Assembly (NCBI RefSeq): GCF_001636845.1
Contig: NZ_LITT01000001.1
Location: forward strand, 62,001-126,000
Reading direction: 5' to 3'
Length of the DNA stretch: 64,000 nucleotides
From: Clostridium ljungdahlii
GTDB lineage: Bacteria; Bacillota; Clostridia; Clostridiales; Clostridiaceae
Each line of letters begins with the position of its first letter. Within the stretch, counting starts at the first letter, position 1. The position numbers and the translations under genes are program-made. Positions 1 to 64,000 of this stretch are shown piece by piece. The notes below the pieces were generated by a model. The model was not told the origin of the DNA. It searched no databases and was given only the letters and a program-made list of their open reading frames with translations.

Positions 1-657
1 CTCAACTGGATACTTACCAAGACTTTGACTATAGGCGTCCTTTCTATTGTTATTATATTTCAACCGGAAATTCGTCGGGCACTAGAACAGTTAGGAAGAA
101 CTGCTTTTAATGATAAGCATATTTTAGAGGACGAAGAGACTATGGAAAAGGTTATAACAGAGATTGCAAATTCAGTAGGCAATTTATCTGAAAGCAAAAC
201 AGGGGCACTTATTGTGATAGAACAAGTTACTGGACTTGGAGATATAATAAATACCGGTACTAAGATAGATGCTTTGGTATCGTCTGCACTTCTAGAAAAC
301 ATATTTGTTGTAAATACTCCACTGCATGATGGGGCAACTGTAATAAGAAATAATAGAATAGTTTCAGCAGGATGTTTTTTGCCGCTTACTAGTAATAACG
401 ATTTAAATAAAAAGTTAGGCACGAGACATAGGGCTGCAATTGGTATATCAGAGAATTCCGATGCACTTATCATAGTGGTTTCAGAAGAGACTGGTACTAT
501 TTCTCTTGCCATGAATGGAAAGATTATAAGGAATTATACAAAGGATAGGCTGAAAAAAGTTCTTATAAATATAATGAAAAATAGATTTCAGAAAAAGAGT
601 ACATGGAGAGAGAGGGTGATTGGGTGGAAAGAAAAAATAAAAGGGACCAAATCCTAA
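1..657 (+). CDS. cdaA: Diadenylate cyclase CdaA, 3' part
   Basis: The gene runs in from the left edge in frame 1; the first codons read LNWILTKTLTIG, so the TTG at 25 is internal and the N-terminal membrane segments lie outside the window. The product makes c-di-AMP from two ATP at the membrane. The DAC-domain signatures are visible: PLHDGATVI (DGA motif) and GTRHRAAIGISE (RHR motif). It overlaps the start of cdaR, its known membrane regulator, and glmM lies two genes on, the conserved Firmicutes cdaA-cdaR-glmM arrangement. Only the 5' end is missing; no damage is seen. Confidence 0.96.
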   Translation, partial: LNWILTKTLTIGVLSIVIIFQPEIRRALEQLGRTAFNDKHILEDEETMEKVITEIANSVGNLSESKTGALIVIEQVTGLGDIINTGTKIDALVSSALLENIFVVNTPLHDGATVIRNNRIVSAGCFLPLTSNNDLNKKLGTRHRAAIGISENSDALIIVVSEETGTISLAMNGKIIRNYTKDRLKKVLINIMKNRFQKKSTWRERVIGWKEKIKGTKS

Positions 658-1880
658 TAAAAATATGCTGTGTAATAGCGTCATTTATTCTATGGCTGTA
701 CATATTCAACATAGAAGATCCTATGAGGGAAAGAAAGATTGTGGTACCTGTTACCATAGTGAATAAAGACGCACTTGCTCAATCGAAACTTGTACAAATA
801 GATAATCAATCTGCTACTATATCTCTTTTAATAAAAGGTAATGCTTCCAATGTATACTCAGTAAAACCATCAGATTTTAAATTACAATCAGATTTAAGTG
901 CCTATGTTATGAAAAAAGGGGGAAATAATATACCTGTAGAAGTAAAAAAAAGCCCTGATAACGTAAGTATATTAAACAATGAAAATTTGTGGATAAAGGT
1001 ACAACTTGATGAATTAAAACAGAAAAGTGTGCCTGTAAGAATAGGAGTAGTGGGTAAACCAAAAGAAGGATACTATGCATTAGATCCTGTCTTAAATACA
1101 GACAAAGTGGAAATAAGCGGAGCAGCAGATGCGGTAAATAGTGTAAAGTATGCTGCAGCGGCATGTGATGTAAAATATGCTGGAAGTGATGTAAATACAT
1201 CTGTTAAGCTTCAGGCTCAGGACTCATTTGGAAATGTGGTAAAGGATGTTACTATAAATCCATCCCCCATTAAAGTTACTGTACCCATAGGAAAAGTAAA
1301 GACTGTACCTGTAAACGTAAAAATTCAAGGAAATACAGCAAATGGAGTAGTTCCTAATTCAATAGTAAGTAATCCAGATAAAGTAGATGTGTCCGGGGAT
1401 GAAAATGTAATAAAGAGCATAAGTAGTTTAGATACAGAGCCGGTTGATTTAAGTAAAATTGGTAGTTCAGGTAGCATAGAAGTTAAGCTAGTAGTACCTA
1501 AAGGGGTAAAATTAGTTAATAACTCAGGTAAGGTAGAATTAAATGTAAATATAAATAATCAGGCTGCAGCTTCTTCCGATAAAAGTGGCCAAAAGACAAT
1601 GAACCTTAATATACAGGTTAGAAATTTAAATGCTGGGTATACGGCTAGCTTAGGCAGTAACAGTGTATCTGCAGTATTTAATGGATCTACTAATAATATA
1701 GATAGTCTAAATGAAAATAATATAAGTTGTTTTGTGGATGCAAGTTCTCTATCAGAAGGCACTCATACGGTAAATGTAGTTGTATCTATGCCTCAGGGAG
1801 TGTCTTTAGTATCACAAGACCCACAAAAAATTAGTATAGAAATTAAGAAAAAAACGTCGGAGGGACAAAATGGCAATTAG
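624..1880 (+). CDS. cdaR: CdaR, YbbR-repeat regulator of CdaA
   Basis: The protein has one N-terminal membrane segment (ICCVIASFILWLYIF), then a long external region of YbbR-type beta repeats of about 80 residues, recognisable by recurring PV.V and VDVSG-like patterns, and a charged C-terminus. In characterised Firmicutes CdaR binds CdaA and tunes c-di-AMP synthesis. I chose GTG 624 because AGAGGG at 611-616 is correctly spaced before it; an in-frame ATG at 603 has no good ribosome site. The gene overlaps cdaA upstream and the FAD gene downstream by 11 bases, so the three are probably translationally coupled. Confidence 0.93.
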   Translation: MERKNKRDQILIKICCVIASFILWLYIFNIEDPMRERKIVVPVTIVNKDALAQSKLVQIDNQSATISLLIKGNASNVYSVKPSDFKLQSDLSAYVMKKGGNNIPVEVKKSPDNVSILNNENLWIKVQLDELKQKSVPVRIGVVGKPKEGYYALDPVLNTDKVEISGAADAVNSVKYAAAACDVKYAGSDVNTSVKLQAQDSFGNVVKDVTINPSPIKVTVPIGKVKTVPVNVKIQGNTANGVVPNSIVSNPDKVDVSGDENVIKSISSLDTEPVDLSKIGSSGSIEVKLVVPKGVKLVNNSGKVELNVNINNQAAASSDKSGQKTMNLNIQVRNLNAGYTASLGSNSVSAVFNGSTNNIDSLNENNISCFVDASSLSEGTHTVNVVVSMPQGVSLVSQDPQKISIEIKKKTSEGQNGN

Positions 1881-3468
1881 AATAAATAATTTAAGCATAA
1901 ACATAGATGAAAGCATAGATGAATTAAAAAATAAAGCTGCAAAAAAGCTTAAGATAGGTGAGAAGGATATTAAGAAGTTTAAAATACTTCGAGAGTCTCT
2001 GGATGCCAGAAGAAAAAACAATATAAGGTTTAACTATTCTGTTGAATTAACCTGTGATGGAGAAAGAAAAGTTGTATCAAAAATTAGAGATGGGAATATA
2101 AAGATAGAAGAAGAGGTAGTAGAAGAAAAATTAATTTTAGGTACAAAAAAAATGAAATATCGACCTATAGTTGTTGGCATGGGACCTGCAGGTATGTTTG
2201 CAGGTCTCTTGCTGGCGGAAAATGGTTATAGGCCAATCATAATAGAGCGGGGACAAAAAGTTGAAGATAGAACAAAAACTGTAGATGAATTCTGGAAAAA
2301 TGGAAAGCTAAATTTGGAATCCAATATACAGTTTGGAGAAGGTGGGGCAGGGACATTTTCAGATGGAAAATTAACTACCAGGATAAAAGATGAGAGATGC
2401 CAATTTATATTGAAAGCTTTTGTAAAGTATGGAGCTCCAGAAGAGATTATTTATAATGGAAAGCCCCATTTGGGAACGGATAATTTGAAAATAATCGTAA
2501 AAAATATAAGAAATAGAATACTTGAATTAGACGGAGATATACTATTTGATAGTAAGTTGGATAATTTAATAATAGAGCATAAAAAATTAAAGGCAGTATT
2601 AGTAAATGGAAATGAGATAGGCTGCGACAATTTAATATTAGCTATAGGGCATAGTGCAAGAGACACCTATGAAATGATATTAAGAAAAGATGTTGTAGTA
2701 GAACCTAAGGCGTTTGCTATAGGAGTTAGAGTAGAACATTCCCAGCATATGATAAATGTAAATCAATATGGAAAATTTGCAGACCATCCTAAATTAAAAG
2801 CTGCAGATTATAGGCTAGCTTATAATAGTAAAGAGGGAAGAGGAGTCTACAGTTTTTGTATGTGCCCTGGAGGGGAAGTAATTGCGGCAGCTTCAGAGGA
2901 AAATAGGCTTGTAACAAATGGAATGAGTTACTATAAAAGAGATTTTGAAAATGCAAATTCTGCAGTAGTTGTAACTGTAGGAGAAAAGGATTTTGAAGGA
3001 AATTCTCCTCTAAGAGGAATGGAATTTCAGAGGCATTATGAGAACCTGGCCTATAAGTTAGGAGGAGGAAATTATGCTGCTCCAGTACAGTTAATTAAAG
3101 ATTTTTTAAATGACACGGTATCAAATAAACTTGGAGAAGTAAAACCTACTTACAAACCTGGATATGAATTTAGAGATCTTAGAAAGTGTTTGCCATCCGC
3201 TGTTTCATCTGCATTAAAGGAAGGATTTATTGATTTTGAAAAAAAGATAAAAGGGTTTTCTGAAGGTGATGGTGTAATGACAGCCATTGAAAGTAGAACT
3301 TCATCTCCAATAAGAATGATGAGAAACAGTAACTTTGAGAGTGTATCTTTAGAAGGATTATATCCTTGTGGAGAAGGTGCAGGCTTTGCAGGAGGTATAA
3401 TATCAGCGGCAGTAGATGGATTAAAAACTGCAGAGAGTATAATACAAAAATACAGTCCACTTTTATAA
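1870..3468 (+). CDS. NAD(P)/FAD-dependent dehydrogenase (COG2509 type)
   Basis: A 532-residue protein with a roughly 90-residue N-terminal domain, then an FAD Rossmann motif (VVGMGPAGMFAGLLLAENG, about residues 101-119) and a C-terminal FAD-closing motif (GLYPCGEGAGFAGGIISAA). These mark the uncharacterised FAD-dependent dehydrogenase family often found between cdaR and glmM in clostridia. Substrate and reaction are unknown. It starts inside cdaR at an ATG with GGAGGGAC just upstream, so it belongs to the cda operon. Family assignment is firm; function is not known. Confidence 0.88.
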   Translation: MAIRINNLSINIDESIDELKNKAAKKLKIGEKDIKKFKILRESLDARRKNNIRFNYSVELTCDGERKVVSKIRDGNIKIEEEVVEEKLILGTKKMKYRPIVVGMGPAGMFAGLLLAENGYRPIIIERGQKVEDRTKTVDEFWKNGKLNLESNIQFGEGGAGTFSDGKLTTRIKDERCQFILKAFVKYGAPEEIIYNGKPHLGTDNLKIIVKNIRNRILELDGDILFDSKLDNLIIEHKKLKAVLVNGNEIGCDNLILAIGHSARDTYEMILRKDVVVEPKAFAIGVRVEHSQHMINVNQYGKFADHPKLKAADYRLAYNSKEGRGVYSFCMCPGGEVIAAASEENRLVTNGMSYYKRDFENANSAVVVTVGEKDFEGNSPLRGMEFQRHYENLAYKLGGGNYAAPVQLIKDFLNDTVSNKLGEVKPTYKPGYEFRDLRKCLPSAVSSALKEGFIDFEKKIKGFSEGDGVMTAIESRTSSPIRMMRNSNFESVSLEGLYPCGEGAGFAGGIISAAVDGLKTAESIIQKYSPLL

Positions 3469-3492
3469 ATATAATTAAAAATTAATAGTTAT

Positions 3493-3530
3493 TGAGGATT
3501 TTCTTTCGTTAATATTGTAGAAAATCTTCA
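3493..3530 (+). terminator. Possible terminator after the FAD dehydrogenase
   Basis: Twelve-base arms (3493-3504 and 3519-3530) pair with one G-U. There is no strong T run, so termination may be partial before glmM. Confidence 0.4.
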
Positions 3531-3696
3531 TTACAAGTATTCTAAATTTAGCTTGCTAAAAATTGCGTTGTGGAAAAATTTTTAATGTAATATAATAAAA
3601 GATGAATATTTTAAAAGTAAGAGAGGAGCACAGATTTTAGATTTAGTGTGATAACCTATAGAAAAATTAACTTTTAATAAGAGAGGTATTAATAAT

Positions 3697-5046
3697 ATGC
3701 AGAGAATGTTTGGAACTGATGGAGTAAGAGGAATTGCAAACAAGGAGTTAACTGCAGAACTAGCATATAAATTAGGACGGGCAGGAGCGTATGTGCTTAC
3801 AGAAACGGCACATAAACCAAAGATATTAGTTGGAATGGATACAAGAATATCTGGAGATATGCTAGAAAGTGCCCTAGTTTCGGGTATACTTTCTGTAGGA
3901 GCAGAAGCTGTTTGTGTAGGTGTAATACCAACTCCAGCAGTTGCTTATTTGACTAGAAAATATAAAATGGATGCAGGGGTAGTTATATCTGCTTCCCACA
4001 ATCCTGTAGAATATAATGGAATAAAATTTTTTAATAGTGAGGGATATAAACTTTCAGATGAATTAGAAGATAGAATACAGAAAGTAATTGAAAGTGATTT
4101 TAAAGATGTATCTATGCCTATTGGAGCTGAAATTGGAAGAAAAGTAGTGGAAACAGGAGAAGCGCTAAAAAACTACGTAGAATTTGCAAAATCCACTATA
4201 GATATAGATTTAAAAGGATTAAAGGTAGTTTTAGATTGTGCAAATGGAGCATCCTACGTAACTTCTGTGAAAGCTTTTGAGGAATTGGGAGCGGAAGTGA
4301 AAGTTATAAATAATAAACCTGATGGAATAAATATAAATAGAAAATGTGGTTCAACTCACCCTGAAGAACTTATGCAGACTGTAGTAAAAGAAGGTTATGA
4401 TTTGGGACTTGCCTTTGATGGAGATGCAGATAGATGTCTTGCAGTGGATGAAAAGGGAAATCTCATAAATGGAGATTTTATAATGGCTATAATAGGAAAG
4501 CGTTTAAAAGATGAAGGAAAACTTTATAAAAATGTGGTAGTAGTTACTGTAATGAGTAATCTTGGACTTGATATAGCACTCAAAAAGGAGCAAATGAGCA
4601 CTGTAAAGACTAAAGTTGGAGACAGATATGTGCTTGAAGAGATGAAAAAACAAGGCTATAAATTAGGTGGAGAACAGTCAGGCCATATAATTATGCTGGA
4701 TTATAATACTACAGGAGATGGACTTGTAACAGCACTGCAAATAGCTTCTATAGTAAAAAAGACTGGGAAGAAGCTATCTGAATGTGCTTCTATGATGGAA
4801 AATTTACCTCAAGTACTTGCAAATGCCAATGTTCCAAATGATAAAAAAAATATATATGAAGAAGATGAAGAAATAATATCTGAGATAAAGAAGATAGAAG
4901 AAAAATTGGATGGTTGTGGAAGAGTGCTTATAAGACCTTCGGGAACAGAACCATTAGTAAGAGTTATGCTGGAAGGTCAAAATCAAAGTGAAATAGATAA
5001 AATTGCTCATAAGCTAGCTAAACTTATTGAATCAAAAGTAAATTAA
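3697..5046 (+). CDS. glmM: Phosphoglucosamine mutase GlmM
   Basis: Converts glucosamine-6-phosphate to glucosamine-1-phosphate for UDP-GlcNAc synthesis. The 449-residue length is standard. The phosphoserine loop SASHNP puts the active serine at residue 100; the metal-binding loop DGDADR lies near residue 240 and the phosphate-binding [11 protein letters not shown] near 405-415. The start has GAGAGG about 10 bases upstream. Its partner GlmS is encoded 0.9 kb downstream under a separate, ribozyme-controlled leader. Confidence 0.98.
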
Positions 5047-5150
5047 AAATATAAAAGTGCATTTCTATTTGTAAAAATTAAATGTTTTAAATATATTAAA
5101 AATTGGACACTCTAATAATTGAGATATAAATTATTAGAGGAGTGAGTCCA

Positions 5151-5345
5151 ATGTCGTGGCAATATAGAATATTTACAGTGGAGCGTTTTTTAAATTCAAC
5201 TGATAATTTAAACTTAGAAGAAAAATTAAATAAGTATGGTAAGGAAGATTGGGAACTTACAGGAGTTTTACAAAGACATTATGCTACACTTGGAAACCAG
5301 GATAAATTAGAAGATGATTTAATAGTGTTTAAAAAACACAGTTAA
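5151..5345 (+). CDS. Small DUF4177-like protein
   Basis: A 64-residue acidic protein (MSWQYRIFTVERFLNS...). The N-terminal strand YRIFTVE and the GKEDWELTGVLQ segment are typical of the DUF4177 fold. I chose ATG 5151 rather than the in-frame GTG at 5142 because AGAGGAG (5136-5142) sits at good distance before it. It stands alone between glmM and a strong terminator. No function is known. Confidence 0.7.
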   Translation: MSWQYRIFTVERFLNSTDNLNLEEKLNKYGKEDWELTGVLQRHYATLGNQDKLEDDLIVFKKHS

Positions 5346-5350
5346 AAAAA

Positions 5351-5385
5351 ACCGCCTTTAAAGTAAAATTTAAAGGCGGTTTATT
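5351..5385 (+). terminator. Rho-independent terminator
   Basis: Perfect 12-bp stem (5351-5362 with 5369-5380), 6-base loop, A run before and T-rich tail after. It closes the glmM/DUF4177 unit and could act from both sides. Confidence 0.9.
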
Positions 5386-5487
5386 TATGAGATTTTATAT
5401 ATTTACAATTTTGAGGGTATATAGCACATTCCAATCTCAATTCCATAATATGAAAATAAGAACAAAAAGTTAATTTTAGCTATCTAG

Positions 5488-5517
5488 TTGACATAAGATA
5501 AGATTAAAGAATATAAT
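5488..5517 (+). promoter_or_regulatory. Promoter of the glmS leader
   Basis: A full consensus -35 TTGACA (5488-5493) and -10 TATAAT (5512-5517) are separated by 18 bp. Transcription would begin about 70 bases before the ribozyme cleavage site. Confidence 0.8.
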
Positions 5518-5590
5518 AGATTGATAGGTTTTTAATACTGTTATATTTTAGAAAGAAGGTGATTGAATTTAAGCAGAATATGAATATAAA

Positions 5591-5776
5591 GCGCCAGAGC
5601 TCAAGGCTTAATTTAAATAGCACTTTGAGCTGACGAGGATGGGGAGTATCGAATCTTCGGCGGGTGCCCCACGGTATCGCACTACCGTTAACAACTGATA
5701 AAACCAGGAAGCGATTTCTGATACAACATCAGTTTGGTGTTAAAACCTTTAATAGGAATCAAAAGGTATGATTCCA
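5591..5776 (+). ncRNA. glmS ribozyme (GlcN6P-activated self-cleaving riboswitch)
   Basis: The leader holds the conserved glmS ribozyme core: GCGCC right after the expected cleavage point (between A5590 and G5591), then GACGAGGATGGGGAGTATCG from 5632, TTCGGCGGGTGCCCC at 5656-5670, an ACGGTA...TACCGT hairpin, and a 3' domain ending in a GGAATC...GATTCC hairpin around 5755-5775. In characterised members GlcN6P acts as cofactor for cleavage and the cut mRNA is degraded, giving feedback on glmS. Position directly upstream of glmS agrees. The 3' boundary is approximate. Confidence 0.95.
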
Positions 5777-5910
5777 AAAATATATTTACCTGTAAAATTT
5801 TAATAACAATGCAGGTTTTATTTGCTTATAAATTTTTTATCAATAAAGCTGCAGTGTTTTGTAGGTAGATTATGATTTATTATATTAAAATGTGAAAGGA
5901 AGAATTGATT

Positions 5911-7737
5911 ATGTGCGGAATTGTTGGATTTGTTGGAAAGAAACAAGCGTCATCTATTTTGGTTGAAGGACTGAGTAAACTTGAATACAGAGGTTATGAC
6001 TCTGCAGGTGTTGCCATAATAGATAATGATCATATCAATGTAGTAAAATGTAAAGGAAGGCTTAAAAACCTTGAAAATAAATTGTCAGAACATCCTCTAA
6101 AAGGAATATTAGGTATAGGTCACACAAGGTGGGCAACTCATGGAAAACCATCTGATCTAAATGCGCATCCCCATAACAGCCAGGATGGAACTATAAGTGT
6201 AGTTCACAATGGTATAATAGAAAATTATGTACAACTTAGAGAATGGCTCACTTCAAAAGGATATAAGTTCGTATCTGAAACTGATACTGAGGTTATTCCA
6301 CAGCTCATAGAATATTTTTACAAGGGTGATATAGTTGAAGCAGTTATGCGTGCAATATCTAAGATAAAGGGAAGCTATGCTGTAGGAGTTATCTGCTCAA
6401 AAGAACCTGGAAAATTAGTAGCAGTAAGAAAGGACAGCCCTCTTATAGTAGGACTTGGAAAAGATGAGTATTATATAGCATCAGATATACCTGCTGTATT
6501 AAATCATACTAGAGATATATACCTTTTAAATGACAATGAATTTGTTGTCATAACTAAAGATGGTGTAAAACTTTTATCAGAAGATAAAAAGGAAATAAAG
6601 AAAGATGTATACCACGTTACCTGGAGTGCAAATGCAGCTGAAAAGGGTGGATTTGATCATTTCATGATGAAGGAAATACACGAACAGCCAAAGGCAATCA
6701 AAGACACAATGACATCAAGAATTATGCCTGGAAAGCCTATAACATTAGATGATATAAAAATAACTAAAGAGCAAATTAAAAATATAGATAAAATATATAT
6801 AGTAGCTTGCGGAACTGCTTACCATGCAGGAATAGTTGGAAAATATGTAATAGAAAAATTGGTTAGAATGCCTGTAGAAGTAGATATTGCTTCAGAGTTT
6901 AGATATAGAAATCCTATAATAGACGAAAGAACACTTATGATAATTATAAGTCAGTCTGGAGAAACAGCAGATACTTTAGCAGCTTTGAGAGAAGCAAAAG
7001 CACATGGTGCTAGAGTAATAGCTGTAACAAATGTTGCTGGAAGCACAGTGTCAAGAGAAGCTGATGATGTTTTGTATACTTGGGCAGGGCCAGAAATTGC
7101 AGTTGCATCTACTAAGGCATATACAACTCAACTTATTACTATGTATATGATAGCATTATTCTTTGCACAAAATAGAAATACTTTAAGTCAAGAAGAAATA
7201 GAAGCAATAAAAAATGATATGCTTACTCTTCCTGAAAAAGCAAAACAAATGCTTGAACAGAAAGAAGTACTTCAAAAGTTTGCTTCAAGAATTTACATGC
7301 ATAAGGAGATGTTCTTTCTTGGAAGAGGAATTGATTATGCAGTAGCAATGGAAGGATCACTTAAAGTAAAAGAAGTTTCATATATACACTCAGAGGCTTA
7401 TGCAGGTGGAGAATTAAAGCATGGTACAATAGCTCTAATAGAAGATGGAACTGTAGTAATAGCACTTGCTACTCAAACTTCGTTATATCAAAAGATGATA
7501 AGTAATATAAGAGAAGTAACAACAAGAGGAGCAAGGGTTCTTGGATTTACAGTTGAAGGCAATATAGACATGGAAAAGGCAGTTGACTCGGTATTATATG
7601 TACCAAAAGTTAATGATATACTTTTACCAGTGCTTACGGTAATTCCACTTCAGCTTTTAGCATACTATATAGCTGTTCAAAAGGGATGCGATGTTGATAA
7701 GCCAAGAAATCTGGCCAAGTCAGTTACTGTTGAATAA
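5911..7737 (+). CDS. glmS: Glutamine-fructose-6-phosphate aminotransferase GlmS
   Basis: Makes glucosamine-6-phosphate from fructose-6-phosphate and glutamine. The start must be ATG 5911 because the catalytic cysteine has to be residue 2 (MCGIVGFVG); an in-frame TTG at 5905 is rejected. An N-terminal glutaminase domain (GHTRWATHGKPSDLNAHPH, HNGIIENY) is followed by two SIS sugar-isomerase domains (SQSGETADTLAAL, then SEAYAGGELKHG), ending DKPRNLAKSVTVE. At 608 residues it is full length. The 3' end of glmS is the recognition site for Tn7-type transposons, and a Tn7-like end begins 25 bases after its stop. Confidence 0.99.
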   Translation: MCGIVGFVGKKQASSILVEGLSKLEYRGYDSAGVAIIDNDHINVVKCKGRLKNLENKLSEHPLKGILGIGHTRWATHGKPSDLNAHPHNSQDGTISVVHNGIIENYVQLREWLTSKGYKFVSETDTEVIPQLIEYFYKGDIVEAVMRAISKIKGSYAVGVICSKEPGKLVAVRKDSPLIVGLGKDEYYIASDIPAVLNHTRDIYLLNDNEFVVITKDGVKLLSEDKKEIKKDVYHVTWSANAAEKGGFDHFMMKEIHEQPKAIKDTMTSRIMPGKPITLDDIKITKEQIKNIDKIYIVACGTAYHAGIVGKYVIEKLVRMPVEVDIASEFRYRNPIIDERTLMIIISQSGETADTLAALREAKAHGARVIAVTNVAGSTVSREADDVLYTWAGPEIAVASTKAYTTQLITMYMIALFFAQNRNTLSQEEIEAIKNDMLTLPEKAKQMLEQKEVLQKFASRIYMHKEMFFLGRGIDYAVAMEGSLKVKEVSYIHSEAYAGGELKHGTIALIEDGTVVIALATQTSLYQKMISNIREVTTRGARVLGFTVEGNIDMEKAVDSVLYVPKVNDILLPVLTVIPLQLLAYYIAVQKGCDVDKPRNLAKSVTVE

Positions 7738-7761
7738 ATAATTATACAATAATGTTGTTTG

Positions 7762-7830
7762 TGTTTTGTATAAAAAAAGTTGGAAACTATAAATAATATC
7801 GGGAACTATAAATAAAGTTGGAAACTAAGA
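7762..7830 (+). repeat. R-type end with three clustered TnsB-like sites
   Basis: Starting at the TGT tip, three repeats with cores AGTTGGAAACTA (7778-7789), ATCGGGAACTA (7798-7808) and AGTTGGAAACTA (7816-7827) lie about 19-20 bp apart, all pointing inward. Such overlapping spacing is the hallmark of the Tn7 right end, the end that sits next to glmS. Confidence 0.75.
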
Positions 7831-7922
7831 TATTGCTAAAGGTTTAACAATAATAGTGTTGATGATATTTAAAAAATTTTAAATTAAGTATTATTTATGG
7901 TTAGTATAGAGAATATTTAAAT

Positions 7923-7963
7923 AAGAACCTGATATACTCAGAAATTGAGTATATCAGGTTCTT
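7923..7963. terminator. Strong bidirectional hairpin downstream of glmS
   Basis: A perfect 18-bp stem (7923-7940 with 7946-7963), 5-base loop, and T/A-rich flanks on both sides. It can stop transcription leaving glmS. Because it lies 160 bases inside the proposed Tn7-like end it belongs to the island, not to the original glmS terminator. Confidence 0.85.
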
Positions 7964-8003
7964 ATTTTATATAGTGAAATCATGAGTTTTTTGAAAAATA
8001 ATT

Positions 8004-8128
8004 TTATTGACATTGGATTATGTAAATTAAAAGAATTGTAATATAGAATAAAGTTTGTTCATATAGCTAAAGAGTTAGGAATACAACATCTTAGAAATCC
8101 GAAAACTGCTCAATATGTAGTTATATAA
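8004..8128 (+). pseudogene. Decayed tnsA fragment next to the R end
   Basis: Codons 8063-8125 read IAKELGIQHLRNPKTAQYVVI, matching the tnsA remnant at 27.49 kb (VANELGIEHPKNPKNGENIV) position for position, then a stop at 8126. Upstream, after a frameshift, IE-stop-SLFI matches IEETLTV and LTLDYVN matches ILEYSD, with an internal deletion. This is the TnsA endonuclease N-terminal domain, reading away from the R end exactly where tnsA sits in Tn7. It has stops and frameshifts and cannot be functional. The match is by eye. Confidence 0.62.
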
Positions 8129-8362
8129 CTATTTATCAATATCATATTTTTCAGTTAATATTTGCTTTTTTCTTTTATATTCTTCTTCACTTATTTCACC
8201 AGATGCTAATTTTTCATTCAGTATTTCAATTGGTTTTCTATCATGTCGGTAATCTTTTCTACCATTAAATGATATAATGAAAAATACTACTATAGCGATT
8301 ATAAGTAAAAAACATATAACCATCATAGGCATCATTCCCCATCCCCAATATCCATGCATCAT
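8129..8362 (-). CDS. Small membrane protein with SHOCT domain
   Basis: A 77-residue protein: His/Trp/Met-rich start (MMHGYWGWGMMPMM), one membrane segment (about residues 15-32), a basic linker, then a C-terminal SHOCT motif (IEILNEKLASGEISEEEYKRKKQIL). SHOCT is a short helical oligomerisation domain. Proteins of this shape commonly sit beside copper/metal-stress genes, which fits the cargo. AAGGAGG lies upstream of the start. No operator of the island type is seen in the 92 bp before it, so it may be read from the YHS gene upstream. Function is unknown. Confidence 0.75.
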   Translation of the reverse strand: MMHGYWGWGMMPMMVICFLLIIAIVVFFIISFNGRKDYRHDRKPIEILNEKLASGEISEEEYKRKKQILTEKYDIDK

Positions 8363-8454
8363 ATTAATACCTCCTTATATATTTATTCTTACAAATAAAA
8401 TACCTTGTTATACTTGCTTTACTAATTGTTGAATTTGATACATAAATTCTTTTT

Positions 8455-8814
8455 TTATTGCATATTTTTTTGAAACTTATCAGCATAGTTCTGGCTGCAA
8501 AAATAATATGTCCTACCATTTATTACCCGGCATATAGAATCCTTTTTAGATACATACATACCACATATAGGATCTTGTGCCATATCTACTGAATTTTCAA
8601 TATATCCTGCACTGTGTCCTTCATAATTTTTCTTCATATTTTTATGATTCATATGACCATCTCCACAGCATCCGCCTTCATGAGAATTTCCATATCCATT
8701 ATGATTTGTATGTCCACCTCCACAACATCCTCCTCCTTTGGACATCATATATGTCATTACTCCAAATATTAAAAAGTAGAACCAGTTATTTACTAAGAAT
8801 TCCAAATTAAACAC
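8455..8814 (-). CDS. Membrane-anchored Cys/His-rich protein with YHS domain
   Basis: 119 residues: one N-terminal membrane segment (about 10-24), then two metal-ligand clusters GGGCCGGGHTNH and GGCCGDGHMNH around residues 27-60, and a C-terminal YHS (TRASH-like) domain with DPICGMYV and RTYYFCSQNYADKF. YHS domains bind heavy metals, classically copper, in transporters and chaperones. The two CC(G)nH clusters look like extra metal sites. An island operator lies at 8887-8904, with AGAGG near the start. The likely role is periplasm-facing or membrane metal handling (inference). Confidence 0.75.
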   Translation of the reverse strand: MFNLEFLVNNWFYFLIFGVMTYMMSKGGGCCGGGHTNHNGYGNSHEGGCCGDGHMNHKNMKKNYEGHSAGYIENSVDMAQDPICGMYVSKKDSICRVINGRTYYFCSQNYADKFQKNMQ

Positions 8815-8886
8815 CTCTTTTCAATATTAAAAACATGTTGAATTTCTTAATTTTTATTATTTGTGTATAGTATATAGTAGAGTTAT

Positions 8887-8904
8887 GTAGATAAAATGAA
8901 GGTT
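8887..8904 (-). promoter_or_regulatory. Island operator upstream of the YHS gene
   Basis: On the minus strand: CCTTCAT-N4-TCTACAT, an 11-bp-period direct repeat with one change from consensus, followed 10 bp later by TATATA (8876-8871). There is no other -35. It is the weakest of the eleven sites. Confidence 0.65.
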
Positions 8905-9008
8905 TATTAACTTACCTTAAAATTTATTTACTAGGCTTTTCAGCTGTGAAAATAAGGCTGGTTAAGTCAAGAATTGAGAAGGTTTGAGATAAATTTGATA
9001 AGATATTA

Positions 9009-9317
9009 TTAAGCTGTGATACCTTTAACTCCAAATATAGGTTTCATAAAAGGCATCTTTACTTTCTGATAAATATTTATATCTCCAGCAATCTTTAGAT
9101 CTTTTAAAATAAATACTTTAATATCAGTATATTTATAAATATCATATAACTCTTTGTCTATTATTTCAGTTTCAAATAAAGCCCTAATTTTAACAGTTTT
9201 AACATGATTATGAATGTTGCCACAATCACAATCTATTTCTGTATTTTTAATTAATACTACAAAGCATAGACTTTTACTCTGAGCATAATTCAAAGCCTTG
9301 TTATCAATTTTTATCAT
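9009..9317 (-). CDS. Small protein, possible CC/Se-motif (HesB-like) family
   Basis: 102 residues with no signal peptide. The layout - KALNYAQSK near the start, a CDCGNIHNH cluster near residue 30, then a strand-rich tail ending FMKPIFGVKGI - recalls the HesB/IscA-like CC/Se-motif family, in which a CCG or UCG motif sits at this place; here it is CDCG. That match is from memory and uncertain. An island operator is 112 bp upstream (9429-9446), so it is expressed with the redox cargo. It could be a metal- or thiol-active small protein. Confidence 0.5.
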   Translation of the reverse strand: MIKIDNKALNYAQSKSLCFVVLIKNTEIDCDCGNIHNHVKTVKIRALFETEIIDKELYDIYKYTDIKVFILKDLKIAGDINIYQKVKMPFMKPIFGVKGITA

Positions 9318-9428
9318 AACATATCATCCCCAAACTAATTTTATAATGAATTAATACCTCTTATTTATGCTGTTATAAATAATAAAAACTACTGAGGTAA
9401 TAACTTAATCATATTTTACAAAATTAAT

Positions 9429-9446
9429 ATGTAGATTTTATGAAGA
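9429..9446 (-). promoter_or_regulatory. Island operator upstream of the 9009-9317 gene
   Basis: Minus strand: TCTTCAT-AAAA-TCTACAT, then TAAAAT exactly 10 bp on (9418-9413). Confidence 0.8.
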
Positions 9447-9481
9447 AAATGCTATCAGAAAAATGTTTTCTGACAGCATTT
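9447..9481 (-). terminator. Terminator of the polyferredoxin operon
   Basis: A 16-base stem (9447-9462 with 9466-9481) with one mismatch and a 3-base loop, four bases after the polyferredoxin stop. Read on the minus strand it is followed by TTTTCTTC. It directly abuts the next operator, so two transcription units are packed end to end. Confidence 0.8.
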
Positions 9482-9484
9482 AAG

Positions 9485-10879
9485 TTACATACGCATTGCC
9501 ATTGGAAGCATGAATAGTACTATGTTTATAATACCTAGTATTACTATTAAAACACTATATACTATTGAAGTCCCTAAGGACTTATTATTCTTACCACCAT
9601 AATTACTTTTAGCAAGTCTATATGCAGTATATATTGAACCTATAGTTCCAAGAACAATTAAAAGATACTGAAGAGATTGTATTGTTGGCGTATCCAAAAT
9701 TGCTGTTGAACCACTCATTTCCACACCAAATAGCCCCATAAAAGTATAGAAGATTGATTTTCCTTCTGCTAGTAGGTGGAAAAGGTTATGAGCTATATGG
9801 GCAGCCATATCTAGTGGGATGATAGCATATCCAAACTTAGCAAAGTTTTGTTTCACAGAATCTCCGTTAAACTTTTTAGCAATTAACCCTGTTGTTGATA
9901 ACATTATTATAGGGATTAACATAGCTATAGTAAAGGTTATAGTGAAGGTTACATAGTAGCTGTTTGTACCAGTAGTTCTTTCAAGCCAATTTAATATAGG
10001 TTCCCATATATTAAGCATAGTGATGTTCTGCACAAATACTATACCCATAATTACAACAGCAAGGAAAGACTCTTCAAGCTTAGGTTTACGGATAAACCAC
10101 AATTCTCTAGTAGGTACACGTCTTGATATTTTAATAGAGTTATTTGGACAACTCTTTACACAGTTTCCGCAGAAATTACACTCTGCGTTAGTATCCATAA
10201 TTCTCGGAAATTCAAACATAGGACATCCTGCTGCTTTATTACTTCCTTTGTAACAAGCGGCAACATTACATTTAGCACATTTTTCAGGAGTAGCTCTAAG
10301 TTCCATCATACCTGCTCTAGTATAGTTAGCAGACAATCCTCCTAAAAAACAAACATATCTACACCAAGTTCTACGTTCAAATATAGCACCGGAAGCAATT
10401 ACACCTAGAGTAATCAATAAGAGAAGGTTACCGGAACCCCTTGGTGATTCAACAACACCAAAAATATGATCGCTCCACGTAATTAAGATGAATATTGCAT
10501 CAATAATCCAAATTTCATATTTTTTTAGAAATTTAGGTACAGGATGATTATTACCAACAAATTTTTGAACTAGATCATTAAGTGTCCCAAAAGGACAGAT
10601 TGTACACCAAAATCTACCTAACAATAATATTATAATTGGCAGTAGAGGCCACCATAATACCCAAGTTGCAGCGGTACCAAAGTTATCATGGGCACTTGTA
10701 GAACTGAATAAAAGTTGATAAACTATAAATGCAAATACTATTGCTACTGGCCATTGAAAAACACCAGGATACCATTTACTTTTCATAAAGCTTGCAAATT
10801 TTTTGTTGTCTAAAAGGTTTTTATCATCTGATGAGTATGCTTTTTCTTCATCAATTTTAGTTTTCTTTTTTTCTGACAC
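9485..10879 (-). CDS. Membrane polyferredoxin, NapH/NosR/CcoG-like
   Basis: 464 residues with about 9-10 membrane segments. The first pair flanks WCTICPFGTLNDLVQKF (a Cx3CP motif), a second CRYVCFLGGL motif follows, then a soluble pair of ferredoxin-like clusters (CAKCNVAACYKGSNKAAGC, about residues 201-219, and CNFCGNCVKSCPNNSI, about 234-249), then four or five more membrane segments. This order matches NapH/NosR-C/CcoG-type polyferredoxins, which carry electrons between quinols and other redox centres at the membrane. No flavin-binding NosR N-domain is present. It is 18 bp downstream of a FixH/YtkA-like gene, probably as one unit. Whether it oxidises menaquinol is inference. Confidence 0.82.
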   Translation of the reverse strand: MSEKKKTKIDEEKAYSSDDKNLLDNKKFASFMKSKWYPGVFQWPVAIVFAFIVYQLLFSSTSAHDNFGTAATWVLWWPLLPIIILLLGRFWCTICPFGTLNDLVQKFVGNNHPVPKFLKKYEIWIIDAIFILITWSDHIFGVVESPRGSGNLLLLITLGVIASGAIFERRTWCRYVCFLGGLSANYTRAGMMELRATPEKCAKCNVAACYKGSNKAAGCPMFEFPRIMDTNAECNFCGNCVKSCPNNSIKISRRVPTRELWFIRKPKLEESFLAVVIMGIVFVQNITMLNIWEPILNWLERTTGTNSYYVTFTITFTIAMLIPIIMLSTTGLIAKKFNGDSVKQNFAKFGYAIIPLDMAAHIAHNLFHLLAEGKSIFYTFMGLFGVEMSGSTAILDTPTIQSLQYLLIVLGTIGSIYTAYRLAKSNYGGKNNKSLGTSIVYSVLIVILGIINIVLFMLPMAMRM

Positions 10880-10897
10880 AAAATATTACCTCACTTT

Positions 10898-11434
10898 CTA
10901 TGATTTTACAGCCTTCTTATTTTTCTTTGATATCCCGGCAGTTATTATAATTAAGGCAGCTACTACTAAAAAGCCTCCAACGACAAACCAGTTAGGTCCA
11001 GAACTTGTTACATCAACATCAAAATCAGCCATCTTCTCTCCAGCATTTGTCATAAAGCTTGTTTTAATTTTCCATGTACCTTTATCACTAAGTTTTACAG
11101 TTCCAACATATTCACCATCTTCATGGCCTTTTTGGAATTGGATAGTTTCAGCCTTAGAGTCACCCATATTCATATCACCCATACTGCCTTTATCCATTTC
11201 TGCAGATACCCTGACATCAGCGTTACTTATTGGCTTGTTTTTATCATCAGATAGTTTTAGTGTTAACTCATTATCACCGGTTTTAGCCTTATCTCCTGTT
11301 AGCATAAGAGTTGCTTTAACTCCATCAATGTTTTTTTCTATCATTTTTTCGCTGCCAGCAGCTAATACCGATGTAGATAAAGTTAGAACTAGAGCTGAAA
11401 TAATTGATAGTTTTTTAATTAGTTTGTTTTTCAT
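10898..11434 (-). CDS. Exported FixH/YtkA-like protein
   Basis: 178 residues: signal peptide (cleavage near LAAG, residue 27), a beta-sandwich domain with NELTLKLSDDKNKPISNADVRVS and EYVGTVKLSDKGTWKIKTSFMT, typical of FixH/YtkA-type domains, a Met-rich stretch (MDKGSMGDMNMGDS) that could bind copper, and a C-terminal membrane anchor with a basic tail. FixH-type proteins accompany FixG/CcoG-type polyferredoxins in copper delivery and oxidase assembly. The pair here repeats that neighbourhood in an anaerobe with no oxidase genes in view. It probably shares the operon of the prenyl synthase upstream, as the 92-bp gap holds no operator. Confidence 0.75.
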   Translation of the reverse strand: MKNKLIKKLSIISALVLTLSTSVLAAGSEKMIEKNIDGVKATLMLTGDKAKTGDNELTLKLSDDKNKPISNADVRVSAEMDKGSMGDMNMGDSKAETIQFQKGHEDGEYVGTVKLSDKGTWKIKTSFMTNAGEKMADFDVDVTSSGPNWFVVGGFLVVAALIIITAGISKKNKKAVKS

Positions 11435-11526
11435 TTTAAATACCTTCCTTTACTATTAGTTTAATATTTTTGCCTTTTGGGATTGGCAATAGCAACAAAA
11501 TTATGTCACCATTTTTATACTAGTCA

Positions 11527-12351
11527 CTATAATGCATTCTCTACCTTAGGCCTATAAAAATCTAAAACATAATCTACTAACATTATTAAGCTTTGCTTGT
11601 ATGCTGAGTTTTTTAAATTCTCAATAGAAGCTTTGGCATTATATGCAAATTCAAATCCCTCTTCAATAGTTATATTTTTCATTGCAACGGGATCCTCATC
11701 GATATAATCATCCAGTATTTGATATGCTATACCAAGGTTTTCACCGTATTTAGAAAGCATATTAGACTCTTCGTAAGTGGCATAAGCTATGCTGGCACCA
11801 AGCCTACAACAAGCACTCATAAAAGATGCTGTTTTTCCTAAAATGATTTTAAAATAGGTTTCACGATCTGGAGAGGGATTGTTAGCATTTAATATTTCAG
11901 CTACAGACATTGATTCAGTAACTCTGCCCATTACCTGCGCAAATTCTCTTGGCAGAGTATCTGAGAAAATAGTAAAGGCTCTTGAGTACAAAGCATCACC
12001 AGCAAGTACTGCTATTTTATTTCCAAAAGTCTTATTTAAGGTTTTCTGACCACGTCTTAGTAAGTCACCATCTATGATATCATCATGAATTAGACTAGCG
12101 CTGTGAATAAGCTCTAGGCCTATTGATAACTGAATTAAATTGTGTTTTGCAGATGAAGTAAGCTCGTTACTAATAGCACCTGCAGATAAAAATGTTAATG
12201 TAGGTCTTAGCCTTTTACCTGGAATTGAAAAAAAATAGGTAAAAATATCTTGTGTAACAGTAGAATCTAATTTTGATGCAATATTTTGTAACTCTGACTC
12301 AAGTTGATTAAGTTCTTTTATTATTGGAATTGAAATTCCATCGAAGCTCAT
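11527..12351 (-). CDS. Polyprenyl diphosphate synthase
   Basis: A trans-type prenyl chain elongating enzyme that would make the side chain for menaquinone. The first Asp-rich motif is LIHDDIIDGD (DDxxD), followed by LLRRGQ; the second is DDYIDED, also DDxxD. At 274 residues it is shorter than the usual 310-330. The context with menA and menG makes a menaquinone side chain the natural product; chain length cannot be read by eye. A strong island operator and -10 lie 90 bp upstream. The start has AGGAGGTG before ATG 12351. Confidence 0.88.
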   Translation of the reverse strand: MSFDGISIPIIKELNQLESELQNIASKLDSTVTQDIFTYFFSIPGKRLRPTLTFLSAGAISNELTSSAKHNLIQLSIGLELIHSASLIHDDIIDGDLLRRGQKTLNKTFGNKIAVLAGDALYSRAFTIFSDTLPREFAQVMGRVTESMSVAEILNANNPSPDRETYFKIILGKTASFMSACCRLGASIAYATYEESNMLSKYGENLGIAYQILDDYIDEDPVAMKNITIEEGFEFAYNAKASIENLKNSAYKQSLIMLVDYVLDFYRPKVENAL

Positions 12352-12442
12352 TTTTTCACCTCCTGTATATTTTAATTAAGTAAGTTAATGGATAATTAAT
12401 TTTTTTATATCCTATCTACAATTGTTATTATAAAAATTTGCT

Positions 12443-12460
12443 GTGAAGAAAATATGAAGA
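12443..12460 (-). promoter_or_regulatory. Island operator upstream of the prenyl synthase operon
   Basis: Minus strand: TCTTCAT-ATTT-TCTTCAC, with TATAAT exactly 10 bp downstream (12432-12427). It is one of the clearest copies. Confidence 0.88.
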
Positions 12461-12687
12461 TATACTTTAAAATTAAAAAACTATTAAATAAGTTAAAAAC
12501 CATTCGTATGCATTAGATAAAAAAACCATCTGCAATATCCATTAGACTTATTTCAGCAGGAAATAAGATAGGAAAAGATAGTTATGCAATGCAGCTATAG
12601 CTAATATATATCTAATAAAGCCATCATAAATTTTATTTATAACATTAGATTTTATAATTTTCATGAAACTTACCATTTTTATATAAA

Positions 12688-12719
12688 AAGCCCCTTAACA
12701 CTAGAATGTTAAGAGGCTT
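12688..12719 (-). terminator. Terminator after menG
   Basis: 13-base arms with one mismatch (12688-12700, 12707-12719). On the minus strand the stem is followed by TTTTTATAT. The rest of the 473-bp gap 12352-12824 holds the operator above and no convincing gene. Confidence 0.8.
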
Positions 12720-12824
12720 AATAGCAATAATAATTATAATTTGAGCTAGCTCAATAATTCCTATACATAAGGCTGCTACTACAGATATTCCAGTAACAGA
12801 TAGATTATAATATCCCGATAACTT

Positions 12825-13565
12825 CTATTCCTTGGTTCCGTAATGAATAGAAGCAATTCCAAGTGTTAGAGATACATATCCAGTATATTTAAATCCGGCA
12901 TTATCAAATGAATGTTTTAACATATCTTTGGACATAAAGTATTTTACAGAGTCTCTAAGATAAGTATATGCATTTTTGTCTTTTGTACCTAAATACCCAA
13001 CAGTAGGTAAAATAGAGTTTAAATATATTGAGTGCAGTTCTCTGAAAATGGGCATTTCCGGATTGGATAATTCTAAACAAACAAGTTTTCCACCAGGCCT
13101 TAAAACTCTATACATTTCCGACAATGCTCTATTTTTATCCTTAACATTTCTAAGACCAAATGCAATTGTTACACAGTGAAAACTGTTATCTTCAAAAGGT
13201 AATTCTAAAACGTTACCTTTTATTAATTTAAAATTATAAGCCTTTATGTTTTGGTTAAGTCTTTTATATCCAACATCAATCATTTCTTGATTGAAATCAA
13301 GTCCTATAACTTCAGTATTTTTTCCTACTTTTCTACAGGCATAATTAATCATCTGTCCTGTACCACAGCATAAATCTAAAACTTTGCTATCGACTTTTAG
13401 ATCACATACTCTTATAGCTTTTTTTCTCCAGAGTTTATCTATATTAAAGGTTAGAATTGAATTCAATCTATCATACTTTTCTGCGATAGATGAGAAAATG
13501 TTTTGTACTTCTAAGGAATTGCTCACCATGTCCAGTATACCTTCTTTCTTAATTAAATTTATCAT
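12825..13565 (-). CDS. menG: Demethylmenaquinone methyltransferase MenG/UbiE
   Basis: SAM-dependent methyltransferase of the UbiE family that turns demethylmenaquinone into menaquinone. Visible motifs: VLDLCCGTGQM (SAM motif I), VIGLDFNQEMIDVG, LELPFEDNSFHCVTIAFGLRNV (family signature) and EMYRVLRPGGKLVCLELSNP. The AYTYLRDSVKYF tail is also typical of UbiE. An internal ATG near 13529 (MVSNSLEVQ) could be the true start. It is probably co-transcribed from the operator at 14004-14021 through the 95-residue gene upstream. Confidence 0.92.
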   Translation of the reverse strand: MINLIKKEGILDMVSNSLEVQNIFSSIAEKYDRLNSILTFNIDKLWRKKAIRVCDLKVDSKVLDLCCGTGQMINYACRKVGKNTEVIGLDFNQEMIDVGYKRLNQNIKAYNFKLIKGNVLELPFEDNSFHCVTIAFGLRNVKDKNRALSEMYRVLRPGGKLVCLELSNPEMPIFRELHSIYLNSILPTVGYLGTKDKNAYTYLRDSVKYFMSKDMLKHSFDNAGFKYTGYVSLTLGIASIHYGTKE

Positions 13566-13580
13566 ATTCTACAATTATTT

Positions 13581-13623
13581 TTTAAGGAGAGAACTTTTTA
13601 ATATGAAGAGTTCTCTCCTTAAA
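13581..13623. terminator. Perfect inverted repeat between the 95-residue gene and menG
   Basis: A 15-bp perfect stem (13581-13595 with 13609-13623) sits in the 78-bp gap. It lacks a good T run on the minus strand, so it may be an attenuator or mRNA-stability element. Confidence 0.55.
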
Positions 13624-13643
13624 AATAATTTTATTGTTTTAAT

Positions 13644-13931
13644 CTATACGACTTCTTTACTATCAGTGCTAGTTTTTTTAGTAGTACAGCAGCTTCCTTT
13701 TTTATTATTACCCATCATCATTGGCATCATAAAGATCATCATTATAGGACATAAAAATGGTATTATTCTTCCAACTATACTGCCAGCACTAGGATTAAAT
13801 CTTGATATTATTGGTAATAATTCTATGATAATTATAGGTAATCCACAGCAGATAGCCATATGCAGCATATGCTTTAAAGGGCTATGTTTATGAGTTCCTT
13901 GTTTTTCTTTGTTATCTTCATGACAATTCAT
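13644..13931 (-). CDS. Small Cys/His/Met-rich membrane protein
   Basis: 95 residues: a His-rich N-terminus (MNCHEDNKEKQGTHKHSPLKH), two hydrophobic helices with CCGLP in the first and CPIMMIFMMPMMM in the second, then a GSCCTTKK tail. Paired cysteines and Met/His runs suggest soft-metal (Cu/Ag) or heme binding, but I recognise no named family. An island operator is 73 bp upstream of its start. It sits between menA/CPBP and menG. The start ATG 13931 has GGAGG before it. Confidence 0.65.
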   Translation of the reverse strand: MNCHEDNKEKQGTHKHSPLKHMLHMAICCGLPIIIIELLPIISRFNPSAGSIVGRIIPFLCPIMMIFMMPMMMGNNKKGSCCTTKKTSTDSKEVV

Positions 13932-14003
13932 AATATACCTCCAAATTGCTTTTCCTAAATTTATAAAATAATTTTTATTTTATTTGAATTATACAGCCTA
14001 CAT

Positions 14004-14021
14004 ATAAAGAAGTTGTGAAGA
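14004..14021 (-). promoter_or_regulatory. Island operator upstream of the 95-residue gene and menG
   Basis: Minus strand: TCTTCAC-AACT-TCTTTAT, then TATAAT exactly 10 bp on (13993-13988). Confidence 0.85.
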
Positions 14022-14079
14022 AATTAAAAAACTATAAAAATTAATTATTGGGATACTATCCTATATATAGCTAAAAAAA

Positions 14080-14700
14080 TTACATTAGTGGAAGCAAAAC
14101 GAATATTGTTAAATCCCAAATAGCGTGGGAGATAATTACTGGTATCAAACTCTTCTCTTTTTTATAAAGCCATCCCCAGAATAATCCACATACCAAAGCT
14201 GCTATAATTAGCATAAAGTTGCCTGTAACAATATGCACAACTGCATATAATAAAACTGAAAATAAATATCCTTTGTTTTCTCCAAATTCTTTATCTAAGG
14301 TATTTTGTATAAAGCCTCTCCAGTATAGTTCTTCACCTGGACCAATTATAAAAAATAGTAATAAACTTATCAGTGTTAGATTAACATTTGATTTATTACT
14401 ATAAACTGATGAAATTTGAGCATCTTTGAATGAAAACAAATATCCTGATATAATATTTCCTACATAAAATATTCCGTACAAGGCTATTGCTGAGAGTATT
14501 CCAATTAAAATATGTCTCGGTTTTATTTTCCCAAAGTGGAATATATCTCTATCAGCAAAGAATGCCATTAATATTAATAGTAATATCGATCCACTCATTT
14601 CTATCCAAAAGTTAAAGGGCTTTACAACAAACATTAGATACCATAAGATTGCTGCTGCAAACAATGTAAAAGTTAAATATTTATAGTTTTTATTGTTCAA
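14080..14700 (-). CDS. CPBP-family intramembrane metalloprotease
   Basis: 206 residues with about six or seven membrane segments. The conserved motifs are GPGEELYWRGFIQ (EExxxR), a histidine in HIVTGNFML and SHAIWDLTIFVLLP. This is the CPBP/Abi group, related to Rce1 prenyl-protein proteases; bacterial members have mixed or unknown roles. It follows menA by 15 bp and is clearly in its operon. Why a prenyl-quinone operon carries it is unclear; a prenyl-substrate link is only a guess. Confidence 0.85.
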   Translation of the reverse strand: MNNKNYKYLTFTLFAAAILWYLMFVVKPFNFWIEMSGSILLLILMAFFADRDIFHFGKIKPRHILIGILSAIALYGIFYVGNIISGYLFSFKDAQISSVYSNKSNVNLTLISLLLFFIIGPGEELYWRGFIQNTLDKEFGENKGYLFSVLLYAVVHIVTGNFMLIIAALVCGLFWGWLYKKEKSLIPVIISHAIWDLTIFVLLPLM

Positions 14701-14715
14701 GAGTAATACCTCCGT

Positions 14716-15615
14716 TTATCTTATATAAGAAAATAGTATTGAAATAATAAGGATAACTCCAAATTGTCCCTGTAGTTTTGCTGTTTCCTGATCAAGGGTA
14801 GTGAGTTTAGAATTAGACCTATTAGAAATACGCAATTTATTGATATTTTTCAATGCTGTTGGCGATGTAATTAGACAAAGTAAACTCCAAATAGGGGTAA
14901 CTCTGTAATAAGTCATAGCTAAAACAGAAATATAGGATAAATAAACTAAACCATAATAAATATAGCAGGCATTAGTTCTTCCAGTCATTATAGATAGAGT
15001 TTTTATTCCAGCTTTTTTATCATGATAAATATCTCTAATATCATTTGCATGTAAAATAGCTGTGGTTAAAAGTCCAATTGGTATAGATAACAGAAGTACG
15101 TTTATATTGATTTTCTGAACTTGAACAAAGTATCCACCGAGCATCATTAGGGGCCCAAAGATCATAAATATTAAAGGGGCACCTAAACCTCTGTATTTTA
15201 GCATAAGTGGTTTTCCGGTATAAAAATAACCACTTAAAGCTCCTATAGTACCTAGAATTAGAATAAAACCCCCTTTTTGAAAAGCTAAAAATAGTCCTAG
15301 TATACATCCTAAGGCTAAAACTAATCGTCCTCCTATAAGGAGTTCTTCAGAAGTCAATAAATTTTCAAAAATAATACCACTAGAAGATCCAGATTCCTTG
15401 GTATCAACTTTGTTAATAAAATCATCATAGTCATTAATCATATTTGATGAGGCTTGCAAAAGTACAGCAGCTAATAAGGAAATCAGGTAGTATATAAACT
15501 GAAATTTTGATTCCTTTGCAGCAAATATAGCACCTACTGTAACTGGAATTATAGAAGCAGTTAAAGAAAAAGGCCTTGCAGCCATTAACCATATTTTAAA
15601 TTTTTGTTTCATCAC
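14716..15615 (-). CDS. menA: 1,4-Dihydroxy-2-naphthoate polyprenyltransferase MenA (UbiA family)
   Basis: Integral membrane prenyltransferase joining the polyprenyl chain to DHNA to give demethylmenaquinone. Both Asp-rich UbiA motifs are present: NMINDYDDFINKVD (about residues 61-74) and HANDIRDIYHDKKAG (about 189-203). 299 residues and about eight or nine membrane segments are standard. With menG and the prenyl synthase it forms a complete DHNA-to-menaquinone set, but no DHNA-forming genes occur here. It is driven by the operator at 15713-15730, divergent from the two-component system. Confidence 0.88.
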   Translation of the reverse strand: MMKQKFKIWLMAARPFSLTASIIPVTVGAIFAAKESKFQFIYYLISLLAAVLLQASSNMINDYDDFINKVDTKESGSSSGIIFENLLTSEELLIGGRLVLALGCILGLFLAFQKGGFILILGTIGALSGYFYTGKPLMLKYRGLGAPLIFMIFGPLMMLGGYFVQVQKININVLLLSIPIGLLTTAILHANDIRDIYHDKKAGIKTLSIMTGRTNACYIYYGLVYLSYISVLAMTYYRVTPIWSLLCLITSPTALKNINKLRISNRSNSKLTTLDQETAKLQGQFGVILIISILFSYIR

Positions 15616-15712
15616 TTATCCTCCTAAATATATTTGTAACTATTAATTTTATAGTACTTTTAAAAATCAGTCGATTTAAATTTTCACTTTACACATACTA
15701 TAAATTAATGAT

Positions 15713-15730
15713 GTGAAGATTTTATAAAGA
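15713..15730 (-). promoter_or_regulatory. Island operator, menA side of the divergent promoter
   Basis: Minus strand: TCTTTAT-AAAA-TCTTCAC, then TATAGT exactly 10 bp downstream (15702-15697). Confidence 0.87.
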
Positions 15731-15796
15731 TTCCTAGGGGCAATTTTGGAGTGCAGCTAAATAAGAGATTACTATAGATTTTATATAATTCTACAA

Positions 15797-15814
15797 TCTA
15801 CATATAATCTTCAT
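15797..15814 (+). promoter_or_regulatory. Island operator, autoregulatory site of the two-component system
   Basis: Plus strand: TCTACAT-ATAA-TCTTCAT, then TATTAT 10 bp on (15825-15830). It lies 67 bp from the divergent menA site, so one regulator can drive both arms. Confidence 0.87.
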
Positions 15815-15870
15815 AAAATTCAGCTATTATGAGAATTAGTTTTTTACAATACAAAATTGAGGTGAGTAAC

Positions 15871-16554
15871 ATGAATAAAATTTTGATAGTAGAAGATGAG
15901 AAAAAGGTATCTAATATTCAAAAGGCATATTTAGAAAAGGAAGGTTATCAAGTATATACATCAACAACTGGACTAAAAGCTTTAGAACTCTTTGATTCAA
16001 TTGAATTTAGCTTAATAATACTTGATCTAATGCTGCCGGATATTCAAGGAGAGGAAATATGTAAAATTATAAGAGATAAGTCTGATGTGCATATATTTAT
16101 GGTTACTGCTAAATCTGCATTAGAAGACAGAATAGAGGGGCTTAATACAGGTGCAGATGAGTATTTAGTTAAACCTTTTAGTCCAAGAGAACTGGTTGTC
16201 AGAGTTAATTCTTTATTCAGAAGGTTAGGGGCAAATAACATTTCAGTTTTATCTTTAGATAATGGAAATATCCAAATTTATAAAGATAGTAGAATTGTAA
16301 AAGTTAGAGGACAAGAAATATCCCTTACCCCTAATGAATTTGATATTTTATATGTTCTTGCAATAAATAAAGGAAAAGTTCTTACTAGAGAACAATTAAT
16401 AGATAGGGTTTTTGGTATGGATTTTGAGGGGTTTGACAGGACTGTAGATGTTCATATAAAAAATATAAGGAAAAAAATAGAAGAAGACAGTAAAAGTCCT
16501 AAGTATATTTTGACAGTTACTAGACTAGGATATAAGTTTGGTGATGACAATTGA
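15871..16554 (+). CDS. OmpR-family response regulator of the island
   Basis: Receiver domain with the phospho-acceptor Asp52 (LIILDLMLPD), Thr and Lys of the switch (FMVTAKS, YLVKPFSPREL), then a winged-helix DNA-binding domain (ISLTPNEFDILYVLA, RTVDVHIKNIRKKI, ILTVTRLGYKF). I chose ATG 15871, which has GAGGTGAG before it; an upstream in-frame ATG at 15829 lies on the -10 region. OmpR-type regulators bind direct repeats with about 11-bp period overlapping the -35, which is the form of the eleven operators here. That this protein binds them is a well-motivated inference. Confidence 0.92.
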   Translation: MNKILIVEDEKKVSNIQKAYLEKEGYQVYTSTTGLKALELFDSIEFSLIILDLMLPDIQGEEICKIIRDKSDVHIFMVTAKSALEDRIEGLNTGADEYLVKPFSPRELVVRVNSLFRRLGANNISVLSLDNGNIQIYKDSRIVKVRGQEISLTPNEFDILYVLAINKGKVLTREQLIDRVFGMDFEGFDRTVDVHIKNIRKKIEEDSKSPKYILTVTRLGYKFGDDN

Positions 16555-17921
16555 TGTATAGTATTAGAAAAAAGCTAAGCATTATAATTTTAGCTTGTTC
16601 TATATTAGCTGTATTATTAACTGCTATCTTTGTAAATATCACAATAAATAATAAATTTAGCGAATATATGGTGAATAACCAGAATAAAAGAAATGATAGA
16701 ATAGTACAGTATTTCCAAGAGGTTTATAAAAGAGATAAAAAATGGACAGCAGCTTCAGGAAGTGAAATGAAGCATGAGGCATATATGAGCAATTACTGCA
16801 TAACTCTTTTAGATTCAAATAAAAAGTTGGTTTGGATGATGGATCCAAATGATATTAAAGAAAAAGAACATTTTAAATCCTTAGATGGTAAAAGTGGAGT
16901 TTTTACTACAAATAGTTTCCCAATTAAATATAATGGCCATGTTGTTGGATATGTACAGATAGGGCAATATTCTTCAGTGTTATTATCTGCTGATGATGTA
17001 AATTTTAAATTATCCATTAACGAAGGAATTATTGCTAGTATTTTTTTAAGTCTTCTTATTGTAATAATTATCAGCCTGTATATTTCAAAACAGTTTTCAG
17101 TACCAATTAGAGAAGTATCAAATGTATCAGTAAAACTATCTAATGGAGATTATAATTCTAAAACTAATGTAGATACAGACATATTAGAGATTGAAAAGCT
17201 TAAAAGCAGTATAAATACGTTAGGAGAAAAACTTAATCATCAGGATTTACTAAGAAAAAGGCTAGTCTCTGATATATCGCATGAAATAAGAACTCCACTT
17301 AATATTCTTCAAAATAACTTAGAAGCCATGATTGACGGAATTTTTCCAGTAAATACGGAACAGTTAATAGGTTTAAATGATGAGGTTATCAGGTTTGGAA
17401 AACTTTTAAATAACCTAAATGCTCTAAAAGAATTTGAAGCAGATACAGTTTCTATTAATAGAGAAGAGGTTCGGTTAGATGAACTGCTATCTTCAGTATG
17501 TGATGATTTTTCAATTGCATTGAAAGAAAAAAATATTGATCTGGCTTATAATATAAGACCAAACAAAGATTATAGTATAATTGTAGATCCAGACAAATTA
17601 AAACAAGTATTTATTAATCTCTTATCTAATGCAGTAAAATTCTCAGATTGTGGAGGAAAAGTTTGGATTAACTTAACTAGAGATAAAGAAAATATTATTG
17701 TTAGCATAAGAGATACTGGAATTGGAATTAGTAAGAAAGACTTACCATTTATATTTGAAAGACTTTATAGAGGGGATAAGAGCAGAAATAAAATTGAAGG
17801 AAGTGGAATCGGATTAACTATAGTAAAGGATATTTTAACTCTCCATTCAGCTTCTATTGAAGCTCAAAGTGAAGTAGGTAAAGGATCCATATTTACTATA
17901 CGATTTAGAAATAATGTTTAG
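16554..17921 (+). CDS. Sensor histidine kinase of the island
   Basis: 455 residues: membrane segment (about 9-27), external sensor domain of about 130 residues, second membrane segment (about 158-178), HAMP linker, HisKA with His243 in DISHEIRTPLNIL, and an ATPase domain with NLLSNAVKFSD, DTGIGI and GSGIGLTIV. The start codon overlaps the regulator stop (TGATG at 16552-16556), so the pair is translationally coupled. The ligand is unknown. The sensor domain has no cysteine or His cluster, so direct metal sensing is not evident. Confidence 0.92.
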   Translation: MYSIRKKLSIIILACSILAVLLTAIFVNITINNKFSEYMVNNQNKRNDRIVQYFQEVYKRDKKWTAASGSEMKHEAYMSNYCITLLDSNKKLVWMMDPNDIKEKEHFKSLDGKSGVFTTNSFPIKYNGHVVGYVQIGQYSSVLLSADDVNFKLSINEGIIASIFLSLLIVIIISLYISKQFSVPIREVSNVSVKLSNGDYNSKTNVDTDILEIEKLKSSINTLGEKLNHQDLLRKRLVSDISHEIRTPLNILQNNLEAMIDGIFPVNTEQLIGLNDEVIRFGKLLNNLNALKEFEADTVSINREEVRLDELLSSVCDDFSIALKEKNIDLAYNIRPNKDYSIIVDPDKLKQVFINLLSNAVKFSDCGGKVWINLTRDKENIIVSIRDTGIGISKKDLPFIFERLYRGDKSRNKIEGSGIGLTIVKDILTLHSASIEAQSEVGKGSIFTIRFRNNV

Positions 17922-17984
17922 TATTAATTGATTGTGATATACTTGTAATTGTAATATTAACTAAATTTACAAAGGAGTGGTATT

Positions 17985-18428
17985 ATGGCAGTAACAACAT
18001 TTAAGGCAACAACAAGACGAAAGAAAGGTCTTGCAGTTACAGGAGGAGCAAGGGGGTTTAATGTAGATATTGACGAACCAGAAAGCTTAGGTGGAAGTAA
18101 CACTGGAATGAATCCGGTTGAATTAGTTCTTTGCGCTTTAGGTGGATGTCAAACAATTCTTGCGTCATCTTTTGCTGAAAAAATGAGAATAAATCTCGAG
18201 GATTTTTGGATAGAGTTAGAAGGAGACTTGGATCCAGACGGATTTATGGGATTATCAGATGTGAGACCGGGATACCAGAGTATAAGATATAATATGCATA
18301 TAAAGAGTGATGCTTCAGAAGAAAAAATTAAGAAATTTGTTGAATTCATTGAAAAAAGATGCCCAGTAGGAGATACAATAGGAAATGCCGTTAAGCTAGA
18401 AAAGGCGAAGATTACAATAGAGAAGTAA
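17985..18428 (+). CDS. OsmC-family protein
   Basis: 147 residues with the OsmC/YhfA fold features: GFNVDIDEPESLGG, GMNPVELVLCALGGCQT (cysteines 50 and 55) and KRCPVGDTIGNAV (Cys126). Cys55 and Cys126 are at the positions of the peroxidatic pair in OsmC/Ohr enzymes, so thiol peroxidase or redox activity is possible. It is 64 bp after the kinase with no operator in the gap and a terminator after it, so it is probably the third gene of the two-component operon. Confidence 0.87.
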   Translation: MAVTTFKATTRRKKGLAVTGGARGFNVDIDEPESLGGSNTGMNPVELVLCALGGCQTILASSFAEKMRINLEDFWIELEGDLDPDGFMGLSDVRPGYQSIRYNMHIKSDASEEKIKKFVEFIEKRCPVGDTIGNAVKLEKAKITIEK

Positions 18429-18438
18429 TTATTAAACT

Positions 18439-18490
18439 AAAGGTGATTGATAAAGTAAAAATGTGTAGATTACTTTTATTCAATCACTTT
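18439..18490 (+). terminator. Terminator after the osmC-like gene
   Basis: A long interrupted stem (18439-18458 with 18470-18490) followed by a T run. Confidence 0.8.
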
Positions 18491-18610
18491 TTTTATGCCA
18501 TTTTTTATTATGGTAATTAGAGCATCTACAAAATTACTCTTGAATATTATTAGGTTAATGTGGATTTTGTGAACAATGTTCGGCTTACCACTGCAGTATT
18601 AACTATAGTT

Positions 18611-18857
18611 TCAGTTGGAATCTTTCGAATTACCCCATTTAACAGGAATGCCTTTCTTTACATACAGTACACTAGGTGTATACCCATTTCCATCTGCAGT
18701 CATATTTACTACCTGAACTTCCATCCTTTAAAATAGCTTTAGTGCTATTTGCCGCAGAAGCAGCAAGGGATTGGTTAGTGCCAGGTAAAAGAGAAGCTAT
18801 AGACGAAACAACATTTATTCCAGCTAAAGATAGTCCTCTATTACCCATAGTTAACAA
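18611..18857 (-). pseudogene. 3' remnant of a SafE-cupredoxin gene
   Basis: One frame reads MGNRGLSLAGINVVSS, like the last membrane helix of TauE/SafE proteins. It continues to ILKDG, where a one-base frameshift moves the reading to VQVVNMTADGNGYTPSVLYV and KKGIPVKW, the start of a cupredoxin domain, then a stop at 18611. It is clearly broken and truncated. The matching 5' end of the same kind of gene (HMA domain plus SafE start) lies at 21194-21433 on the same strand, so both look like halves of one lost copper-handling gene separated by the genes at 18.95-21.2 kb. Confidence 0.68.
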
Positions 18858-18878
18858 ATATATTTTACAAAAAAGATT

Positions 18879-18896
18879 TCTCCATATTTTCTACAC
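18879..18896 (+). promoter_or_regulatory. Island operator upstream of the 123-residue secreted protein
   Basis: Plus strand: TCTCCAT-ATTT-TCTACAC, then TATAAT exactly 10 bp downstream (18907-18912). Confidence 0.83.
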
Positions 18897-18952
18897 AATT
18901 AAAATCTATAATAAAAACATAGAGAAGAGAAAATAAAAAGGGGTAGATTCTT

Positions 18953-19324
18953 ATGAAAAAGAGATTAATTGTTTTGATGACAACAGCAATATTAGTTATA
19001 GGAGGAATTTCAGTAGCTTATGCACAGGCAAAAGGCTATGTAAATTCAAATAAAATGAATGATAATGTAAGCTACCGAAATACAAGCAATTTTAATAACA
19101 TGGTAAAGATTATGAAAGAAAATGGCTTTAGCGGTGCAGCAGAAGCAATGGAAGATAAGGATTTTGATTCTATGAATAAATTTATGAGTAACTTAACAGA
19201 TAAAGACTATAAGAAGATGATGGATATAATGAAGAACAATGGATATGCTCCAATGACAAATATGATGGAATCTGTTAGTAGACAAGACATGGTAAATGTT
19301 CACAATTCTATGATGGGAAGGTAA
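18953..19324 (+). CDS. Secreted Met-rich repeat protein of unknown function
   Basis: 123 residues with a signal peptide (cleavage near AYAQA, residue 24). The mature part holds two related helical repeats of about 30-40 residues: NMVKIMKENGFSGAAEAMED and KKMMDIMKNNGYAPMTNMME, each followed by a shorter Met-containing helix. Methionine is strikingly frequent (about a dozen in 100 residues), as in periplasmic copper-binding proteins. I do not recognise a named family. It has its own island operator and terminator, so it is a single-gene unit of the regulon. Confidence 0.7.
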   Translation: MKKRLIVLMTTAILVIGGISVAYAQAKGYVNSNKMNDNVSYRNTSNFNNMVKIMKENGFSGAAEAMEDKDFDSMNKFMSNLTDKDYKKMMDIMKNNGYAPMTNMMESVSRQDMVNVHNSMMGR

Positions 19325-19334
19325 TGAATGTAAT

Positions 19335-19375
19335 AAAAGATGAAATTTAGCTATAGATACTAAGTTTCATCTTTT
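19335..19375 (+). terminator. Terminator after the 123-residue gene
   Basis: A 15-base stem (19335-19349 with 19361-19375) with one G-U, followed by T-rich sequence. Confidence 0.8.
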
Positions 19376-19397
19376 ACTATATATAATAATTATTTTA

Positions 19398-19415
19398 TCT
19401 TTATAAAATTTACAT
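19398..19415 (+). promoter_or_regulatory. Island operator upstream of the chemoreceptor
   Basis: Plus strand: TCTTTAT-AAAA-TTTACAT, then TATAAC at 19425-19430 (9 bp on). Confidence 0.78.
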
Positions 19416-19491
19416 AGTGGTTTATATAACATAAGTATACAATTGCTAAAAATCAGAAAAAATTTATCTTAAGTAATTGGGGGGAGTACAG

Positions 19492-21204
19492 ATGAAAATA
19501 TTCAAAAACTTAAAAATTGCACAAAAACTTATAAGCTGTTTTTTATTAATATCACTTCTCATGACAGCAGTGGGTACTATAGGAATAGTACAAATAAAAA
19601 AGATAAATACAAATTCAACTTCAATGTATGAAGATAACTTACTACATATCAGAAAAGTAGGGGCTTTGAAAGAAAATTTTTTGCAGATACATTCAGATTT
19701 AGTATCTCTTTTAACTACAAAAGATTCATCTAAGAAGAAGCAAATAATAGATGAGGTAAATAAACTAACAGAAGAGGATATGGCTATATCAAAAGAATTT
19801 AAAGATACTAATGCAACAGGAATGGAAAAGGACTTATTAGATAAGTTTAATAAAAATCATAATGATTACATGATGGCACGTGAAAATTATATGAAATTAA
19901 TAGATTCAAATAAATATGCTGAAGCTCAGATGGCTTTTGATATGGTATTGCAAGCAAGACAGAAGACCTTTGATGGTATCAATGAACTTATAAATCTAAA
20001 TTTAAAAGAAGCACAGGAGGCTGACAAAACTAATAATTCAACATATAAGACAGCCTTTAATATCATGATTTCCATTGTAATACTTGGCTTTATAATTGCA
20101 ATACTTCTTGGAATATTAATATCAACATCTTTATCAAAAGAAATAAATAAGGTTCTTATATTTGCAGATGCTCTGGGAAGTGGCGATTTAACTAAAAGAA
20201 TTGATATTTATGCAAAGGATGAAATTGGTAAGCTTTCTGAAGCTTTAAATAAAGCGGTTGAAAATACTCGTAGCTTAATATCTACAATAATTTCAAGTTC
20301 TATTGACATGACTAGTTCTAGTGAAGAGATTTCTGGAACTATAGAAAAAATTTCTGCAAAAATGACTAATATTAATGCAGCAACTAAAGAAATATCGGCT
20401 GGAACAGAGAACTTAAGCGCAACTTCAGAGGAAGTAAATGCTTCAATCCAAGAGATAACATCAAATACCACTGAACTTTCAAATAAAGCTAAAGATGGTG
20501 ATAGAGCATCAGATGAGGTACAGGCTCGTGCAACTGAAATAAAGAATAAAGGACTAAAGGCTATTGATATCTCTCAAAAAATATATAAAGAAAAGCAAAT
20601 TAATATAGTTAAGGCTATAAAAGATGGAAAAGTTGTTGAGGAAATCAAGGTTATGGCAGATTCTATAGCAAATATAGCTTCTCAAACTAATCTTTTAGCG
20701 CTTAATGCTGCCATTGAATCGGCAAGAGCAGGGGAAATGGGGAGAGGATTTGCAGTGGTTGCAGATGAAATACGTCAGCTTGCAGAGCAGTCAACGAGCA
20801 ATGTTTCAAGCATTCAAAATGTTATAACACAGGTAAATGAAGCTTTTAATAATTTATCTAACAATACACAAGATATACTAGCTTTTATTGACAATAATGT
20901 AAATCCTGATTATGAACTGTTTTTAGAAACTGCAGAAAAATATGAAGAAGATGCTGTTTTCATAAAGGTTATGTCAGAAGAAATAGCAAATGGCACAACA
21001 CAAATATTAAGCTCCATAGAACAAACTAGCACAGCTATTGAGAATGTGTCAAGAACAGCTGAGCAATCTGCGTCAAGTTCAGACGGCATATTAAATAGCA
21101 TCGATGAAACAAGTTATGCGATTGAAGAAGTAGCTAAATCAGCTCAAAGACAATCGAAATTAGCTGAGGAGTTAAATGGTTTAGTACAGAAGTTTAAGAT
21201 ATAA
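19492..21204 (+). CDS. Methyl-accepting chemotaxis protein
   Basis: 570 residues: membrane segment (about 13-33), a four-helix-bundle sensor domain of about 150 residues, second membrane segment (about 190-212), HAMP, and a long signalling coiled coil whose tip reads [21 protein letters not shown] chose ATG 19492 because GGGGGGAG sits just before it. It carries an island operator, so the receptor is made together with the redox cargo, suggesting the cell steers toward or away from a condition tied to that metabolism. No chemotaxis kinase genes are nearby. Confidence 0.9.
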
Positions 21205-21433
21205 GTTTTAAATATTTTACACAGTGTATAGAGGTGAGCACTCCAACTGCAAAAAGTACAAAATAGGTTGCTCCTTTAAGCATATTATTCATATCGAAAC
21301 CACCAGTAGAATTACCTATAAGAATAATGGAAACTGCTACCATTACTAACTTTTTTAATGTTCTTTCCATAGTTTTTTCACAAGATGTACAAGTCATATT
21401 ATATACTTTTAGTCTTATATTTTTTATACTCAT
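21194..21433 (-). pseudogene. 5' remnant of an HMA-SafE copper-handling gene
   Basis: The 79-residue frame starts with an HMA metal-binding motif (KVYNMTCTSCEKTMERTLKKL), then jumps without the rest of the HMA fold to a membrane helix and FAVGVLTSIHC, the beginning of a TauE/SafE domain, and ends. It has an internal deletion and a lost 3' part. An intact-looking island operator remains at 21541-21558. See the 3' remnant at 18611-18857. Confidence 0.68.
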
Positions 21434-21540
21434 AAATTCACCTCATCAGTATATTATTTATTTTTATTATATAAGCTGAGTACATTGGTATAGTCCTCAC
21501 ATTATAAATACATTTAATAGCTATAATATACAGAATAGTT

Positions 21541-21558
21541 GTGTAGAAGTTATAAAGA
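21541..21558 (-). promoter_or_regulatory. Island operator upstream of the HMA-SafE remnant
   Basis: Minus strand: TCTTTAT-AACT-TCTACAC, then TATATT exactly 10 bp on (21530-21525). Confidence 0.8.
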
Positions 21559-21619
21559 TTTATATAAAAAATATTTGCATAGCCAAACTTGTTTTAAATA
21601 AATTTTTTAAATTATTTAA

Positions 21620-21637
21620 TCTTCATTTTTTCTTCAT
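21620..21637 (+). promoter_or_regulatory. Island operator and promoter of fixABCX
   Basis: Plus strand: two perfect TCTTCAT copies 11 bp apart, then TATAAT exactly 10 bp downstream (21648-21653). It is the best-matching copy in the window. Confidence 0.92.
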
Positions 21638-21722
21638 ATGAGACTTATATAATAGAGCACAAATAATGAAAAATGATTGTAAATAATAATTTAAAATAAA
21701 AATTGAAGGAGTTGTTGTTTAG

Positions 21723-22532
21723 TTGCATACTTTAGTTTGTGTGAAACAAGTACCGGATACTACAGAAATTAAAATGGATCCAAAAACAAATACTTTAGAT
21801 AGATCAAGCGCACCTACAATTATTAATCCTTATGATGCACATGCAGTAGAAGAAGCTCTGAAAATTAAAAATAAGTTTGGAGGTAAGGTTTCTATTATAT
21901 CAATGGGGCCACCACAAGCAGAGGAAGTTATTAAAAAGTGTATTGAAATGGGAGCTGATGAAGGGTATCTTCTTTCAGATAGAGCCTTTGCTGGTTCTGA
22001 TACTCTAGCTACAAGTTATATACTTTCAACGGGAATAAAAAAAATAATGGAGAAAGAGGCTATTGATTTAGTGTTTTGTGGAAAGCAAGCTATAGATGGA
22101 GATACAGCTCAGGTTGGACCAGGTATTGCATCAAGACTTGAAATACCTCAGTTAACCTATGTGGAAAAAATAAAGTTTTTAAATTTAAAAAATAATACTG
22201 TGATAATACACAGAAAAATTGATAATGGCTACGAAGTTGTTGAATCAAAACTTCCATGCTTAATCACAGTAGAAAAAGATATAAATGATTTAAGTTTTTC
22301 TCCACTATCAAATATTATTAGAGCAGCACGTTATAAAGCAACAGTTTGGGGAATTAATGATTTTGAAGCAGATATGAGTCAATTAGGGCTTAAAGGATCT
22401 CCAACTTCAGTTCGACGTATATTTCCACCACCTCAAAGGTCCGGTGGGGAGTTACTAAAGGGCAACATTGATGAGGTGGTAAAACAACTTACAGATAGCT
22501 TGAAAGGAGGAATAGTTAGATGGCAGTTATAA
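21723..22532 (+). CDS. fixA: FixA / electron-transfer flavoprotein beta subunit
   Basis: 269 residues; begins HTLVCVKQVPDTTEIKMD, with the ETF-beta signature region CGKQAIDGDTAQVGPGIA and a C-terminal motif RSGGELL. It starts at TTG 21723 with GAAGGAG 10 bp upstream; no better start exists. With FixB it forms the flavin heterodimer. In FixABCX complexes NADH oxidation at the bifurcating FAD sends one electron to ferredoxin and one to quinone through FixC. First gene of a tightly packed four-gene operon, with fixB overlapping by 13 bases. Confidence 0.92.
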   Translation: MHTLVCVKQVPDTTEIKMDPKTNTLDRSSAPTIINPYDAHAVEEALKIKNKFGGKVSIISMGPPQAEEVIKKCIEMGADEGYLLSDRAFAGSDTLATSYILSTGIKKIMEKEAIDLVFCGKQAIDGDTAQVGPGIASRLEIPQLTYVEKIKFLNLKNNTVIIHRKIDNGYEVVESKLPCLITVEKDINDLSFSPLSNIIRAARYKATVWGINDFEADMSQLGLKGSPTSVRRIFPPPQRSGGELLKGNIDEVVKQLTDSLKGGIVRWQL

Positions 22533-23809
22533 TTACAGATTCTTGTATTGGATGTGAATCCTGTATCCCAATTTGCCCCTTCGATGCATTGGGGATTAAT
22601 GGAGAAGGTAAATTAGTAGCTAGTAAAGAAAAGTGTACTGAATGTGGAAAGTGTGTAGCGGTGTGTCCAGTTTCTGCATTAAATATTTCAGGTGGCAAAA
22701 AGAAAGCCAATGATATCTTGAAGAATGAGACTAAGGAAGGTAGTAAAGCTTCAAAGTCAGAAAAACCTACTGGAGATGTATGGGTCTTTGCAGAACAATT
22801 GGAAGGTAAGCTATCCTCTGTTACTCTTGAACTTATTGGTGCTGCAAGAAAGCTCGCTTCAAAATTAGAGGTAAAGGTATGTGCAGTTTTATTAGGTGAT
22901 AAAGTTGAATCTATAATACCTGAGCTTTTTGCATATGGTGCAGATACCATATATGTTATAGATGATGAAGTATTTCATTTCTATAGAGCAGAGACTTATA
23001 GCAAAGCTTTCTGCTATTTAATAAATAAGTATAGGTCAGAAATATTGTTAATGGGAGCAACAACTACAGGGAGAGATCTAGCTGGTGCCGTTGCAACTGC
23101 AATGAAAACCGGGCTTACAGCAGACTGTACCGGACTAGATATTGACTTAGAAAAAAGAGTACTACTTGCCAGTCGCCCAGCCTTCGGAGGAAATATAATG
23201 GCCACTATAGTATGTGAAAGACATCGTCCTCAAATGGCTACTGTGCGCCCAAGAGTTATGCCAATGCCAGAACCTGAGGTAAATAAAACAGGCGCTATAA
23301 TTAGAGAGAATTTTGAAATTGAAGAAAAATCCCTTAGAACTTGGGTGCTTGAAGTTATTAAGGAACAGTCAGAAAATGCGAAGCTTGAAGATGCTAAAAT
23401 TATAGTTTGTGGTGGACGCGGTGTGCAGAATCAAGAAGGATTTAAGCTGCTTCAGGAATTAGCAAAAGTAATTGGTGGGGTAGTAGCTGGTAGTCGTGGT
23501 GCTGTGGAGAAAGGTTTAGTGGATCATAAACGTCAAGTTGGGCAGACCGGTCAAACCGTGTCTCCAAAGCTATATTTTGCTATAGGAATTTCTGGTGCAA
23601 TACAGCATACTGTTGGAATACAGGGAGCTGAAACAATAGTTTGTATAAATACAGATTCTGAATGTGAAATGATGAAGTTGGCTACTTATGGAATTCAAGG
23701 AGATGTTTTTGAAGTATTACCTAAATTAATTAGTAGTTTTAAAGAAGAACTTACAGAAGTTTCAAAGATAAACAATAAAGGTTTGTGTAAGATTGCGAAG
23801 GAGGTTTAA
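22520..23809 (+). CDS. fixB: FixB / electron-transfer flavoprotein alpha subunit with ferredoxin domain
   Basis: 429 residues. An N-terminal two-cluster ferredoxin domain (CIGCESCIPICPFDAL and CTECGKCVAVCPVSAL, residues about 9-55), which ordinary ETF-alpha lacks, is followed by a linker and the ETF-alpha body with the FAD motif GSRGAVEKGLVDHKRQVGQT, KLYFAIGISGAIQH and INTDSE. The extra clusters are common in clostridial bifurcating ETFs and would pass low-potential electrons. ATG 22520 has AAAGGAGG before it. Confidence 0.92.
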   Translation: MAVIITDSCIGCESCIPICPFDALGINGEGKLVASKEKCTECGKCVAVCPVSALNISGGKKKANDILKNETKEGSKASKSEKPTGDVWVFAEQLEGKLSSVTLELIGAARKLASKLEVKVCAVLLGDKVESIIPELFAYGADTIYVIDDEVFHFYRAETYSKAFCYLINKYRSEILLMGATTTGRDLAGAVATAMKTGLTADCTGLDIDLEKRVLLASRPAFGGNIMATIVCERHRPQMATVRPRVMPMPEPEVNKTGAIIRENFEIEEKSLRTWVLEVIKEQSENAKLEDAKIIVCGGRGVQNQEGFKLLQELAKVIGGVVAGSRGAVEKGLVDHKRQVGQTGQTVSPKLYFAIGISGAIQHTVGIQGAETIVCINTDSECEMMKLATYGIQGDVFEVLPKLISSFKEELTEVSKINNKGLCKIAKEV

Positions 23810-23812
23810 AGA

Positions 23813-25108
23813 GTGACTGAAAAATTTGATGTTATTGTTGTAGGGGCTGGGGTTTCCGGGCTTGCAGCAGCATATGTAATGGCAAAAGAAGGTCTTAAAG
23901 TTATTGTAATTGAAAAAGGTAAATACCCTGGCTCAAAAAATGTTATGGGTGGTGTATTATATCGCCACATGATGGACGAGATTATACCAGAGTTTTGGAA
24001 GGAAGCACCTCTTGAGCGTCCTATTGTTGAGCAAAATTTTTGGCTATTAGGCAAAGAATCTGCAGCAAAAACAGGTTACAGGGGGATAGAATGGTCAAAG
24101 CCTCCTTATAATAATTTCACAGTCTTTAGAGGCAAGTTTGATCAGTGGTTTTCAAAAAAATGCGTGGAAGCTGGGGCATTAATTGTCAACGAGACTGTTG
24201 TAAAAGAATGCATTGTAGAAAACAATAAGGTTGTTGGAGTTAGAACAGATAGACCCGATGGAGACCTTTATGCTGATGTAGTTGTTCTTGCAGATGGTGT
24301 TAATTCATTACTAGCCAAAAGCCTAGGCTTCCATAAAGAATGGCGTAAGGATCAGGTAGCTCTTGCAGCTATGGAGGAATTAAAACTGCCTTCAGATAAA
24401 ATTGAAGATAGATTTAACTTGGACAAAGGTATGGGAGCAACCATAGAAATGTTTGGTGATGGAACATTGGGAATGGTGGGTACAGCCTTTATCTATACGA
24501 ACAAGGAACATATATCTATTGGATGTGGAGCTTTGCTTTCACAGATGAGTGAGAGAAATGTTAAGCCTTATGAGTTATTAGAATATATCAAGCAGCATCC
24601 TGTTATTAAACCTTTAATTGCAGGAGGTGAAGCAAGTGAATATTATGCACACTTAATTCCAGAAGGAGGGTATAATAGTATACCTAAATTAGTAGGGGAT
24701 GGAGTACTTGTAATTGGGGATGCAGCACAGCTTGTTAATGGTATTCATAGAGAAGGATCAAATCTAGGAATGACCTCTGGACGTTTTGCTGCTGAGACTA
24801 TTATACAGGCTAAGAAACTAGGCAAATTCAATGAACAAGCACTTTCACATTATCAGGAGCTGCTTAAAGAAAGTTATGTTATGAAAGATCTAAAAAAATA
24901 TAAGAATGCATCTACAACTATGGAAGAAAATCCGAAGTTCTTTAATCATTATATACCAGCAGCTAACAAGGTAATGAGTGAAATGTTTACTGTAGATGGA
25001 GTATCAAAGAGAGACAAGCAAAAGTTAGCTATTAAACATATGGCTGGTGGAAAATCTATATTAAGTATGGGTATGGATGGATTTAAAATATGGAGGGCGA
25101 TGAAATAA
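23813..25108 (+). CDS. fixC: FixC / ETF:quinone oxidoreductase-like flavoprotein
   Basis: 431 residues: N-terminal FAD Rossmann motif VVGAGVSGLAAAYVMAKEG, KYPGSKNVMGGVLY, then LVIGDAAQLVNGIHREGSNL (second FAD contact) and a membrane-associating C-terminal half typical of FixC/ETF-QO. It takes electrons from FixAB and reduces quinone. It starts at GTG 23813 with GAAGGAGG upstream. The need for a quinone acceptor fits the menaquinone genes in the same island. Confidence 0.9.
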   Translation: MTEKFDVIVVGAGVSGLAAAYVMAKEGLKVIVIEKGKYPGSKNVMGGVLYRHMMDEIIPEFWKEAPLERPIVEQNFWLLGKESAAKTGYRGIEWSKPPYNNFTVFRGKFDQWFSKKCVEAGALIVNETVVKECIVENNKVVGVRTDRPDGDLYADVVVLADGVNSLLAKSLGFHKEWRKDQVALAAMEELKLPSDKIEDRFNLDKGMGATIEMFGDGTLGMVGTAFIYTNKEHISIGCGALLSQMSERNVKPYELLEYIKQHPVIKPLIAGGEASEYYAHLIPEGGYNSIPKLVGDGVLVIGDAAQLVNGIHREGSNLGMTSGRFAAETIIQAKKLGKFNEQALSHYQELLKESYVMKDLKKYKNASTTMEENPKFFNHYIPAANKVMSEMFTVDGVSKRDKQKLAIKHMAGGKSILSMGMDGFKIWRAMK

Positions 25109-25401
25109 TGGAAGATACAAAATTAAAAGTAAATATTGATGATAAGCTGTATTTAAATACTTATAATGTAGACACTCTTTCCCACTTAGCTATAAAGGAT
25201 CAGAAGATATGTGAGACATGTGAGGAAAAGACCTGTACTTTCATTTGCCCTGCTCGTGTTTATGAATGTAAGAATGGACATGTTACTGTTGGTTATGAAG
25301 GTTGTCTTGAATGTGGGGCATGTCGTATAGCTTGTTCTCATGATAATATTGATTGGAACTTCCCAAGGGGAGGATTTGGTATACAGTTTCGAATGGCATA
25401 G
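25108..25401 (+). CDS. fixX: FixX ferredoxin-like protein
   Basis: 97 residues with the FixX cysteine pattern CETCEEKTCTFICPARVY and CLECGACRIACSHDNIDW, ending PRGGFGIQFRMA. FixX partners FixC as its iron-sulphur subunit. I chose ATG 25108, which overlaps the fixC stop (TAATG) and has GGAGGG before it; an in-frame ATG at 25090 inside fixC is less likely. Last gene of the operon, followed by a terminator. Confidence 0.92.
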   Translation: MEDTKLKVNIDDKLYLNTYNVDTLSHLAIKDQKICETCEEKTCTFICPARVYECKNGHVTVGYEGCLECGACRIACSHDNIDWNFPRGGFGIQFRMA

Positions 25402-25414
25402 TATATTGAATTAT

Positions 25415-25451
25415 AAAAGGTTTTGGCAAATTTTATTTGCTGAGACCTTTT
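25415..25451 (+). terminator. Terminator of fixABCX
   Basis: Arms 25415-25431 and 25435-25451 pair over 13 of 17 positions with a central 4-base mismatch, followed by TAGTATTAC. Confidence 0.65.
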
Positions 25452-25466
25452 AGTATTACATTTGTA

Positions 25467-25484
25467 TCTATATAAAATCTTTAT
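25467..25484 (+). promoter_or_regulatory. Island operator upstream of the DUF2892 remnant
   Basis: Plus strand: TCTATAT-AAAA-TCTTTAT, then TATTAT at 25494-25499 (9 bp on). The site survives although the gene it served is broken. The rest of 25402-25694 is AT-rich with no gene. Confidence 0.75.
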
Positions 25485-25694
25485 AGGGTACTTTATTATA
25501 CATTTTACCAAGATTAGCTATAAGGAAATTTGGGAAAATAGAAATAATGTGGAAAATGGTTAAAGTAAGTACCTAAAGTATTTTCGATATATTAATTACT
25601 GCCTATATTTTTTGTATATAATTTGTCAAGTAAATATATTTATGGAATAAAAAATCATTTAGCACAAATAATATGAAAGAAAGGGTGATAAGTT

Positions 25695-25847
25695 ATGATA
25701 ATATCTTCTAAAAGAAATCTAGGAAATGCTGATAGAATAGTAAGAATAATATTAGGTTCATTGCTTTTAGTAGAAGGAGTAATTGGTTACTGAATTATTT
25801 TAGATATGATAGGTTGGTCAACCTATAAACCTGAAAATAAAGGTTAA
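25695..25847 (+). pseudogene. DUF2892 (YgaP-like) membrane protein remnant
   Basis: The frame opens with NLGNADRIVRIILGSLLLVE, the usual start of small DUF2892 membrane proteins, hits TGA at 25791, then reads IILDMIGWSTYKPENKG and stops; the middle is deleted. These proteins are often linked to sulphur/rhodanese or SafE-type genes. Confidence 0.65.
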
Positions 25848-26157
25848 ATACTTATCGTTTTTTGATTAACTATTTTATGGATGCTTAATAAAAAATATTA
25901 GAAATAGGGTGACTCTTTTATTGAGCAATTTTTGTTATCTAAGCATTACCTTTAATATATCTGTTAGTGTATAATTATAAATACTGATAAATTTAAATTC
26001 AAAAGTAATATGTCATTATTTTACAACCATTTACTTTTATTTGTACTTATTTATTAAAATTATGTGCTATTTAAATATTAATACATAATACAAACACTAT
26101 GTGTATCTAGTTCAAATTTATAATACATACACATTTTTTTATATTGTTTACTAACTT

Positions 26158-26190
26158 AACTAGAGTAAAAATACTCTAGTTTTATTTTAT
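26158..26190 (+). terminator. Terminator-like hairpin
   Basis: 10-bp perfect stem (26158-26167 with 26172-26181), 4-base loop, T-rich tail. It is preceded by ATATTGTTTACTAACT, a string also found beside a hairpin at about 37.1 kb. The flanks 25848-26248 hold no intact gene. Confidence 0.7.
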
Positions 26191-26248
26191 TTGAAAGTAC
26201 CATAAACGAATGTTTATGGTGCAATCAATTTAGACTAGAGATCATTAT

Positions 26249-26342
26249 GTGTTAATTGCATATGGAAGAGTAAAGTACTGAAGACCAAAATTTGGCTAGA
26301 CAAATAGATGCTCTTATTGCTGACGGTGTTGAATTAATTTAA
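26249..26342 (+). pseudogene. Serine recombinase (resolvase) N-terminal remnant
   Basis: From GTG 26249 the reading is LIAYGRV; removing one extra A at 26272-26274 continues it as STEDQNLARQIDALIADGVE and then a stop. GRVSTEDQNLARQ is the catalytic-serine motif of resolvase/invertase enzymes. Only about 30 codons remain. Confidence 0.68.
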
Positions 26343-26506
26343 TAATTTAAAGTTTTCATTAAGGCTTTTTTCATATATGAATAATTACAATTATATTAAA
26401 CATAAGTTCCCACAAAATAAAATCTCCTTGTAAATTACACATTGTGTGCAAAAAGCGTGATGACTTTTCCTTAAATAAAATTGGTGAAAGTTTGTAACGA
26501 AAACAC

Positions 26507-26740
26507 ATGAGTAAAATAAAGCAACTACTCACCAACCTCTGCCCAGATGGTGTTGACTTCGTACCGATCTGTAGTGTTGCAAAGATTTCAAATGGCCGAG
26601 ATTATAAGGCTTTACCCGATGGCGATTGTCCTGTATACGGTTCGGGTGGAATAATAAGCTACGACAATCAACTAAACCTCCAATTGGTGCTTCTATTTTA
26701 CACATATCAGAGGTTTACACAAAGGGCTGAAGGTCTCTAA
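26507..26740 (+). pseudogene. Type I restriction specificity subunit (HsdS) N-terminal remnant
   Basis: The first 60 residues (LTNLCPDGVDFVPICSVAKI, then ISNGRDYKALPDGDCPVYGS and GGIISYDNQ) match the start of an HsdS target-recognition domain. After YDNQ the reading loses similarity and stops. No hsdM or hsdR is nearby, so this is a fragment of a lost defence locus within the island. Confidence 0.72.
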
Positions 26741-26814
26741 TTTCACTGTTTACATAAGATACTAATGGCTTTAATAGACTTTTAATTCTAGCCTTGGTAA
26801 TTCACATTATCCAT

Positions 26815-26855
26815 ATAATATATCAGTTCAACAGAATTTTGAACTGATATATTAT
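26815..26855. terminator. Perfect inverted repeat near the L end
   Basis: 17-bp perfect stem (26815-26831 with 26839-26855), 7-base loop, no flanking gene. The stretch 26741-27211 otherwise shows nothing I can name. Confidence 0.6.
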
Positions 26856-27220
26856 GTTTATAGCAAGTCATCCATTATCAATACAATGTGAATTTAATAA
26901 ATTTCAATTTTTAGAGTTGATACAAGATACTTTTAGATTCAGTTCTGTAGTATCTTTCTTATATTGTAAATAACCTATATAGTATCTTTTAGAGCATAAC
27001 TTGCTTTTTTTTAATTTACTTGCAAATAAATATTTATATTGGTACTTTAATAATTATAAGTCTGTATACACTGCTAAAATATGTATTTTTGACTTGACGA
27101 ATATATACAGTAAAAATACGTAAGGTTGAAACTCAAATTAAAAAATTGAGAAGTATTAGTCTACAAACTATTTGTTAAAAAAATATCAAGAATACAATTG
27201 AAATACATATTCTCAATGAG

Positions 27221-27369
27221 TAGTTTCCAACATTTTTTATAGATGAAGTAATTTAACTTAATTATAGAAAAAATATAGTTCCTAACTTTTTTTATATAAG
27301 TAAAAACGGCTCTAGACATTTCGGTGCTTTGAGGTGGATAAAAATTACCGACTTTTTTTATGCAATACA
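27221..27369 (-). repeat. L-type end with three spaced TnsB-like sites
   Basis: Reading inward on the minus strand from the tip at 27369: AAAGTCGGTAA (27346-27356), AAAGTTAGGAACTA (about 27276-27290) and AATGTTGGAAACTA (27221-27234). The sites lie about 70 and 55 bp apart, as in the Tn7 left end. The first 22 bases mirror 7762-7783 with three differences. Confidence 0.73.
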
Positions 27370-27389
27370 TTTGTGTTGGTTTGAAATAA

Positions 27390-27725
27390 AGCTTGATATA
27401 TTTTTACATTTTAGAATATTCAGATCTAGTAACGGACATAAGAGAATAATATCCTTTGCTGCCAATAGAAGAGACTTTGACGGTAGCAAATGAATTAGGA
27501 ATAGAGCATCCTAAAAATCCAAAGAACGGTGAAAATATAGTTATGACAACTGATTTCTTAATAACTAAGGAGATTCAAGGTAAAACGATTAATATAGTAA
27601 GAACGATAAAACCCAAGGATATGCTTATGAATAAAAGAGTAATTGAAAAATTTGAGATTGAGCGTGTTTATTGGGAAAGAAGAGAAATTTCCGTTATTGA
27701 AACCGAAGATTTCAATTCCATTTAG
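27390..27725 (+). pseudogene. tnsA: tnsA remnant (Tn7-like endonuclease subunit)
   Basis: In one frame from 27390: SLIYFYILEYSDLVTDIRE, a TAA at 27447-27449 where CAA (Gln) is expected, then YPLLPIEETLTVANELGIEH, VMTTDFLI, and RVIEKFEIERVYWERREIS to a stop at 27723. These are the N-terminal catalytic-domain motifs of TnsA, including the lysine/EIERxYW region. Both the gene start and the C-terminal domain are missing. It lies 20 bp outside the L tip and reads away from it, so it belongs to a second, older element lying behind the island. Confidence 0.75.
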
Positions 27726-27766
27726 AGAAATGAAATCCTATGTAATACTGTGAATCAACTTTTGAA

Positions 27767-27799
27767 GAGCCCGGTGCGGGAAATCTGCACGCCGGATTC
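27767..27799 (+). other. Degenerate group II intron domain V-like hairpin
   Basis: GAGCCCGGTGCGGG-AAAT-CTGCACGCCGGATTC folds like intron domain V (GAGC start, GNAAA-type loop, TTC end) but with a mismatched pair in the lower stem. No intron-encoded reverse transcriptase is present. It is a probable remnant of an intron once carried by the mobile element. Confidence 0.42.
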
Positions 27800-27840
27800 T
27801 GTGGGAGTTAGAGTTGCCAATTGGACAACTAGCATACCTG

Positions 27841-27880
27841 TAGGAGCTGAATAAAATAATTATTCAGCTCCTACTCGATT
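27841..27880 (+). terminator. Terminator before the polyol operon
   Basis: 14-bp perfect stem (27841-27854 with 27860-27873), 5-base loop, then CTCGATTTTTATTTT. Confidence 0.85.
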
Positions 27881-28040
27881 TTTATTTTAATTTCATAAGT
27901 AAGGGAGTAACACTTACAAAGGAAGTTTAAAATTGTCAAAGGTTTCATATGTCAGGATTGAGGTAGTAATGCTTGTATAAACGTTTACTAGGTAATATAT
28001 TAAAACTATAAGTAATTAAAAAGTAAGGAGGTATATATAC

Positions 28041-29486
28041 ATGGAAGTTTCTAAAAAAACTAATTCTATTAATAACAAAGGTAAAACTGGAAAAGCTAGG
28101 GTTCAAAAATTTGGTGGATTTCTTGCAGGAATGGTTATGCCCAATATTGGCGCATTTATAGCTTGGGGGTTTATAACAGCTTTATTTATTCCAACAGGAT
28201 GGATTCCTAATGCATATTTTAATAAATTGGTATCACCAACAATTACTTTTTTACTACCAATTCTTATTGGCTATACAGGGGGTAAATTGGTATATGGAAC
28301 AAGAGGAGGTGTAGTTGGTGCAATAGCTACCATAGGTGTTATTGTTGGATCTTCAGTAACTCAGTTCCTTGGTGCAATGATAATGGGACCTTTAGGGGGA
28401 TATTTAATCAAAAAATTTGACAGCCTTGTTAAGGATAAAGTTCCGACAGGATTTGAAATGTTGGTTGATAACTTTTCTTCAGGTATTCTAGGTGGAATTC
28501 TTGCACTTATTGCTTATTCTATTATAGGACCTATAGTAGCTGCTTTTACAGTAGCTCTTGGAAATGGAGCTAAATGGATAACAGAGGTTAAATTGCTTCC
28601 CCTTATATCGATACTTGTTGAACCAGGGAAAATATTATTTTTAAATAATGCAATTAATCATGGCATTTTTGATCCTCTTGGTATAGCACAGGTAAAGCAA
28701 CTTGGAAAGTCAGTATTTTTCTTACTTGAATCTGATCCAGGGCCAGGTCTTGGCGTATTACTTGCCTACTGTTTATATGGAAAGGGAAATGCAAAACAGT
28801 CTGCACCAGGAGCTATAATTATTCAATTTTTAGGTGGCATTCATGAAATATATTTTCCATTTGTTTTAATGACTCCACTATTGTTATTAGCAGTAATTGG
28901 CGGCGGTATGGCAGCTGATTTAACATTTGTAATTTCTGGAGCAGGCCTTGTAGCATCACCTTCACCAGGAAGTATATTTGCAGAAATTGCAATGAGTCCT
29001 AAGGGTGGGCTTATACCTGTACTTTTTGGTATATTAGTTGGAACAGTAGTATCTTTCTTAATAGCATGTCCTATAGTAAAAAAGAGTAGTGTGAAACTTG
29101 ATGATGAATCGTTTAATAATGCTAAGATGACCGTTGGAGACATGAAGGCTGAAAGCAAAGGGCAAAAGATTGAAAATACTAAAGAGAAAACCACGGTAAT
29201 TTCTAATGCTCTTCCTAAATTAATAGTAGTTGCTTGTGATGCAGGTATGGGATCTTCGGCAATGGGAGAATCTATACTTAAGAAAAAGTTAAAAGATGCA
29301 GGAATTAAAATTGATGTAAAACATTCAGCAATAAATGAAATACCACAGGATGTAGAAGTAGTGTTTACTCAAGAGGGCCTTGCCCAAAGAGCCTCGATGA
29401 TAGTACCTAATGCAAAGATTATTACTATAAAAAATTTTCTCGATAATACTGTATATGATGATTATATAAAATCATTAAAAAAATAA
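28041..29486 (+). CDS. mtlA: PTS mannitol-type EIICB transporter
   Basis: 481 residues. The membrane IIC domain ([31 protein letters not shown]; and the substrate motif [13 protein letters not shown]) is fused to a IIB domain whose phospho-cysteine is Cys399 in [15 protein letters not shown]. There is no IIA domain; that is supplied by mtlF two genes on. Uptake with phosphorylation of mannitol or a related polyol is the expected role. The start has AAGGAGG. Since mtlD is missing, the true substrate could be another hexitol or ketose. Confidence 0.92.
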
Positions 29487-29503
29487 TTTAGTAGGTGACT
29501 GTT

Positions 29504-31588
29504 GTGTGTAACATTAGTGAACTTACTGCCAGGCAAAAATTTATTTTGAATACAATACTGGAAAAGCCTCCTTTAAACAGTAAGGAACTTTCTTTAAAAT
29601 TTGGTGTAAGCGATCGTACTATACTGAGAGAAGTTAGTGCGATAAATAAAGTTTTAAAGGCTAAAGATATAAGTGTATGTTATGATAAGCTAAAGTTTAG
29701 CATTGAAGGAAAAAAGCAAGAAATAAGCTACTTAAAAAAATCACTAGGAAGCATACCGGTACAATGGCTATTTAATCAGGAGCAGAGAATAGTATTTATT
29801 ACAATGCAGCTTCTTTTGGCAAACCAACCATATAAACTAGCTTTTTTCAGTTATCAGTTAAATGTTGTAGAAGGAACTATAAGTTTTTATATGGATAAAA
29901 TTGAGCAGTGGCTTAGTGCCAGATACTTGACGCTTGTAAGAAAAAGAGGATATGGAATAATAATAGAAGGTTCTGAATGGATCAAAAGAAATTGCTTTAT
30001 GGAACTTGTTTATGAACTAAAGCCTATAGATGAATTATGTGCATATGTATATGGAACTCAAGATGATCTTTTTATACATACATTTTTTAAGATACTTTTT
30101 GGTGATAAACTTATTTCAACCTCAAAGAAGTTATTTGACTTTTTAGAAAAAAGAGCAACAAGTATGGATGATATAACTTACCTGAGCTCATTAATTCATG
30201 TACTTCTAGCATTAAAAAAGAACGAATTAGGTTCTCCAATAAAATTACCTTCATATTTAATTGAAGATATACTTTTATCAAAAATACATTCTTCTGCTTA
30301 CGAAATGAAAGAATATTTGACATCATTAGGTATAGTGCTTGCAGATAGTGAACTTACATATATTACAATATATGTTTTAGGAAATAAATATATTTACACG
30401 GAAAACAAGAAATTTGAAGAATTCGGAGTCTCATTTGAAGATATATCCATGGAATTAGTGCATCAAGTTTCAAAAAAGTTGCATGTTAAAATTAACTGTG
30501 ATGGACAGCTAATTTTAGGGTTGTCTCAACATTTTAATTCTGTTTTGTATAGGGTTAATATGGACATGCCTATAAAAAATAGTATGCTGGATCAAATAAA
30601 AGATTATTATAATGAATTATTTAAAGCAGTTAGTTATGCTTGTAAATTAGTTTTTTCAAAATATAATATAAATATATCACAGGATGAAATAGGATTTATA
30701 ACAATGCATATAGGTGCAGCTATAGAAAGAAGCAATAGGTTAGATAATAACTTTTCAATGCTTATAATATGTCCAAATGGAATGGGTACTGCCAGAATAC
30801 TTTCTAATAAGCTTAAATTGTTAATAAAAAATATTAAAAGTATAGATATACAATCTTTTAAAGATTGGGAAAATTGTAAACATAAATATGATATTGTACT
30901 TTCTACAGTAAACATTAATTCAAAACAAAAATCAAAAAAAGATCATATAATAACTGTTTCACCATTTTTACAAAAGGAAGATATAGACAAAATAAATAAT
31001 TATATGGCTAAGCTTCATAAGGACGATACTTATTTTAATAAAATAAGTTTATTATCAAAATCAGTAAAGTATGAAAGTTCAGAAGAACAAAAGTATGAGA
31101 TGATTGATAATTTATTGAATAATATGCGTATTGAAACAATAGAACCTCAGTCTTTTAAGAAAATGATTGAATTAATTGCAAAAGATGAATATGACCACAA
31201 TATTATAAATAACAAAGAAGACATACAAAATCTTATAATCAACAGGGAAAAGCTGGGGAGTGTAGTTATACCTAATTCTCAAGTAGCTTTACTTCATACA
31301 AGATCAGATTGTGTTGTAAGCCCATTTATAGGTGTATATAGATTGAAAAAATATATGAAACTTAGAAGTATTGGTTTTGCGTATGAGGATGTAGATACTT
31401 TTATAGTACTACTTGCAAGAAAAAGTGAACAATCTTATGTGCTTGAGCAAATGGGAAATATAAGCATATGTTTGATAGAAGATAAAAATTTTACAGAAAT
31501 TTTAAGGTTTGGAAATATAATGGATTTACGCAGCAAGATGCTTAAAATACTTAAGAGTGCAAATCAAGATGATGAAAAGCAGGTATAA
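29504..31588 (+). CDS. mtlR: PTS-regulated transcriptional activator MtlR
   Basis: About 694 residues: N-terminal HTH (LTARQKFILNTILEKPPLNS), a second HTH-like region, two PRD domains with conserved histidines (ITMHIGAAIERS marks the second), a IIB-like domain (LIICPNGMGTARILSNKLK, with Cys) and a IIA-like C-terminal domain (VVIPNSQVALLHTRSD). This is the MtlR/BglG-type activator controlled by PTS phosphorylation. Start could be GTG 29495 or GTG 29504; the latter is better spaced from TAGGTGA. It lies directly after mtlA. Confidence 0.9.
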   Translation: MCNISELTARQKFILNTILEKPPLNSKELSLKFGVSDRTILREVSAINKVLKAKDISVCYDKLKFSIEGKKQEISYLKKSLGSIPVQWLFNQEQRIVFITMQLLLANQPYKLAFFSYQLNVVEGTISFYMDKIEQWLSARYLTLVRKRGYGIIIEGSEWIKRNCFMELVYELKPIDELCAYVYGTQDDLFIHTFFKILFGDKLISTSKKLFDFLEKRATSMDDITYLSSLIHVLLALKKNELGSPIKLPSYLIEDILLSKIHSSAYEMKEYLTSLGIVLADSELTYITIYVLGNKYIYTENKKFEEFGVSFEDISMELVHQVSKKLHVKINCDGQLILGLSQHFNSVLYRVNMDMPIKNSMLDQIKDYYNELFKAVSYACKLVFSKYNINISQDEIGFITMHIGAAIERSNRLDNNFSMLIICPNGMGTARILSNKLKLLIKNIKSIDIQSFKDWENCKHKYDIVLSTVNINSKQKSKKDHIITVSPFLQKEDIDKINNYMAKLHKDDTYFNKISLLSKSVKYESSEEQKYEMIDNLLNNMRIETIEPQSFKKMIELIAKDEYDHNIINNKEDIQNLIINREKLGSVVIPNSQVALLHTRSDCVVSPFIGVYRLKKYMKLRSIGFAYEDVDTFIVLLARKSEQSYVLEQMGNISICLIEDKNFTEILRFGNIMDLRSKMLKILKSANQDDEKQV

Positions 31589-31651
31589 AAAATATTTAGA
31601 AGATTATTGTAAAGGGCTTATATTAACATACTTAATAGGGAGGATATCTAA

Positions 31652-32089
31652 ATGAAACCGGAAGTTTTATGTGAGCAAAATATATTATTAAATATTGAAA
31701 GTGAAACAAAAAATGAAGCAATTAAAAGAGTTGGAAGATTGCTCGTAGAAAATGGATATGTAGATGAAAAATATATTAAAGGAATGATAAAAAGGAATGA
31801 TGATATAAGCACGTACATAGGCAATGGTGTTGCAATTCCACATGGAATGAATGAGTATGTAAAATACATAAAATATTCTGGAATTGTTATTGCTCAATAT
31901 CCACATGGAGTTGATTTTGGTGAAGGTAATATAGCGTATTTGGTAATAGGAATTGCAGGCAAAGGTGATGACCATATGAGTATATTATCAAAAATAGCGA
32001 TAGCGTGTCAGGATAAGAAAAATGTTCAGAAGTTGGTTGAGGAGAATGATAAAAACGTGATGATAAATTTAATCTTAGAAGGAGAGTAG
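31652..32089 (+). CDS. mtlF: PTS mannitol-type EIIA
   Basis: 145 residues; phospho-histidine His64 in GNGVAIPHGMNEY. It transfers phosphate from HPr to the IIB cysteine of MtlA. Standard size. The start has GGGAGG at good distance, and the gene follows mtlR by 63 bp. Confidence 0.93.
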   Translation: MKPEVLCEQNILLNIESETKNEAIKRVGRLLVENGYVDEKYIKGMIKRNDDISTYIGNGVAIPHGMNEYVKYIKYSGIVIAQYPHGVDFGEGNIAYLVIGIAGKGDDHMSILSKIAIACQDKKNVQKLVEENDKNVMINLILEGE

Positions 32090-32093
32090 AAAT

Positions 32094-33029
32094 ATGATTA
32101 CAACTGTTACTTTAAATCCTGCGGTTGATAAAACGATTGAAGTTGATAATTTTGATGTTGGTATTGTAAACAGAATAGGAGCCAGTCGTATCGATGCAGG
32201 AGGAAAAGGAATAAATGTATCTAAGGTTATTAAGGCTTTAGGAGGTAGAAGTAAGGCTGTTGGCATACTTTCGGGTACAAATGGAAATTTTATAAAAAAA
32301 TATTTGGATGAGGAAGATATAGAAAATGATTTTGTATTTGTTAAAGGGAATACCAGGACTAATATAAAGGTAGTAGATAAAGTAAAACATACCAATACTG
32401 ATATAAATGAAAATGGTCCTAAAGTATGTAAAAAAGATGTTGATGATGTGTGTTTAAAATTCTGTAAAGAAATTAATCATGATTCAATTATAGTATTTTC
32501 TGGGAGTGTGCCTAATGGTGCGGATATGGATGTATACAAATCATATATAGAGATAGCCAGTGAAAAAGGTGCAAGAACAATATTTGATGCAGATGGACAA
32601 CTTTTAAAACTTGGACTTGATTCAGGTCCTTTCCTTGTGAAGCCAAATATATATGAGCTTGAAAGTATTTTTGGACAAAAGATAGAAAATAAGGAGCAAG
32701 CAGTCAAACTTTCAAGAAAATTATTTGATTATGGTGTAAAAAATGTAGTAGTTTCGCTTGGAGGGGAAGGAGCTCTCTTTATAAAAAAGAATGTTGTTGT
32801 ATTTGCTCATGGTATTAAGGTTAATGTAGGAAGTACTGTTGGAGCAGGTGATTCTATGGTGGCTGCTTTAGCTTTAGCAATTGATAAAAATTATGATTTT
32901 GAAAAGGCTATTAGGCTTGCAGTTGCATGTGGTACTGCAAGTGTAACAATGTCAGGAACGCAAACTGCTAGTATTGATGTTATATCAGGTTTTGAAAAAC
33001 AGGTTAATATTGAATATTTGAATTATTAA
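32094..33029 (+). CDS. PfkB-family sugar-phosphate kinase (FruK/LacC-like)
   Basis: 311 residues: TVTLNPAVDKTIEVD start, GGKGINVSKVIKALGG (sugar site), and the ATP/anion-hole motif TVGAGDSMVAALALA with the catalytic Asp. This subgroup phosphorylates fructose-1-phosphate or tagatose-6-phosphate. Classic mannitol operons make fructose-6-phosphate and need no such kinase, so its presence suggests the pathway yields a ketose-1-phosphate or tagatose-type phosphate. It is four bp after mtlF. Confidence 0.88.
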   Translation: MITTVTLNPAVDKTIEVDNFDVGIVNRIGASRIDAGGKGINVSKVIKALGGRSKAVGILSGTNGNFIKKYLDEEDIENDFVFVKGNTRTNIKVVDKVKHTNTDINENGPKVCKKDVDDVCLKFCKEINHDSIIVFSGSVPNGADMDVYKSYIEIASEKGARTIFDADGQLLKLGLDSGPFLVKPNIYELESIFGQKIENKEQAVKLSRKLFDYGVKNVVVSLGGEGALFIKKNVVVFAHGIKVNVGSTVGAGDSMVAALALAIDKNYDFEKAIRLAVACGTASVTMSGTQTASIDVISGFEKQVNIEYLNY

Positions 33030-33050
33030 TGAAGGAAAGAGGTAATCTAC

Positions 33051-34316
33051 ATGAAAACAAAAGCAGTAAGGCTTTATGGAAAAAATGATTTAAGATTAGA
33101 GGAATTTGAACTACCAGAAATAAAAGATGATGAAATACTTGTTCAGGTTGTATCAGATAGTATATGTATGTCAACATATAAAGCTGCAGTTCAAGGACCG
33201 GATCACAAGAGAGTTCCAAAAGATGTAGATAAAAATCCTGTAATAGTTGGTCATGAATTTGCAGGGAATATAATAAAGGTAGGAGCAAAGTGGAAGGGAC
33301 AATTTAAAGAAGGAGGCAAGTTTGCACAACAACCTGCACTTAATTATAAGGGAAGTATGGCATCGCCGGGATATTCGTATAAATATTTTGGAGGTGATGC
33401 TACTTATATGATAATTCCACATGAAGTTATGGAACTTGGATGTTTATTAAATTATAATGGAGAATCTTATTATGAAGCATCTTTGGCTGAGCCAATGTCC
33501 TGTATAATAGGTGGATATCATGCAAGTTTTCATACGAAAATGGGCTGTTATCAGCATCTGATGGGAATAAGAGAAGGAGGTAAACTAGGACTTTTGGCTG
33601 CAACAGGTCCAATGGGTCTTGGATCAATTGAGTATGTTATAAACTGTGATAGAAGACCTTCAATGATTGTGGTAACGGATATTGATGACAAAAGGATAGA
33701 AAGGGCAAAAGAAATATTTGATAAGGATAAGATCAAAAAGGAAAAAGGTATAGATTTGATATTTGTCAATACTAAAGATATAGATGATGTACCTGCATAT
33801 TTAAGAAAATTGACTGACGGAACAGGATTTGATGATGTGTATGTATACGCTCCTGTAAAGCAGGTAGTTGAGCAGGCAGATAAAGTACTTGCAAGAGATG
33901 GATGCCTTAACTTTTTTTCAGGCCCAACAGATAAAAACTTTAGTGGAGAGTTGAATTATTATAATGTACACTATGGATCAACGCATGTAATAGGAACTAC
34001 TGGAGGAAATACAGATGATCTTAAGGAATCTTTAAAAATGACAGAAGATGGTATAATGAATCCGGCTGTGATGATAACTCATATTGGAGGGTTGGATTGT
34101 GTGGCTGAAACTACAGTGAATCTTCCTAAAATTCCTGGAGGCAAAAAACTTATATATACAAATATAAATATGGAATTAACTGCAATAGATGATTTTGAAG
34201 AGAAAGGCAAAACTAATCCAGTTTTTGCTGAGTTGGCAAAAATAACTAAAAGACATAATAGGTTATGGTCCACTGAAGCTGAAAAGTATCTTCTTAAAAC
34301 TATGTGTAAATTATAA
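33051..34316 (+). CDS. Zinc-dependent polyol-phosphate dehydrogenase (L-sorbose-1-phosphate reductase-like)
   Basis: 421 residues of the MDR superfamily: N-terminal GroES-like half with VIVGHEFAGNIIKVG (zinc-site Glu/His region) and a Rossmann half with LGLLAATGPMGLGSIEYVI. The long insert and SYYEASLAEPMSCIIGGYHA recall SorE (L-sorbose-1-phosphate reductase) rather than MtlD, which belongs to an unrelated family. As the only dehydrogenase in this PTS operon it probably oxidises the imported polyol phosphate to a ketose phosphate for the PfkB kinase. Substrate is inferred. Followed by a terminator. Confidence 0.8.
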   Translation: MKTKAVRLYGKNDLRLEEFELPEIKDDEILVQVVSDSICMSTYKAAVQGPDHKRVPKDVDKNPVIVGHEFAGNIIKVGAKWKGQFKEGGKFAQQPALNYKGSMASPGYSYKYFGGDATYMIIPHEVMELGCLLNYNGESYYEASLAEPMSCIIGGYHASFHTKMGCYQHLMGIREGGKLGLLAATGPMGLGSIEYVINCDRRPSMIVVTDIDDKRIERAKEIFDKDKIKKEKGIDLIFVNTKDIDDVPAYLRKLTDGTGFDDVYVYAPVKQVVEQADKVLARDGCLNFFSGPTDKNFSGELNYYNVHYGSTHVIGTTGGNTDDLKESLKMTEDGIMNPAVMITHIGGLDCVAETTVNLPKIPGGKKLIYTNINMELTAIDDFEEKGKTNPVFAELAKITKRHNRLWSTEAEKYLLKTMCKL

Positions 34317-34342
34317 TAGAATAGTTCGGTGTAAAGTTTGAT

Positions 34343-34390
34343 GATATCCATGGACTTGATTTATGTTAAGTCCATGGATATTATCTTTTT
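34343..34390 (+). terminator. Terminator of the polyol operon
   Basis: About 14-15 paired bases (34343-34357 with 34368-34382), then ATCTTTTTTG. Confidence 0.88.
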
Positions 34391-34399
34391 TGTTTTAAA

Positions 34400-34760
34400 A
34401 TGGATACACAGCTTGGATATGACAAGTATGACGTAACTGAAAAGCAAACAAGGAATAGCAGAAATGGATGCAATAAAAAGTTGGGAAGACAACTGGGATA
34501 ACCTTGCAACCTTCTTTGCATTTCCAGAATATATACGAAAAATAATGCATATAACAAATGCTATAGAAAGCCTTAACAGCCAGTTTAGGAAAGTGGCAAA
34601 AACAAAATTAATATTTCCTACTGACGAAAGTCTTATGAAGATGCTGTATCTTGCTACCCAGAAAATAAGTAAGAAATGGACTCGAATATATGCAAACTGG
34701 GATCTTGTTATAAACCAGCTTAATATATTATTCAGTAATGTTTTAAATAAGGGAGCATAA
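34400..34760 (+). pseudogene. IS256-family transposase with large internal deletion
   Basis: The first 23 codons (LGYDKYDVTEKQTRNSRNG) are the conserved N-terminus of IS256 transposases; the reading then jumps, out of frame, to the C-terminal part (MDAIKSWEDNWDNLATFFAF, ITNAIESLNSQFRKVAK, KWTRIYANWDLVINQL). About three quarters of the gene, including the first two catalytic acids, is missing. It is a dead remnant. Confidence 0.82.
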
Positions 34761-34807
34761 ACCGGGGACTCTGTCCCCGAACCCCTGAGGTTTACCGCAT
34801 TTATTCT

Positions 34808-34840
34808 ACGGAAACGGATAGTAAAACTATCCGTTTCCGT
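34808..34840. repeat. Hairpin in the 367-bp gap after the IS remnant
   Basis: 15-bp perfect stem ACGGAAACGGATAGT-AAA-complement. A second imperfect inverted repeat lies at 34892-34935. The gap 34761-35127 otherwise holds no gene I can see; it may contain the old IS end. Confidence 0.6.
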
Positions 34841-35127
34841 ACAGAATTTCGTAACCGCTCAGGTTGCTCTTCAGCATAGCCCTATCCTGTTACAAACGTA
34901 TATTATTGACCAAAGTTGGTTATAATATACGTTGTACAGGTAATATAGTAACTACAGGTATCGACTTAAAGAAACATTATATTACAAATACATACAATTC
35001 AATAATTATTTATCTAAAGAAAGAGAATACATAAAATAATTTACACGCCCAGCCTGTATTCTAACCAAAGAATATAAGCTTAATGTTAATATGGTAAAGC
35101 CTTATTATTTTTGATATGCTAAAGTAA

Positions 35128-35853
35128 TTATCTTGTAAATTTTTCTAAGAACTGTTTGACAATACCTTTTGACATTACGTCAGCCATTTTTAGAGCCTGT
35201 TTTTCAATTTCATCGTATAATTTGATACTTCCCGCATAATTTCCTGTAAGTATATCAATTGCCTCAGATTTGGTTAGTTTTAAGTGTTCATGCAACATGG
35301 TTTGCCAATCTTTTTGAGACCAATAAGGATTTATTCTACCAAGGAAATTAGCAATTTCATCTGCATTGGCATACCATCTTTTTTCAGCATTTGCGGCAGC
35401 TTGATTATTGCCAGCCTTAGCAGCCTTGACCAGTTCAGCAGCTATGATAAGATGACTTTTAAACAAATCTCTAAATTGGGAAGCAATTCTATCTCCGTAG
35501 AAAGGCTTTAAAGCTTTCTCAAAATCTATAGGATTCCTAAGAAGTCGATCGATAACAAGATTTATATCTGGTAACCCTGCTAGTATACTTACTATGGTCA
35601 TTCTTGTCCATGCAATATGTTGTTCCCAAAGCATACGCAGAGTATTTATTAAAGCTACTTCTGATTTACTGATTTTTGTAGGAATAGTAGAATAACTTTC
35701 ATCGTAACTTCGATATCTAGAATATAAACAATTAAAATTTGATCCTGGATTTACTGTAGTAATTGGAAAAATGTTAGAAGGGCATCTTTTTATTGACAAT
35801 CCTGGATTGTATGGTTGAATATTGCAGAAAAATCTTCTTATTGGACATAACAT
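35128..35853 (-). CDS. Conserved helical protein of unknown function
   Basis: 241 residues. The N-terminal 60 are Cys/Pro/Tyr-rich and look disordered (MLCPIRRFFCNIQPYNPG). The rest is a helical domain (LRMLWEQHIAWTRMTIVSIL, NPIDFEKALKPFYGDRIASQ, NADEIANFLGRINPYW). I recall close relatives in Bacillus and Clostridium being labelled acetylglutamate kinase without support; none of that kinase's motifs is present. The coat-like N-terminus hints at a spore link, but that is a guess. It stands alone, divergent from the DUF2935 gene. Confidence 0.7.
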   Translation of the reverse strand: MLCPIRRFFCNIQPYNPGLSIKRCPSNIFPITTVNPGSNFNCLYSRYRSYDESYSTIPTKISKSEVALINTLRMLWEQHIAWTRMTIVSILAGLPDINLVIDRLLRNPIDFEKALKPFYGDRIASQFRDLFKSHLIIAAELVKAAKAGNNQAAANAEKRWYANADEIANFLGRINPYWSQKDWQTMLHEHLKLTKSEAIDILTGNYAGSIKLYDEIEKQALKMADVMSKGIVKQFLEKFTR

Positions 35854-36054
35854 TTTATTACTCCCTTAATAATCTTTATATTTTTCATAGTATGTTTACG
35901 TAAACAAGAAAGTTCTATACTATAAATATTTTTGGATACATAAGGTGACTTGTACCTACAATGATAACAATATATTTGACATATACACAATTGTAACAGT
36001 TACATATACACTTAATATAATGGTAACAAAGAAAATTTTTAAGGAGAATTGACT

Positions 36055-36981
36055 ATGCTATCTAGAAGTGAGTTTATACGACAATCACTGGGATTGAACC
36101 TTTTCTTTGCACGGATTATGAAGGAACACTCTTTCTTTTTACAAATAGGGTTTACTTCGAAAAATTCAAGTTATATACAGCATGCAAATAATTTTAGGAT
36201 GGCATTTGATAGACTTTTAACTAATACCATAGCTCTTTCAAATGGAGTTGTTTCAACGAGTGTATTACAATCTAATGAAGTAGTAACACCTTTTACATTA
36301 GAAGCTGAAAAGGCATCATCCTATTTTACAGGAGTGAAAATTCCAACTAAACTAACTGAAGTAGAAACTAGATTAATGGGTAATACATCAAGATCAGGTA
36401 GAACTTCTATTTATCGAAAAGTAATTATGCTTAATGAGGAAGCAATGAGGCTAACTAGGGCTTTAGCACAGTTTAAGGCTAAGCTACTATCAGATGTTGT
36501 ATCCTGCAGAATATTTACAACTAACTATCCTTTACTTATAGATCATATTTTAAGAGAAGCAAAGTTTTATTTTCACCTAGTTAGAAAATTACAAAGTCAT
36601 GAAGATGTGAATTTAGAAAGAGAAGCTTATGAACAAGAAGCTTTTTGGAACAGGATTATGGCTGAACATTCAAAATTTATTCGAGGGCTTCTTGATCCAA
36701 CCGAAGGGGAACTTATAAAAACGGCAAATAACTTTGGAAATGAATTTGATAAGCTTACAGAAGAAGCAAGGGAAGCTATGGATAAAGCATTACCAATTTC
36801 AAAAGTTACAGATAGCAGTCTGAAAGCAACCATAGAAATAAGCAAATTTAAGGCACAGGGTACAGAAGGATTGGTAGAATGTAAAATTAAGTCCATAATA
36901 ATACCACTTTTGGGCGACCATACTTTACGTGAAGCAAATCACTATTTGCGTCTATTAAAAATATTTAGTAAAACGGTATAA
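36055..36981 (+). CDS. DUF2935 helical-bundle protein
   Basis: 308 residues made of two similar halves of about 140. Each begins with a hallmark helix (FFARIMKEHSFFLQIGFTSK, and FWNRIMAEHSKFIRGLLDPT) and ends in an H.LREA.(F/H)Y motif (DHILREAKFYF, DHTLREANHYL). The repeated E/H pattern resembles ferritin-like four-helix bundles and could bind metal. The DUF2935 family is found in spore-formers; its function is unknown. I chose ATG 36055, with AAGGAG upstream. Confidence 0.85.
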   Translation: MLSRSEFIRQSLGLNLFFARIMKEHSFFLQIGFTSKNSSYIQHANNFRMAFDRLLTNTIALSNGVVSTSVLQSNEVVTPFTLEAEKASSYFTGVKIPTKLTEVETRLMGNTSRSGRTSIYRKVIMLNEEAMRLTRALAQFKAKLLSDVVSCRIFTTNYPLLIDHILREAKFYFHLVRKLQSHEDVNLEREAYEQEAFWNRIMAEHSKFIRGLLDPTEGELIKTANNFGNEFDKLTEEAREAMDKALPISKVTDSSLKATIEISKFKAQGTEGLVECKIKSIIIPLLGDHTLREANHYLRLLKIFSKTV

Positions 36982-37549
36982 AAGCTAAAAATCACATGAT
37001 ATAATTTGTTTTCTATATATTATAGAATAGCTGTACATCATGTGGTAGTACATATTTTTTTGCAGCACTCTTAATTTATTTGTCTGATTTAACAATATTC
37101 TTATATTGTTTACTAACTAAGGCCACATCAGGATATTAATTTCAGAATGTGGCCTATTTTTATACATATAGCTACTATACTTAGAAATTGCCTTTATATG
37201 GCACATGATTTTCAGTACATGACACGGCTGCTGGTATTACCCCTTAGGTGTTTTTGTTGTACCTAAAAATTAGCGATAAATAACTCTGTCAATGTGTCAA
37301 GTTATTTACCGCTTACAATAAACAAAACAAAATGAGAAACTTTTTACAATGAATATGTTTGGATGAAAAAGCGATGGAAGAAGAGATTGGAGTGTTGAAC
37401 TTAATTTGATGCGTACAAGTTAAAGTATTATAAATTTGGTTGTTCACGGAGGAGTTTGGATTAATTTGTAGAATTTATATTATTGTGTAAGTAATTGATT
37501 CCAATTTCAATAAGTACAAATAGAATTACAAGAAAATGGAGGAGTAAAT
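36982..37549. other. 568-bp gap with two hairpins, no gene
   Basis: Hairpin 1: AGGCCACAT (37120-37128) with ATGTGGCCT (37147-37155), then ATTTTTATAC, a terminator-like form preceded by ATATTGTTTACTAACT, also seen beside the 26.16-kb hairpin. Hairpin 2: 13-base arms with one mismatch (37273-37285, 37300-37312). No coding frame is convincing. Confidence 0.55.
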
Positions 37550-38074
37550 ATGTTATCAGGAAAAATAATAACTTTAGGGATCACAGCATGCAGCCCAGCA
37601 AACCAGTCACTTATGTTAATTAAGGAATTGAAAAAGCGTGGGGCACAGGTACATGTAATTATGACGACAAATGCAGCTAATTTTGTTACACCGCTTATGG
37701 TACAGAGAGAGGCAGGAACACCTATCCAGATTGAGCAATTTGAACTTCCAAAGGCTTATGATATGAATCATCAGTCACTGTCCTTTAAATCTGATTTAAT
37801 GCTTGTTGCACCAATTTCCGCTAATACTGTTGGAAAAGCAGCAAATGGAATAGCAGATAATCTTCTTACTACAAATCTATTGTCAACAAGTGCACCTATT
37901 ATTTTTGCAACTCATATTAATCCGAAAATGTACAGCAAACCAAGTGTACAAAGAAATGTGAAAACACTTAAAGAAGATGGGGTAATATTTGTTGAAAATA
38001 AAGAGGCAAAATTTCCAAGTCTATTTCCAAGCATAGAGGCTATTATTAAAACAGTTGAAGAAGTAATTGGTTAA
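37550..38074 (+). CDS. Flavoprotein of the HFCD (PPC decarboxylase/UbiX-like) family
   Basis: 174 residues. GKIITLGITACSPANQSLML is the nucleotide-binding opening strand and loop. SDLMLVAPISANTVGKAANGIADNLLTTNLL contains the FMN-contact motif of homo-oligomeric flavin-containing Cys decarboxylases. The classical catalytic His (GxxHxxL) is not obvious: FDLP-type residues are replaced by NHQSLSFKSD. It could be a decarboxylase or a flavin carrier. It stands alone with a strong GGAGG start and a terminator. Confidence 0.78.
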   Translation: MLSGKIITLGITACSPANQSLMLIKELKKRGAQVHVIMTTNAANFVTPLMVQREAGTPIQIEQFELPKAYDMNHQSLSFKSDLMLVAPISANTVGKAANGIADNLLTTNLLSTSAPIIFATHINPKMYSKPSVQRNVKTLKEDGVIFVENKEAKFPSLFPSIEAIIKTVEEVIG

Positions 38075-38088
38075 AAATGATTTTAACC

Positions 38089-38122
38089 AAAATGGAGCTA
38101 TAATTTAATATAGTTCCATTTT
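38089..38122 (+). terminator. Terminator after the flavoprotein
   Basis: 14-base arms (38089-38102, 38109-38122) with one G-U, followed by AGCTG rather than a strong T run. Confidence 0.65.
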
Positions 38123-38231
38123 AGCTGAAGTAAAAAATTTTCTTTGTTTCAGATAAGAATATTTATTTGATTAAGTTGACTTATCTGTGAAGCAGAAACC
38201 TTGGAAACTATAATAGTGTCAAATAAGTCCT

Positions 38232-39347
38232 TTACAGGTTACCTAATTTTGATTTTATTGATTCAAGGATACTCTTAAATTTGGGTTGATCCTTAAATGC
38301 TGCAAATGCCGGATTTTCTGTGATTGCCTGGAGCATGCTTCTTTTAATGACCTTTTCATCTCTTGGGGCCTGGTTCCCTAAATCAAATTCTGCAAACCAA
38401 TTATCAATACTGTCAAAAAACTCATCGCCGTGTAGTTTAAATGAGAGTGACTCCGATGTGCATATATCCGCATATTTTCTTATCATATCAATTGCCTTAT
38501 CCTGATTATTTTGCACTGCATAGCATTGTGCTGCTGTTAAATATATCTTTAGCATAACTCCGGGATGAAGCTTGTCTAAGTTGAAAAGTTCGGCTGTGGA
38601 AATTGTGCGCTGGAGTATATTTTCAAACTGCCTTGGAGTATTCTGATTTAATATAAAATAACTTGGTAATGTATCCATCATATTAATTAAATGATGATAT
38701 ATACCAACCTGTAAAACTTCTTTTGCCTTTTGTATATTTCCTGTCATCTGATATGCACTTGCTAGTATTACTTCATCTGATGGTTTAGGTTTCATTGTTC
38801 CATTTAATAATTCCTGAACTTCTTCCGGATGCTGTAATATGAGAGAGCAGGTAGCTTCAAGTGAGTTTGCCTCATTTGTTATATACACATCATCCTCTTC
38901 CGTTCTAATTCTCTGGCATAAATCGATTACTTCATGAAGAACGGACGCTTGTGCTTCCTTCCCATTTGCCAGCATATAATGGTTCGTAAGAAGTACAGCC
39001 ATCTGCACTAAAAGTGAAAAACAAGAATAGTATTTTTTTATGATCTCATGACACTTATCTAGAACCTCTTCAAAAGGTTTGCTGCTAAATTCACCAGCTA
39101 ACTTATTATAGAGTTTTTTTATATCATCCTTTGTCATCTGCGGCTCATATCCTATAAGTTCATCTATACTGATATTAAAATATACTGCAAGCTGTGGAAG
39201 AAAAGTAATATCAGGGTAACTTTGACCTGTTTCCCATTTAGAAACTGACGCCTTGGATACACCTATATATTCAGCGAGTTTATCTTGTGTAATGGCTTTT
39301 TCTTTACGCTTTGTGATAAGTGTTTTTGCAATATTAATCTCTTTCAT
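38232..39347 (-). CDS. XRE-family regulator with TPR-like effector region
   Basis: 371 residues. N-terminal HTH (KAITQDKLAEYIGVSKASVSKWETGQSYPDI, about residues 17-47) followed by about 300 residues of helical repeats of TPR type. This form is common among clostridial regulators sensing peptides or protein partners. I chose ATG 39347, which has GAGGTG before it. The adjacent co-oriented MATE exporter is separated by only 78 bp and starts further right, so the regulator is downstream of it. Confidence 0.85.
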   Translation of the reverse strand: MKEINIAKTLITKRKEKAITQDKLAEYIGVSKASVSKWETGQSYPDITFLPQLAVYFNISIDELIGYEPQMTKDDIKKLYNKLAGEFSSKPFEEVLDKCHEIIKKYYSCFSLLVQMAVLLTNHYMLANGKEAQASVLHEVIDLCQRIRTEEDDVYITNEANSLEATCSLILQHPEEVQELLNGTMKPKPSDEVILASAYQMTGNIQKAKEVLQVGIYHHLINMMDTLPSYFILNQNTPRQFENILQRTISTAELFNLDKLHPGVMLKIYLTAAQCYAVQNNQDKAIDMIRKYADICTSESLSFKLHGDEFFDSIDNWFAEFDLGNQAPRDEKVIKRSMLQAITENPAFAAFKDQPKFKSILESIKSKLGNL

Positions 39348-39425
39348 AATTATCACCTCATAATGTAATTATACGGTTTTAATATATGATAACAATGGAT
39401 TAAAAGTTGATTTTAGTTGATGAAA

Positions 39426-40808
39426 TCAACTTACAGTTAACTTTGAATATTTCTTAAGTTCTGAAGTAATAAGAATAATAGTCACTATAACTGATAATGT
39501 TTCTGCACAGGGTCCTGCATATAAAACTCCTAAAACTCCCATAAACTTAGGTAAAATTATCATAAGGGGAACTATAAAGAAGGTCTGTTTACATAGTGTG
39601 AGAAGCATTGCTTTTCCAGGTTTACCTATAGCCTGGAAGAAAATACAACTTGTAAGTTCAAAACCTATAAACATACAGAGCATCAAAAATATCTTAAAAG
39701 ATTTTAATGCAAATTCATTATACAGTGCATTATTTTGACCAAATAGATTTACTATACCTTGCGTAAAAAACTGAAATATAATGAAGCCTATTATTGATAC
39801 AACAGTTGCTATTTTTATAAGCATAAAATAAGTATCCTTCACACGTTTGAAATTTTTAGCACCGTAATTGTATCCAAGTATTGGCTGGCCTCCTATGGCT
39901 ATACCTATTACAACTCCTAATAAAAGTTCATTCACTTTCATTACAATACCTATTGCTGATATGGGAATATCACTGCCATAAATTGATTGTGCTCCATAAA
40001 TTTTAAGCATATTGTTGCTTACTATTATTATTACTGTTACTGCTGCCTGTGTAACTAAACTGGAGATACCTAAAAGCATTACTGTCTTGCTCACCTTTAC
40101 ATCGAGCTTCAAATATTCTCTTTTAAACTTTATGTTTTTAAACTTTTTAAGGTAACTTAGAGAAATTGTGCAGGATAAAATTTGTCCTATTATTGTTGCT
40201 ATGGCAGAACCTTTAACCCCCATACTGAAATGAAATATAAGTATGGGATTTAAAACAATATTTATAATTGCTCCTACTATCATTGCCAGCATTGAATATT
40301 CCGGGCTGCCATCTGCACGTATTATTGAATTTAGACCTGCTGCCAAAATCATGAAAGGAAATCCTATTAAGATTATTCTCATATAATCCAGTGCTGTAGA
40401 AATATTAGTACTTGTAGCCCCAAAGCTCCACAGCAGCTTTTCCATAAAAATATATCCAACTGCTAAAAATATCAAACCTAAAATCACCATCAAAACAATT
40501 GCATTACCTATTGCCTTAGCGCCCTGTTCTTTGTTTTTCTCTCCTAATTTTATACTGTAAAAAGCAGCTGCGCCATCTCCCAAAAGTAGTGAAAAACCTA
40601 AGGCTAAAACTACAAGTGGAAAGGTTATGTTTGTAGCTGCATTACCAATATAGCCTACTCCCTGACCAATGAAAATCTGATCCACAATACTGTAAAGATC
40701 ATTGACCACCATTGCGAGTACGCAGGGAATTGAAAACTTCATAATAAGCTTGCCAAGCTTTTCATTTTCAATATAGCTTTCATTAATTTTTGTACTCTTT
40801 TCGCTCAA
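39426..40808 (-). CDS. MATE-family multidrug/Na+ antiporter
   Basis: About 460 residues with twelve membrane segments in two homologous halves (LGKLIMKFSIPCVLAMVVND; PISAIGIVMKVNELLLGVVIGIAIGGQPILGYNYGA). The GQPILGYNYGA motif is typical of MepA-like MATE exporters. I chose TTG 40808 (LSEKSTKIN) because AAAGAGGTG lies just upstream; an in-frame ATG at 40835 is the alternative. The neighbouring MerR/GyrI-like gene upstream suggests drug-responsive control. Confidence 0.88.
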   Translation of the reverse strand: MSEKSTKINESYIENEKLGKLIMKFSIPCVLAMVVNDLYSIVDQIFIGQGVGYIGNAATNITFPLVVLALGFSLLLGDGAAAFYSIKLGEKNKEQGAKAIGNAIVLMVILGLIFLAVGYIFMEKLLWSFGATSTNISTALDYMRIILIGFPFMILAAGLNSIIRADGSPEYSMLAMIVGAIINIVLNPILIFHFSMGVKGSAIATIIGQILSCTISLSYLKKFKNIKFKREYLKLDVKVSKTVMLLGISSLVTQAAVTVIIIVSNNMLKIYGAQSIYGSDIPISAIGIVMKVNELLLGVVIGIAIGGQPILGYNYGAKNFKRVKDTYFMLIKIATVVSIIGFIIFQFFTQGIVNLFGQNNALYNEFALKSFKIFLMLCMFIGFELTSCIFFQAIGKPGKAMLLTLCKQTFFIVPLMIILPKFMGVLGVLYAGPCAETLSVIVTIILITSELKKYSKLTVS

Positions 40809-40948
40809 CTTACATACACCTCTTTCAAACTTCATATAGAGATACACCGAAGTTAACAGACTTATCTACAGATATATATTTCTGGTGTAAATATCTACAA
40901 TTGAAAGAATACTGCATACAGTAACGGGAGAGTCAACACTTATTTTAA

Positions 40949-41785
40949 TTATTTTATTGGAACTATAAGTTCAGTCACATAATTTTCTTCATCTACTGTG
41001 TTCATTATGTCCACAAGATAATTATCTACAGGCTCACCGCAAATTTCATATCCATTTTCATAAATGTATTTATACAACTTTCTATAAGTATCTATCATAT
41101 TGTCATAACTTCCATAATGAATAGCAGTAACAGCTTTAAAACCTCCAAACTTTCTAACTAAACCATTTATTTCTCTTTCCTCAGATACAGCTATACAAAC
41201 TTCTATATCATAATCTTGCTTTTCTTTTTCTTCAAAATCGATACAGTTATCATAATACACTGCCATAGCATTTTTTATAATATGAAAATTGTTTCTTTCA
41301 ACCAATGAAATCAGCTTACAGTACCTAACTGTAAATTCTTCAATAGTACAGGGCCCCTTACTTCTGAGATAAGCAACATAAGAAACTGGTATTTCTTTTA
41401 TTCCTATTTTAAAATTCTTATTTTTTTTCTTTTCCTTCTTGCTTTCTTTTATGAAAAACTGCAATTTTGTTTTTAGCATTTTTAAATCGTTAATTTTATT
41501 ATCAATTTCTATACATTTTTCATTAATTTTTCTTGTGTTATACTCTAAATTTTCTCTGCCCAAAAGCACTTTTATTTCCTTTAATGAAAAGCCTGCTTCT
41601 TTAAAATGCTTGATTACAAGCACCAAAGCCAATTGGTCATTTGAATAATATCTATAATTACTGTCTGGATCGACCTTTCTTGGTATCAACAGTTTTATTT
41701 CATCATAGTATCTGAGTGTTTTTATTGGAATATTGCATATTTTAGATACTTTTCCTATTTGATAAAGTTTTTTACTTTCGTCCAT
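40949..41785 (-). CDS. MerR-family regulator with GyrI-like ligand domain
   Basis: 278 residues: MerR HTH (LYQIGKVSKICNIPIKTLRYYDEIKLLIPRKV), a coiled-coil linker, and a C-terminal GyrI/BmrR-like ligand-binding domain (VSYLRSKG-type strand, YDIEVCIAVSEE, GGFKAVTAIHYGSYDNMIDTYRKLYKYI). It resembles BmrR, which turns on drug efflux when it binds cationic compounds. It lies upstream of the MATE gene on the same strand (140 bp). ATG 41785 is preferred to TTG 41797, which touches the ribosome site. Confidence 0.88.
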   Translation of the reverse strand: MDESKKLYQIGKVSKICNIPIKTLRYYDEIKLLIPRKVDPDSNYRYYSNDQLALVLVIKHFKEAGFSLKEIKVLLGRENLEYNTRKINEKCIEIDNKINDLKMLKTKLQFFIKESKKEKKKNKNFKIGIKEIPVSYVAYLRSKGPCTIEEFTVRYCKLISLVERNNFHIIKNAMAVYYDNCIDFEEKEKQDYDIEVCIAVSEEREINGLVRKFGGFKAVTAIHYGSYDNMIDTYRKLYKYIYENGYEICGEPVDNYLVDIMNTVDEENYVTELIVPIK

Positions 41786-41923
41786 TGTATTAATCAACTC
41801 CTCGGATAAACGCAGTTAACTATATTTTACCATAACAGACATATGCTAAAAAGATTCTAAGATTAAGCTGTTTATTTATTGCAGTTCAAATTTGGAATCC
41901 AACTCTATTCATTTTAAAAATGC

Positions 41924-43102
41924 TTAAACAGAAAAAGCTGAAATGATTTCAACTATATACCTGACTATATGGCCAATTATGTCAAAATCAATGGTATCCA
42001 ACGTATCTTTTGAGGTATGGGTGTATTCTAAGCCACCACTAAAAAGATCTGATGATGTTACTACTAAACAAGGTATACCACGAAATATAAAAGGAACATG
42101 ATCTCCAGCATACCATTCCTTACCTTTAACAATTTTTTCACTCTTATCTATAGTACAGTTTATAATTTCACTTATATTATCACTTAGATTGTGAAAGGAA
42201 ATGGCAGTTTCGGCTCCCTTATGACATGGTGAATCTATATTAATCATGAGCCTAATTCTATCTTTTTCATTATCAATTAATTTTAAATACTCCATTTCAC
42301 CACACGCACCATAAAATTCTTCACTATTAAATGGTACAATCTCTATATCGTATTTTTCAGATTTCAATACTTCAGCCACCTGCAGCAATACTGCAACTCC
42401 TGCTGCATTATCCAAAGCTCCAGGTGTATTATATTTTGTGTCCATATGAGCACCTATAACAATTTTGCCCATTGAGTTTTTAGCCTTCTTTAATGCTGCA
42501 ATCTGTCGGCTTTTAGATAACCTCTTGTGGGAATCTATTGTCAAATACACAACTTCACCTAAAAGCCCTGCGGCTTCAATTTTTGATAGGGTTTGCTCAT
42601 TAATATTTGCTGATGGTATTAAAAAATTTCCGTCTTCAAAAAGCGGAAATGGATTTTTACCGCTTAATGGATTTTTACCTGTTGCAGCAATAATTGCTCT
42701 TGGCTTTTTCCTTTCAAGTAGAGAAATAAGATATTTATGTTCTTTGGGATAATAAAAGGGATAGTCTTTTGGCTGCAAAGGACTTTCTGTAAGTTTTCCT
42801 GACAATACTAAGATAAAACCATTACAGTCAATCTCCTCTAATTCCTCTACAGTTCTAACCATAATCAATTTCCCACTTCCTTTAAAGGGCTCAGAAAAAG
42901 GACTTGGCTCAACTTCAAATGAGTGACTGCCAGTCATAAGAGTTGATTTCCCATTTTCCCAAACAGTACATTCAAATGGCAGAGATTTTATTGAATAGTT
43001 CATATGCTTAAACTTATTTTCTAAAAAATTTATTATTTCATCATTTGCAGCTGTTCCTACTGCACGTTCTTTTGTAATCACTTTAAAAACCTTACTTATC
43101 AT
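41924..43102 (-). CDS. M28-family metallopeptidase
   Basis: 392 residues. Zinc-ligand motifs of M28 aminopeptidases are present: IGAHMDTKYNTPGALDNAAGVAVLL (HMD and DNAAG), NSEEFYGACGEMEYL (EE, catalytic base and ligand), INIDSPCH and a final VTSSDLFSGGLEYTHTSKDTLD. No signal peptide is seen, so it acts in the cytoplasm. The open frame continues about 78 codons upstream, but only ATG 43102 has a ribosome site (GGAGG) and the family's N-terminus. Confidence 0.88.
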   Translation of the reverse strand: MISKVFKVITKERAVGTAANDEIINFLENKFKHMNYSIKSLPFECTVWENGKSTLMTGSHSFEVEPSPFSEPFKGSGKLIMVRTVEELEEIDCNGFILVLSGKLTESPLQPKDYPFYYPKEHKYLISLLERKKPRAIIAATGKNPLSGKNPFPLFEDGNFLIPSANINEQTLSKIEAAGLLGEVVYLTIDSHKRLSKSRQIAALKKAKNSMGKIVIGAHMDTKYNTPGALDNAAGVAVLLQVAEVLKSEKYDIEIVPFNSEEFYGACGEMEYLKLIDNEKDRIRLMINIDSPCHKGAETAISFHNLSDNISEIINCTIDKSEKIVKGKEWYAGDHVPFIFRGIPCLVVTSSDLFSGGLEYTHTSKDTLDTIDFDIIGHIVRYIVEIISAFSV

Positions 43103-43129
43103 CGTTTTACCTCCAGCTTTTTTATAATT

Positions 43130-43319
43130 TAGGATGAAAAAACAACACACCATCCTTCTATTAAAAAATAACATAGAAAATACAGGGTGGTGTGCAAGTG
43201 TAAGGTTTTTTATAAACAGAGTTCTTGGCATAAGATGGAGTTTTGACTCCACCTTATGCTTAGAAATCGTTATCCAGGGATGTAGCTGCTCTTTACTCCC
43301 ACTTGGAGAAGTGGGAGTA
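43130..43319. repeat. Hairpin-rich segment, possible IS200/IS605-type end
   Basis: Two strong hairpins, GCATAAG(A)TGGAG with CTCCA(C)CTTATGC (about 43228-43259) and TACTCCCACTT with AAGTGGGAGTA (about 43293-43318), plus a weaker outer one. Subterminal hairpins with such short loops are typical of IS200/IS605 ends, and no transposase remains. The segment abuts the stop of the MerR-like gene, whose last residues may derive from it. Confidence 0.4.
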
Positions 43320-44099
43320 TTAGAGCAGGTAGTCATCGGACAAATTTTTCATCTCTTCAATAATTGAAGGTATTTTTTGAGCTGCTTCTAGTAGTTTATT
43401 TAATTCATAAAGCCAGCGATCTCCAACTGAAATAAAATCATCATACTCTTGACAGTCCAGTGCTGATGACACTAACTCGGCATGTCCTTTATCATACATT
43501 GAAATACTATGGTGGATCGAAGCCATACTATATCCAGACTGTAATAGCATATATATAATGTGCATTCTTCCTAAATCAGTACTTGAATAAAGTTTTTTAC
43601 CTTTTTTACCTACTTGTTCTGCAAGAATTAACCCATTCCTTTCCCAATTTCGTATGGCTTCAGTAGTGACCCCTAGATAATCAGCAATATCTTTACGTGA
43701 CAACATTTTATTTTCTAATAAGATTTCATTATTCTTAATTGAGTTTGCCCAATTATCTAGCATTTCACAGGCCTTTTGAGCCTTCTTAATTTCCTGTTCA
43801 ATCATCTGTATATAACAATCTGTATTTTGTCCTGCTTCATCCCACTGTTTTTTTGCTATTGACCACATGATTTCATTACTGGCATTTCTTATATGTTTGT
43901 TTGTAAAAGGATAACCCAAAATATACCGACAAACCTTTATTTGTAATGCATGTAATTCTTCAAATATGCGGTAGTTATTCATATTTCTTTTTGCTTTAGA
44001 TATAAAGCCTAGCTTTTCATATAGCCTTATAGTATTTGGATGAATACCATATATTCTAGCTAAATCAATAACTTTATATATTTTTGCCTTTTTCTCCAT
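43320..44099 (-). CDS. Regulator with two MerR-type HTH domains
   Basis: 259 residues. The first HTH is at the N-terminus (YKVIDLARIYGIHPNTIRLYEKLGFISKAK) and a second, also MerR-like, is at about residues 130-160 (LSRKDIADYLGVTTEAIRNWERNGLILAEQ). Each is followed by a helical segment. Having two DNA-binding heads in one chain is unusual for MerR proteins, which normally dimerise to obtain two. No ligand domain is recognised and the target is unknown. Confidence 0.8.
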   Translation of the reverse strand: MEKKAKIYKVIDLARIYGIHPNTIRLYEKLGFISKAKRNMNNYRIFEELHALQIKVCRYILGYPFTNKHIRNASNEIMWSIAKKQWDEAGQNTDCYIQMIEQEIKKAQKACEMLDNWANSIKNNEILLENKMLSRKDIADYLGVTTEAIRNWERNGLILAEQVGKKGKKLYSSTDLGRMHIIYMLLQSGYSMASIHHSISMYDKGHAELVSSALDCQEYDDFISVGDRWLYELNKLLEAAQKIPSIIEEMKNLSDDYLL

Positions 44100-44587
44100 A
44101 ATATATCACCATACCAAATCAAAATTCACATATATCTAATTATAAGCATTTTACTTATAAACAACTAACTTTTTCTTATTGAAGTCATCTTAAATTAAAG
44201 CTTTGAAAATGCTGGAGTTTATATTATACTTAATTTGATTGTATTTCGAAACTTCAATAGTTTTCATGATGTATGAGTTCATAGAATAATATTGTAAATA
44301 TACAATTAGTATGATTAAAGAAAAAGGGGGAAAATTCATAATGCTTTTAGTTATAAGATTTAGCTCCATGCAAAGATTGTAAAAACATGGAAAAATTTTG
44401 CTTGGAGCTGCAGGGAAAACAATGTTAAACTTAATTTATGTATGTTTCAAAATGACATTTTTAAATCATTATGAGTAGTGTATAAGTTAATTAGCGACCC
44501 TATAATTTATCAATTTAGTTTTTACATGTTTTGTTCAGTCTTTGCTTCATTATTTACAAAGTAAATGTAGATTGGAGCAGATGACTT
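44100..44587. other. 488-bp gap, one inverted repeat
   Basis: AGCTCCATGCAAA (44362-44374) pairs with TTTGCTTGGAGCT (44397-44409) with one mismatch. A 13-codon frame starts at ATG 44341 behind a purine-rich site but ends inside this repeat. Nothing else is recognised. Confidence 0.4.
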
Positions 44588-44863
44588 ATGAAATATGAAA
44601 AGGCACAGAATATATTACCACAATGTATAATTGAAACAATTCAAAAATATACCGATGGTGGATATATTTATATTCCTAGAAAAAATGAAAATAAAAAATC
44701 CTGGGGAGAAAATACTGAAACCAAAAAGTATCTTTATATAAGGAATAAAGAAATTTTTAATAAGTATTGTACAGGGATATCTGTTAAAAGCTTATCTAAG
44801 CAATATTATTTAACAGAAAATAGTATTAGAAGAATAATCAGAAAACAAAAAAAACATGGTTAA
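44588..44863 (+). CDS. CD3324-family small HTH protein
   Basis: 91 residues: MKYEKAQNILPQCIIETIQKY, then GGYIYIPRKNENKKSWGE, and a C-terminal Mor-like HTH (IFNKYCTGISVKSLSKQYYLTENSIRRIIRKQKK). The family is frequent in clostridia and is presumed to bind DNA. It stands alone between promoter and terminator. Confidence 0.85.
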   Translation: MKYEKAQNILPQCIIETIQKYTDGGYIYIPRKNENKKSWGENTETKKYLYIRNKEIFNKYCTGISVKSLSKQYYLTENSIRRIIRKQKKHG

Positions 44864-44869
44864 TGTAAA

Positions 44870-44912
44870 ACGGTATATTAGCATAAAAAAGTATGCTAAT
44901 ATACCGTTGTTT
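44870..44912. terminator. Terminator after the CD3324-like gene
   Basis: 16-bp perfect stem (44870-44885 with 44892-44907), 6-base loop, TGTTTTAT tail. Confidence 0.9.
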
Positions 44913-45035
44913 TATATAGTCACATATAATACAGAAATATTTATGAGCTTGAGTATTTATAGCATGAAATGATATGCTTTAAAAGCGCATAATATATTAA
45001 TTTGGAAATACATAGATAAAGGAAGTAAATAAATA

Positions 45036-46580
45036 ATGAGTATTTTAACAGTTGAAAATATGAGCCATTCATTTGGTGAAAGAGTATTATTTAAAAATGC
45101 ATCTTTTAAATTATTAAAAGGAGAGCATATTGGTCTTATTGGTGCTAATGGGGAAGGTAAGTCAACCTTTATGAAAATTATTACGGGAGAGCTTCTACCG
45201 GACGGGGGCACAATTGAATGGAATCCCAAATTTAGCATAGGCTATATGGATCAGCATGTTGATCTAAAAAAAGGGAATACCACACTAGACACTTTAAAAG
45301 GTGCATTTTCAAAGTTATTTGATATAGAGAAAAAAATAAGTGATTTATGCAACAAGCTTGGTACTATGAATGAAAAAGAATTATCAAGAGCCCTCCATAA
45401 GCTATCAAATATGCAGGAAACTTTAGATAAAAACAACTTTTACAGCATTAATTCAAGAATACAATCTACAGCAGCAGGTCTTGGGATTAGAGAACTTTTA
45501 GATAAAGACGTTTCAGCTTTAAGCGGTGGACAAAGGACAAAGGTTTTACTTGCTAAGCTTTTACTTGAAGCACCAGACATTTTGTTATTAGATGAACCTA
45601 CTAACCACCTGGATGAAGAACACATAGAGTGGTTAAAAAACTATTTAATAAATTACGAAAATGCCTTTATATTGATATCCCATGATAACAGCTTTTTAAA
45701 CAGTGTTGTCAATGTAATATATCGCCTTGAACACAAAATCTTAACTAGATATCACGGAAATTATGATTATTTTCTCAAACTTTATGAAATGAGAAAACAG
45801 CAGCTGCAAATTGAATACAAAGAGCAGCAAAATAAAATTGCAAAGCTTGAAGATTATGTAAGAAAGAATAAAGCAAGAGCTGCAACGGCAAAACAAGCAA
45901 AGGCAAGAGAAAAAAAGCTAAACAAAATTGAAAGAATAGAAATTAAAAAGAACCTTATAAAACCTCGCTTTAATTTTAAAAGTGTAAAAATGCCGGAAAG
46001 TGTAATTTTTAGAGCCAGCAATTTGGTTATTGGATATGACAAGCCTTTAAGCAGACCTCTAAATCTAAAAATGAAAAGAGGAGAAAAAATTGCAATAACT
46101 GGAGCTAATGGTTTAGGAAAAACAACTCTATTAAAAAGTTTGATCGGATTATTAAAACCTATAAGTGGTGAAATAGTTTTAAGTGACTATAAAAAAATAG
46201 GCTACTTTGAGCAGGAGGTTGCAGAAAGTAATACCCATACGGTTTTATATGATGTTTGGAAGACTTTTTCTGATTTGACCCAAACTGAAGTTAGAAGTGA
46301 CCTTGCTAAATGCGGACTAACAAGACAGCACATAGACAGTCCTATTAATATATTGAGTGGAGGAGAACAGGGCAAAGTTAGATTATGCAAGCTTATCAAT
46401 AAACCAACCAATATATTAGTTTTGGATGAACCAACTAATCACTTAGATATCTATGCTAAAGATGAACTTAAGCGTGCTTTAAAGGAATATGACGGCAGCA
46501 TAATTTTAGTGTGCCATGAACCAGAGTTTTATGAAGATATTGCAACGGATGTGTGGAATTGTGAAGATTGGAAAGTGTGA
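45036..46580 (+). CDS. ABC-F family ATPase
   Basis: 514 residues: two ABC domains (Walker A GANGEGKSTF and GANGLGKTTL; signatures LSGGQRTKVLLAKLL and LSGGEQGKVRLCKLI; both LDEPTNHLD) joined by a charged linker of about 80 residues (YVRKNKARAATAKQAKAREK), with no membrane segments. ABC-F proteins act on ribosomes as translation factors or in antibiotic protection. Linker length and motifs fit the YkpA/YbiT housekeeping group better than long-linker resistance factors, but this is not decisive. Glu of both Walker B boxes is intact. Confidence 0.9.
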   Translation: MSILTVENMSHSFGERVLFKNASFKLLKGEHIGLIGANGEGKSTFMKIITGELLPDGGTIEWNPKFSIGYMDQHVDLKKGNTTLDTLKGAFSKLFDIEKKISDLCNKLGTMNEKELSRALHKLSNMQETLDKNNFYSINSRIQSTAAGLGIRELLDKDVSALSGGQRTKVLLAKLLLEAPDILLLDEPTNHLDEEHIEWLKNYLINYENAFILISHDNSFLNSVVNVIYRLEHKILTRYHGNYDYFLKLYEMRKQQLQIEYKEQQNKIAKLEDYVRKNKARAATAKQAKAREKKLNKIERIEIKKNLIKPRFNFKSVKMPESVIFRASNLVIGYDKPLSRPLNLKMKRGEKIAITGANGLGKTTLLKSLIGLLKPISGEIVLSDYKKIGYFEQEVAESNTHTVLYDVWKTFSDLTQTEVRSDLAKCGLTRQHIDSPINILSGGEQGKVRLCKLINKPTNILVLDEPTNHLDIYAKDELKRALKEYDGSIILVCHEPEFYEDIATDVWNCEDWKV

Positions 46581-46698
46581 ATGTCAAATAGCCTCCTATA
46601 GTACTCGTGAAACAAAAAATTTTGTACAGTGTATATATTAGTTAATATGTGATAATAATAGAAATAATGTTGAATTTTAAGAAGAGGGGTGAGATTAG

Positions 46699-46830
46699 GT
46701 GTCGCAAGGTTTAAAGATATTTTTAATTACTATAGGTGGATTAATTACAATGGCAACAATAGTGGTTGTATTTATAAGAATTATGACTAATGTTACAAAA
46801 TATGTGAATGAAAAAAATGGGTCATATTAG
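46699..46830 (+). CDS. 43-residue single-span membrane protein
   Basis: GTG 46699 is preceded by AAGAGGGG at good distance and opens a frame SQGLKIFLITIGGLITMATIVVVFIRI... with one membrane helix (about residues 6-27) and a polar tail, ending TAG. No family recognised. Good start signals and a clean helix argue that it is real. Confidence 0.5.
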   Translation: MSQGLKIFLITIGGLITMATIVVVFIRIMTNVTKYVNEKNGSY

Positions 46831-47117
46831 AATGGATAAGTTTTTTAGTTTAACTTCACTATTTTCATGCAGCTAAATTAGTAAGTCTTATTTAAATAAA
46901 ATTTAGTAAAAAATAGATTCTTTGACGAAAATTGCACAAAAAGTAAATAATATCTTGAAATATATTACAAAAAGGTGTAAGATGTAAAATGATAAGATAT
47001 ATACTTACAGATTTAAGTAATTTTGGGACAGGCAAATTTTCATATAATCATTTTACTGGCTAATTTTGTGTATTGGATTTTCAAGAACATATTATAAAAT
47101 AGAAGGGAAGCGTCAAA

Positions 47118-48392
47118 ATGCAATTTTTTAAGAATTTGAGTGTAAAGAAAAAGTTTATATTAGTATTTTCAATAGTTTGTATGTTTATAATTTTAATAGC
47201 AGCACAAAGTATATTAAGTTTATCAAAAATAAATGAGGGTTCTAGGAATCAAGTTATAATTATCACAGCTATAGCACTTTTAATTATAATTTTTATGGCT
47301 TACATATTAATTCAGAGTATAATGAAACCATTAAACACGATAAAATTATTTGGTGAAAAGCTTGCCAATTATGATTTTATATATAAGTTTAAGAACACAA
47401 GAAGTGATGAATTTGGACAAACAGAAGCATCATTAATAAAAGCACAAAATAATATTAGAGAACTTATAAATGCTATTATGGAAAATTGGCAGGGTATTAG
47501 TGCATCTTCTGAGGAACTATCAGCTTCAATTGAGAAAATAACATCTAAAATAAAAAATGTAGACCACTCAACAGTAGAAATAGATAAAGATGTTCAAGAA
47601 GAAAGCGCCACATTAGAAGAAATAACAGCATCCATTGAAGAAGTTAACTCAAGCATGGAGGAATTATCTTCAAAAGCTATGGATGGTAGCAGCAATGCTT
47701 CTCAAATTAAAGAAAGAGCAAAAGAAGCTCAGGTAAATGGCAAAAAAATATTGGAAGAAACTCATGCTATTTATGATGAAAAAGAAAAAAATATAATAAA
47801 GTCTATAGAAGATGGAAAAGTGGTAAATGAAATAAAAACTATGGCGGATGGAATTGCAGCAATTGCATCACAAACTAATTTACTTGCACTAAATGCAGCT
47901 ATTGAGGCTGCAAGGGCAGGAGAAGCAGGCAAAGGATTTGAAGTAGTTGCAGAGGAAGTGAAAAAGCTTGCAGAACAATCAGCGGAAACCGTAAATTCTA
48001 TTCAAGGTACCGTAGTAAAGGTGGAAGATGCTTTTAAAAACTTGTCAGAAAATAGCAAAGAATTACTTGAATTTGTTATAAAACATATTAGACCTACATT
48101 GCATGAATATAAAGATTTAGCAAAACAATATGATGAAGATGGTGAATTTGTAAGTTCCATGTCCGAAGAAATTGCATCTATGTCAGAAGAAGTGGAAGCC
48201 ACAGTAAACCAGGTTAGTACAGCAGTACAAACTTTTGCAGAAAATTCACAGCTTTCTGCAGAGCGTACTGGGGATATTAAAGGTAATATTGATGAAACCT
48301 CAAAATCTATGGAACAAATGGTACAAACGTCACAAAATCAAGAAAAATTTGCTCAAAAGATTGATAAATTGGTACATAATTTTAAGATATAA
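47118..48392 (+). CDS. Chemoreceptor without a sizeable external domain
   Basis: 424 residues. Two membrane segments (about 14-33 and 46-65) are separated by only about a dozen residues, so the usual periplasmic sensor is missing. HAMP and the coiled coil follow, with the tip [20 protein letters not shown]. The last 100 residues resemble the receptor at 19.5 kb. Such receptors sense within the membrane or cytoplasm, for example redox or energy state. It is a single gene ending in a terminator. Confidence 0.9.
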
Positions 48393-48451
48393 GAAGGAGC
48401 GCTTAATATTTAAAATGAACCCTATGTCAATGACAATTAAAAAAAGAGTTT

Positions 48452-48489
48452 AAGTACCCTCATGTCATAAATGTGATGTGAGGGTACTT
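48452..48489. terminator. Bidirectional terminator
   Basis: AAGTACCCTCA (48452-48462) pairs with TGAGGGTACTT (48479-48489). It separates the chemoreceptor from the convergent glycyl-radical locus. Confidence 0.85.
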
Positions 48490-48520
48490 TTGAATTATTT
48501 TGCAATGCATAGATTTAATT

Positions 48521-49447
48521 TTATCCGATTATACATTTAACACCTTGTTCTTCCACTACTTTTCTTAACTGCTCCAATTTATCAGCTTCAGGGGATTTTG
48601 TATCCTTTAATTTATATTCTTTACCCAATTTATCATACTTGCTTTGTCCAAGATTGTGGTAGGGTAATATATTTATTCTATTTATCCCATTATCGTATGC
48701 AAACTTTGATGTATTTTGAATGTTTAAAATATCATCATTACATCCTGGAATTAAAGGAATTCTTATTAAAATATTTTTGGTTTTTTGAGATAAACTGCAA
48801 ATGTTACTCAATATCATTTTATTGGGTACCCCTGTATATTTTTTGTGTTTTGAATCATTCATTTGCTTAATATCACATAGGAACAAATCTACAAAAGGTA
48901 TAAAAGGTTCAATAACATCAAAAGGTGCATAAAGTGTAGTCTCAATTGCTGTATTAATATATTCTTCTCTACATGCTTTCAATATTTCTAAAGCAAAGTC
49001 ATGTTGGTATAAAGGCTCTCCACCAGACAACGTAACGCCACCATTTTCTCTAAAATATGAAATATCGCGTTTTATCGCTTTCATTACATCCTTAACTGTT
49101 TTTAAATTTCCCCAGGTAACTAACCCTTTATTCGGGCAGGCATTCACGCAATCAAATTCCAAGCATTTTTTACATTTTCCCTTATCTATCTTAATATGAT
49201 CTCCACCTGTTTTTAATTCAGTAATTCCTTCTATAGCTTTATTTTTACAAGCTATTACGCATGACATACAGCCCTGACACTTATCAACATGGTAACTAAT
49301 TTCTGGTGAGGCAGCTTGTCCCTCAGGATTTGCGCACCACCAGCACTTTAGTGGACATCCTTTCAAGAATACAATAGTTCTAATGCCCGGCCCATCGTGA
49401 ATTGAAAAGCTTTGAATATCGAAAACTATTCCTGTTTTATTCGCTAT
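48521..49447 (-). CDS. Glycyl-radical-enzyme activase (radical SAM), non-standard start
   Basis: Radical SAM enzyme with CPLKCWWC (CxxxCxxC cluster site) after the family's N-terminal signature GIVFDIQSFSIHDGPGIRT, an inserted two-cluster ferredoxin domain (CQGCMSCVIACKNKAI; CKKCLEFDCVNACPNKGL), and GGVTLSGGEPLYQ (SAM motif). It installs the glycyl radical on the enzyme encoded upstream. Between the in-frame stop and the signature there is no ATG, GTG or TTG. AAGGAGG stands 8 bases before ATA 49447 and 2 before ATT 49453. The first TTG (49366) would delete the conserved N-terminus. I take ATA 49447 as the likely start. Confidence 0.85.
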   Translation of the reverse strand: MANKTGIVFDIQSFSIHDGPGIRTIVFLKGCPLKCWWCANPEGQAASPEISYHVDKCQGCMSCVIACKNKAIEGITELKTGGDHIKIDKGKCKKCLEFDCVNACPNKGLVTWGNLKTVKDVMKAIKRDISYFRENGGVTLSGGEPLYQHDFALEILKACREEYINTAIETTLYAPFDVIEPFIPFVDLFLCDIKQMNDSKHKKYTGVPNKMILSNICSLSQKTKNILIRIPLIPGCNDDILNIQNTSKFAYDNGINRINILPYHNLGQSKYDKLGKEYKLKDTKSPEADKLEQLRKVVEEQGVKCIIG

Positions 49448-49546
49448 TTTAATTTCCTCCTTTTATCTCTCAATATATGATTAAATAACTATTTTATACA
49501 TGTGGGATGGGATATGCACATCCAATAATTATATTATCTAATATTA

Positions 49547-52144
49547 TTATATTGAAGTTCCATATTCTGTTCTGGCAATAATTTCATCTTGAATTGGCTT
49601 TCCTAACTCAACCCAGTATGCACTGAAACCGGCAACACGTACAATTAAGTCACGGTAGTTTTCAGGATGTGCCTGTGCATCTCGGAGCATCTTGGAGTCC
49701 ACTATATTGAACTGGATATGGTAACCACCCTTACTAAAATAGCCTCTAATTAGGTCTACAAGGTGGTGTGAACCTTCAGTACCTTTAACAGCATTAGGAT
49801 GAAATTTCATATTCAGCTGTACACTACGCATATCGGTACAATCTAGTTTAATTCCAGAATTCAATAGAGCCATAGGACCATTAACATCAGTTCCTGGAGT
49901 TGCTGAAAGGATGCCATCGGTCAATGTTACACCTGCTAATCTTCCATCAGGTGTTGCTCCACATACACGACCAAATGGACCATGTGATGATATGGATAAT
50001 GCTGCCGGAACCCAATGATAGCCTAAATAGGTTGTTTGTTTTGAAACTATATCTTTATAATGCTGCCACAAATGTACGAAAATGCTATCAACATAATCAT
50101 CATCGTTACCAAACTTTGGTGCATCAAGACATAATTTATGGATCTTAGCCCATTTCATATCAATTCGTTTTTGTTCAAGCATCGACGTACGACTATCTGA
50201 TTTCTCATAACCGAAGTTTTCCTTTAAAGATTGTTTTAATTCATCCAAAGTAAATAATTTTTCTTCAAATACACACTTTTTGATAGCAGCAAAGCTGTTT
50301 GCTACATTAACCATTCCTGAATTCAACAGGGTTACTGACTTATTATAGCGACATCCATTTTCGTCCATAGGCCTACCGGTCTTAACACAATCCTTCATCA
50401 ACACCGAAGCAAATACCAGAGGATTTATTTCACGGCGCATTTCTACTGTATAGTTCCATGCATCCATGTAAAATTTAAGATATTTTGATTCAACCTTGCA
50501 CCATGCATCCCACAGTTTTTCATAACTGTCTATTTCCCCTAGGGGATCATAGCATCTTACGTTTGTTCTTGGATCAACACCATCATTAAGAACTATTTCA
50601 AGGATCTTTGGTTCATTAAAGAATGCCGGATGGGTGATACCGTGCGAGGTTCCCTGTGTTCCGATTTCAACACATCCTGCAATAGCTACATCTCTTGCAT
50701 CCTCTAAAGTAATATCTTCTTCACTTTCATCTGTTAGTAAATGCTGAATGCTGATGTCGTTATTGAAGAATGCTGGATAGCCGCCGCCGCTCTTGCAGCA
50801 TTCTGCAGCCTTCATCATCAGTTTATTGCTGGTCTTTGAACTGACCTGTACCCCGAGGGTTGGCTGTATTGTCTGCATATTAATACCAGCTTGTAAAATA
50901 TCAAATTCCAGGTCATTTTCTGCTGGCAACCCATTTTTATCTACGCCACCCACTACTAGGTGCTGATATGCGTTTCCAGAAGCCATTGCAGACCATGCAC
51001 GCGGTGCAATGTATTCATTCCCTGAGAATTTGATACGTATCTGTTCCATTACTTCAATAACTTGTGCACGTGTTAACTTTCCCTCTTTAAGATCTTTTTT
51101 GTAATAAGGGTACAACAATTGTCCCCATCTTCCTGGTGAAAGACCAACGACAGAACAATCATGTCCCACAGCGATATGGCCTATCCATGCAGATTGAAGT
51201 GCCTCCATGAAATTACGTGCAGGTTTTGCAGGAACCCATTCAAGCCTTTCTGCTATATCTAATAGTTCCTTTTTACGTGTCATATCTGTCTCAGCGTCTG
51301 CAGCTATGCGAGCTTGCTGCGCATAGTTCTTTGACCAATTTATTACTGCTTCACAGGAAATAATTGAAGCTCTCCAGAATAAGATCTTTTCGGCAACATC
51401 ATAGGTAGTAGGTAAAGTATTGGCAATGTGTTCCTTGCATTCCTTGATAACATCCTCAAGGCCGCGCTCCACGATTATATCATAAGCAGGTACCCATCTG
51501 CCTTCCATTATGGAAACAACACTTAACGGCCACATAGTTACCTTATAGCCATTATTAAAGGTTTCTGCATCAGGCATGTTTTCGTTAATAAATTTTTCAG
51601 CTGCTTCATCAATACATTTGCCTTTCCAATAATTGCAGGCATCCAGAAGTGGCTGAACATCCTCATCTCTGATTGCATAAATTCCACACTGCTTCAAGCC
51701 TTTTATTTCAATATGTTTGCGTCCGCCACCCATTCCTATATCGTATATTTTTTTGTCCTCAACAGATTCACTATGACTTAACATAATCGGATAGAATTGC
51801 TGGCTGTATTGCAGATGAACCGGTGCTCCACGTGTGTAACGTGTTTTCTGCATTACAATTAATTCATCAGGTAGAATTGATGGAGTAACATTTTCCAGTG
51901 CATAAGCATAAGCTTTAGCATGGCGTATTAATACAGGCTCCCCATCACATTCACGCCATTTTTCTGTAAATAAAACTGAAAATTCTGGATCCAACATAAG
52001 TCTTGCATCTAAATAACGCTGCTTGATTCTCTTGTTTCTTTCAGTTGAAGGTTGTCCCTTAACTTCGCGATCAACAAACCCGGATTCTTCTTTTTCCTCC
52101 ATAGTTGGTGGCCATGTAGGTGTTTGGTTTTTTTTAAGTTCCAT
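49547..52144 (-). CDS. Glycyl-radical enzyme, arylacetate-decarboxylase-like
   Basis: 865 residues. The glycyl-radical loop VRVAGFSAYWVEL puts the radical at Gly839. The thiyl cysteine is Cys491 in AIAGCVEIG, with Glu493 at the position of the catalytic acid. The C-terminal third (HPNAVKGTEG, KGGYHIQFNIVDSKMLRDAQ, GKPIQDEIIARTEY) and early QKTRYTRGAP resemble 4-hydroxyphenylacetate decarboxylase as I recall it, more than pyruvate formate-lyase (no CC pair). No small HpdC-type subunit is encoded next to it, which matches indoleacetate decarboxylase (skatole-forming) better than HPAD. Substrate remains a hypothesis. Confidence 0.82.
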   Translation of the reverse strand: MELKKNQTPTWPPTMEEKEESGFVDREVKGQPSTERNKRIKQRYLDARLMLDPEFSVLFTEKWRECDGEPVLIRHAKAYAYALENVTPSILPDELIVMQKTRYTRGAPVHLQYSQQFYPIMLSHSESVEDKKIYDIGMGGGRKHIEIKGLKQCGIYAIRDEDVQPLLDACNYWKGKCIDEAAEKFINENMPDAETFNNGYKVTMWPLSVVSIMEGRWVPAYDIIVERGLEDVIKECKEHIANTLPTTYDVAEKILFWRASIISCEAVINWSKNYAQQARIAADAETDMTRKKELLDIAERLEWVPAKPARNFMEALQSAWIGHIAVGHDCSVVGLSPGRWGQLLYPYYKKDLKEGKLTRAQVIEVMEQIRIKFSGNEYIAPRAWSAMASGNAYQHLVVGGVDKNGLPAENDLEFDILQAGINMQTIQPTLGVQVSSKTSNKLMMKAAECCKSGGGYPAFFNNDISIQHLLTDESEEDITLEDARDVAIAGCVEIGTQGTSHGITHPAFFNEPKILEIVLNDGVDPRTNVRCYDPLGEIDSYEKLWDAWCKVESKYLKFYMDAWNYTVEMRREINPLVFASVLMKDCVKTGRPMDENGCRYNKSVTLLNSGMVNVANSFAAIKKCVFEEKLFTLDELKQSLKENFGYEKSDSRTSMLEQKRIDMKWAKIHKLCLDAPKFGNDDDYVDSIFVHLWQHYKDIVSKQTTYLGYHWVPAALSISSHGPFGRVCGATPDGRLAGVTLTDGILSATPGTDVNGPMALLNSGIKLDCTDMRSVQLNMKFHPNAVKGTEGSHHLVDLIRGYFSKGGYHIQFNIVDSKMLRDAQAHPENYRDLIVRVAGFSAYWVELGKPIQDEIIARTEYGTSI

Positions 52145-52197
52145 AGAATATTCCTCCCTAATTAAAATATTTTGTATTTAGTCATAAAAGTTTGATA

Positions 52198-53583
52198 TTA
52201 TATTTTGTTATTGCCCATACATACTGAGCATAGGGAATACTTCTTAATATCCTGATTTAAAAGAGCATACTGAAGTCCTTTTACTTTGTTGGATTTCCAG
52301 ATAGTATCGATGCCATCGTTGACCTGACCTAATAGCATATCACAATCAATGTCATAACAACATGGAGTGATACTCCCATCCCAGAGAACATTGAGTTTGG
52401 TAAATGGTTCTACACATAATGGCTGCAGTTTCGATATGCTGGATATAGGCTGTCTGCTGTATAAGGTCATTTTACCGTTTTCATCATAAAATTCAGGATC
52501 TCGTTCACGACTTAGAGGAATAAATCCAATATGATCTACAAAAGGACGGATCGGCTCAAGAAATTTTTGTGCACGTTCCAGTGACATCTGATTCCATTGG
52601 GGAATAATAGAAGATATTATAATCCATATCTTTCTATGCAAATTCATTTCCTCACGTTCTTTATGTAGCGCTTCCAATCCTTTGCAAATATCCAGTAAAT
52701 GGGCTCCTTGTCTAACAGATTCATATGACATTTCATTTATACCATCAAGAGAAATTCCTATTACAGAAGGTTTCGCTGACAACAATTTCTGGCGGACCAC
52801 TTTATTTATAAGAGCTGTGCCATTAGTCTGGATTCCAACAGTACAGCCAGCCCGTTTTCCACTTTCTATTAATTTATCTAGTTGATTGTGAATTAAAGGC
52901 TCACCCATAAAAAAGAGTTTAATGGAACCCCGCTTAATGATGGGAAAAGTAGTCCCAAAAATTAAATGCTGTACCTGTTTAACAAGTACTCTATTCTTCC
53001 ATCCACCAAGCATTTTATCAAAAATCGCCGTATCCATAAATCCTACCTTACGGGTCATCTTACTGCGAGGGCACATAGTGCAGTTTAAATTGCAGGCATT
53101 AGTGGGCTCTACTTGAAGAGTTAATGGCGAATCAGGAATTAGCGCCACTATCGGTTGATTGGATGAGTTTATATGTACCCATCTTTTTAAAATATTTTCT
53201 GCACTCTGTTCTAGATCCTTTTCTCCAAGTTTATGGGCATAATGATTTACTTCTTTAACCATCTGAATTGTATTTTTTCCAAGCATATCCCCCCCATGGA
53301 GTGAAAGTTCTGTAATTTCTACCGTCTGTAATATTATCCGGTTTATAAATAATCTATGAAGCTTGCTTTCTTTATTTGCACTTAACGATTGGGTGATTAA
53401 ATTTTGTAGATGTTTTAATCCGTTTGTTCTGTCACCTTTCCTAATGTAAGCCATTGCCAGACAATAGTGAACTTTGATATCCTCTGGATTTTCAATTAAA
53501 ATAAGTGAAGTAAGTTCTATAATACCTTCATAATTTTCTTCACTATTTAGCTGGGATAATACTTTCATCATATTGTCTTCCAT
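52198..53583 (-). CDS. TPR / radical SAM / SPASM protein
   Basis: 461 residues. An N-terminal helical TPR-like part (NPEDIKVHYCLAMAYIRKGD, residues 1-140) is fused to a radical SAM domain with CNLNCTMC (about residues 164-171), GEPLIHN and GIQTNG, and a SPASM-type C-terminal cluster region (DGSITPCCYDIDCDMLLGQV, CSVCMG). SPASM enzymes modify peptides or proteins or mature other enzymes. It lies 53 bp upstream of the glycyl-radical enzyme and is first in the operon, yet is not part of known decarboxylase loci. A role in modifying the enzyme or a partner is speculative. AAGGAGA precedes ATG 53583. Confidence 0.82.
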   Translation of the reverse strand: MEDNMMKVLSQLNSEENYEGIIELTSLILIENPEDIKVHYCLAMAYIRKGDRTNGLKHLQNLITQSLSANKESKLHRLFINRIILQTVEITELSLHGGDMLGKNTIQMVKEVNHYAHKLGEKDLEQSAENILKRWVHINSSNQPIVALIPDSPLTLQVEPTNACNLNCTMCPRSKMTRKVGFMDTAIFDKMLGGWKNRVLVKQVQHLIFGTTFPIIKRGSIKLFFMGEPLIHNQLDKLIESGKRAGCTVGIQTNGTALINKVVRQKLLSAKPSVIGISLDGINEMSYESVRQGAHLLDICKGLEALHKEREEMNLHRKIWIIISSIIPQWNQMSLERAQKFLEPIRPFVDHIGFIPLSRERDPEFYDENGKMTLYSRQPISSISKLQPLCVEPFTKLNVLWDGSITPCCYDIDCDMLLGQVNDGIDTIWKSNKVKGLQYALLNQDIKKYSLCSVCMGNNKI

Positions 53584-53875
53584 TCTTTTGTCTCCTTAGT
53601 ATAATGTTATTTTAATCCATAATATAATTATTCTACATAATATTCTATAATCCTCTATAAAAAGAAAAGTTTTTAAGCAATGATGCACCCTTTAAGTTTA
53701 TTGTAATAAAAGATAAATTCAAGTGATACAAAGTAGAATAATGTACAAAATTTGGCATGAAATTTGGAAATATATTTATCACATGATTTTATGATAAATT
53801 CCTAATCATATATATGAAGGCTTTTATTAAAATAATGGGCAAATTGTTAGGCCATCTTTTAGGAGGAGACTACTC

Positions 53876-55027
53876 GTGAGATTAAATCATGTGATGAAGA
53901 AAATTAAAGTTATGTCATTGTTAAAATACATAACTTTAATATTTATATTCTTAACGATCCCTATACTTAAATGTTCAATATGCAAGTCTAGGGAAAGTAT
54001 AAATAAAGAAGAGATAAGTGCAGAAATTGGGAAAATATATAATTTTCGGTGCACTGCTCTTAAAACCGGTGACTATTCAACATTGAATAATTACTATGAT
54101 ACATCTAGACCAAGTGGTAGATATGCATTAGAGCATGAGGTAAAAAGAGCTAAATACTTGAAGGATTGGTGTAGTAAAAGAAATATAGAATTTAAAGATA
54201 TTAAATCTACTATAAACTTAAGAAAAGCTATACCTCGTGGCAACGCAGTAAGATTAGTTATTGCAGAAAGTTATAAGTTTGATTATAAATATAAAAATGA
54301 TGAAGCTGGTCCATTAAATTCATTTGGAGTAGGTATACGCCATACGGCAAGTGTAGTAAAAAAAGATGGAAAATGGCTTGTACTTAGTGATTGGTACACT
54401 GATTGTTTTGAAGATTCTCTTCAACTTTATACAGCAGCATTAAATAATAGCTTAAGTTCTTCAAAAAAATATTTCAATAATTTCAGTGGTAAAAGAAAAA
54501 TGAGTTATGACAGGAAAAGTGCAGTGGCCTATGCTGACAAGTATTGTGGTATAGCTTGGGGAAATAGCAATAACTTTAAATATAATAGGAAGTATGATGA
54601 TTATAATGGAGCAGGGGGAGACTGTACTAATTTTATATCTCAAGTATTGGGAGATAAAGAAGGAGGTGCCATGCGTACCAACGGTGAATGGCACCCAGGT
54701 ACAAGAGCTTGGTCAAATGCAGATGGATTAAAAAACTATTTGCTACACAGTGGAAGGGGAAGTGTTATAAAGATTGGAACTTTTGACCAGTTGAGTGCTA
54801 CTATATCAAATACGCCTAATGGAGTATTTAGTAAGTTAAAGATAGGTGATTTGATAGCTTATGAGAAAGGCAGAGGTAATATAGATCATTTTGCAATAGT
54901 AACAGGATTTGATTCTCACAATTACCCTTTGGTTAACTCCCATACCACAGATAGGTATCATGTACCCTGGGATTTAGGTTGGGGAAATAAAAATATAAGA
55001 TTTTTTCTCATACACATGAGAGATTAA
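53876..55027 (+). CDS. Secreted amidase-domain protein (Amidase_6)
   Basis: 383 residues, exported via an N-terminal hydrophobic segment (about 12-30). A middle NTF2-like region is followed by a C-terminal putative amidase domain: YNGAGGDCTNFISQVL (catalytic Cys), DHFAIVTGFD (His) and PLVNSHTTDRYHVPWDLG. This is an NlpC/P60-like papain fold likely to cut cell-wall peptides. GTG 53876 has GGAGGAG before it. Single gene, with a terminator downstream. Confidence 0.85.
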   Translation: MRLNHVMKKIKVMSLLKYITLIFIFLTIPILKCSICKSRESINKEEISAEIGKIYNFRCTALKTGDYSTLNNYYDTSRPSGRYALEHEVKRAKYLKDWCSKRNIEFKDIKSTINLRKAIPRGNAVRLVIAESYKFDYKYKNDEAGPLNSFGVGIRHTASVVKKDGKWLVLSDWYTDCFEDSLQLYTAALNNSLSSSKKYFNNFSGKRKMSYDRKSAVAYADKYCGIAWGNSNNFKYNRKYDDYNGAGGDCTNFISQVLGDKEGGAMRTNGEWHPGTRAWSNADGLKNYLLHSGRGSVIKIGTFDQLSATISNTPNGVFSKLKIGDLIAYEKGRGNIDHFAIVTGFDSHNYPLVNSHTTDRYHVPWDLGWGNKNIRFFLIHMRD

Positions 55028-55057
55028 GAATTTTATAATAAGATTGAGTATCGATAA

Positions 55058-55099
55058 CATAGGTCTGTGGCATTAAGAAATTAGTGCTGCAGACCTATG
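55058..55099 (+). terminator. Terminator after the amidase gene
   Basis: ACATAGGTCTG (55058-55068) pairs with CAGACCTATGT, with further imperfect pairing inside. The gap 55100-55339 holds only AT-rich promoter-like sequence. Confidence 0.72.
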
Positions 55100-55371
55100 T
55101 TTATGCCTATTTGTATACAATACCTCAAATATGTGTTATCTCTTCCCTTACAGGAGAATATATACTTACCATATGAAATTAATATAACAAAAATGTAATG
55201 TTAATGAAATATAGTTCAATTGATGGCATAAATAGAATTGTATAAAATAAGTTACATGAAATGGAGTTAATGGTGTTAGTTAATATCTCAAAATGAAAAT
55301 ATTATATAAGTCATAAATAATATTGCAAAGGAGCGCGGTATGAATTATCTCAAAAAAAGTTTACAAACTTC

Positions 55372-56787
55372 ATGAATATATCTTTAAAAATTATTTTTTT
55401 ATTGATTATATTAGGAAGTATAGGAATGTCATTTTTAAGTCTTATAAAGTTATCATTCAAAAATATAATATACTTAATAATAAGTAGTTTAATTTTACTT
55501 TTAATTTGTTCATTAATAGGATACTTTATTTGTAAACTTTTGAAAAAAGGTTATTTTGATAAAGTAATATTATTAATAATTTTGTTATTGGCATTTTCAT
55601 TAAGGCTATTATACATTTTATTAATAGATGTTAAACCATTTTCAGATTTTAAAATAATTTATAATTGTGGTCAAAAATTTGCATATGGAGACTACTCAGC
55701 CTTTAAAGGTACAAGCTATATAGCCAGGTTTCCTCATTTAGCAATATTAACATTATATTTTGGAATGATAATTAAAGTATTTCCAAATGCTTTACTGGTA
55801 ATTAAATTAATAAACGTTATTTTATCAACAATAAATGTATATATTATTTATTTGATAAGTATAGAATTATATGCAAATAAAAAGGAATCAATCATGATTT
55901 CTTTTATAGCATGTGTATTTCCAGCATTTATATTTTATAATTCTGTAATTTATTCAGAAAATTTAGCTATGACATTTTTTTTAGGAAGTATCTACATATT
56001 TATTTTAGTAATAAAAAATAAAAAGAGTTCATTGTGGATTCTTGCTTCAGGATTATTATTAAGTATAGGTAATCTTTTTAGAATGGTAGGTATTGTTATT
56101 GTTATAGCGTACATTTCTTATTTAATAATTTATTATCGAAATAAAAAAAGCATTATGATAAGTATATTATTAATAATTTCATTTTTAATTCCATTAGGCA
56201 CTACTAATACCATATTGTTAAGATTGAATATAACAGAATATTCGCTGTGGCATGGAAGAGAACCAGCTGCATGGACCTCTGCCTTAAAAGGTACAAATAT
56301 TAAAGCTCTAGGTATGTGGAATAATGAAGACAGTCAAGTAGCAGAAAAATATAATTTTAATTATGATAAGGTTGAATCAGCTTGTAAGTCTATTATTAAA
56401 GAGAGATTGACGAATACACCATTGTATGAATTAATTGGATTTTATATAGTTAAATTTATAGGACAATGGTCAAGTGGCGATTTTTCAGGAGCATATTGGT
56501 CTACAGGTGAGGTTAGCATATTAAATTCAAGATTTACTTTGAGTATAGTATTATTCTTTTATTCTCAAATATTATACATTATTTTAATGATGTGCATATG
56601 TAAACAATTATTCCATATAAATCGATATTTGGATAATAAGCTAATAAACTTACTATATATAATTTTTTGTGGCTTTGGGCTGCTTTATTTAATTACTGAG
56701 CAACAACCGAGGTATGGTTATATAATATCATGGGTATTTATATTATTGTATCAATTACCAGTACAAGTAAGACAAACAAGGGATTAA
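55372..56787 (+). CDS. Membrane glycosyltransferase (GT39/PMT-like), 5' frameshift
   Basis: 471 residues with about 11-12 membrane helices. The first external loop contains DVKPFSDFKIIYNCGQKFA, the acidic motif of lipid-linked sugar transferases of the ArnT/PMT (GT-C) fold, and helices with ARFPHLAILTLYFG follow. It probably glycosylates protein or wall polymer from a polyprenyl donor. The only good ribosome site (AAAGGAG) precedes ATG 55340, whose frame stops after 11 codons at the ATGA of 55372. One extra A in the seven-A run (55352-55358) would fuse MNYLKKKFTNF to this frame. So the gene is slipped, coupled, or misread here. Confidence 0.75.
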   Translation: MNISLKIIFLLIILGSIGMSFLSLIKLSFKNIIYLIISSLILLLICSLIGYFICKLLKKGYFDKVILLIILLLAFSLRLLYILLIDVKPFSDFKIIYNCGQKFAYGDYSAFKGTSYIARFPHLAILTLYFGMIIKVFPNALLVIKLINVILSTINVYIIYLISIELYANKKESIMISFIACVFPAFIFYNSVIYSENLAMTFFLGSIYIFILVIKNKKSSLWILASGLLLSIGNLFRMVGIVIVIAYISYLIIYYRNKKSIMISILLIISFLIPLGTTNTILLRLNITEYSLWHGREPAAWTSALKGTNIKALGMWNNEDSQVAEKYNFNYDKVESACKSIIKERLTNTPLYELIGFYIVKFIGQWSSGDFSGAYWSTGEVSILNSRFTLSIVLFFYSQILYIILMMCICKQLFHINRYLDNKLINLLYIIFCGFGLLYLITEQQPRYGYIISWVFILLYQLPVQVRQTRD

Positions 56788-56886
56788 GTGATATACATGT
56801 AAAATTGAACTACTTAATTATAATATCATTACATAGCAAAATCATTAATCTTTAAAATAGTACTAAGAAAAAAGGGAGATTTATAA

Positions 56887-57654
56887 ATGAAAAATATATT
56901 AAGTGTAGAAAAAATTGAAAAATATTATGGTAGTAAAGATAATGTAACAAAAGCTATAGATAATATCAGCTTTAAGGTAGATGAAGGAGAGTTTGTTGGA
57001 ATAATGGGACCTTCAGGAAGCGGAAAAACTACACTGCTTAACTGTATATCAACTATTGATAATGTTACTGTTGGAAAGATAATAATAAATGGTAGTGACA
57101 TTACCAGGTTAAAATCAAAAGAATTAGACAAGTTTAGACAAAATGAGCTAGGATTTATATTTCAAGACTTTAATTTATTAGATACTCTTACGGCTTATGA
57201 GAATATTGCTTTAGCATTAACGATAAAAGGTGAAAAAAGTTCAGCAATAGATGAAAAAATAAAATCAGTAGCTAAATATTTAGAAATAGGACAAGTATTA
57301 GATAAATATCCCTATCAGATGTCAGGAGGACAAAAACAAAGAGTTGCTTCAGCAAGAGCAATAGTAGCTAATCCATCCTTAGTACTTGCAGATGAACCAA
57401 CAGGGGCCATGGATTCAAAATCATCCAGATTATTACTTGAAAGATTTGAAAGCCTAAACAAAGAGTTGAATACTACCATACTTATGGTTACTCATGACTC
57501 TTTTACAGCAAGCTATGCTCATAGAATACTTTTTATTAAAGATGGAAGAATGTTTAGCGAGCTCATAAGAGGTAATGACACCAGGAAAGAATTCTTTAAT
57601 AAAATTATAGAAGTTATAACTCTTCTTGGAGGTGATGACAACAATGTATTCTAA
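56887..57654 (+). CDS. Bce-type ABC transporter ATP-binding protein
   Basis: 255 residues: Walker A GPSGSGKTTL, Q-loop FQDFNLLDTLTAYENI, signature MSGGQKQRVASARAI, Walker B LVLADEPTGAMD. MacB/BceA group. It overlaps the permease gene by 11 bases and is followed by its own two-component system, the standard antimicrobial-peptide resistance module. Confidence 0.92.
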   Translation: MKNILSVEKIEKYYGSKDNVTKAIDNISFKVDEGEFVGIMGPSGSGKTTLLNCISTIDNVTVGKIIINGSDITRLKSKELDKFRQNELGFIFQDFNLLDTLTAYENIALALTIKGEKSSAIDEKIKSVAKYLEIGQVLDKYPYQMSGGQKQRVASARAIVANPSLVLADEPTGAMDSKSSRLLLERFESLNKELNTTILMVTHDSFTASYAHRILFIKDGRMFSELIRGNDTRKEFFNKIIEVITLLGGDDNNVF

Positions 57655-59635
57655 GATAGCTATAAGCAATATTAAAAAGAGTTATAAGGATTATACTATA
57701 TATTTCTTGACGCTAATACTAGCGGTTTGTATATTTTACAGTTTTAACTCCATAGATTCACAAAAGGCGCTTATTGATATAAAATCTTCAAGTGCAAAAT
57801 ACATATCCAACTTAATGAAAATGATATCTGGTGTATCAGTATTTGTATCAATAATATTAGGAAGTTTAATATTATATGCAAATAATTTTTTAATAAAGAA
57901 ACGCAAAAAAGAATTAGGAATATATATGTCTTTAGGTATGGGAAAAGTAAAGGTATCTAGGATATTAGTAACAGAGACACTTATAGTTGGAGTTATATCT
58001 TTAATTGCCGGTCTTATATTAGGAATGGGAACATCACAGGTTTTATCTATTTTTACATTAAGATTATTTGAGACCCCAATAAATGAATATAGATTTGCTG
58101 TTTCAATAAGTGCTATAGGTAAGACTATATCATACTTTGGAATAATGTTTTTAGTTGTAATGATATTTAATGTATTTGTTATTTCTAAGTATAAAATAAT
58201 TGATTTACTAACAGCAGGCAGGAAAAATGAAGATATAAAATTTAAAAATTCATTTACATATTTATTAGCTTTTATTCTATGTGTGGTATTACTTGGATTT
58301 ACGTATAGATCTATACTAAAGATAGGTTTGGATACAAGAAATCCTATGTTTAAGCCATTAATAGTCCTCTCGGTAGTAGGTACGGTATTATTTTTCTTTA
58401 GTTTATCTGGAGTAATACTATATATAGTAAACAGAAATAAGAATGTATATTTAAAAGGATTGAATATATTTGTAGTAAAACAAATAAGCAGTAAAGTTAA
58501 TACAAATTTCATATCAATGTCAGTAATATGTTTAATGTTATTTATTACAATACTTATATTATCTACGGGAATAAGTCTTAAGAAGGATTTTGAAGCAGGG
58601 CTTGAAAAAGAAGCACCTTTTGATGCTAGTATAACAGTATACAATAATAGTAAAAAGAACAATTTAGAAGATGTATTGGCTAAGATTAATTTTAAAACAA
58701 GTAAAAATGAAAAGTACGCAGCTTACAATGAATATCTTTCAGGAGTGAAAGTAGGGGGGTTATTATCAATTACAGATGAAGATCATAAGGATGATGAAGT
58801 ATCCTTTGTTAAAATATCCGATTATAATAAAATGTTGAAGCTTAGAGGAAAAAAAGAAATAAGCTTAAACAAGGATGAGGTTTTACTTATGTCCAACTAT
58901 AATGAGTTGATTAAGTTAGCTCATGAAAAGCTTAAAAGTAGTAAGAGAGTTAATATTAAAGGAAAAGAGTATTTGGTGAAAAATGACAAAATGATAGAAG
59001 AAAATCTCGGAAATTATATAGTGCAAGATACTTATTTAACGGTAGTTATAAATGATGAAATTTTACCAAAGTCCAATAAAATTTATAAATCCATACTTAA
59101 CGTAATGTATTCAGATAAAAATAGGGAACAAAATAATAAAAAGTATAGTGAAATACACGAAAACTTGTTAAATCATAAGTATAAAAGCTTAAGTATTTCA
59201 AATATGGATGCTTATTCAAAGGACGATATTTATTCTAGCAGTAAGAGCGGAACAACAGCAGTATTATTTGTTGGAATATATTTAGGACTAGTATTTCTAA
59301 TAACCAGTATGGCAGTCCTTGCCCTTCAACAATTGTCAGAGGCTAGTGATAGTATAGAGCGATATAAAGCTTTAAAGAGAATTGGTGCAAACAAAAAAAT
59401 GATAGATAAAACAATCTTCATTCAAACACTGATATATTTTAGTCTTCCAGTTACGCTTGCGTTAATTCATTCGATTATTGGTGTTTCAGTAGTTAATGAA
59501 GAAATAAGTAAGTTTAACCAAATAGATATTAGATTTTCAGCTTTAGTAACAGCGTTATTATTTGTTGCAGTTTATGCAGGATATTTCTATACAACATATA
59601 CAGGATACAAAAATATAGTAAAAAATAATATCTAA
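57644..59635 (+). CDS. Bce-type ABC transporter permease
   Basis: 663 residues with ten membrane helices in FtsX order: four at the N-terminus, a large external domain of about 210 residues (about 320-530) between later helices, as in BceB/VraG, which recognises peptide-lipid II complexes. I chose ATG 57644, with GGAGGTG upstream; in-frame starts nearer the site are too close. It also serves as the sensor for the BceS-like kinase downstream. Confidence 0.9.
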   Translation: MYSKIAISNIKKSYKDYTIYFLTLILAVCIFYSFNSIDSQKALIDIKSSSAKYISNLMKMISGVSVFVSIILGSLILYANNFLIKKRKKELGIYMSLGMGKVKVSRILVTETLIVGVISLIAGLILGMGTSQVLSIFTLRLFETPINEYRFAVSISAIGKTISYFGIMFLVVMIFNVFVISKYKIIDLLTAGRKNEDIKFKNSFTYLLAFILCVVLLGFTYRSILKIGLDTRNPMFKPLIVLSVVGTVLFFFSLSGVILYIVNRNKNVYLKGLNIFVVKQISSKVNTNFISMSVICLMLFITILILSTGISLKKDFEAGLEKEAPFDASITVYNNSKKNNLEDVLAKINFKTSKNEKYAAYNEYLSGVKVGGLLSITDEDHKDDEVSFVKISDYNKMLKLRGKKEISLNKDEVLLMSNYNELIKLAHEKLKSSKRVNIKGKEYLVKNDKMIEENLGNYIVQDTYLTVVINDEILPKSNKIYKSILNVMYSDKNREQNNKKYSEIHENLLNHKYKSLSISNMDAYSKDDIYSSSKSGTTAVLFVGIYLGLVFLITSMAVLALQQLSEASDSIERYKALKRIGANKKMIDKTIFIQTLIYFSLPVTLALIHSIIGVSVVNEEISKFNQIDIRFSALVTALLFVAVYAGYFYTTYTGYKNIVKNNI

Positions 59636-59719
59636 TATTATAATAATTATTAGGGCTATTAAATTTTGTTTGCCAAAGTTTAATGGCCTTATATTCTATA
59701 TAGAAAGGTAAAGAAAATA
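59636..59719 (+). terminator. Hairpin between permease and regulator
   Basis: AGGGCTATTAAA (around 59652) pairs imperfectly with TTTAATGGCCTT (around 59680), then ATATTC. It may be a partial terminator that lowers regulator expression. Confidence 0.4.
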
Positions 59720-60391
59720 ATGAGAAAAATTATTATTATTGAAGATGATGAAGTTATAAGAGAAGAATTACAAAGCTTTTTAATAAAATATGGATACGAA
59801 GTGAAAGCTCCTGTAGATTTTAATAATATAATACAATATGTTGAAAATGAGAATGCAAACCTTATACTGCTAGACATAAATCTCCCACAGTTTGATGGCT
59901 ATTATATATGTAGAGAAATACGTAAAACCTCAGATGTTCCCATCATAATAGTTACTAGCAGAGATAGTGACGCAGATGAATTAATTAGTATGAATTTAGG
60001 GGCAGACGATTTTATAACAAAACCTTATAATACAGAAATACTACTTGCAAGGATTACAAATATATTAAAAAGAACATATGGAAATTTAAAAACTAATAAT
60101 ATATTAAATTACAAAGACTTTAATTTAAATCTTTCAAATGCAACAGTTATTTATAAAGATAAATCCTTAGAGCTAACTAAAAATGAGGTTAAGATACTTT
60201 CTTATTTAATAAATAATAGAGGAAGTATAGTAAAAAGAGATTTACTTATGGAATACTTGTGGAAAGTAGATTATTTTGTAGATGACAGTGCCTTAACTGT
60301 TAATATTAACAGATTAAGAAAGAAGCTTGAAGAGATAGGTATAGAAAATCCAATAGAGACAAGAAGAGGGCTAGGGTATATAATGCCATGA
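59720..60391 (+). CDS. BceR-like response regulator
   Basis: 223 residues: receiver with Asp52 (LILLDINLPQFDG), VTSRDSD and TKPYNTEILLARI switch residues, and a winged-helix output domain (LELTKNEVKILSYLINNRG, NRLRKKLEEIG, RRGLGYIMP). It would activate the preceding ABC genes. It overlaps the kinase start by 4 bases (ATGA). Confidence 0.92.
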   Translation: MRKIIIIEDDEVIREELQSFLIKYGYEVKAPVDFNNIIQYVENENANLILLDINLPQFDGYYICREIRKTSDVPIIIVTSRDSDADELISMNLGADDFITKPYNTEILLARITNILKRTYGNLKTNNILNYKDFNLNLSNATVIYKDKSLELTKNEVKILSYLINNRGSIVKRDLLMEYLWKVDYFVDDSALTVNINRLRKKLEEIGIENPIETRRGLGYIMP

Positions 60392-61407
60392 GTATAGGTG
60401 AATTTATTAAAGATAAAATGGTAATAATATTATGCAATATGCTGATGTTTATAGTGTTATCAGTTATAATGCTTGCTATTAATGTTAACTTCATTATAAT
60501 TGTATTGGTTTTTTGCATCTGGTTTTTACCATTAGTTTCATATATGACCTTAGAATTTGTAAAATATAAAAAGTATTATGATGAGATTGACAGCGTATTA
60601 GCAAAATTGGACAAGAAATATCTGCTTCCAGAGGTAATAAAGGAAGCAAGCTTTATAGAAGGAGAAAAGCTTAATTATATACTTAAAGTGGTAAGCAGAA
60701 ATATGCATGAAAATGTGAAATATTATAAAGATATGCAGACAGATTATAGAGAATACATAGAGACCTGGGTACATGAAATTAAGACACCAATAGCTTCTAC
60801 AAAGCTGATACTTGAAAATAATCAAAATGAAGTAACTAATAAAATAGATTTTCAGATGGATAGAATTGAGGCATTTGTAGAACAGGTACTTTATTATTCT
60901 CGAAGTAACAATGTAAGTAAAGACTATATTATAAAACAAATTAGCCTTGATAATGCAGTAAGAAATGCAGCCAAAAGAAATTATAGAGATTTTATTCATA
61001 AGAAAATAAAATTAGATATAAAAGATATAAATGAGATTGTATATACTGATGGAAAATGGGTTGAATTTATTATAAATCAGATAATAGGAAATTCTATAAA
61101 GTACTCAAGTAATAAGGAGCCGATGATAATTATATATTCAGCTAAGAAAGCTAATGTAGTAATGTTAACTATAGAAGATAATGGAATAGGTATAGTAGAT
61201 AGAGATATAAATAGAGTTTTTGAAAAGGGGTTTACTGGTGAGAACGGAAGAAAGTTTAGCAAAAGTACAGGAATGGGTTTGTATCTGTGTAAAAAACTTT
61301 GTTCAAAATTGGGATTGAAAATTAGTATTAACTCTGAGATAAATAAAGGAACTAAGGTTACATTAATATTTCCTTTGTCAGATATGATTGATATATGCAG
61401 CACTTAA
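60388..61407 (+). CDS. BceS-like intramembrane-sensing histidine kinase
   Basis: 339 residues: two close membrane helices (about 10-30 and 35-55) with almost no external loop, then a dimerisation helix with His129 in ETWVHEIKTPIASTKLIL and an ATPase domain (IIGNSIKYSS, EDNGIGI, STGMGLYLCKKL). Such kinases have no ligand domain and read the flux of the partner ABC transporter. Confidence 0.92.
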   Translation: MSIGEFIKDKMVIILCNMLMFIVLSVIMLAINVNFIIIVLVFCIWFLPLVSYMTLEFVKYKKYYDEIDSVLAKLDKKYLLPEVIKEASFIEGEKLNYILKVVSRNMHENVKYYKDMQTDYREYIETWVHEIKTPIASTKLILENNQNEVTNKIDFQMDRIEAFVEQVLYYSRSNNVSKDYIIKQISLDNAVRNAAKRNYRDFIHKKIKLDIKDINEIVYTDGKWVEFIINQIIGNSIKYSSNKEPMIIIYSAKKANVVMLTIEDNGIGIVDRDINRVFEKGFTGENGRKFSKSTGMGLYLCKKLCSKLGLKISINSEINKGTKVTLIFPLSDMIDICST

Positions 61408-61528
61408 AATGTGATCTAAAATGCTGTGTTGAAAAATTAAAGAATCTTTTAATGTAGTTTTAATTTTAAATGATATAATATATGATGTAATAAAATTAAT
61501 TACTACTTTGTAGGGGTGACAATTAAAA

Positions 61529-62107
61529 ATGAACATGGAACTTTTTAGATTAATAAATAACTTAGCAAATAAAAATTTAATTTTGGATAAGATAATGATT
61601 TTCTTTTCTAAATATTCACCTTTCATATTTGCGGCAGTTCTTAGTGCGGTATTTATTTTAGGAATTGTAAAAAGGAATTCTAAATATCGAAAAGGTGCTG
61701 TTAATGCCTTATTTATTACTTCATTAAACTTAATTCTAAACTGTATTATTGGAGGTATTTATTATGTAGACAGACCTTTTGTTCATAATAAAGTAAATTT
61801 ATTATTACCTCATGCAAGTAATGCATCATTTCCAAGTGACCATGCAGCAGGGACAATGAGTATAGCATTAGGCTTTAAAAATTATAATAAGCGACTTAGT
61901 CTAATATTAACCGTCTTATCGTTGATTGTAGGATTTTCAAGAGTATACGTAGGTAACCATTATCCTATGGATGTTATTGCAGCATATGTAATTGTCTCGA
62001 TAACAAACTACATATACAATTTAATATTAAGAAGTAAAATTCAAAGTTTATATGAAGCAATAGAAAACAAGTTTGTAACACATTTTGCAGTATCAAGTCA
62101 TTCTTAG
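61529..62107 (+). CDS. PAP2-family phosphatase, BcrC-like undecaprenyl-diphosphatase candidate
   Basis: 192 residues with five or six membrane helices and the full PAP2 signature: DRPF, SFPSDHAAGTMSIALGF, and SRVYVGNHYPMDVIAAY. BcrC-type enzymes recycle undecaprenyl diphosphate, the bacitracin target, so its place after a Bce module fits envelope-antibiotic resistance. GTAGGGGTG stands before ATG 61529. Confidence 0.87.
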   Translation: MNMELFRLINNLANKNLILDKIMIFFSKYSPFIFAAVLSAVFILGIVKRNSKYRKGAVNALFITSLNLILNCIIGGIYYVDRPFVHNKVNLLLPHASNASFPSDHAAGTMSIALGFKNYNKRLSLILTVLSLIVGFSRVYVGNHYPMDVIAAYVIVSITNYIYNLILRSKIQSLYEAIENKFVTHFAVSSHS

Positions 62108-62219
62108 CTTAAGATGTGGATGTTATTAGTGGTATCGATTGGATAAATTGATTTTGCTGAGAACTTTATAGTTATTAACAAAGATTAAGAGTTATACTTG
62201 TATATGTGAGGTGAAAATT

Positions 62220-62741
62220 TTGCAGTTTGTAATAGGATTATTTAATCATTATGGATATATTGTACTATTAATAGCGTTAATGCTGGAACTTATAGCATTT
62301 CCTCTACCTGGAGAAGCACTTATGACCTATTGTGGATATGTTATTTATAAGGGGAAAATGAGTTTAATTATAAGTATATTAATTGCTTCACTTGGAGTAA
62401 GTATAGGTATAACTCTATCTTATTTTATTGGAAGAATATTAGGATCAGCTTTTTTCGAAAAACATGGACATTATATTCACATGAATAAAAATAAATTTGA
62501 CAGGGTATCTCTATGGCTTCGAAAATATGGTAATAAACTGCTGATTATAGCGTACTTTATTCCAGGGGTAAGGCATGTTACGGGATATGTTTCAGGAATT
62601 GCACATATATCATATAAAAAATTTTCAGTTAACGCATATATAGGAGCTCTTATATGGACCACTACGTTTATTTCATTGGGAAGTGTCCTTGGAGTTAACT
62701 GGGTAAAGCATCATCACCTGTTAGAAGGTATTTATTTATAA
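62220..62741 (+). CDS. DedA-family membrane protein
   Basis: 173 residues: ELIAFPLPGEALMTYCGYVI (early DedA acidic motif), GRILGSAFFEKHGHY and the family signature FIPGVRHVTGYVSGIAHISYKKF with conserved arginine. DedA members flip lipid carriers such as undecaprenyl phosphate or phosphatidylethanolamine. It follows a carrier-lipid phosphatase, so both may serve recycling. Start is TTG 62220 (behind TGAGGTGA) or GTG 62211. Confidence 0.87.
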   Translation: MQFVIGLFNHYGYIVLLIALMLELIAFPLPGEALMTYCGYVIYKGKMSLIISILIASLGVSIGITLSYFIGRILGSAFFEKHGHYIHMNKNKFDRVSLWLRKYGNKLLIIAYFIPGVRHVTGYVSGIAHISYKKFSVNAYIGALIWTTTFISLGSVLGVNWVKHHHLLEGIYL

Positions 62742-63177
62742 AAAATTTACAGAACAGTGCTTAAAATAAAACAAGAAAAAATTGAATTATCAGTTGTCTA
62801 TTAATAGTGTACAAAAAGAGTACACTTAATAGATGAGATAAAAATGAATAAAATATAATATTATAAAAATTTTAATGTAATACAAAGGAATATAAGGACG
62901 TTATCCAGATAATAACATTACAGAATTGTCTGAAGATTGTGTTCTTTATTTGATCAAAATACTGTTCTTTTTTTGAACAGGGGTACTAGTATTATTAAAG
63001 ATAAGCATAAAGTTGGAAAAACTATAAAAGTATCTCAAAACCTTAACTGGTATGGCTTTGGGTACAATATCTAATAATATAGAAAATTCCAAAAGTAAGT
63101 AAGTTGATTGGTACGAATTTTGCTAATGAAATATATGGGAATAAAAATATATGGAAATAAAATTAGGGGGAATAATA
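62742..63177. promoter_or_regulatory. 436-bp leader region of the alcohol dehydrogenase
   Basis: It contains an AGTGTAC-N7-GTACACT inverted repeat (62806-62826), a possible operator, and AT-rich promoter-like sequence. A non-start frame around 62984-63070 (GTSIIKDKHKVGKTIKVSQN) might be a gene remnant, but I cannot name it. No Rex-type TTGTTAA-N4-TTAACAA site is seen. Confidence 0.4.
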
Positions 63178-64000
63178 ATGGAGAGATTTACGTTGCCAAG
63201 AGACATTTACTTTGGAGAAGATGCTTTGGGTGCTTTGAAAACGTTAAAGGGTAAGAAAGCTGTAGTAGTTGTTGGAGGAGGATCCATGAAGAGATTCGGC
63301 TTCCTTGACAAGGTAGAAGAATACTTAAAAGAAGCAAATATAGAAGTTAAACTAATAGAAGGTGTTGAACCAGATCCATCTGTGGAAACTGTTATGAAAG
63401 GTGCTCAAATAATGACAGAATTTGGACCAGATTGGATAGTTGCTATTGGAGGAGGCTCACCAATAGATGCTGCAAAAGCTATGTGGTTGTTTTATGAGTA
63501 TCCAGATTTTACTTTCAAACAAGCAATTGTTCCATTTGGATTACCAGAGTTAAGACAAAAAGCTAAATTTGTAGCTATAGCTTCTACTAGTGGAACAGCT
63601 ACTGAAGTTACTTCATTTTCAGTAATAACTGATTATAAAGCTAAAATAAAGTATCCTTTAGCTGACTTCAATTTGACACCGGATATGGCTATAGTTGATC
63701 CAGCATTAGCTCAGACAATGCCGCCTAAATTAACTGCACATACTGGTATGGATGCATTGACTCATGCGCTAGAAGCTTATGTAGCATCAGCTAGATCAGA
63801 TATTTCAGATCCACTTGCAATACATTCTATAATTATGACAAGAGATAACTTACTTAAATCCTATAAGGGTGATAAAGAGGCTAGAAATAAGATGCATATA
63901 TCACAATGTCTAGCAGGTATGGCATTTTCTAATGCACTTCTTGGTATAACCCATAGTTTAGCACATAAAACAGGAGCTGTATGGCACATACCACATGGAT
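63178..64000 (+). CDS. Iron-containing alcohol dehydrogenase, 5' part
   Basis: 274 codons to the window edge. ATG 63178 has AGGGGG upstream. Type III ADH features: GGGSMKRFGFLDKVEEYL, IGGGSPIDAAKAMW (NAD(P) binding), STSGTATEVTSFSVITD, and metal-ligand motifs GMDALTHALEAY (Asp, His), HSLAHKTGAVWHIPHG (two His). It reduces acetaldehyde or butyraldehyde to the alcohol in solventogenic and acetogenic clostridia. Cofactor preference cannot be read here. The C-terminal part lies outside the window. Confidence 0.93.
   Translation, partial: MERFTLPRDIYFGEDALGALKTLKGKKAVVVVGGGSMKRFGFLDKVEEYLKEANIEVKLIEGVEPDPSVETVMKGAQIMTEFGPDWIVAIGGGSPIDAAKAMWLFYEYPDFTFKQAIVPFGLPELRQKAKFVAIASTSGTATEVTSFSVITDYKAKIKYPLADFNLTPDMAIVDPALAQTMPPKLTAHTGMDALTHALEAYVASARSDISDPLAIHSIIMTRDNLLKSYKGDKEARNKMHISQCLAGMAFSNALLGITHSLAHKTGAVWHIPHG

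Follow-up and report, generated by a model that had tools for sequence, protein, structure and literature searches.

What reads the direct repeats that stand before the genes of an island in Clostridium ljungdahlii, and what would it switch on? The island lies in a window of 64,000 nt (the whole stretch of DNA that was analysed: assembly GCF_001636845.1, NZ_LITT01000001.1 positions 62,001-126,000, forward strand), where eleven repeats of the type TCTTCAT-N4-TCTTCAT had been predicted to form the promoters of a single regulon. The observation is confirmed and the interpretation is partly supported, with one of the 11 sites doubtful and one weak.

Repeats and genes of the island

All eleven repeats are present, ten of them exactly where they had been placed and one, put at 8887, within 2 bp of that position at 8885-8902 (window coordinates throughout):

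8885..8902, minus: CCTTCAT-TTTA-TCTACAT, -10 TATACT at 10 bp; before YHS protein gene
9429..9446, minus: TCTTCAT-AAAA-TCTACAT, -10 TAAAAT at 10 bp; before 102-aa protein gene
12443..12460, minus: TCTTCAT-ATTT-TCTTCAC, -10 TATAAT at 10 bp; before prenyl synthase, YtkA-like and NapH-like genes
14004..14021, minus: TCTTCAC-AACT-TCTTTAT, -10 TATAAT at 10 bp; before 95-aa Cys/His/Met-rich protein gene and ubiE
15713..15730, minus: TCTTTAT-AAAA-TCTTCAC, -10 TATAGT at 10 bp; before menA-like and CPBP genes
15797..15814, plus: TCTACAT-ATAA-TCTTCAT, -10 TATTAT at 10 bp; before response regulator gene
18879..18896, plus: TCTCCAT-ATTT-TCTACAC, -10 TATAAT at 10 bp; before Met-rich 123-aa protein gene
19398..19415, plus: weak site, TCTTTAT-AAAA-TTTACAT, TATAAC at 9 bp; before chemoreceptor gene
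21541..21558, minus: TCTTTAT-AACT-TCTACAC, -10 TATATT at 10 bp; faces HMA-DsbD-cupredoxin gene remnant
21620..21637, plus: TCTTCAT-TTTT-TCTTCAT, -10 TATAAT at 10 bp; before fixABCX
25467..25484, plus: doubtful site, TCTATAT-AAAA-TCTTTAT, TATTAT at 9 bp; no gene close downstream

Eight of the 11 match TCTWYAY-N4-TCTWYAY fully, and those at 8885, 18879 and 19398 have one mismatch. When spacings of 6-14 bp were tried, the best TATAAT-like hexamer lay 10 bp past the second half-site at nine sites (5-6/6 matches) and 9 bp past it at the other two (19398 and 25467), in agreement with the predicted 9 or 10 bp. The best TTGACA match at normal -35 spacing reaches only 1-4/6 across the 11 sites, which therefore have no good -35 box, as had also been claimed.

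The site at 21541 faces a broken gene, which is intact behind the same site in the second island copy of this genome (C1) and in G006. The site at 25467 lies just beyond the DNA common to C1 and G006, and no plus-strand ORF of at least 75 aa was found within 1,040 bp downstream of it; for these two reasons it is probably not a regulon promoter. The genes of the island are:

8455..8814, minus: Cys/His-rich YHS-domain protein
9009..9317, minus: 102-aa protein with CDCG motif, no family match
9485..10879, minus: membrane 4Fe-4S protein, weakly NapH-like, 464 aa
10898..11434, minus: YtkA-like protein
11527..12351, minus: prenyl diphosphate synthase, both DDxxD motifs
12825..13565, minus: UbiE/MenG-type methyltransferase
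13644..13931, minus: 95-aa Cys/His/Met-rich membrane protein
14080..14700, minus: CPBP (Rce1-like) membrane protease
14716..15615, minus: UbiA-family MenA-type prenyltransferase
15871..16554, plus: OmpR/PhoB-family response regulator (RR1), BaeR-like recognition helix
16551..17921, plus: sensor histidine kinase, best named match BaeS (below cut-off)
17985..18428, plus: OsmC-like protein
18953..19324, plus: Met-rich (13.8%) 123-aa protein, signal-like N-terminus (by eye)
19477..21204, plus: methyl-accepting chemotaxis protein
21723..25401, plus: fixA, fixB, fixC and fixX, membrane electron-transfer flavoprotein system

For the 464-aa NapH-like protein the predicted structure was unusable (mean pLDDT 32.5), and its 12 matches among the sequences of solved structures are weak and of ferredoxin type (best E 0.011). 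By its gene content, the island looks like a quinone-based electron-transfer and copper-handling module.

Regularity, specificity and conservation of the sites

Under a fixed rule (at most one mismatch, TANNNT with at least 4/6 matches, spacing 9-10), 10 matches fall in the island and none in the remaining 46.8 kb of the window, while control DNA from this genome (15 stretches, 300 kb in all) contains one match, in coding DNA, and none in its 61,036 intergenic bases. One hundred dinucleotide shuffles of the island intergenic DNA gave a mean of 0.03 matches and a maximum of 1. Exact half-site pairs at distances of 7-25 bp were counted in the intergenic DNA of the island at ten loci: 48 of the 50 have a period of 11 bp, although these pairs are not independent events because the loci are related; in control intergenic DNA the count is 0/4. 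When a -10 box is not demanded, the best TATAAT still lies exactly 10 bp on at 39 of 44 unique sites, and an A outside the search pattern follows the second half-site in 42 of the 44.

The search motif of the original prediction (TCTWYAY-N4-TCTWYAY and, 9-10 bp on, TANNNT) has 20 matches in the 4.36-Mb genome as a whole, where its reverse has 3, and 16 of the 20 fall in two islands; equal density elsewhere, which had been named as a check, was thus not found. One of these 16, at window position 13643, is probably chance (it overlaps a gene and has a poor -10). Three of the four matches outside the islands (L025-L027), all inside ORFs of 447-574 aa on the opposite strand, look like chance. The fourth (L028) is an intergenic match with spacing 9, close to an ORF that by eye resembles pdxS; it is also found in G006 and G008 and is perhaps a site of another regulator. 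In G010, a site with 9-bp spacing upstream of a gene for an amino acid permease (L091) is probably unrelated. Among 13 congeneric genomes, the motif and its reverse give 64 and 14 matches in the 6 that carry the island's Fe-S gene. Comparing presence of the kinase with that of the motif is weak, since a kinase match (E<=1e-60) is absent only in G005 of the 13 genomes, where the forward and reversed patterns have one match each.

Could the repeats be a low-complexity artefact of a genome of 31% GC? With two mismatches allowed and no -10 required, the bare repeat is hardly above its reversed control (235 vs 203), and in the 7 congeners without the island's Fe-S gene the full pattern is not enriched (10 vs 21). 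These counts are outweighed by the 20 vs 3 for the full geometry, by the shuffles and by conservation across species, leaving chance a negligible probability; for the island sites it is ruled out by the fixed-rule controls, the shuffles and the 11-bp and 10-bp regularity, as the original prediction had expected.

The same promoters also occur in C1, C. magnum, C. muellerianum, C. algifaecis and further congeners, and equivalent genes of the duplicate island and of relatives are preceded by the same promoter type. All eight fetched fixA copies have the site, that before the menA-like gene (window 15713) is found at 6 loci, and the RR1 gene, whose own site had been singled out in the original prediction, has it in 4/4 other fetched copies (C1, G006, L035 and L037). 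The site before the Met-rich 123-aa gene (18879) recurs in C1, sites precede YHS homologues in G004 and G011 (compare 8885), and 102-aa homologues with an upstream site are found in C. magnum L035, C. algifaecis, G011, G004, G002 and G010. A site like that at 8885 is kept at C1 position 409955 before an ORF that is not YHS, the site of the 102-aa gene (9429) is kept in G006 with no ORF of at least 70 aa close by, and chemoreceptor homologues in C1 and C. algifaecis have only two-mismatch sites (compare 19398). The claim that all sites lie inside the island is not supported in that form: a second island exists and sites also stand before genes outside islands.

The candidate regulator and its proposed action

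RR1 has a receiver domain (PF00072) and a Trans_reg_C winged helix (PF00486), both above cut-off. Its named-model matches are all below cut-off, MtrA being the best and BaeR only seventh, and its closest solved relatives are RegX3, MtrA and then BaeR; in these three alignments, DRT-x-D-x-HIKN-x-R is common to RR1 and BaeR 4b09 and absent from RegX3 and MtrA. From sequence we infer binding, activation, transcription starts and signal, and we consider it highly probable that the sites are bound by this BaeR-like OmpR/PhoB-family regulator, acting with the neighbouring BaeS-like kinase, for class II activation of the quinone/Fix module. The kinase (16551-17921) would phosphorylate RR1 (15871-16554), two monomers of which would bind head to tail on the 11-bp-spaced half-sites TCTTCATA. 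The pair TCTTCATA-N3-TCTTCATA would substitute for the -35 box, and bound RR1 would recruit sigma-A RNA polymerase to the TATAAT-like -10 box 10 bp on. RR1 would activate its own operon, autoregulation being possible from the site at 15797, and would switch on late menaquinone-type quinone synthesis, FixABCX, the membrane Fe-S protein and metal-binding-looking envelope proteins, with the quinone head group imported from outside or supplied via an unrecognised route. The likeliest signal would be copper, or an envelope or redox stress linked to copper, a part of the proposal that is less certain than the rest and falls just short of an even call.

In the OmpR/PhoB family, the activating position is a repeat in place of the -35 element, just upstream of the -10 box. 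The class II geometry that had been proposed holds here: an 11-bp head-to-tail repeat replaces the -35 box at a fixed 10 bp from the -10. Sequence alone cannot give the direction of regulation, and the sites might repress, but a repeat that ends 10 bp upstream of the -10 with no -35 occupies the family's activating position, and repression is improbable. Still more improbable is a role of the repeat as -35 element for an alternative sigma factor. The constant distance to the -10 and the want of TTGACA would fit such an element; however, two tandem copies one DNA turn apart better suit a tandem dimer, the -10 box is the TATAAT of housekeeping promoters, response regulator and kinase genes accompany the sites, and among those island genes that were scanned none was recognised as a sigma gene.

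A weightier alternative, though an unlikely one, is that another regulator of the same family reads the sites (that of the pair at C47, RR3; that of the C1 island, RR2; or PhoP) and that RR1 is just another target. RR3 and RR2, 65% and 52% identical to RR1, have its recognition-helix pattern. The island regulator of G004 and G011, 48% identical to RR1 and 55% to RR2, stands where no RR1- or RR3-like kinase (E<=1e-60) was found beyond 32-34% relatives, yet the same kind of site is present. Against this, the RR1 gene lies within the cluster with its own site in the window, C1, G006, C. magnum L035 and C. algifaecis, and no phosphate genes were recognised behind the sites among the part of the ORFs scanned, several of which were judged by the start of their sequence only. 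Binding by RR1 is the preferred reading, but a single-regulator module is not supported as it was proposed: the genome has four related kinases (E<=1e-60), which makes the cognate kinase-regulator pair uncertain, and regulators 65%, 52% and 48% identical to RR1 adjoin such sites and share most of its recognition-helix pattern. The putative regulon is wider than one regulator or one island. Kinases of the RR2 group have a Met/His-rich sensor stretch (8-9 Met and 3-5 His in 133 residues), and the sensor region of the window kinase is less so (5 Met and 3 His in 120).

Quinone, copper and known systems

The MenA-type prenyltransferase scores 123.7 on TIGR00751 (cut-off 102.15), other MenA models being below cut-off, and the UbiE/MenG methyltransferase 269.8 on NF001244 (cut-off 216); the prenyl synthase matches PF00348 and has two DDxxD motifs, with all named prenyl-synthase models below cut-off. 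For the menaquinone head group, genome searches gave no matches to menB or VitK2_biosynth (MqnA/D) and three to menD, all below cut-off. A heme-copper terminal oxidase was considered and dropped because the COX1 search gave no match. The four fix genes stand in one row with Pfam ETF, ETF_alpha and Fer4_ETF_QO matches, and FixA-, FixC- and FixX-type NCBIfam models match below their own cut-offs. They have the same promoter type as the MenA, UbiE and prenyl synthase genes.

A more far-reaching reading, which is tentative and rather doubtful, is that the C. ljungdahlii/C. magnum group has an inducible quinone-dependent chain, in which a copper or envelope signal would act through the BaeR-like regulator on late menaquinone steps from salvaged naphthoate, FixABCX and a copper-associated membrane Fe-S quinol oxidoreductase. 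If true, these acetogens would have a respiratory chain that is conditional and has escaped notice in cultures without induction. A link of the Fix-like complex with the synthesis of the quinone tail, and in relatives with copper genes, comes from the shared promoter type. With late menaquinone-type enzymes and FixABCX in one island, the published 'quinone-free Fix-like complex' becomes testable, and whether these gas fermenters can make quinone is a direct experimental question. With the regulon, genes left unplaced in a review of acetogen energetics (PMC8578096) also gain a candidate regulator and a motif to search with. The terms 'response regulator', 'copper', 'quinone' and 'two-component' are absent from the main text of a C. 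autoethanogenum transcription-start paper (PMC6873888).

In its four genes of matching families, the fix row resembles the FixABCX of Azotobacter, a quinone-reducing, electron-bifurcating complex (PMC5861303). It differs in its clostridial hosts: the acetogen review counts C. autoethanogenum, C. coskatii, C. ljungdahlii and C. magnum among the quinone-free organisms and marks their FixABCX as a 'Fix-like complex' whose function cannot be the usual one (PMC8578096), and late MenA, UbiE and prenyl synthase are present without menB or MqnA/D.

The likeness to CopA/CsoR copper-export sets lies in relatives, with sites before heavy-metal ATPases in C. magnum (L034, 150 bp upstream of a CopA-type ATPase) and in G004 (before a YHS-SHOCT-ATPase-HMA gene row), and with genes for a CsoR-family repressor and an ATPase in the same stretch as sites in G011; a CPC motif is present in the ATPases of L034 and G011. 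Unlike these sets, the window copy has YHS and SHOCT genes only, without CopA, and its proposed control is a two-component system. The OsmC, NlpC/P60 and chemoreceptor genes are not copper genes, which counts against a copper signal.

With enterobacterial BaeSR, a two-component system that envelope stressors induce and that controls efflux and spy, the system shares BaeS as the kinase's top named model, the recognition-helix pattern of BaeR 4b09 and a half-site, TCTTCATA(A) over 67 sites, that fits the published BaeR consensus TCTNCANAA with its CTNCA core (PMC3799227). CTNTA takes the place of this core in 8/67 first and 13/67 second half-sites, in a search that allowed C or T, and the ninth base is A in only 41/67 and 22/67, respectively. 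The model scores, in contrast, are far below the curated BaeR and BaeS cut-offs (180.9 vs 380 bits for RR1, 218.5 vs 500 for the kinase), MtrA outranks BaeR, phylum and target genes are different, and the direct repeat is a strict 11-bp one with a fixed -10 distance. The Pho box of PhoB differs in its half-site, CTGTCAT instead of TCTTCATA, and here no phosphate gene was recognised behind the sites among the ORFs scanned; its class II geometry is the same as that of the island, with 7-bp half-sites that recur every 11 bp across a 4-bp AT-rich spacer, a -10 box 10 bp on and no -35.

Repeat sites and their geometry

All eleven repeats were present in the window within 2 bp of their predicted positions, eight fitting TCTWYAY-N4-TCTWYAY fully and three with one mismatch. 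The -10 element, expected at 9 or 10 bp, lies at 10 bp in nine sites and at 9 bp in two (19398 and 25467), and a good -35 box accompanies none of the eleven, as had been proposed. Site 19398 is weak, site 25467 falls beyond the shared DNA with no gene nearby, and the gene behind site 21541 is broken. Under a fixed rule (at most one mismatch, a TANNNT hexamer with at least 4 of 6 matches, spacing of 9-10 bp), the island gave 10 matches and the rest of the window none, consistent with the original prediction that chance is very unlikely. The same rule returned one match, within coding DNA, in 300 kb of control stretches, none in 61,036 control intergenic bases, and a mean of 0.03 (maximum 1) over 100 shuffles. 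A genome scan with TCTWYAY-N4-TCTWYAY-N9-10-TANNNT, the check originally suggested, gave 20 matches versus 3 for the reversed pattern. The relaxed repeat alone (2 mismatches, no -10) was barely enriched (235 versus 203 in the control), indicating that the signal resides in the whole geometry.

Exact half-sites 7-25 bp apart were also counted, irrespective of any -10, in ten island-bearing stretches, restricted to their intergenic DNA (40,769 bases free of ORFs of at least 100 aa). The spacing was 11 bp in 48 of 50 pairs, which come from related loci and are not independent events, and in none of four pairs in control intergenic DNA. Among 44 unique exact-pair sites, picked blind to the -10, the best TATAAT match stands at exactly 10 bp in 39, base 19, which was outside the search, is A in 42, and base 8 is A in 35. 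A second selection, demanding a -10 hexamer 9 or 10 bp downstream, yielded 78 sites (69 distinct) from 22 stretches, with spacing 10 in 67 of the distinct sites. A refined pattern, shaped on part of the very sites counted with it, gave 89 matches versus 15 reversed in 13 genomes at up to three mismatches; of its 22 matches in the own genome, 19 fall in two islands and one at the locus of RR3, a related regulator. Another repeat that is conserved but distinct, TATTCATATATTATTCACATCC with its variants, precedes a TATAAT; it was seen at G000:C65:95680 and in five congeneric genomes (G003, G004, G006, G008 and G011; one listed place per genome), and is perhaps another regulator's site.

A second island and its relatives

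Seven of the 20 genome-scan matches lie at 416-439 kb of another contig, C1, in a paralogous copy of the island whose shared proteins are 71-95% identical to those of the window:

Response regulator (window 15871-16554), 89%
Sensor kinase (window 16551-17921), 92%
FixC, 95%
FixA, 93%
MenA, 84%
NapH-like membrane 4Fe-4S protein (464 aa), 86%
102-aa protein, 71%

Eight promoters are common to both copies, those of fixA, menA, the response regulator, the 95-aa protein, the prenyl synthase, the Met-rich protein, HMA-DsbD (broken in the window) and YHS (without its gene in C1). No site was found at the C1 102-aa gene under the rule used. Searches with MenA identified relatives in C. magnum (two loci), C. 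muellerianum and C. algifaecis, and a distant Bacteroidales locus without sites. The NapH-like gene occurs (E<=1e-60) in 6 of 13 congeneric genomes, the own included; the scan pattern is enriched in these six (64 versus 14 reversed) and not in the other seven (10 versus 21).

Several structural features were observed. An HMA-DsbD_2-cupredoxin gene that is intact in C1 and G006 survives in the window as remnants at 18635-18855 and 21218-21433, separated by the Met-rich and chemoreceptor genes; the promoter site of this gene, at 21541, remains well preserved. At window 5905-8400, a glmS-like gene (by domains) has the island close on its downstream side; the matching island of G006 is also near such a gene, from which roughly 10 kb of unrelated sequence separates it. 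At the far edge, 26507-27725 holds the N-terminus of a TnsA-like endonuclease (PF08722) and an ORF without a Pfam match that, by eye, resembles part of a restriction specificity protein. The operon of C1, C. magnum, C. muellerianum and C. algifaecis includes a gene for a DoxX/DoxD-like membrane protein (C1:439976-440503); the window copy lacks it (between 11434 and 11527), and it was not seen in G006. The second island seems to have been lost from G006, where, at L093:5040-5700, relatives of the genes flanking that island in C1 enclose only a 95-aa-like gene with its site and one orphan regulon site. In G011 (L080:12608-16930), an IS110-type transposase gene separates fixA from fixB, and fixC is divided between two ORFs.

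Genes behind the sites

A site precedes fixA in all eight fetched copies, the prenyl synthase at eight loci (a count that excludes C. magnum L034, at a stretch edge) and menA at six. At the other C. magnum locus, L035, which is among the eight, the longest prenyl synthase ORF begins upstream of the site; no site was found before that of C. algifaecis, and in G004 and G011 menA sits behind the NapH-like gene without its own site. Sites also precede the genes of the island regulator or RR3 (six), kinase-first RR3-type operons (two), genes like that of RR2, a further regulator in the C1 island (two, G004 and G011), and 102-aa, 95-aa, YHS, Met-rich, HMA-DsbD and NlpC/P60 genes. The claim that all sites are inside the island did not hold: outside islands, they occur at a lone 102-aa gene (G002, G010), at a small unit of kinase, regulator and 95-aa-like gene (G007, G010) and at DUF6803 genes, three of them assigned by a family scan (G003, G006, G001). 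Further genes with sites, assigned to DUF6803 by sequence likeness, are in G004, G008, G011 and the RR3 locus on contig C47 of the own genome.

The island MenA-type and UbiE-type enzymes each exceed at least one curated cut-off, the prenyl synthase has both DDxxD motifs, and FixABCX, a membrane Fe-S protein and Cys/His/Met-rich proteins are also encoded. The own genome gave no match to menB, MqnA/D or COX1, and sub-threshold relatives only for menD. A conditional respiratory function of the regulon is speculative because no terminal quinol oxidase was identified, COX1 alone having been sought. A review lists FixABCX of four such acetogens under the name 'Fix-like complex', the organisms being classed as quinone-free (PMC8578096), and a C. 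ljungdahlii paper mentions its FixABCX set once (PMC8515935). Searches of open-licence papers found no account of the regulon, or of its connecting quinone-tail synthesis with FixABCX and copper genes.

Copper may be the signal, judging from neighboring genes and kinase sensors. In C. magnum L034 a heavy-metal ATPase that carries a CPC motif has a one-mismatch site 150 bp upstream; in G004 a site precedes a YHS-SHOCT-ATPase-HMA row; and in G011 YHS, SHOCT, a CsoR-family gene and a CPC-type heavy-metal ATPase are all on the same strand, SHOCT being followed by a gap of 576 bp. In the RR2 group, the sensor stretch of the kinases is rich in Met and His; that of the window kinase is less so.

Regulators that could read the sites

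The proposed regulatory mechanism is of a known kind for this family, with the geometry of the Pho box. The response regulator of the window has receiver and winged-helix domains; among named models MtrA is best and BaeR seventh, both below cut-offs, and the best named model for the kinase, BaeS, is likewise below its cut-off. The module was predicted to have a single regulator, yet in G004 and G011 like sites accompany a regulator just 48% identical to that of the window and 55% to RR2. Most likely, a small set of BaeR-like regulators sharing one specificity would read the sites, and not strictly a single regulator, as suggested by these divergent proteins, the published BaeR consensus TCTNCANAA with its CTNCA core (PMC3799227) and a shared motif. 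That motif, D-R-[TI]-[VI]-D-x-H-[IV]-K-N-[IL]-R, is kept in all 12 aligned regulators, and in the three alignments shown BaeR (4b09) fits it, whereas RegX3 and MtrA do not.
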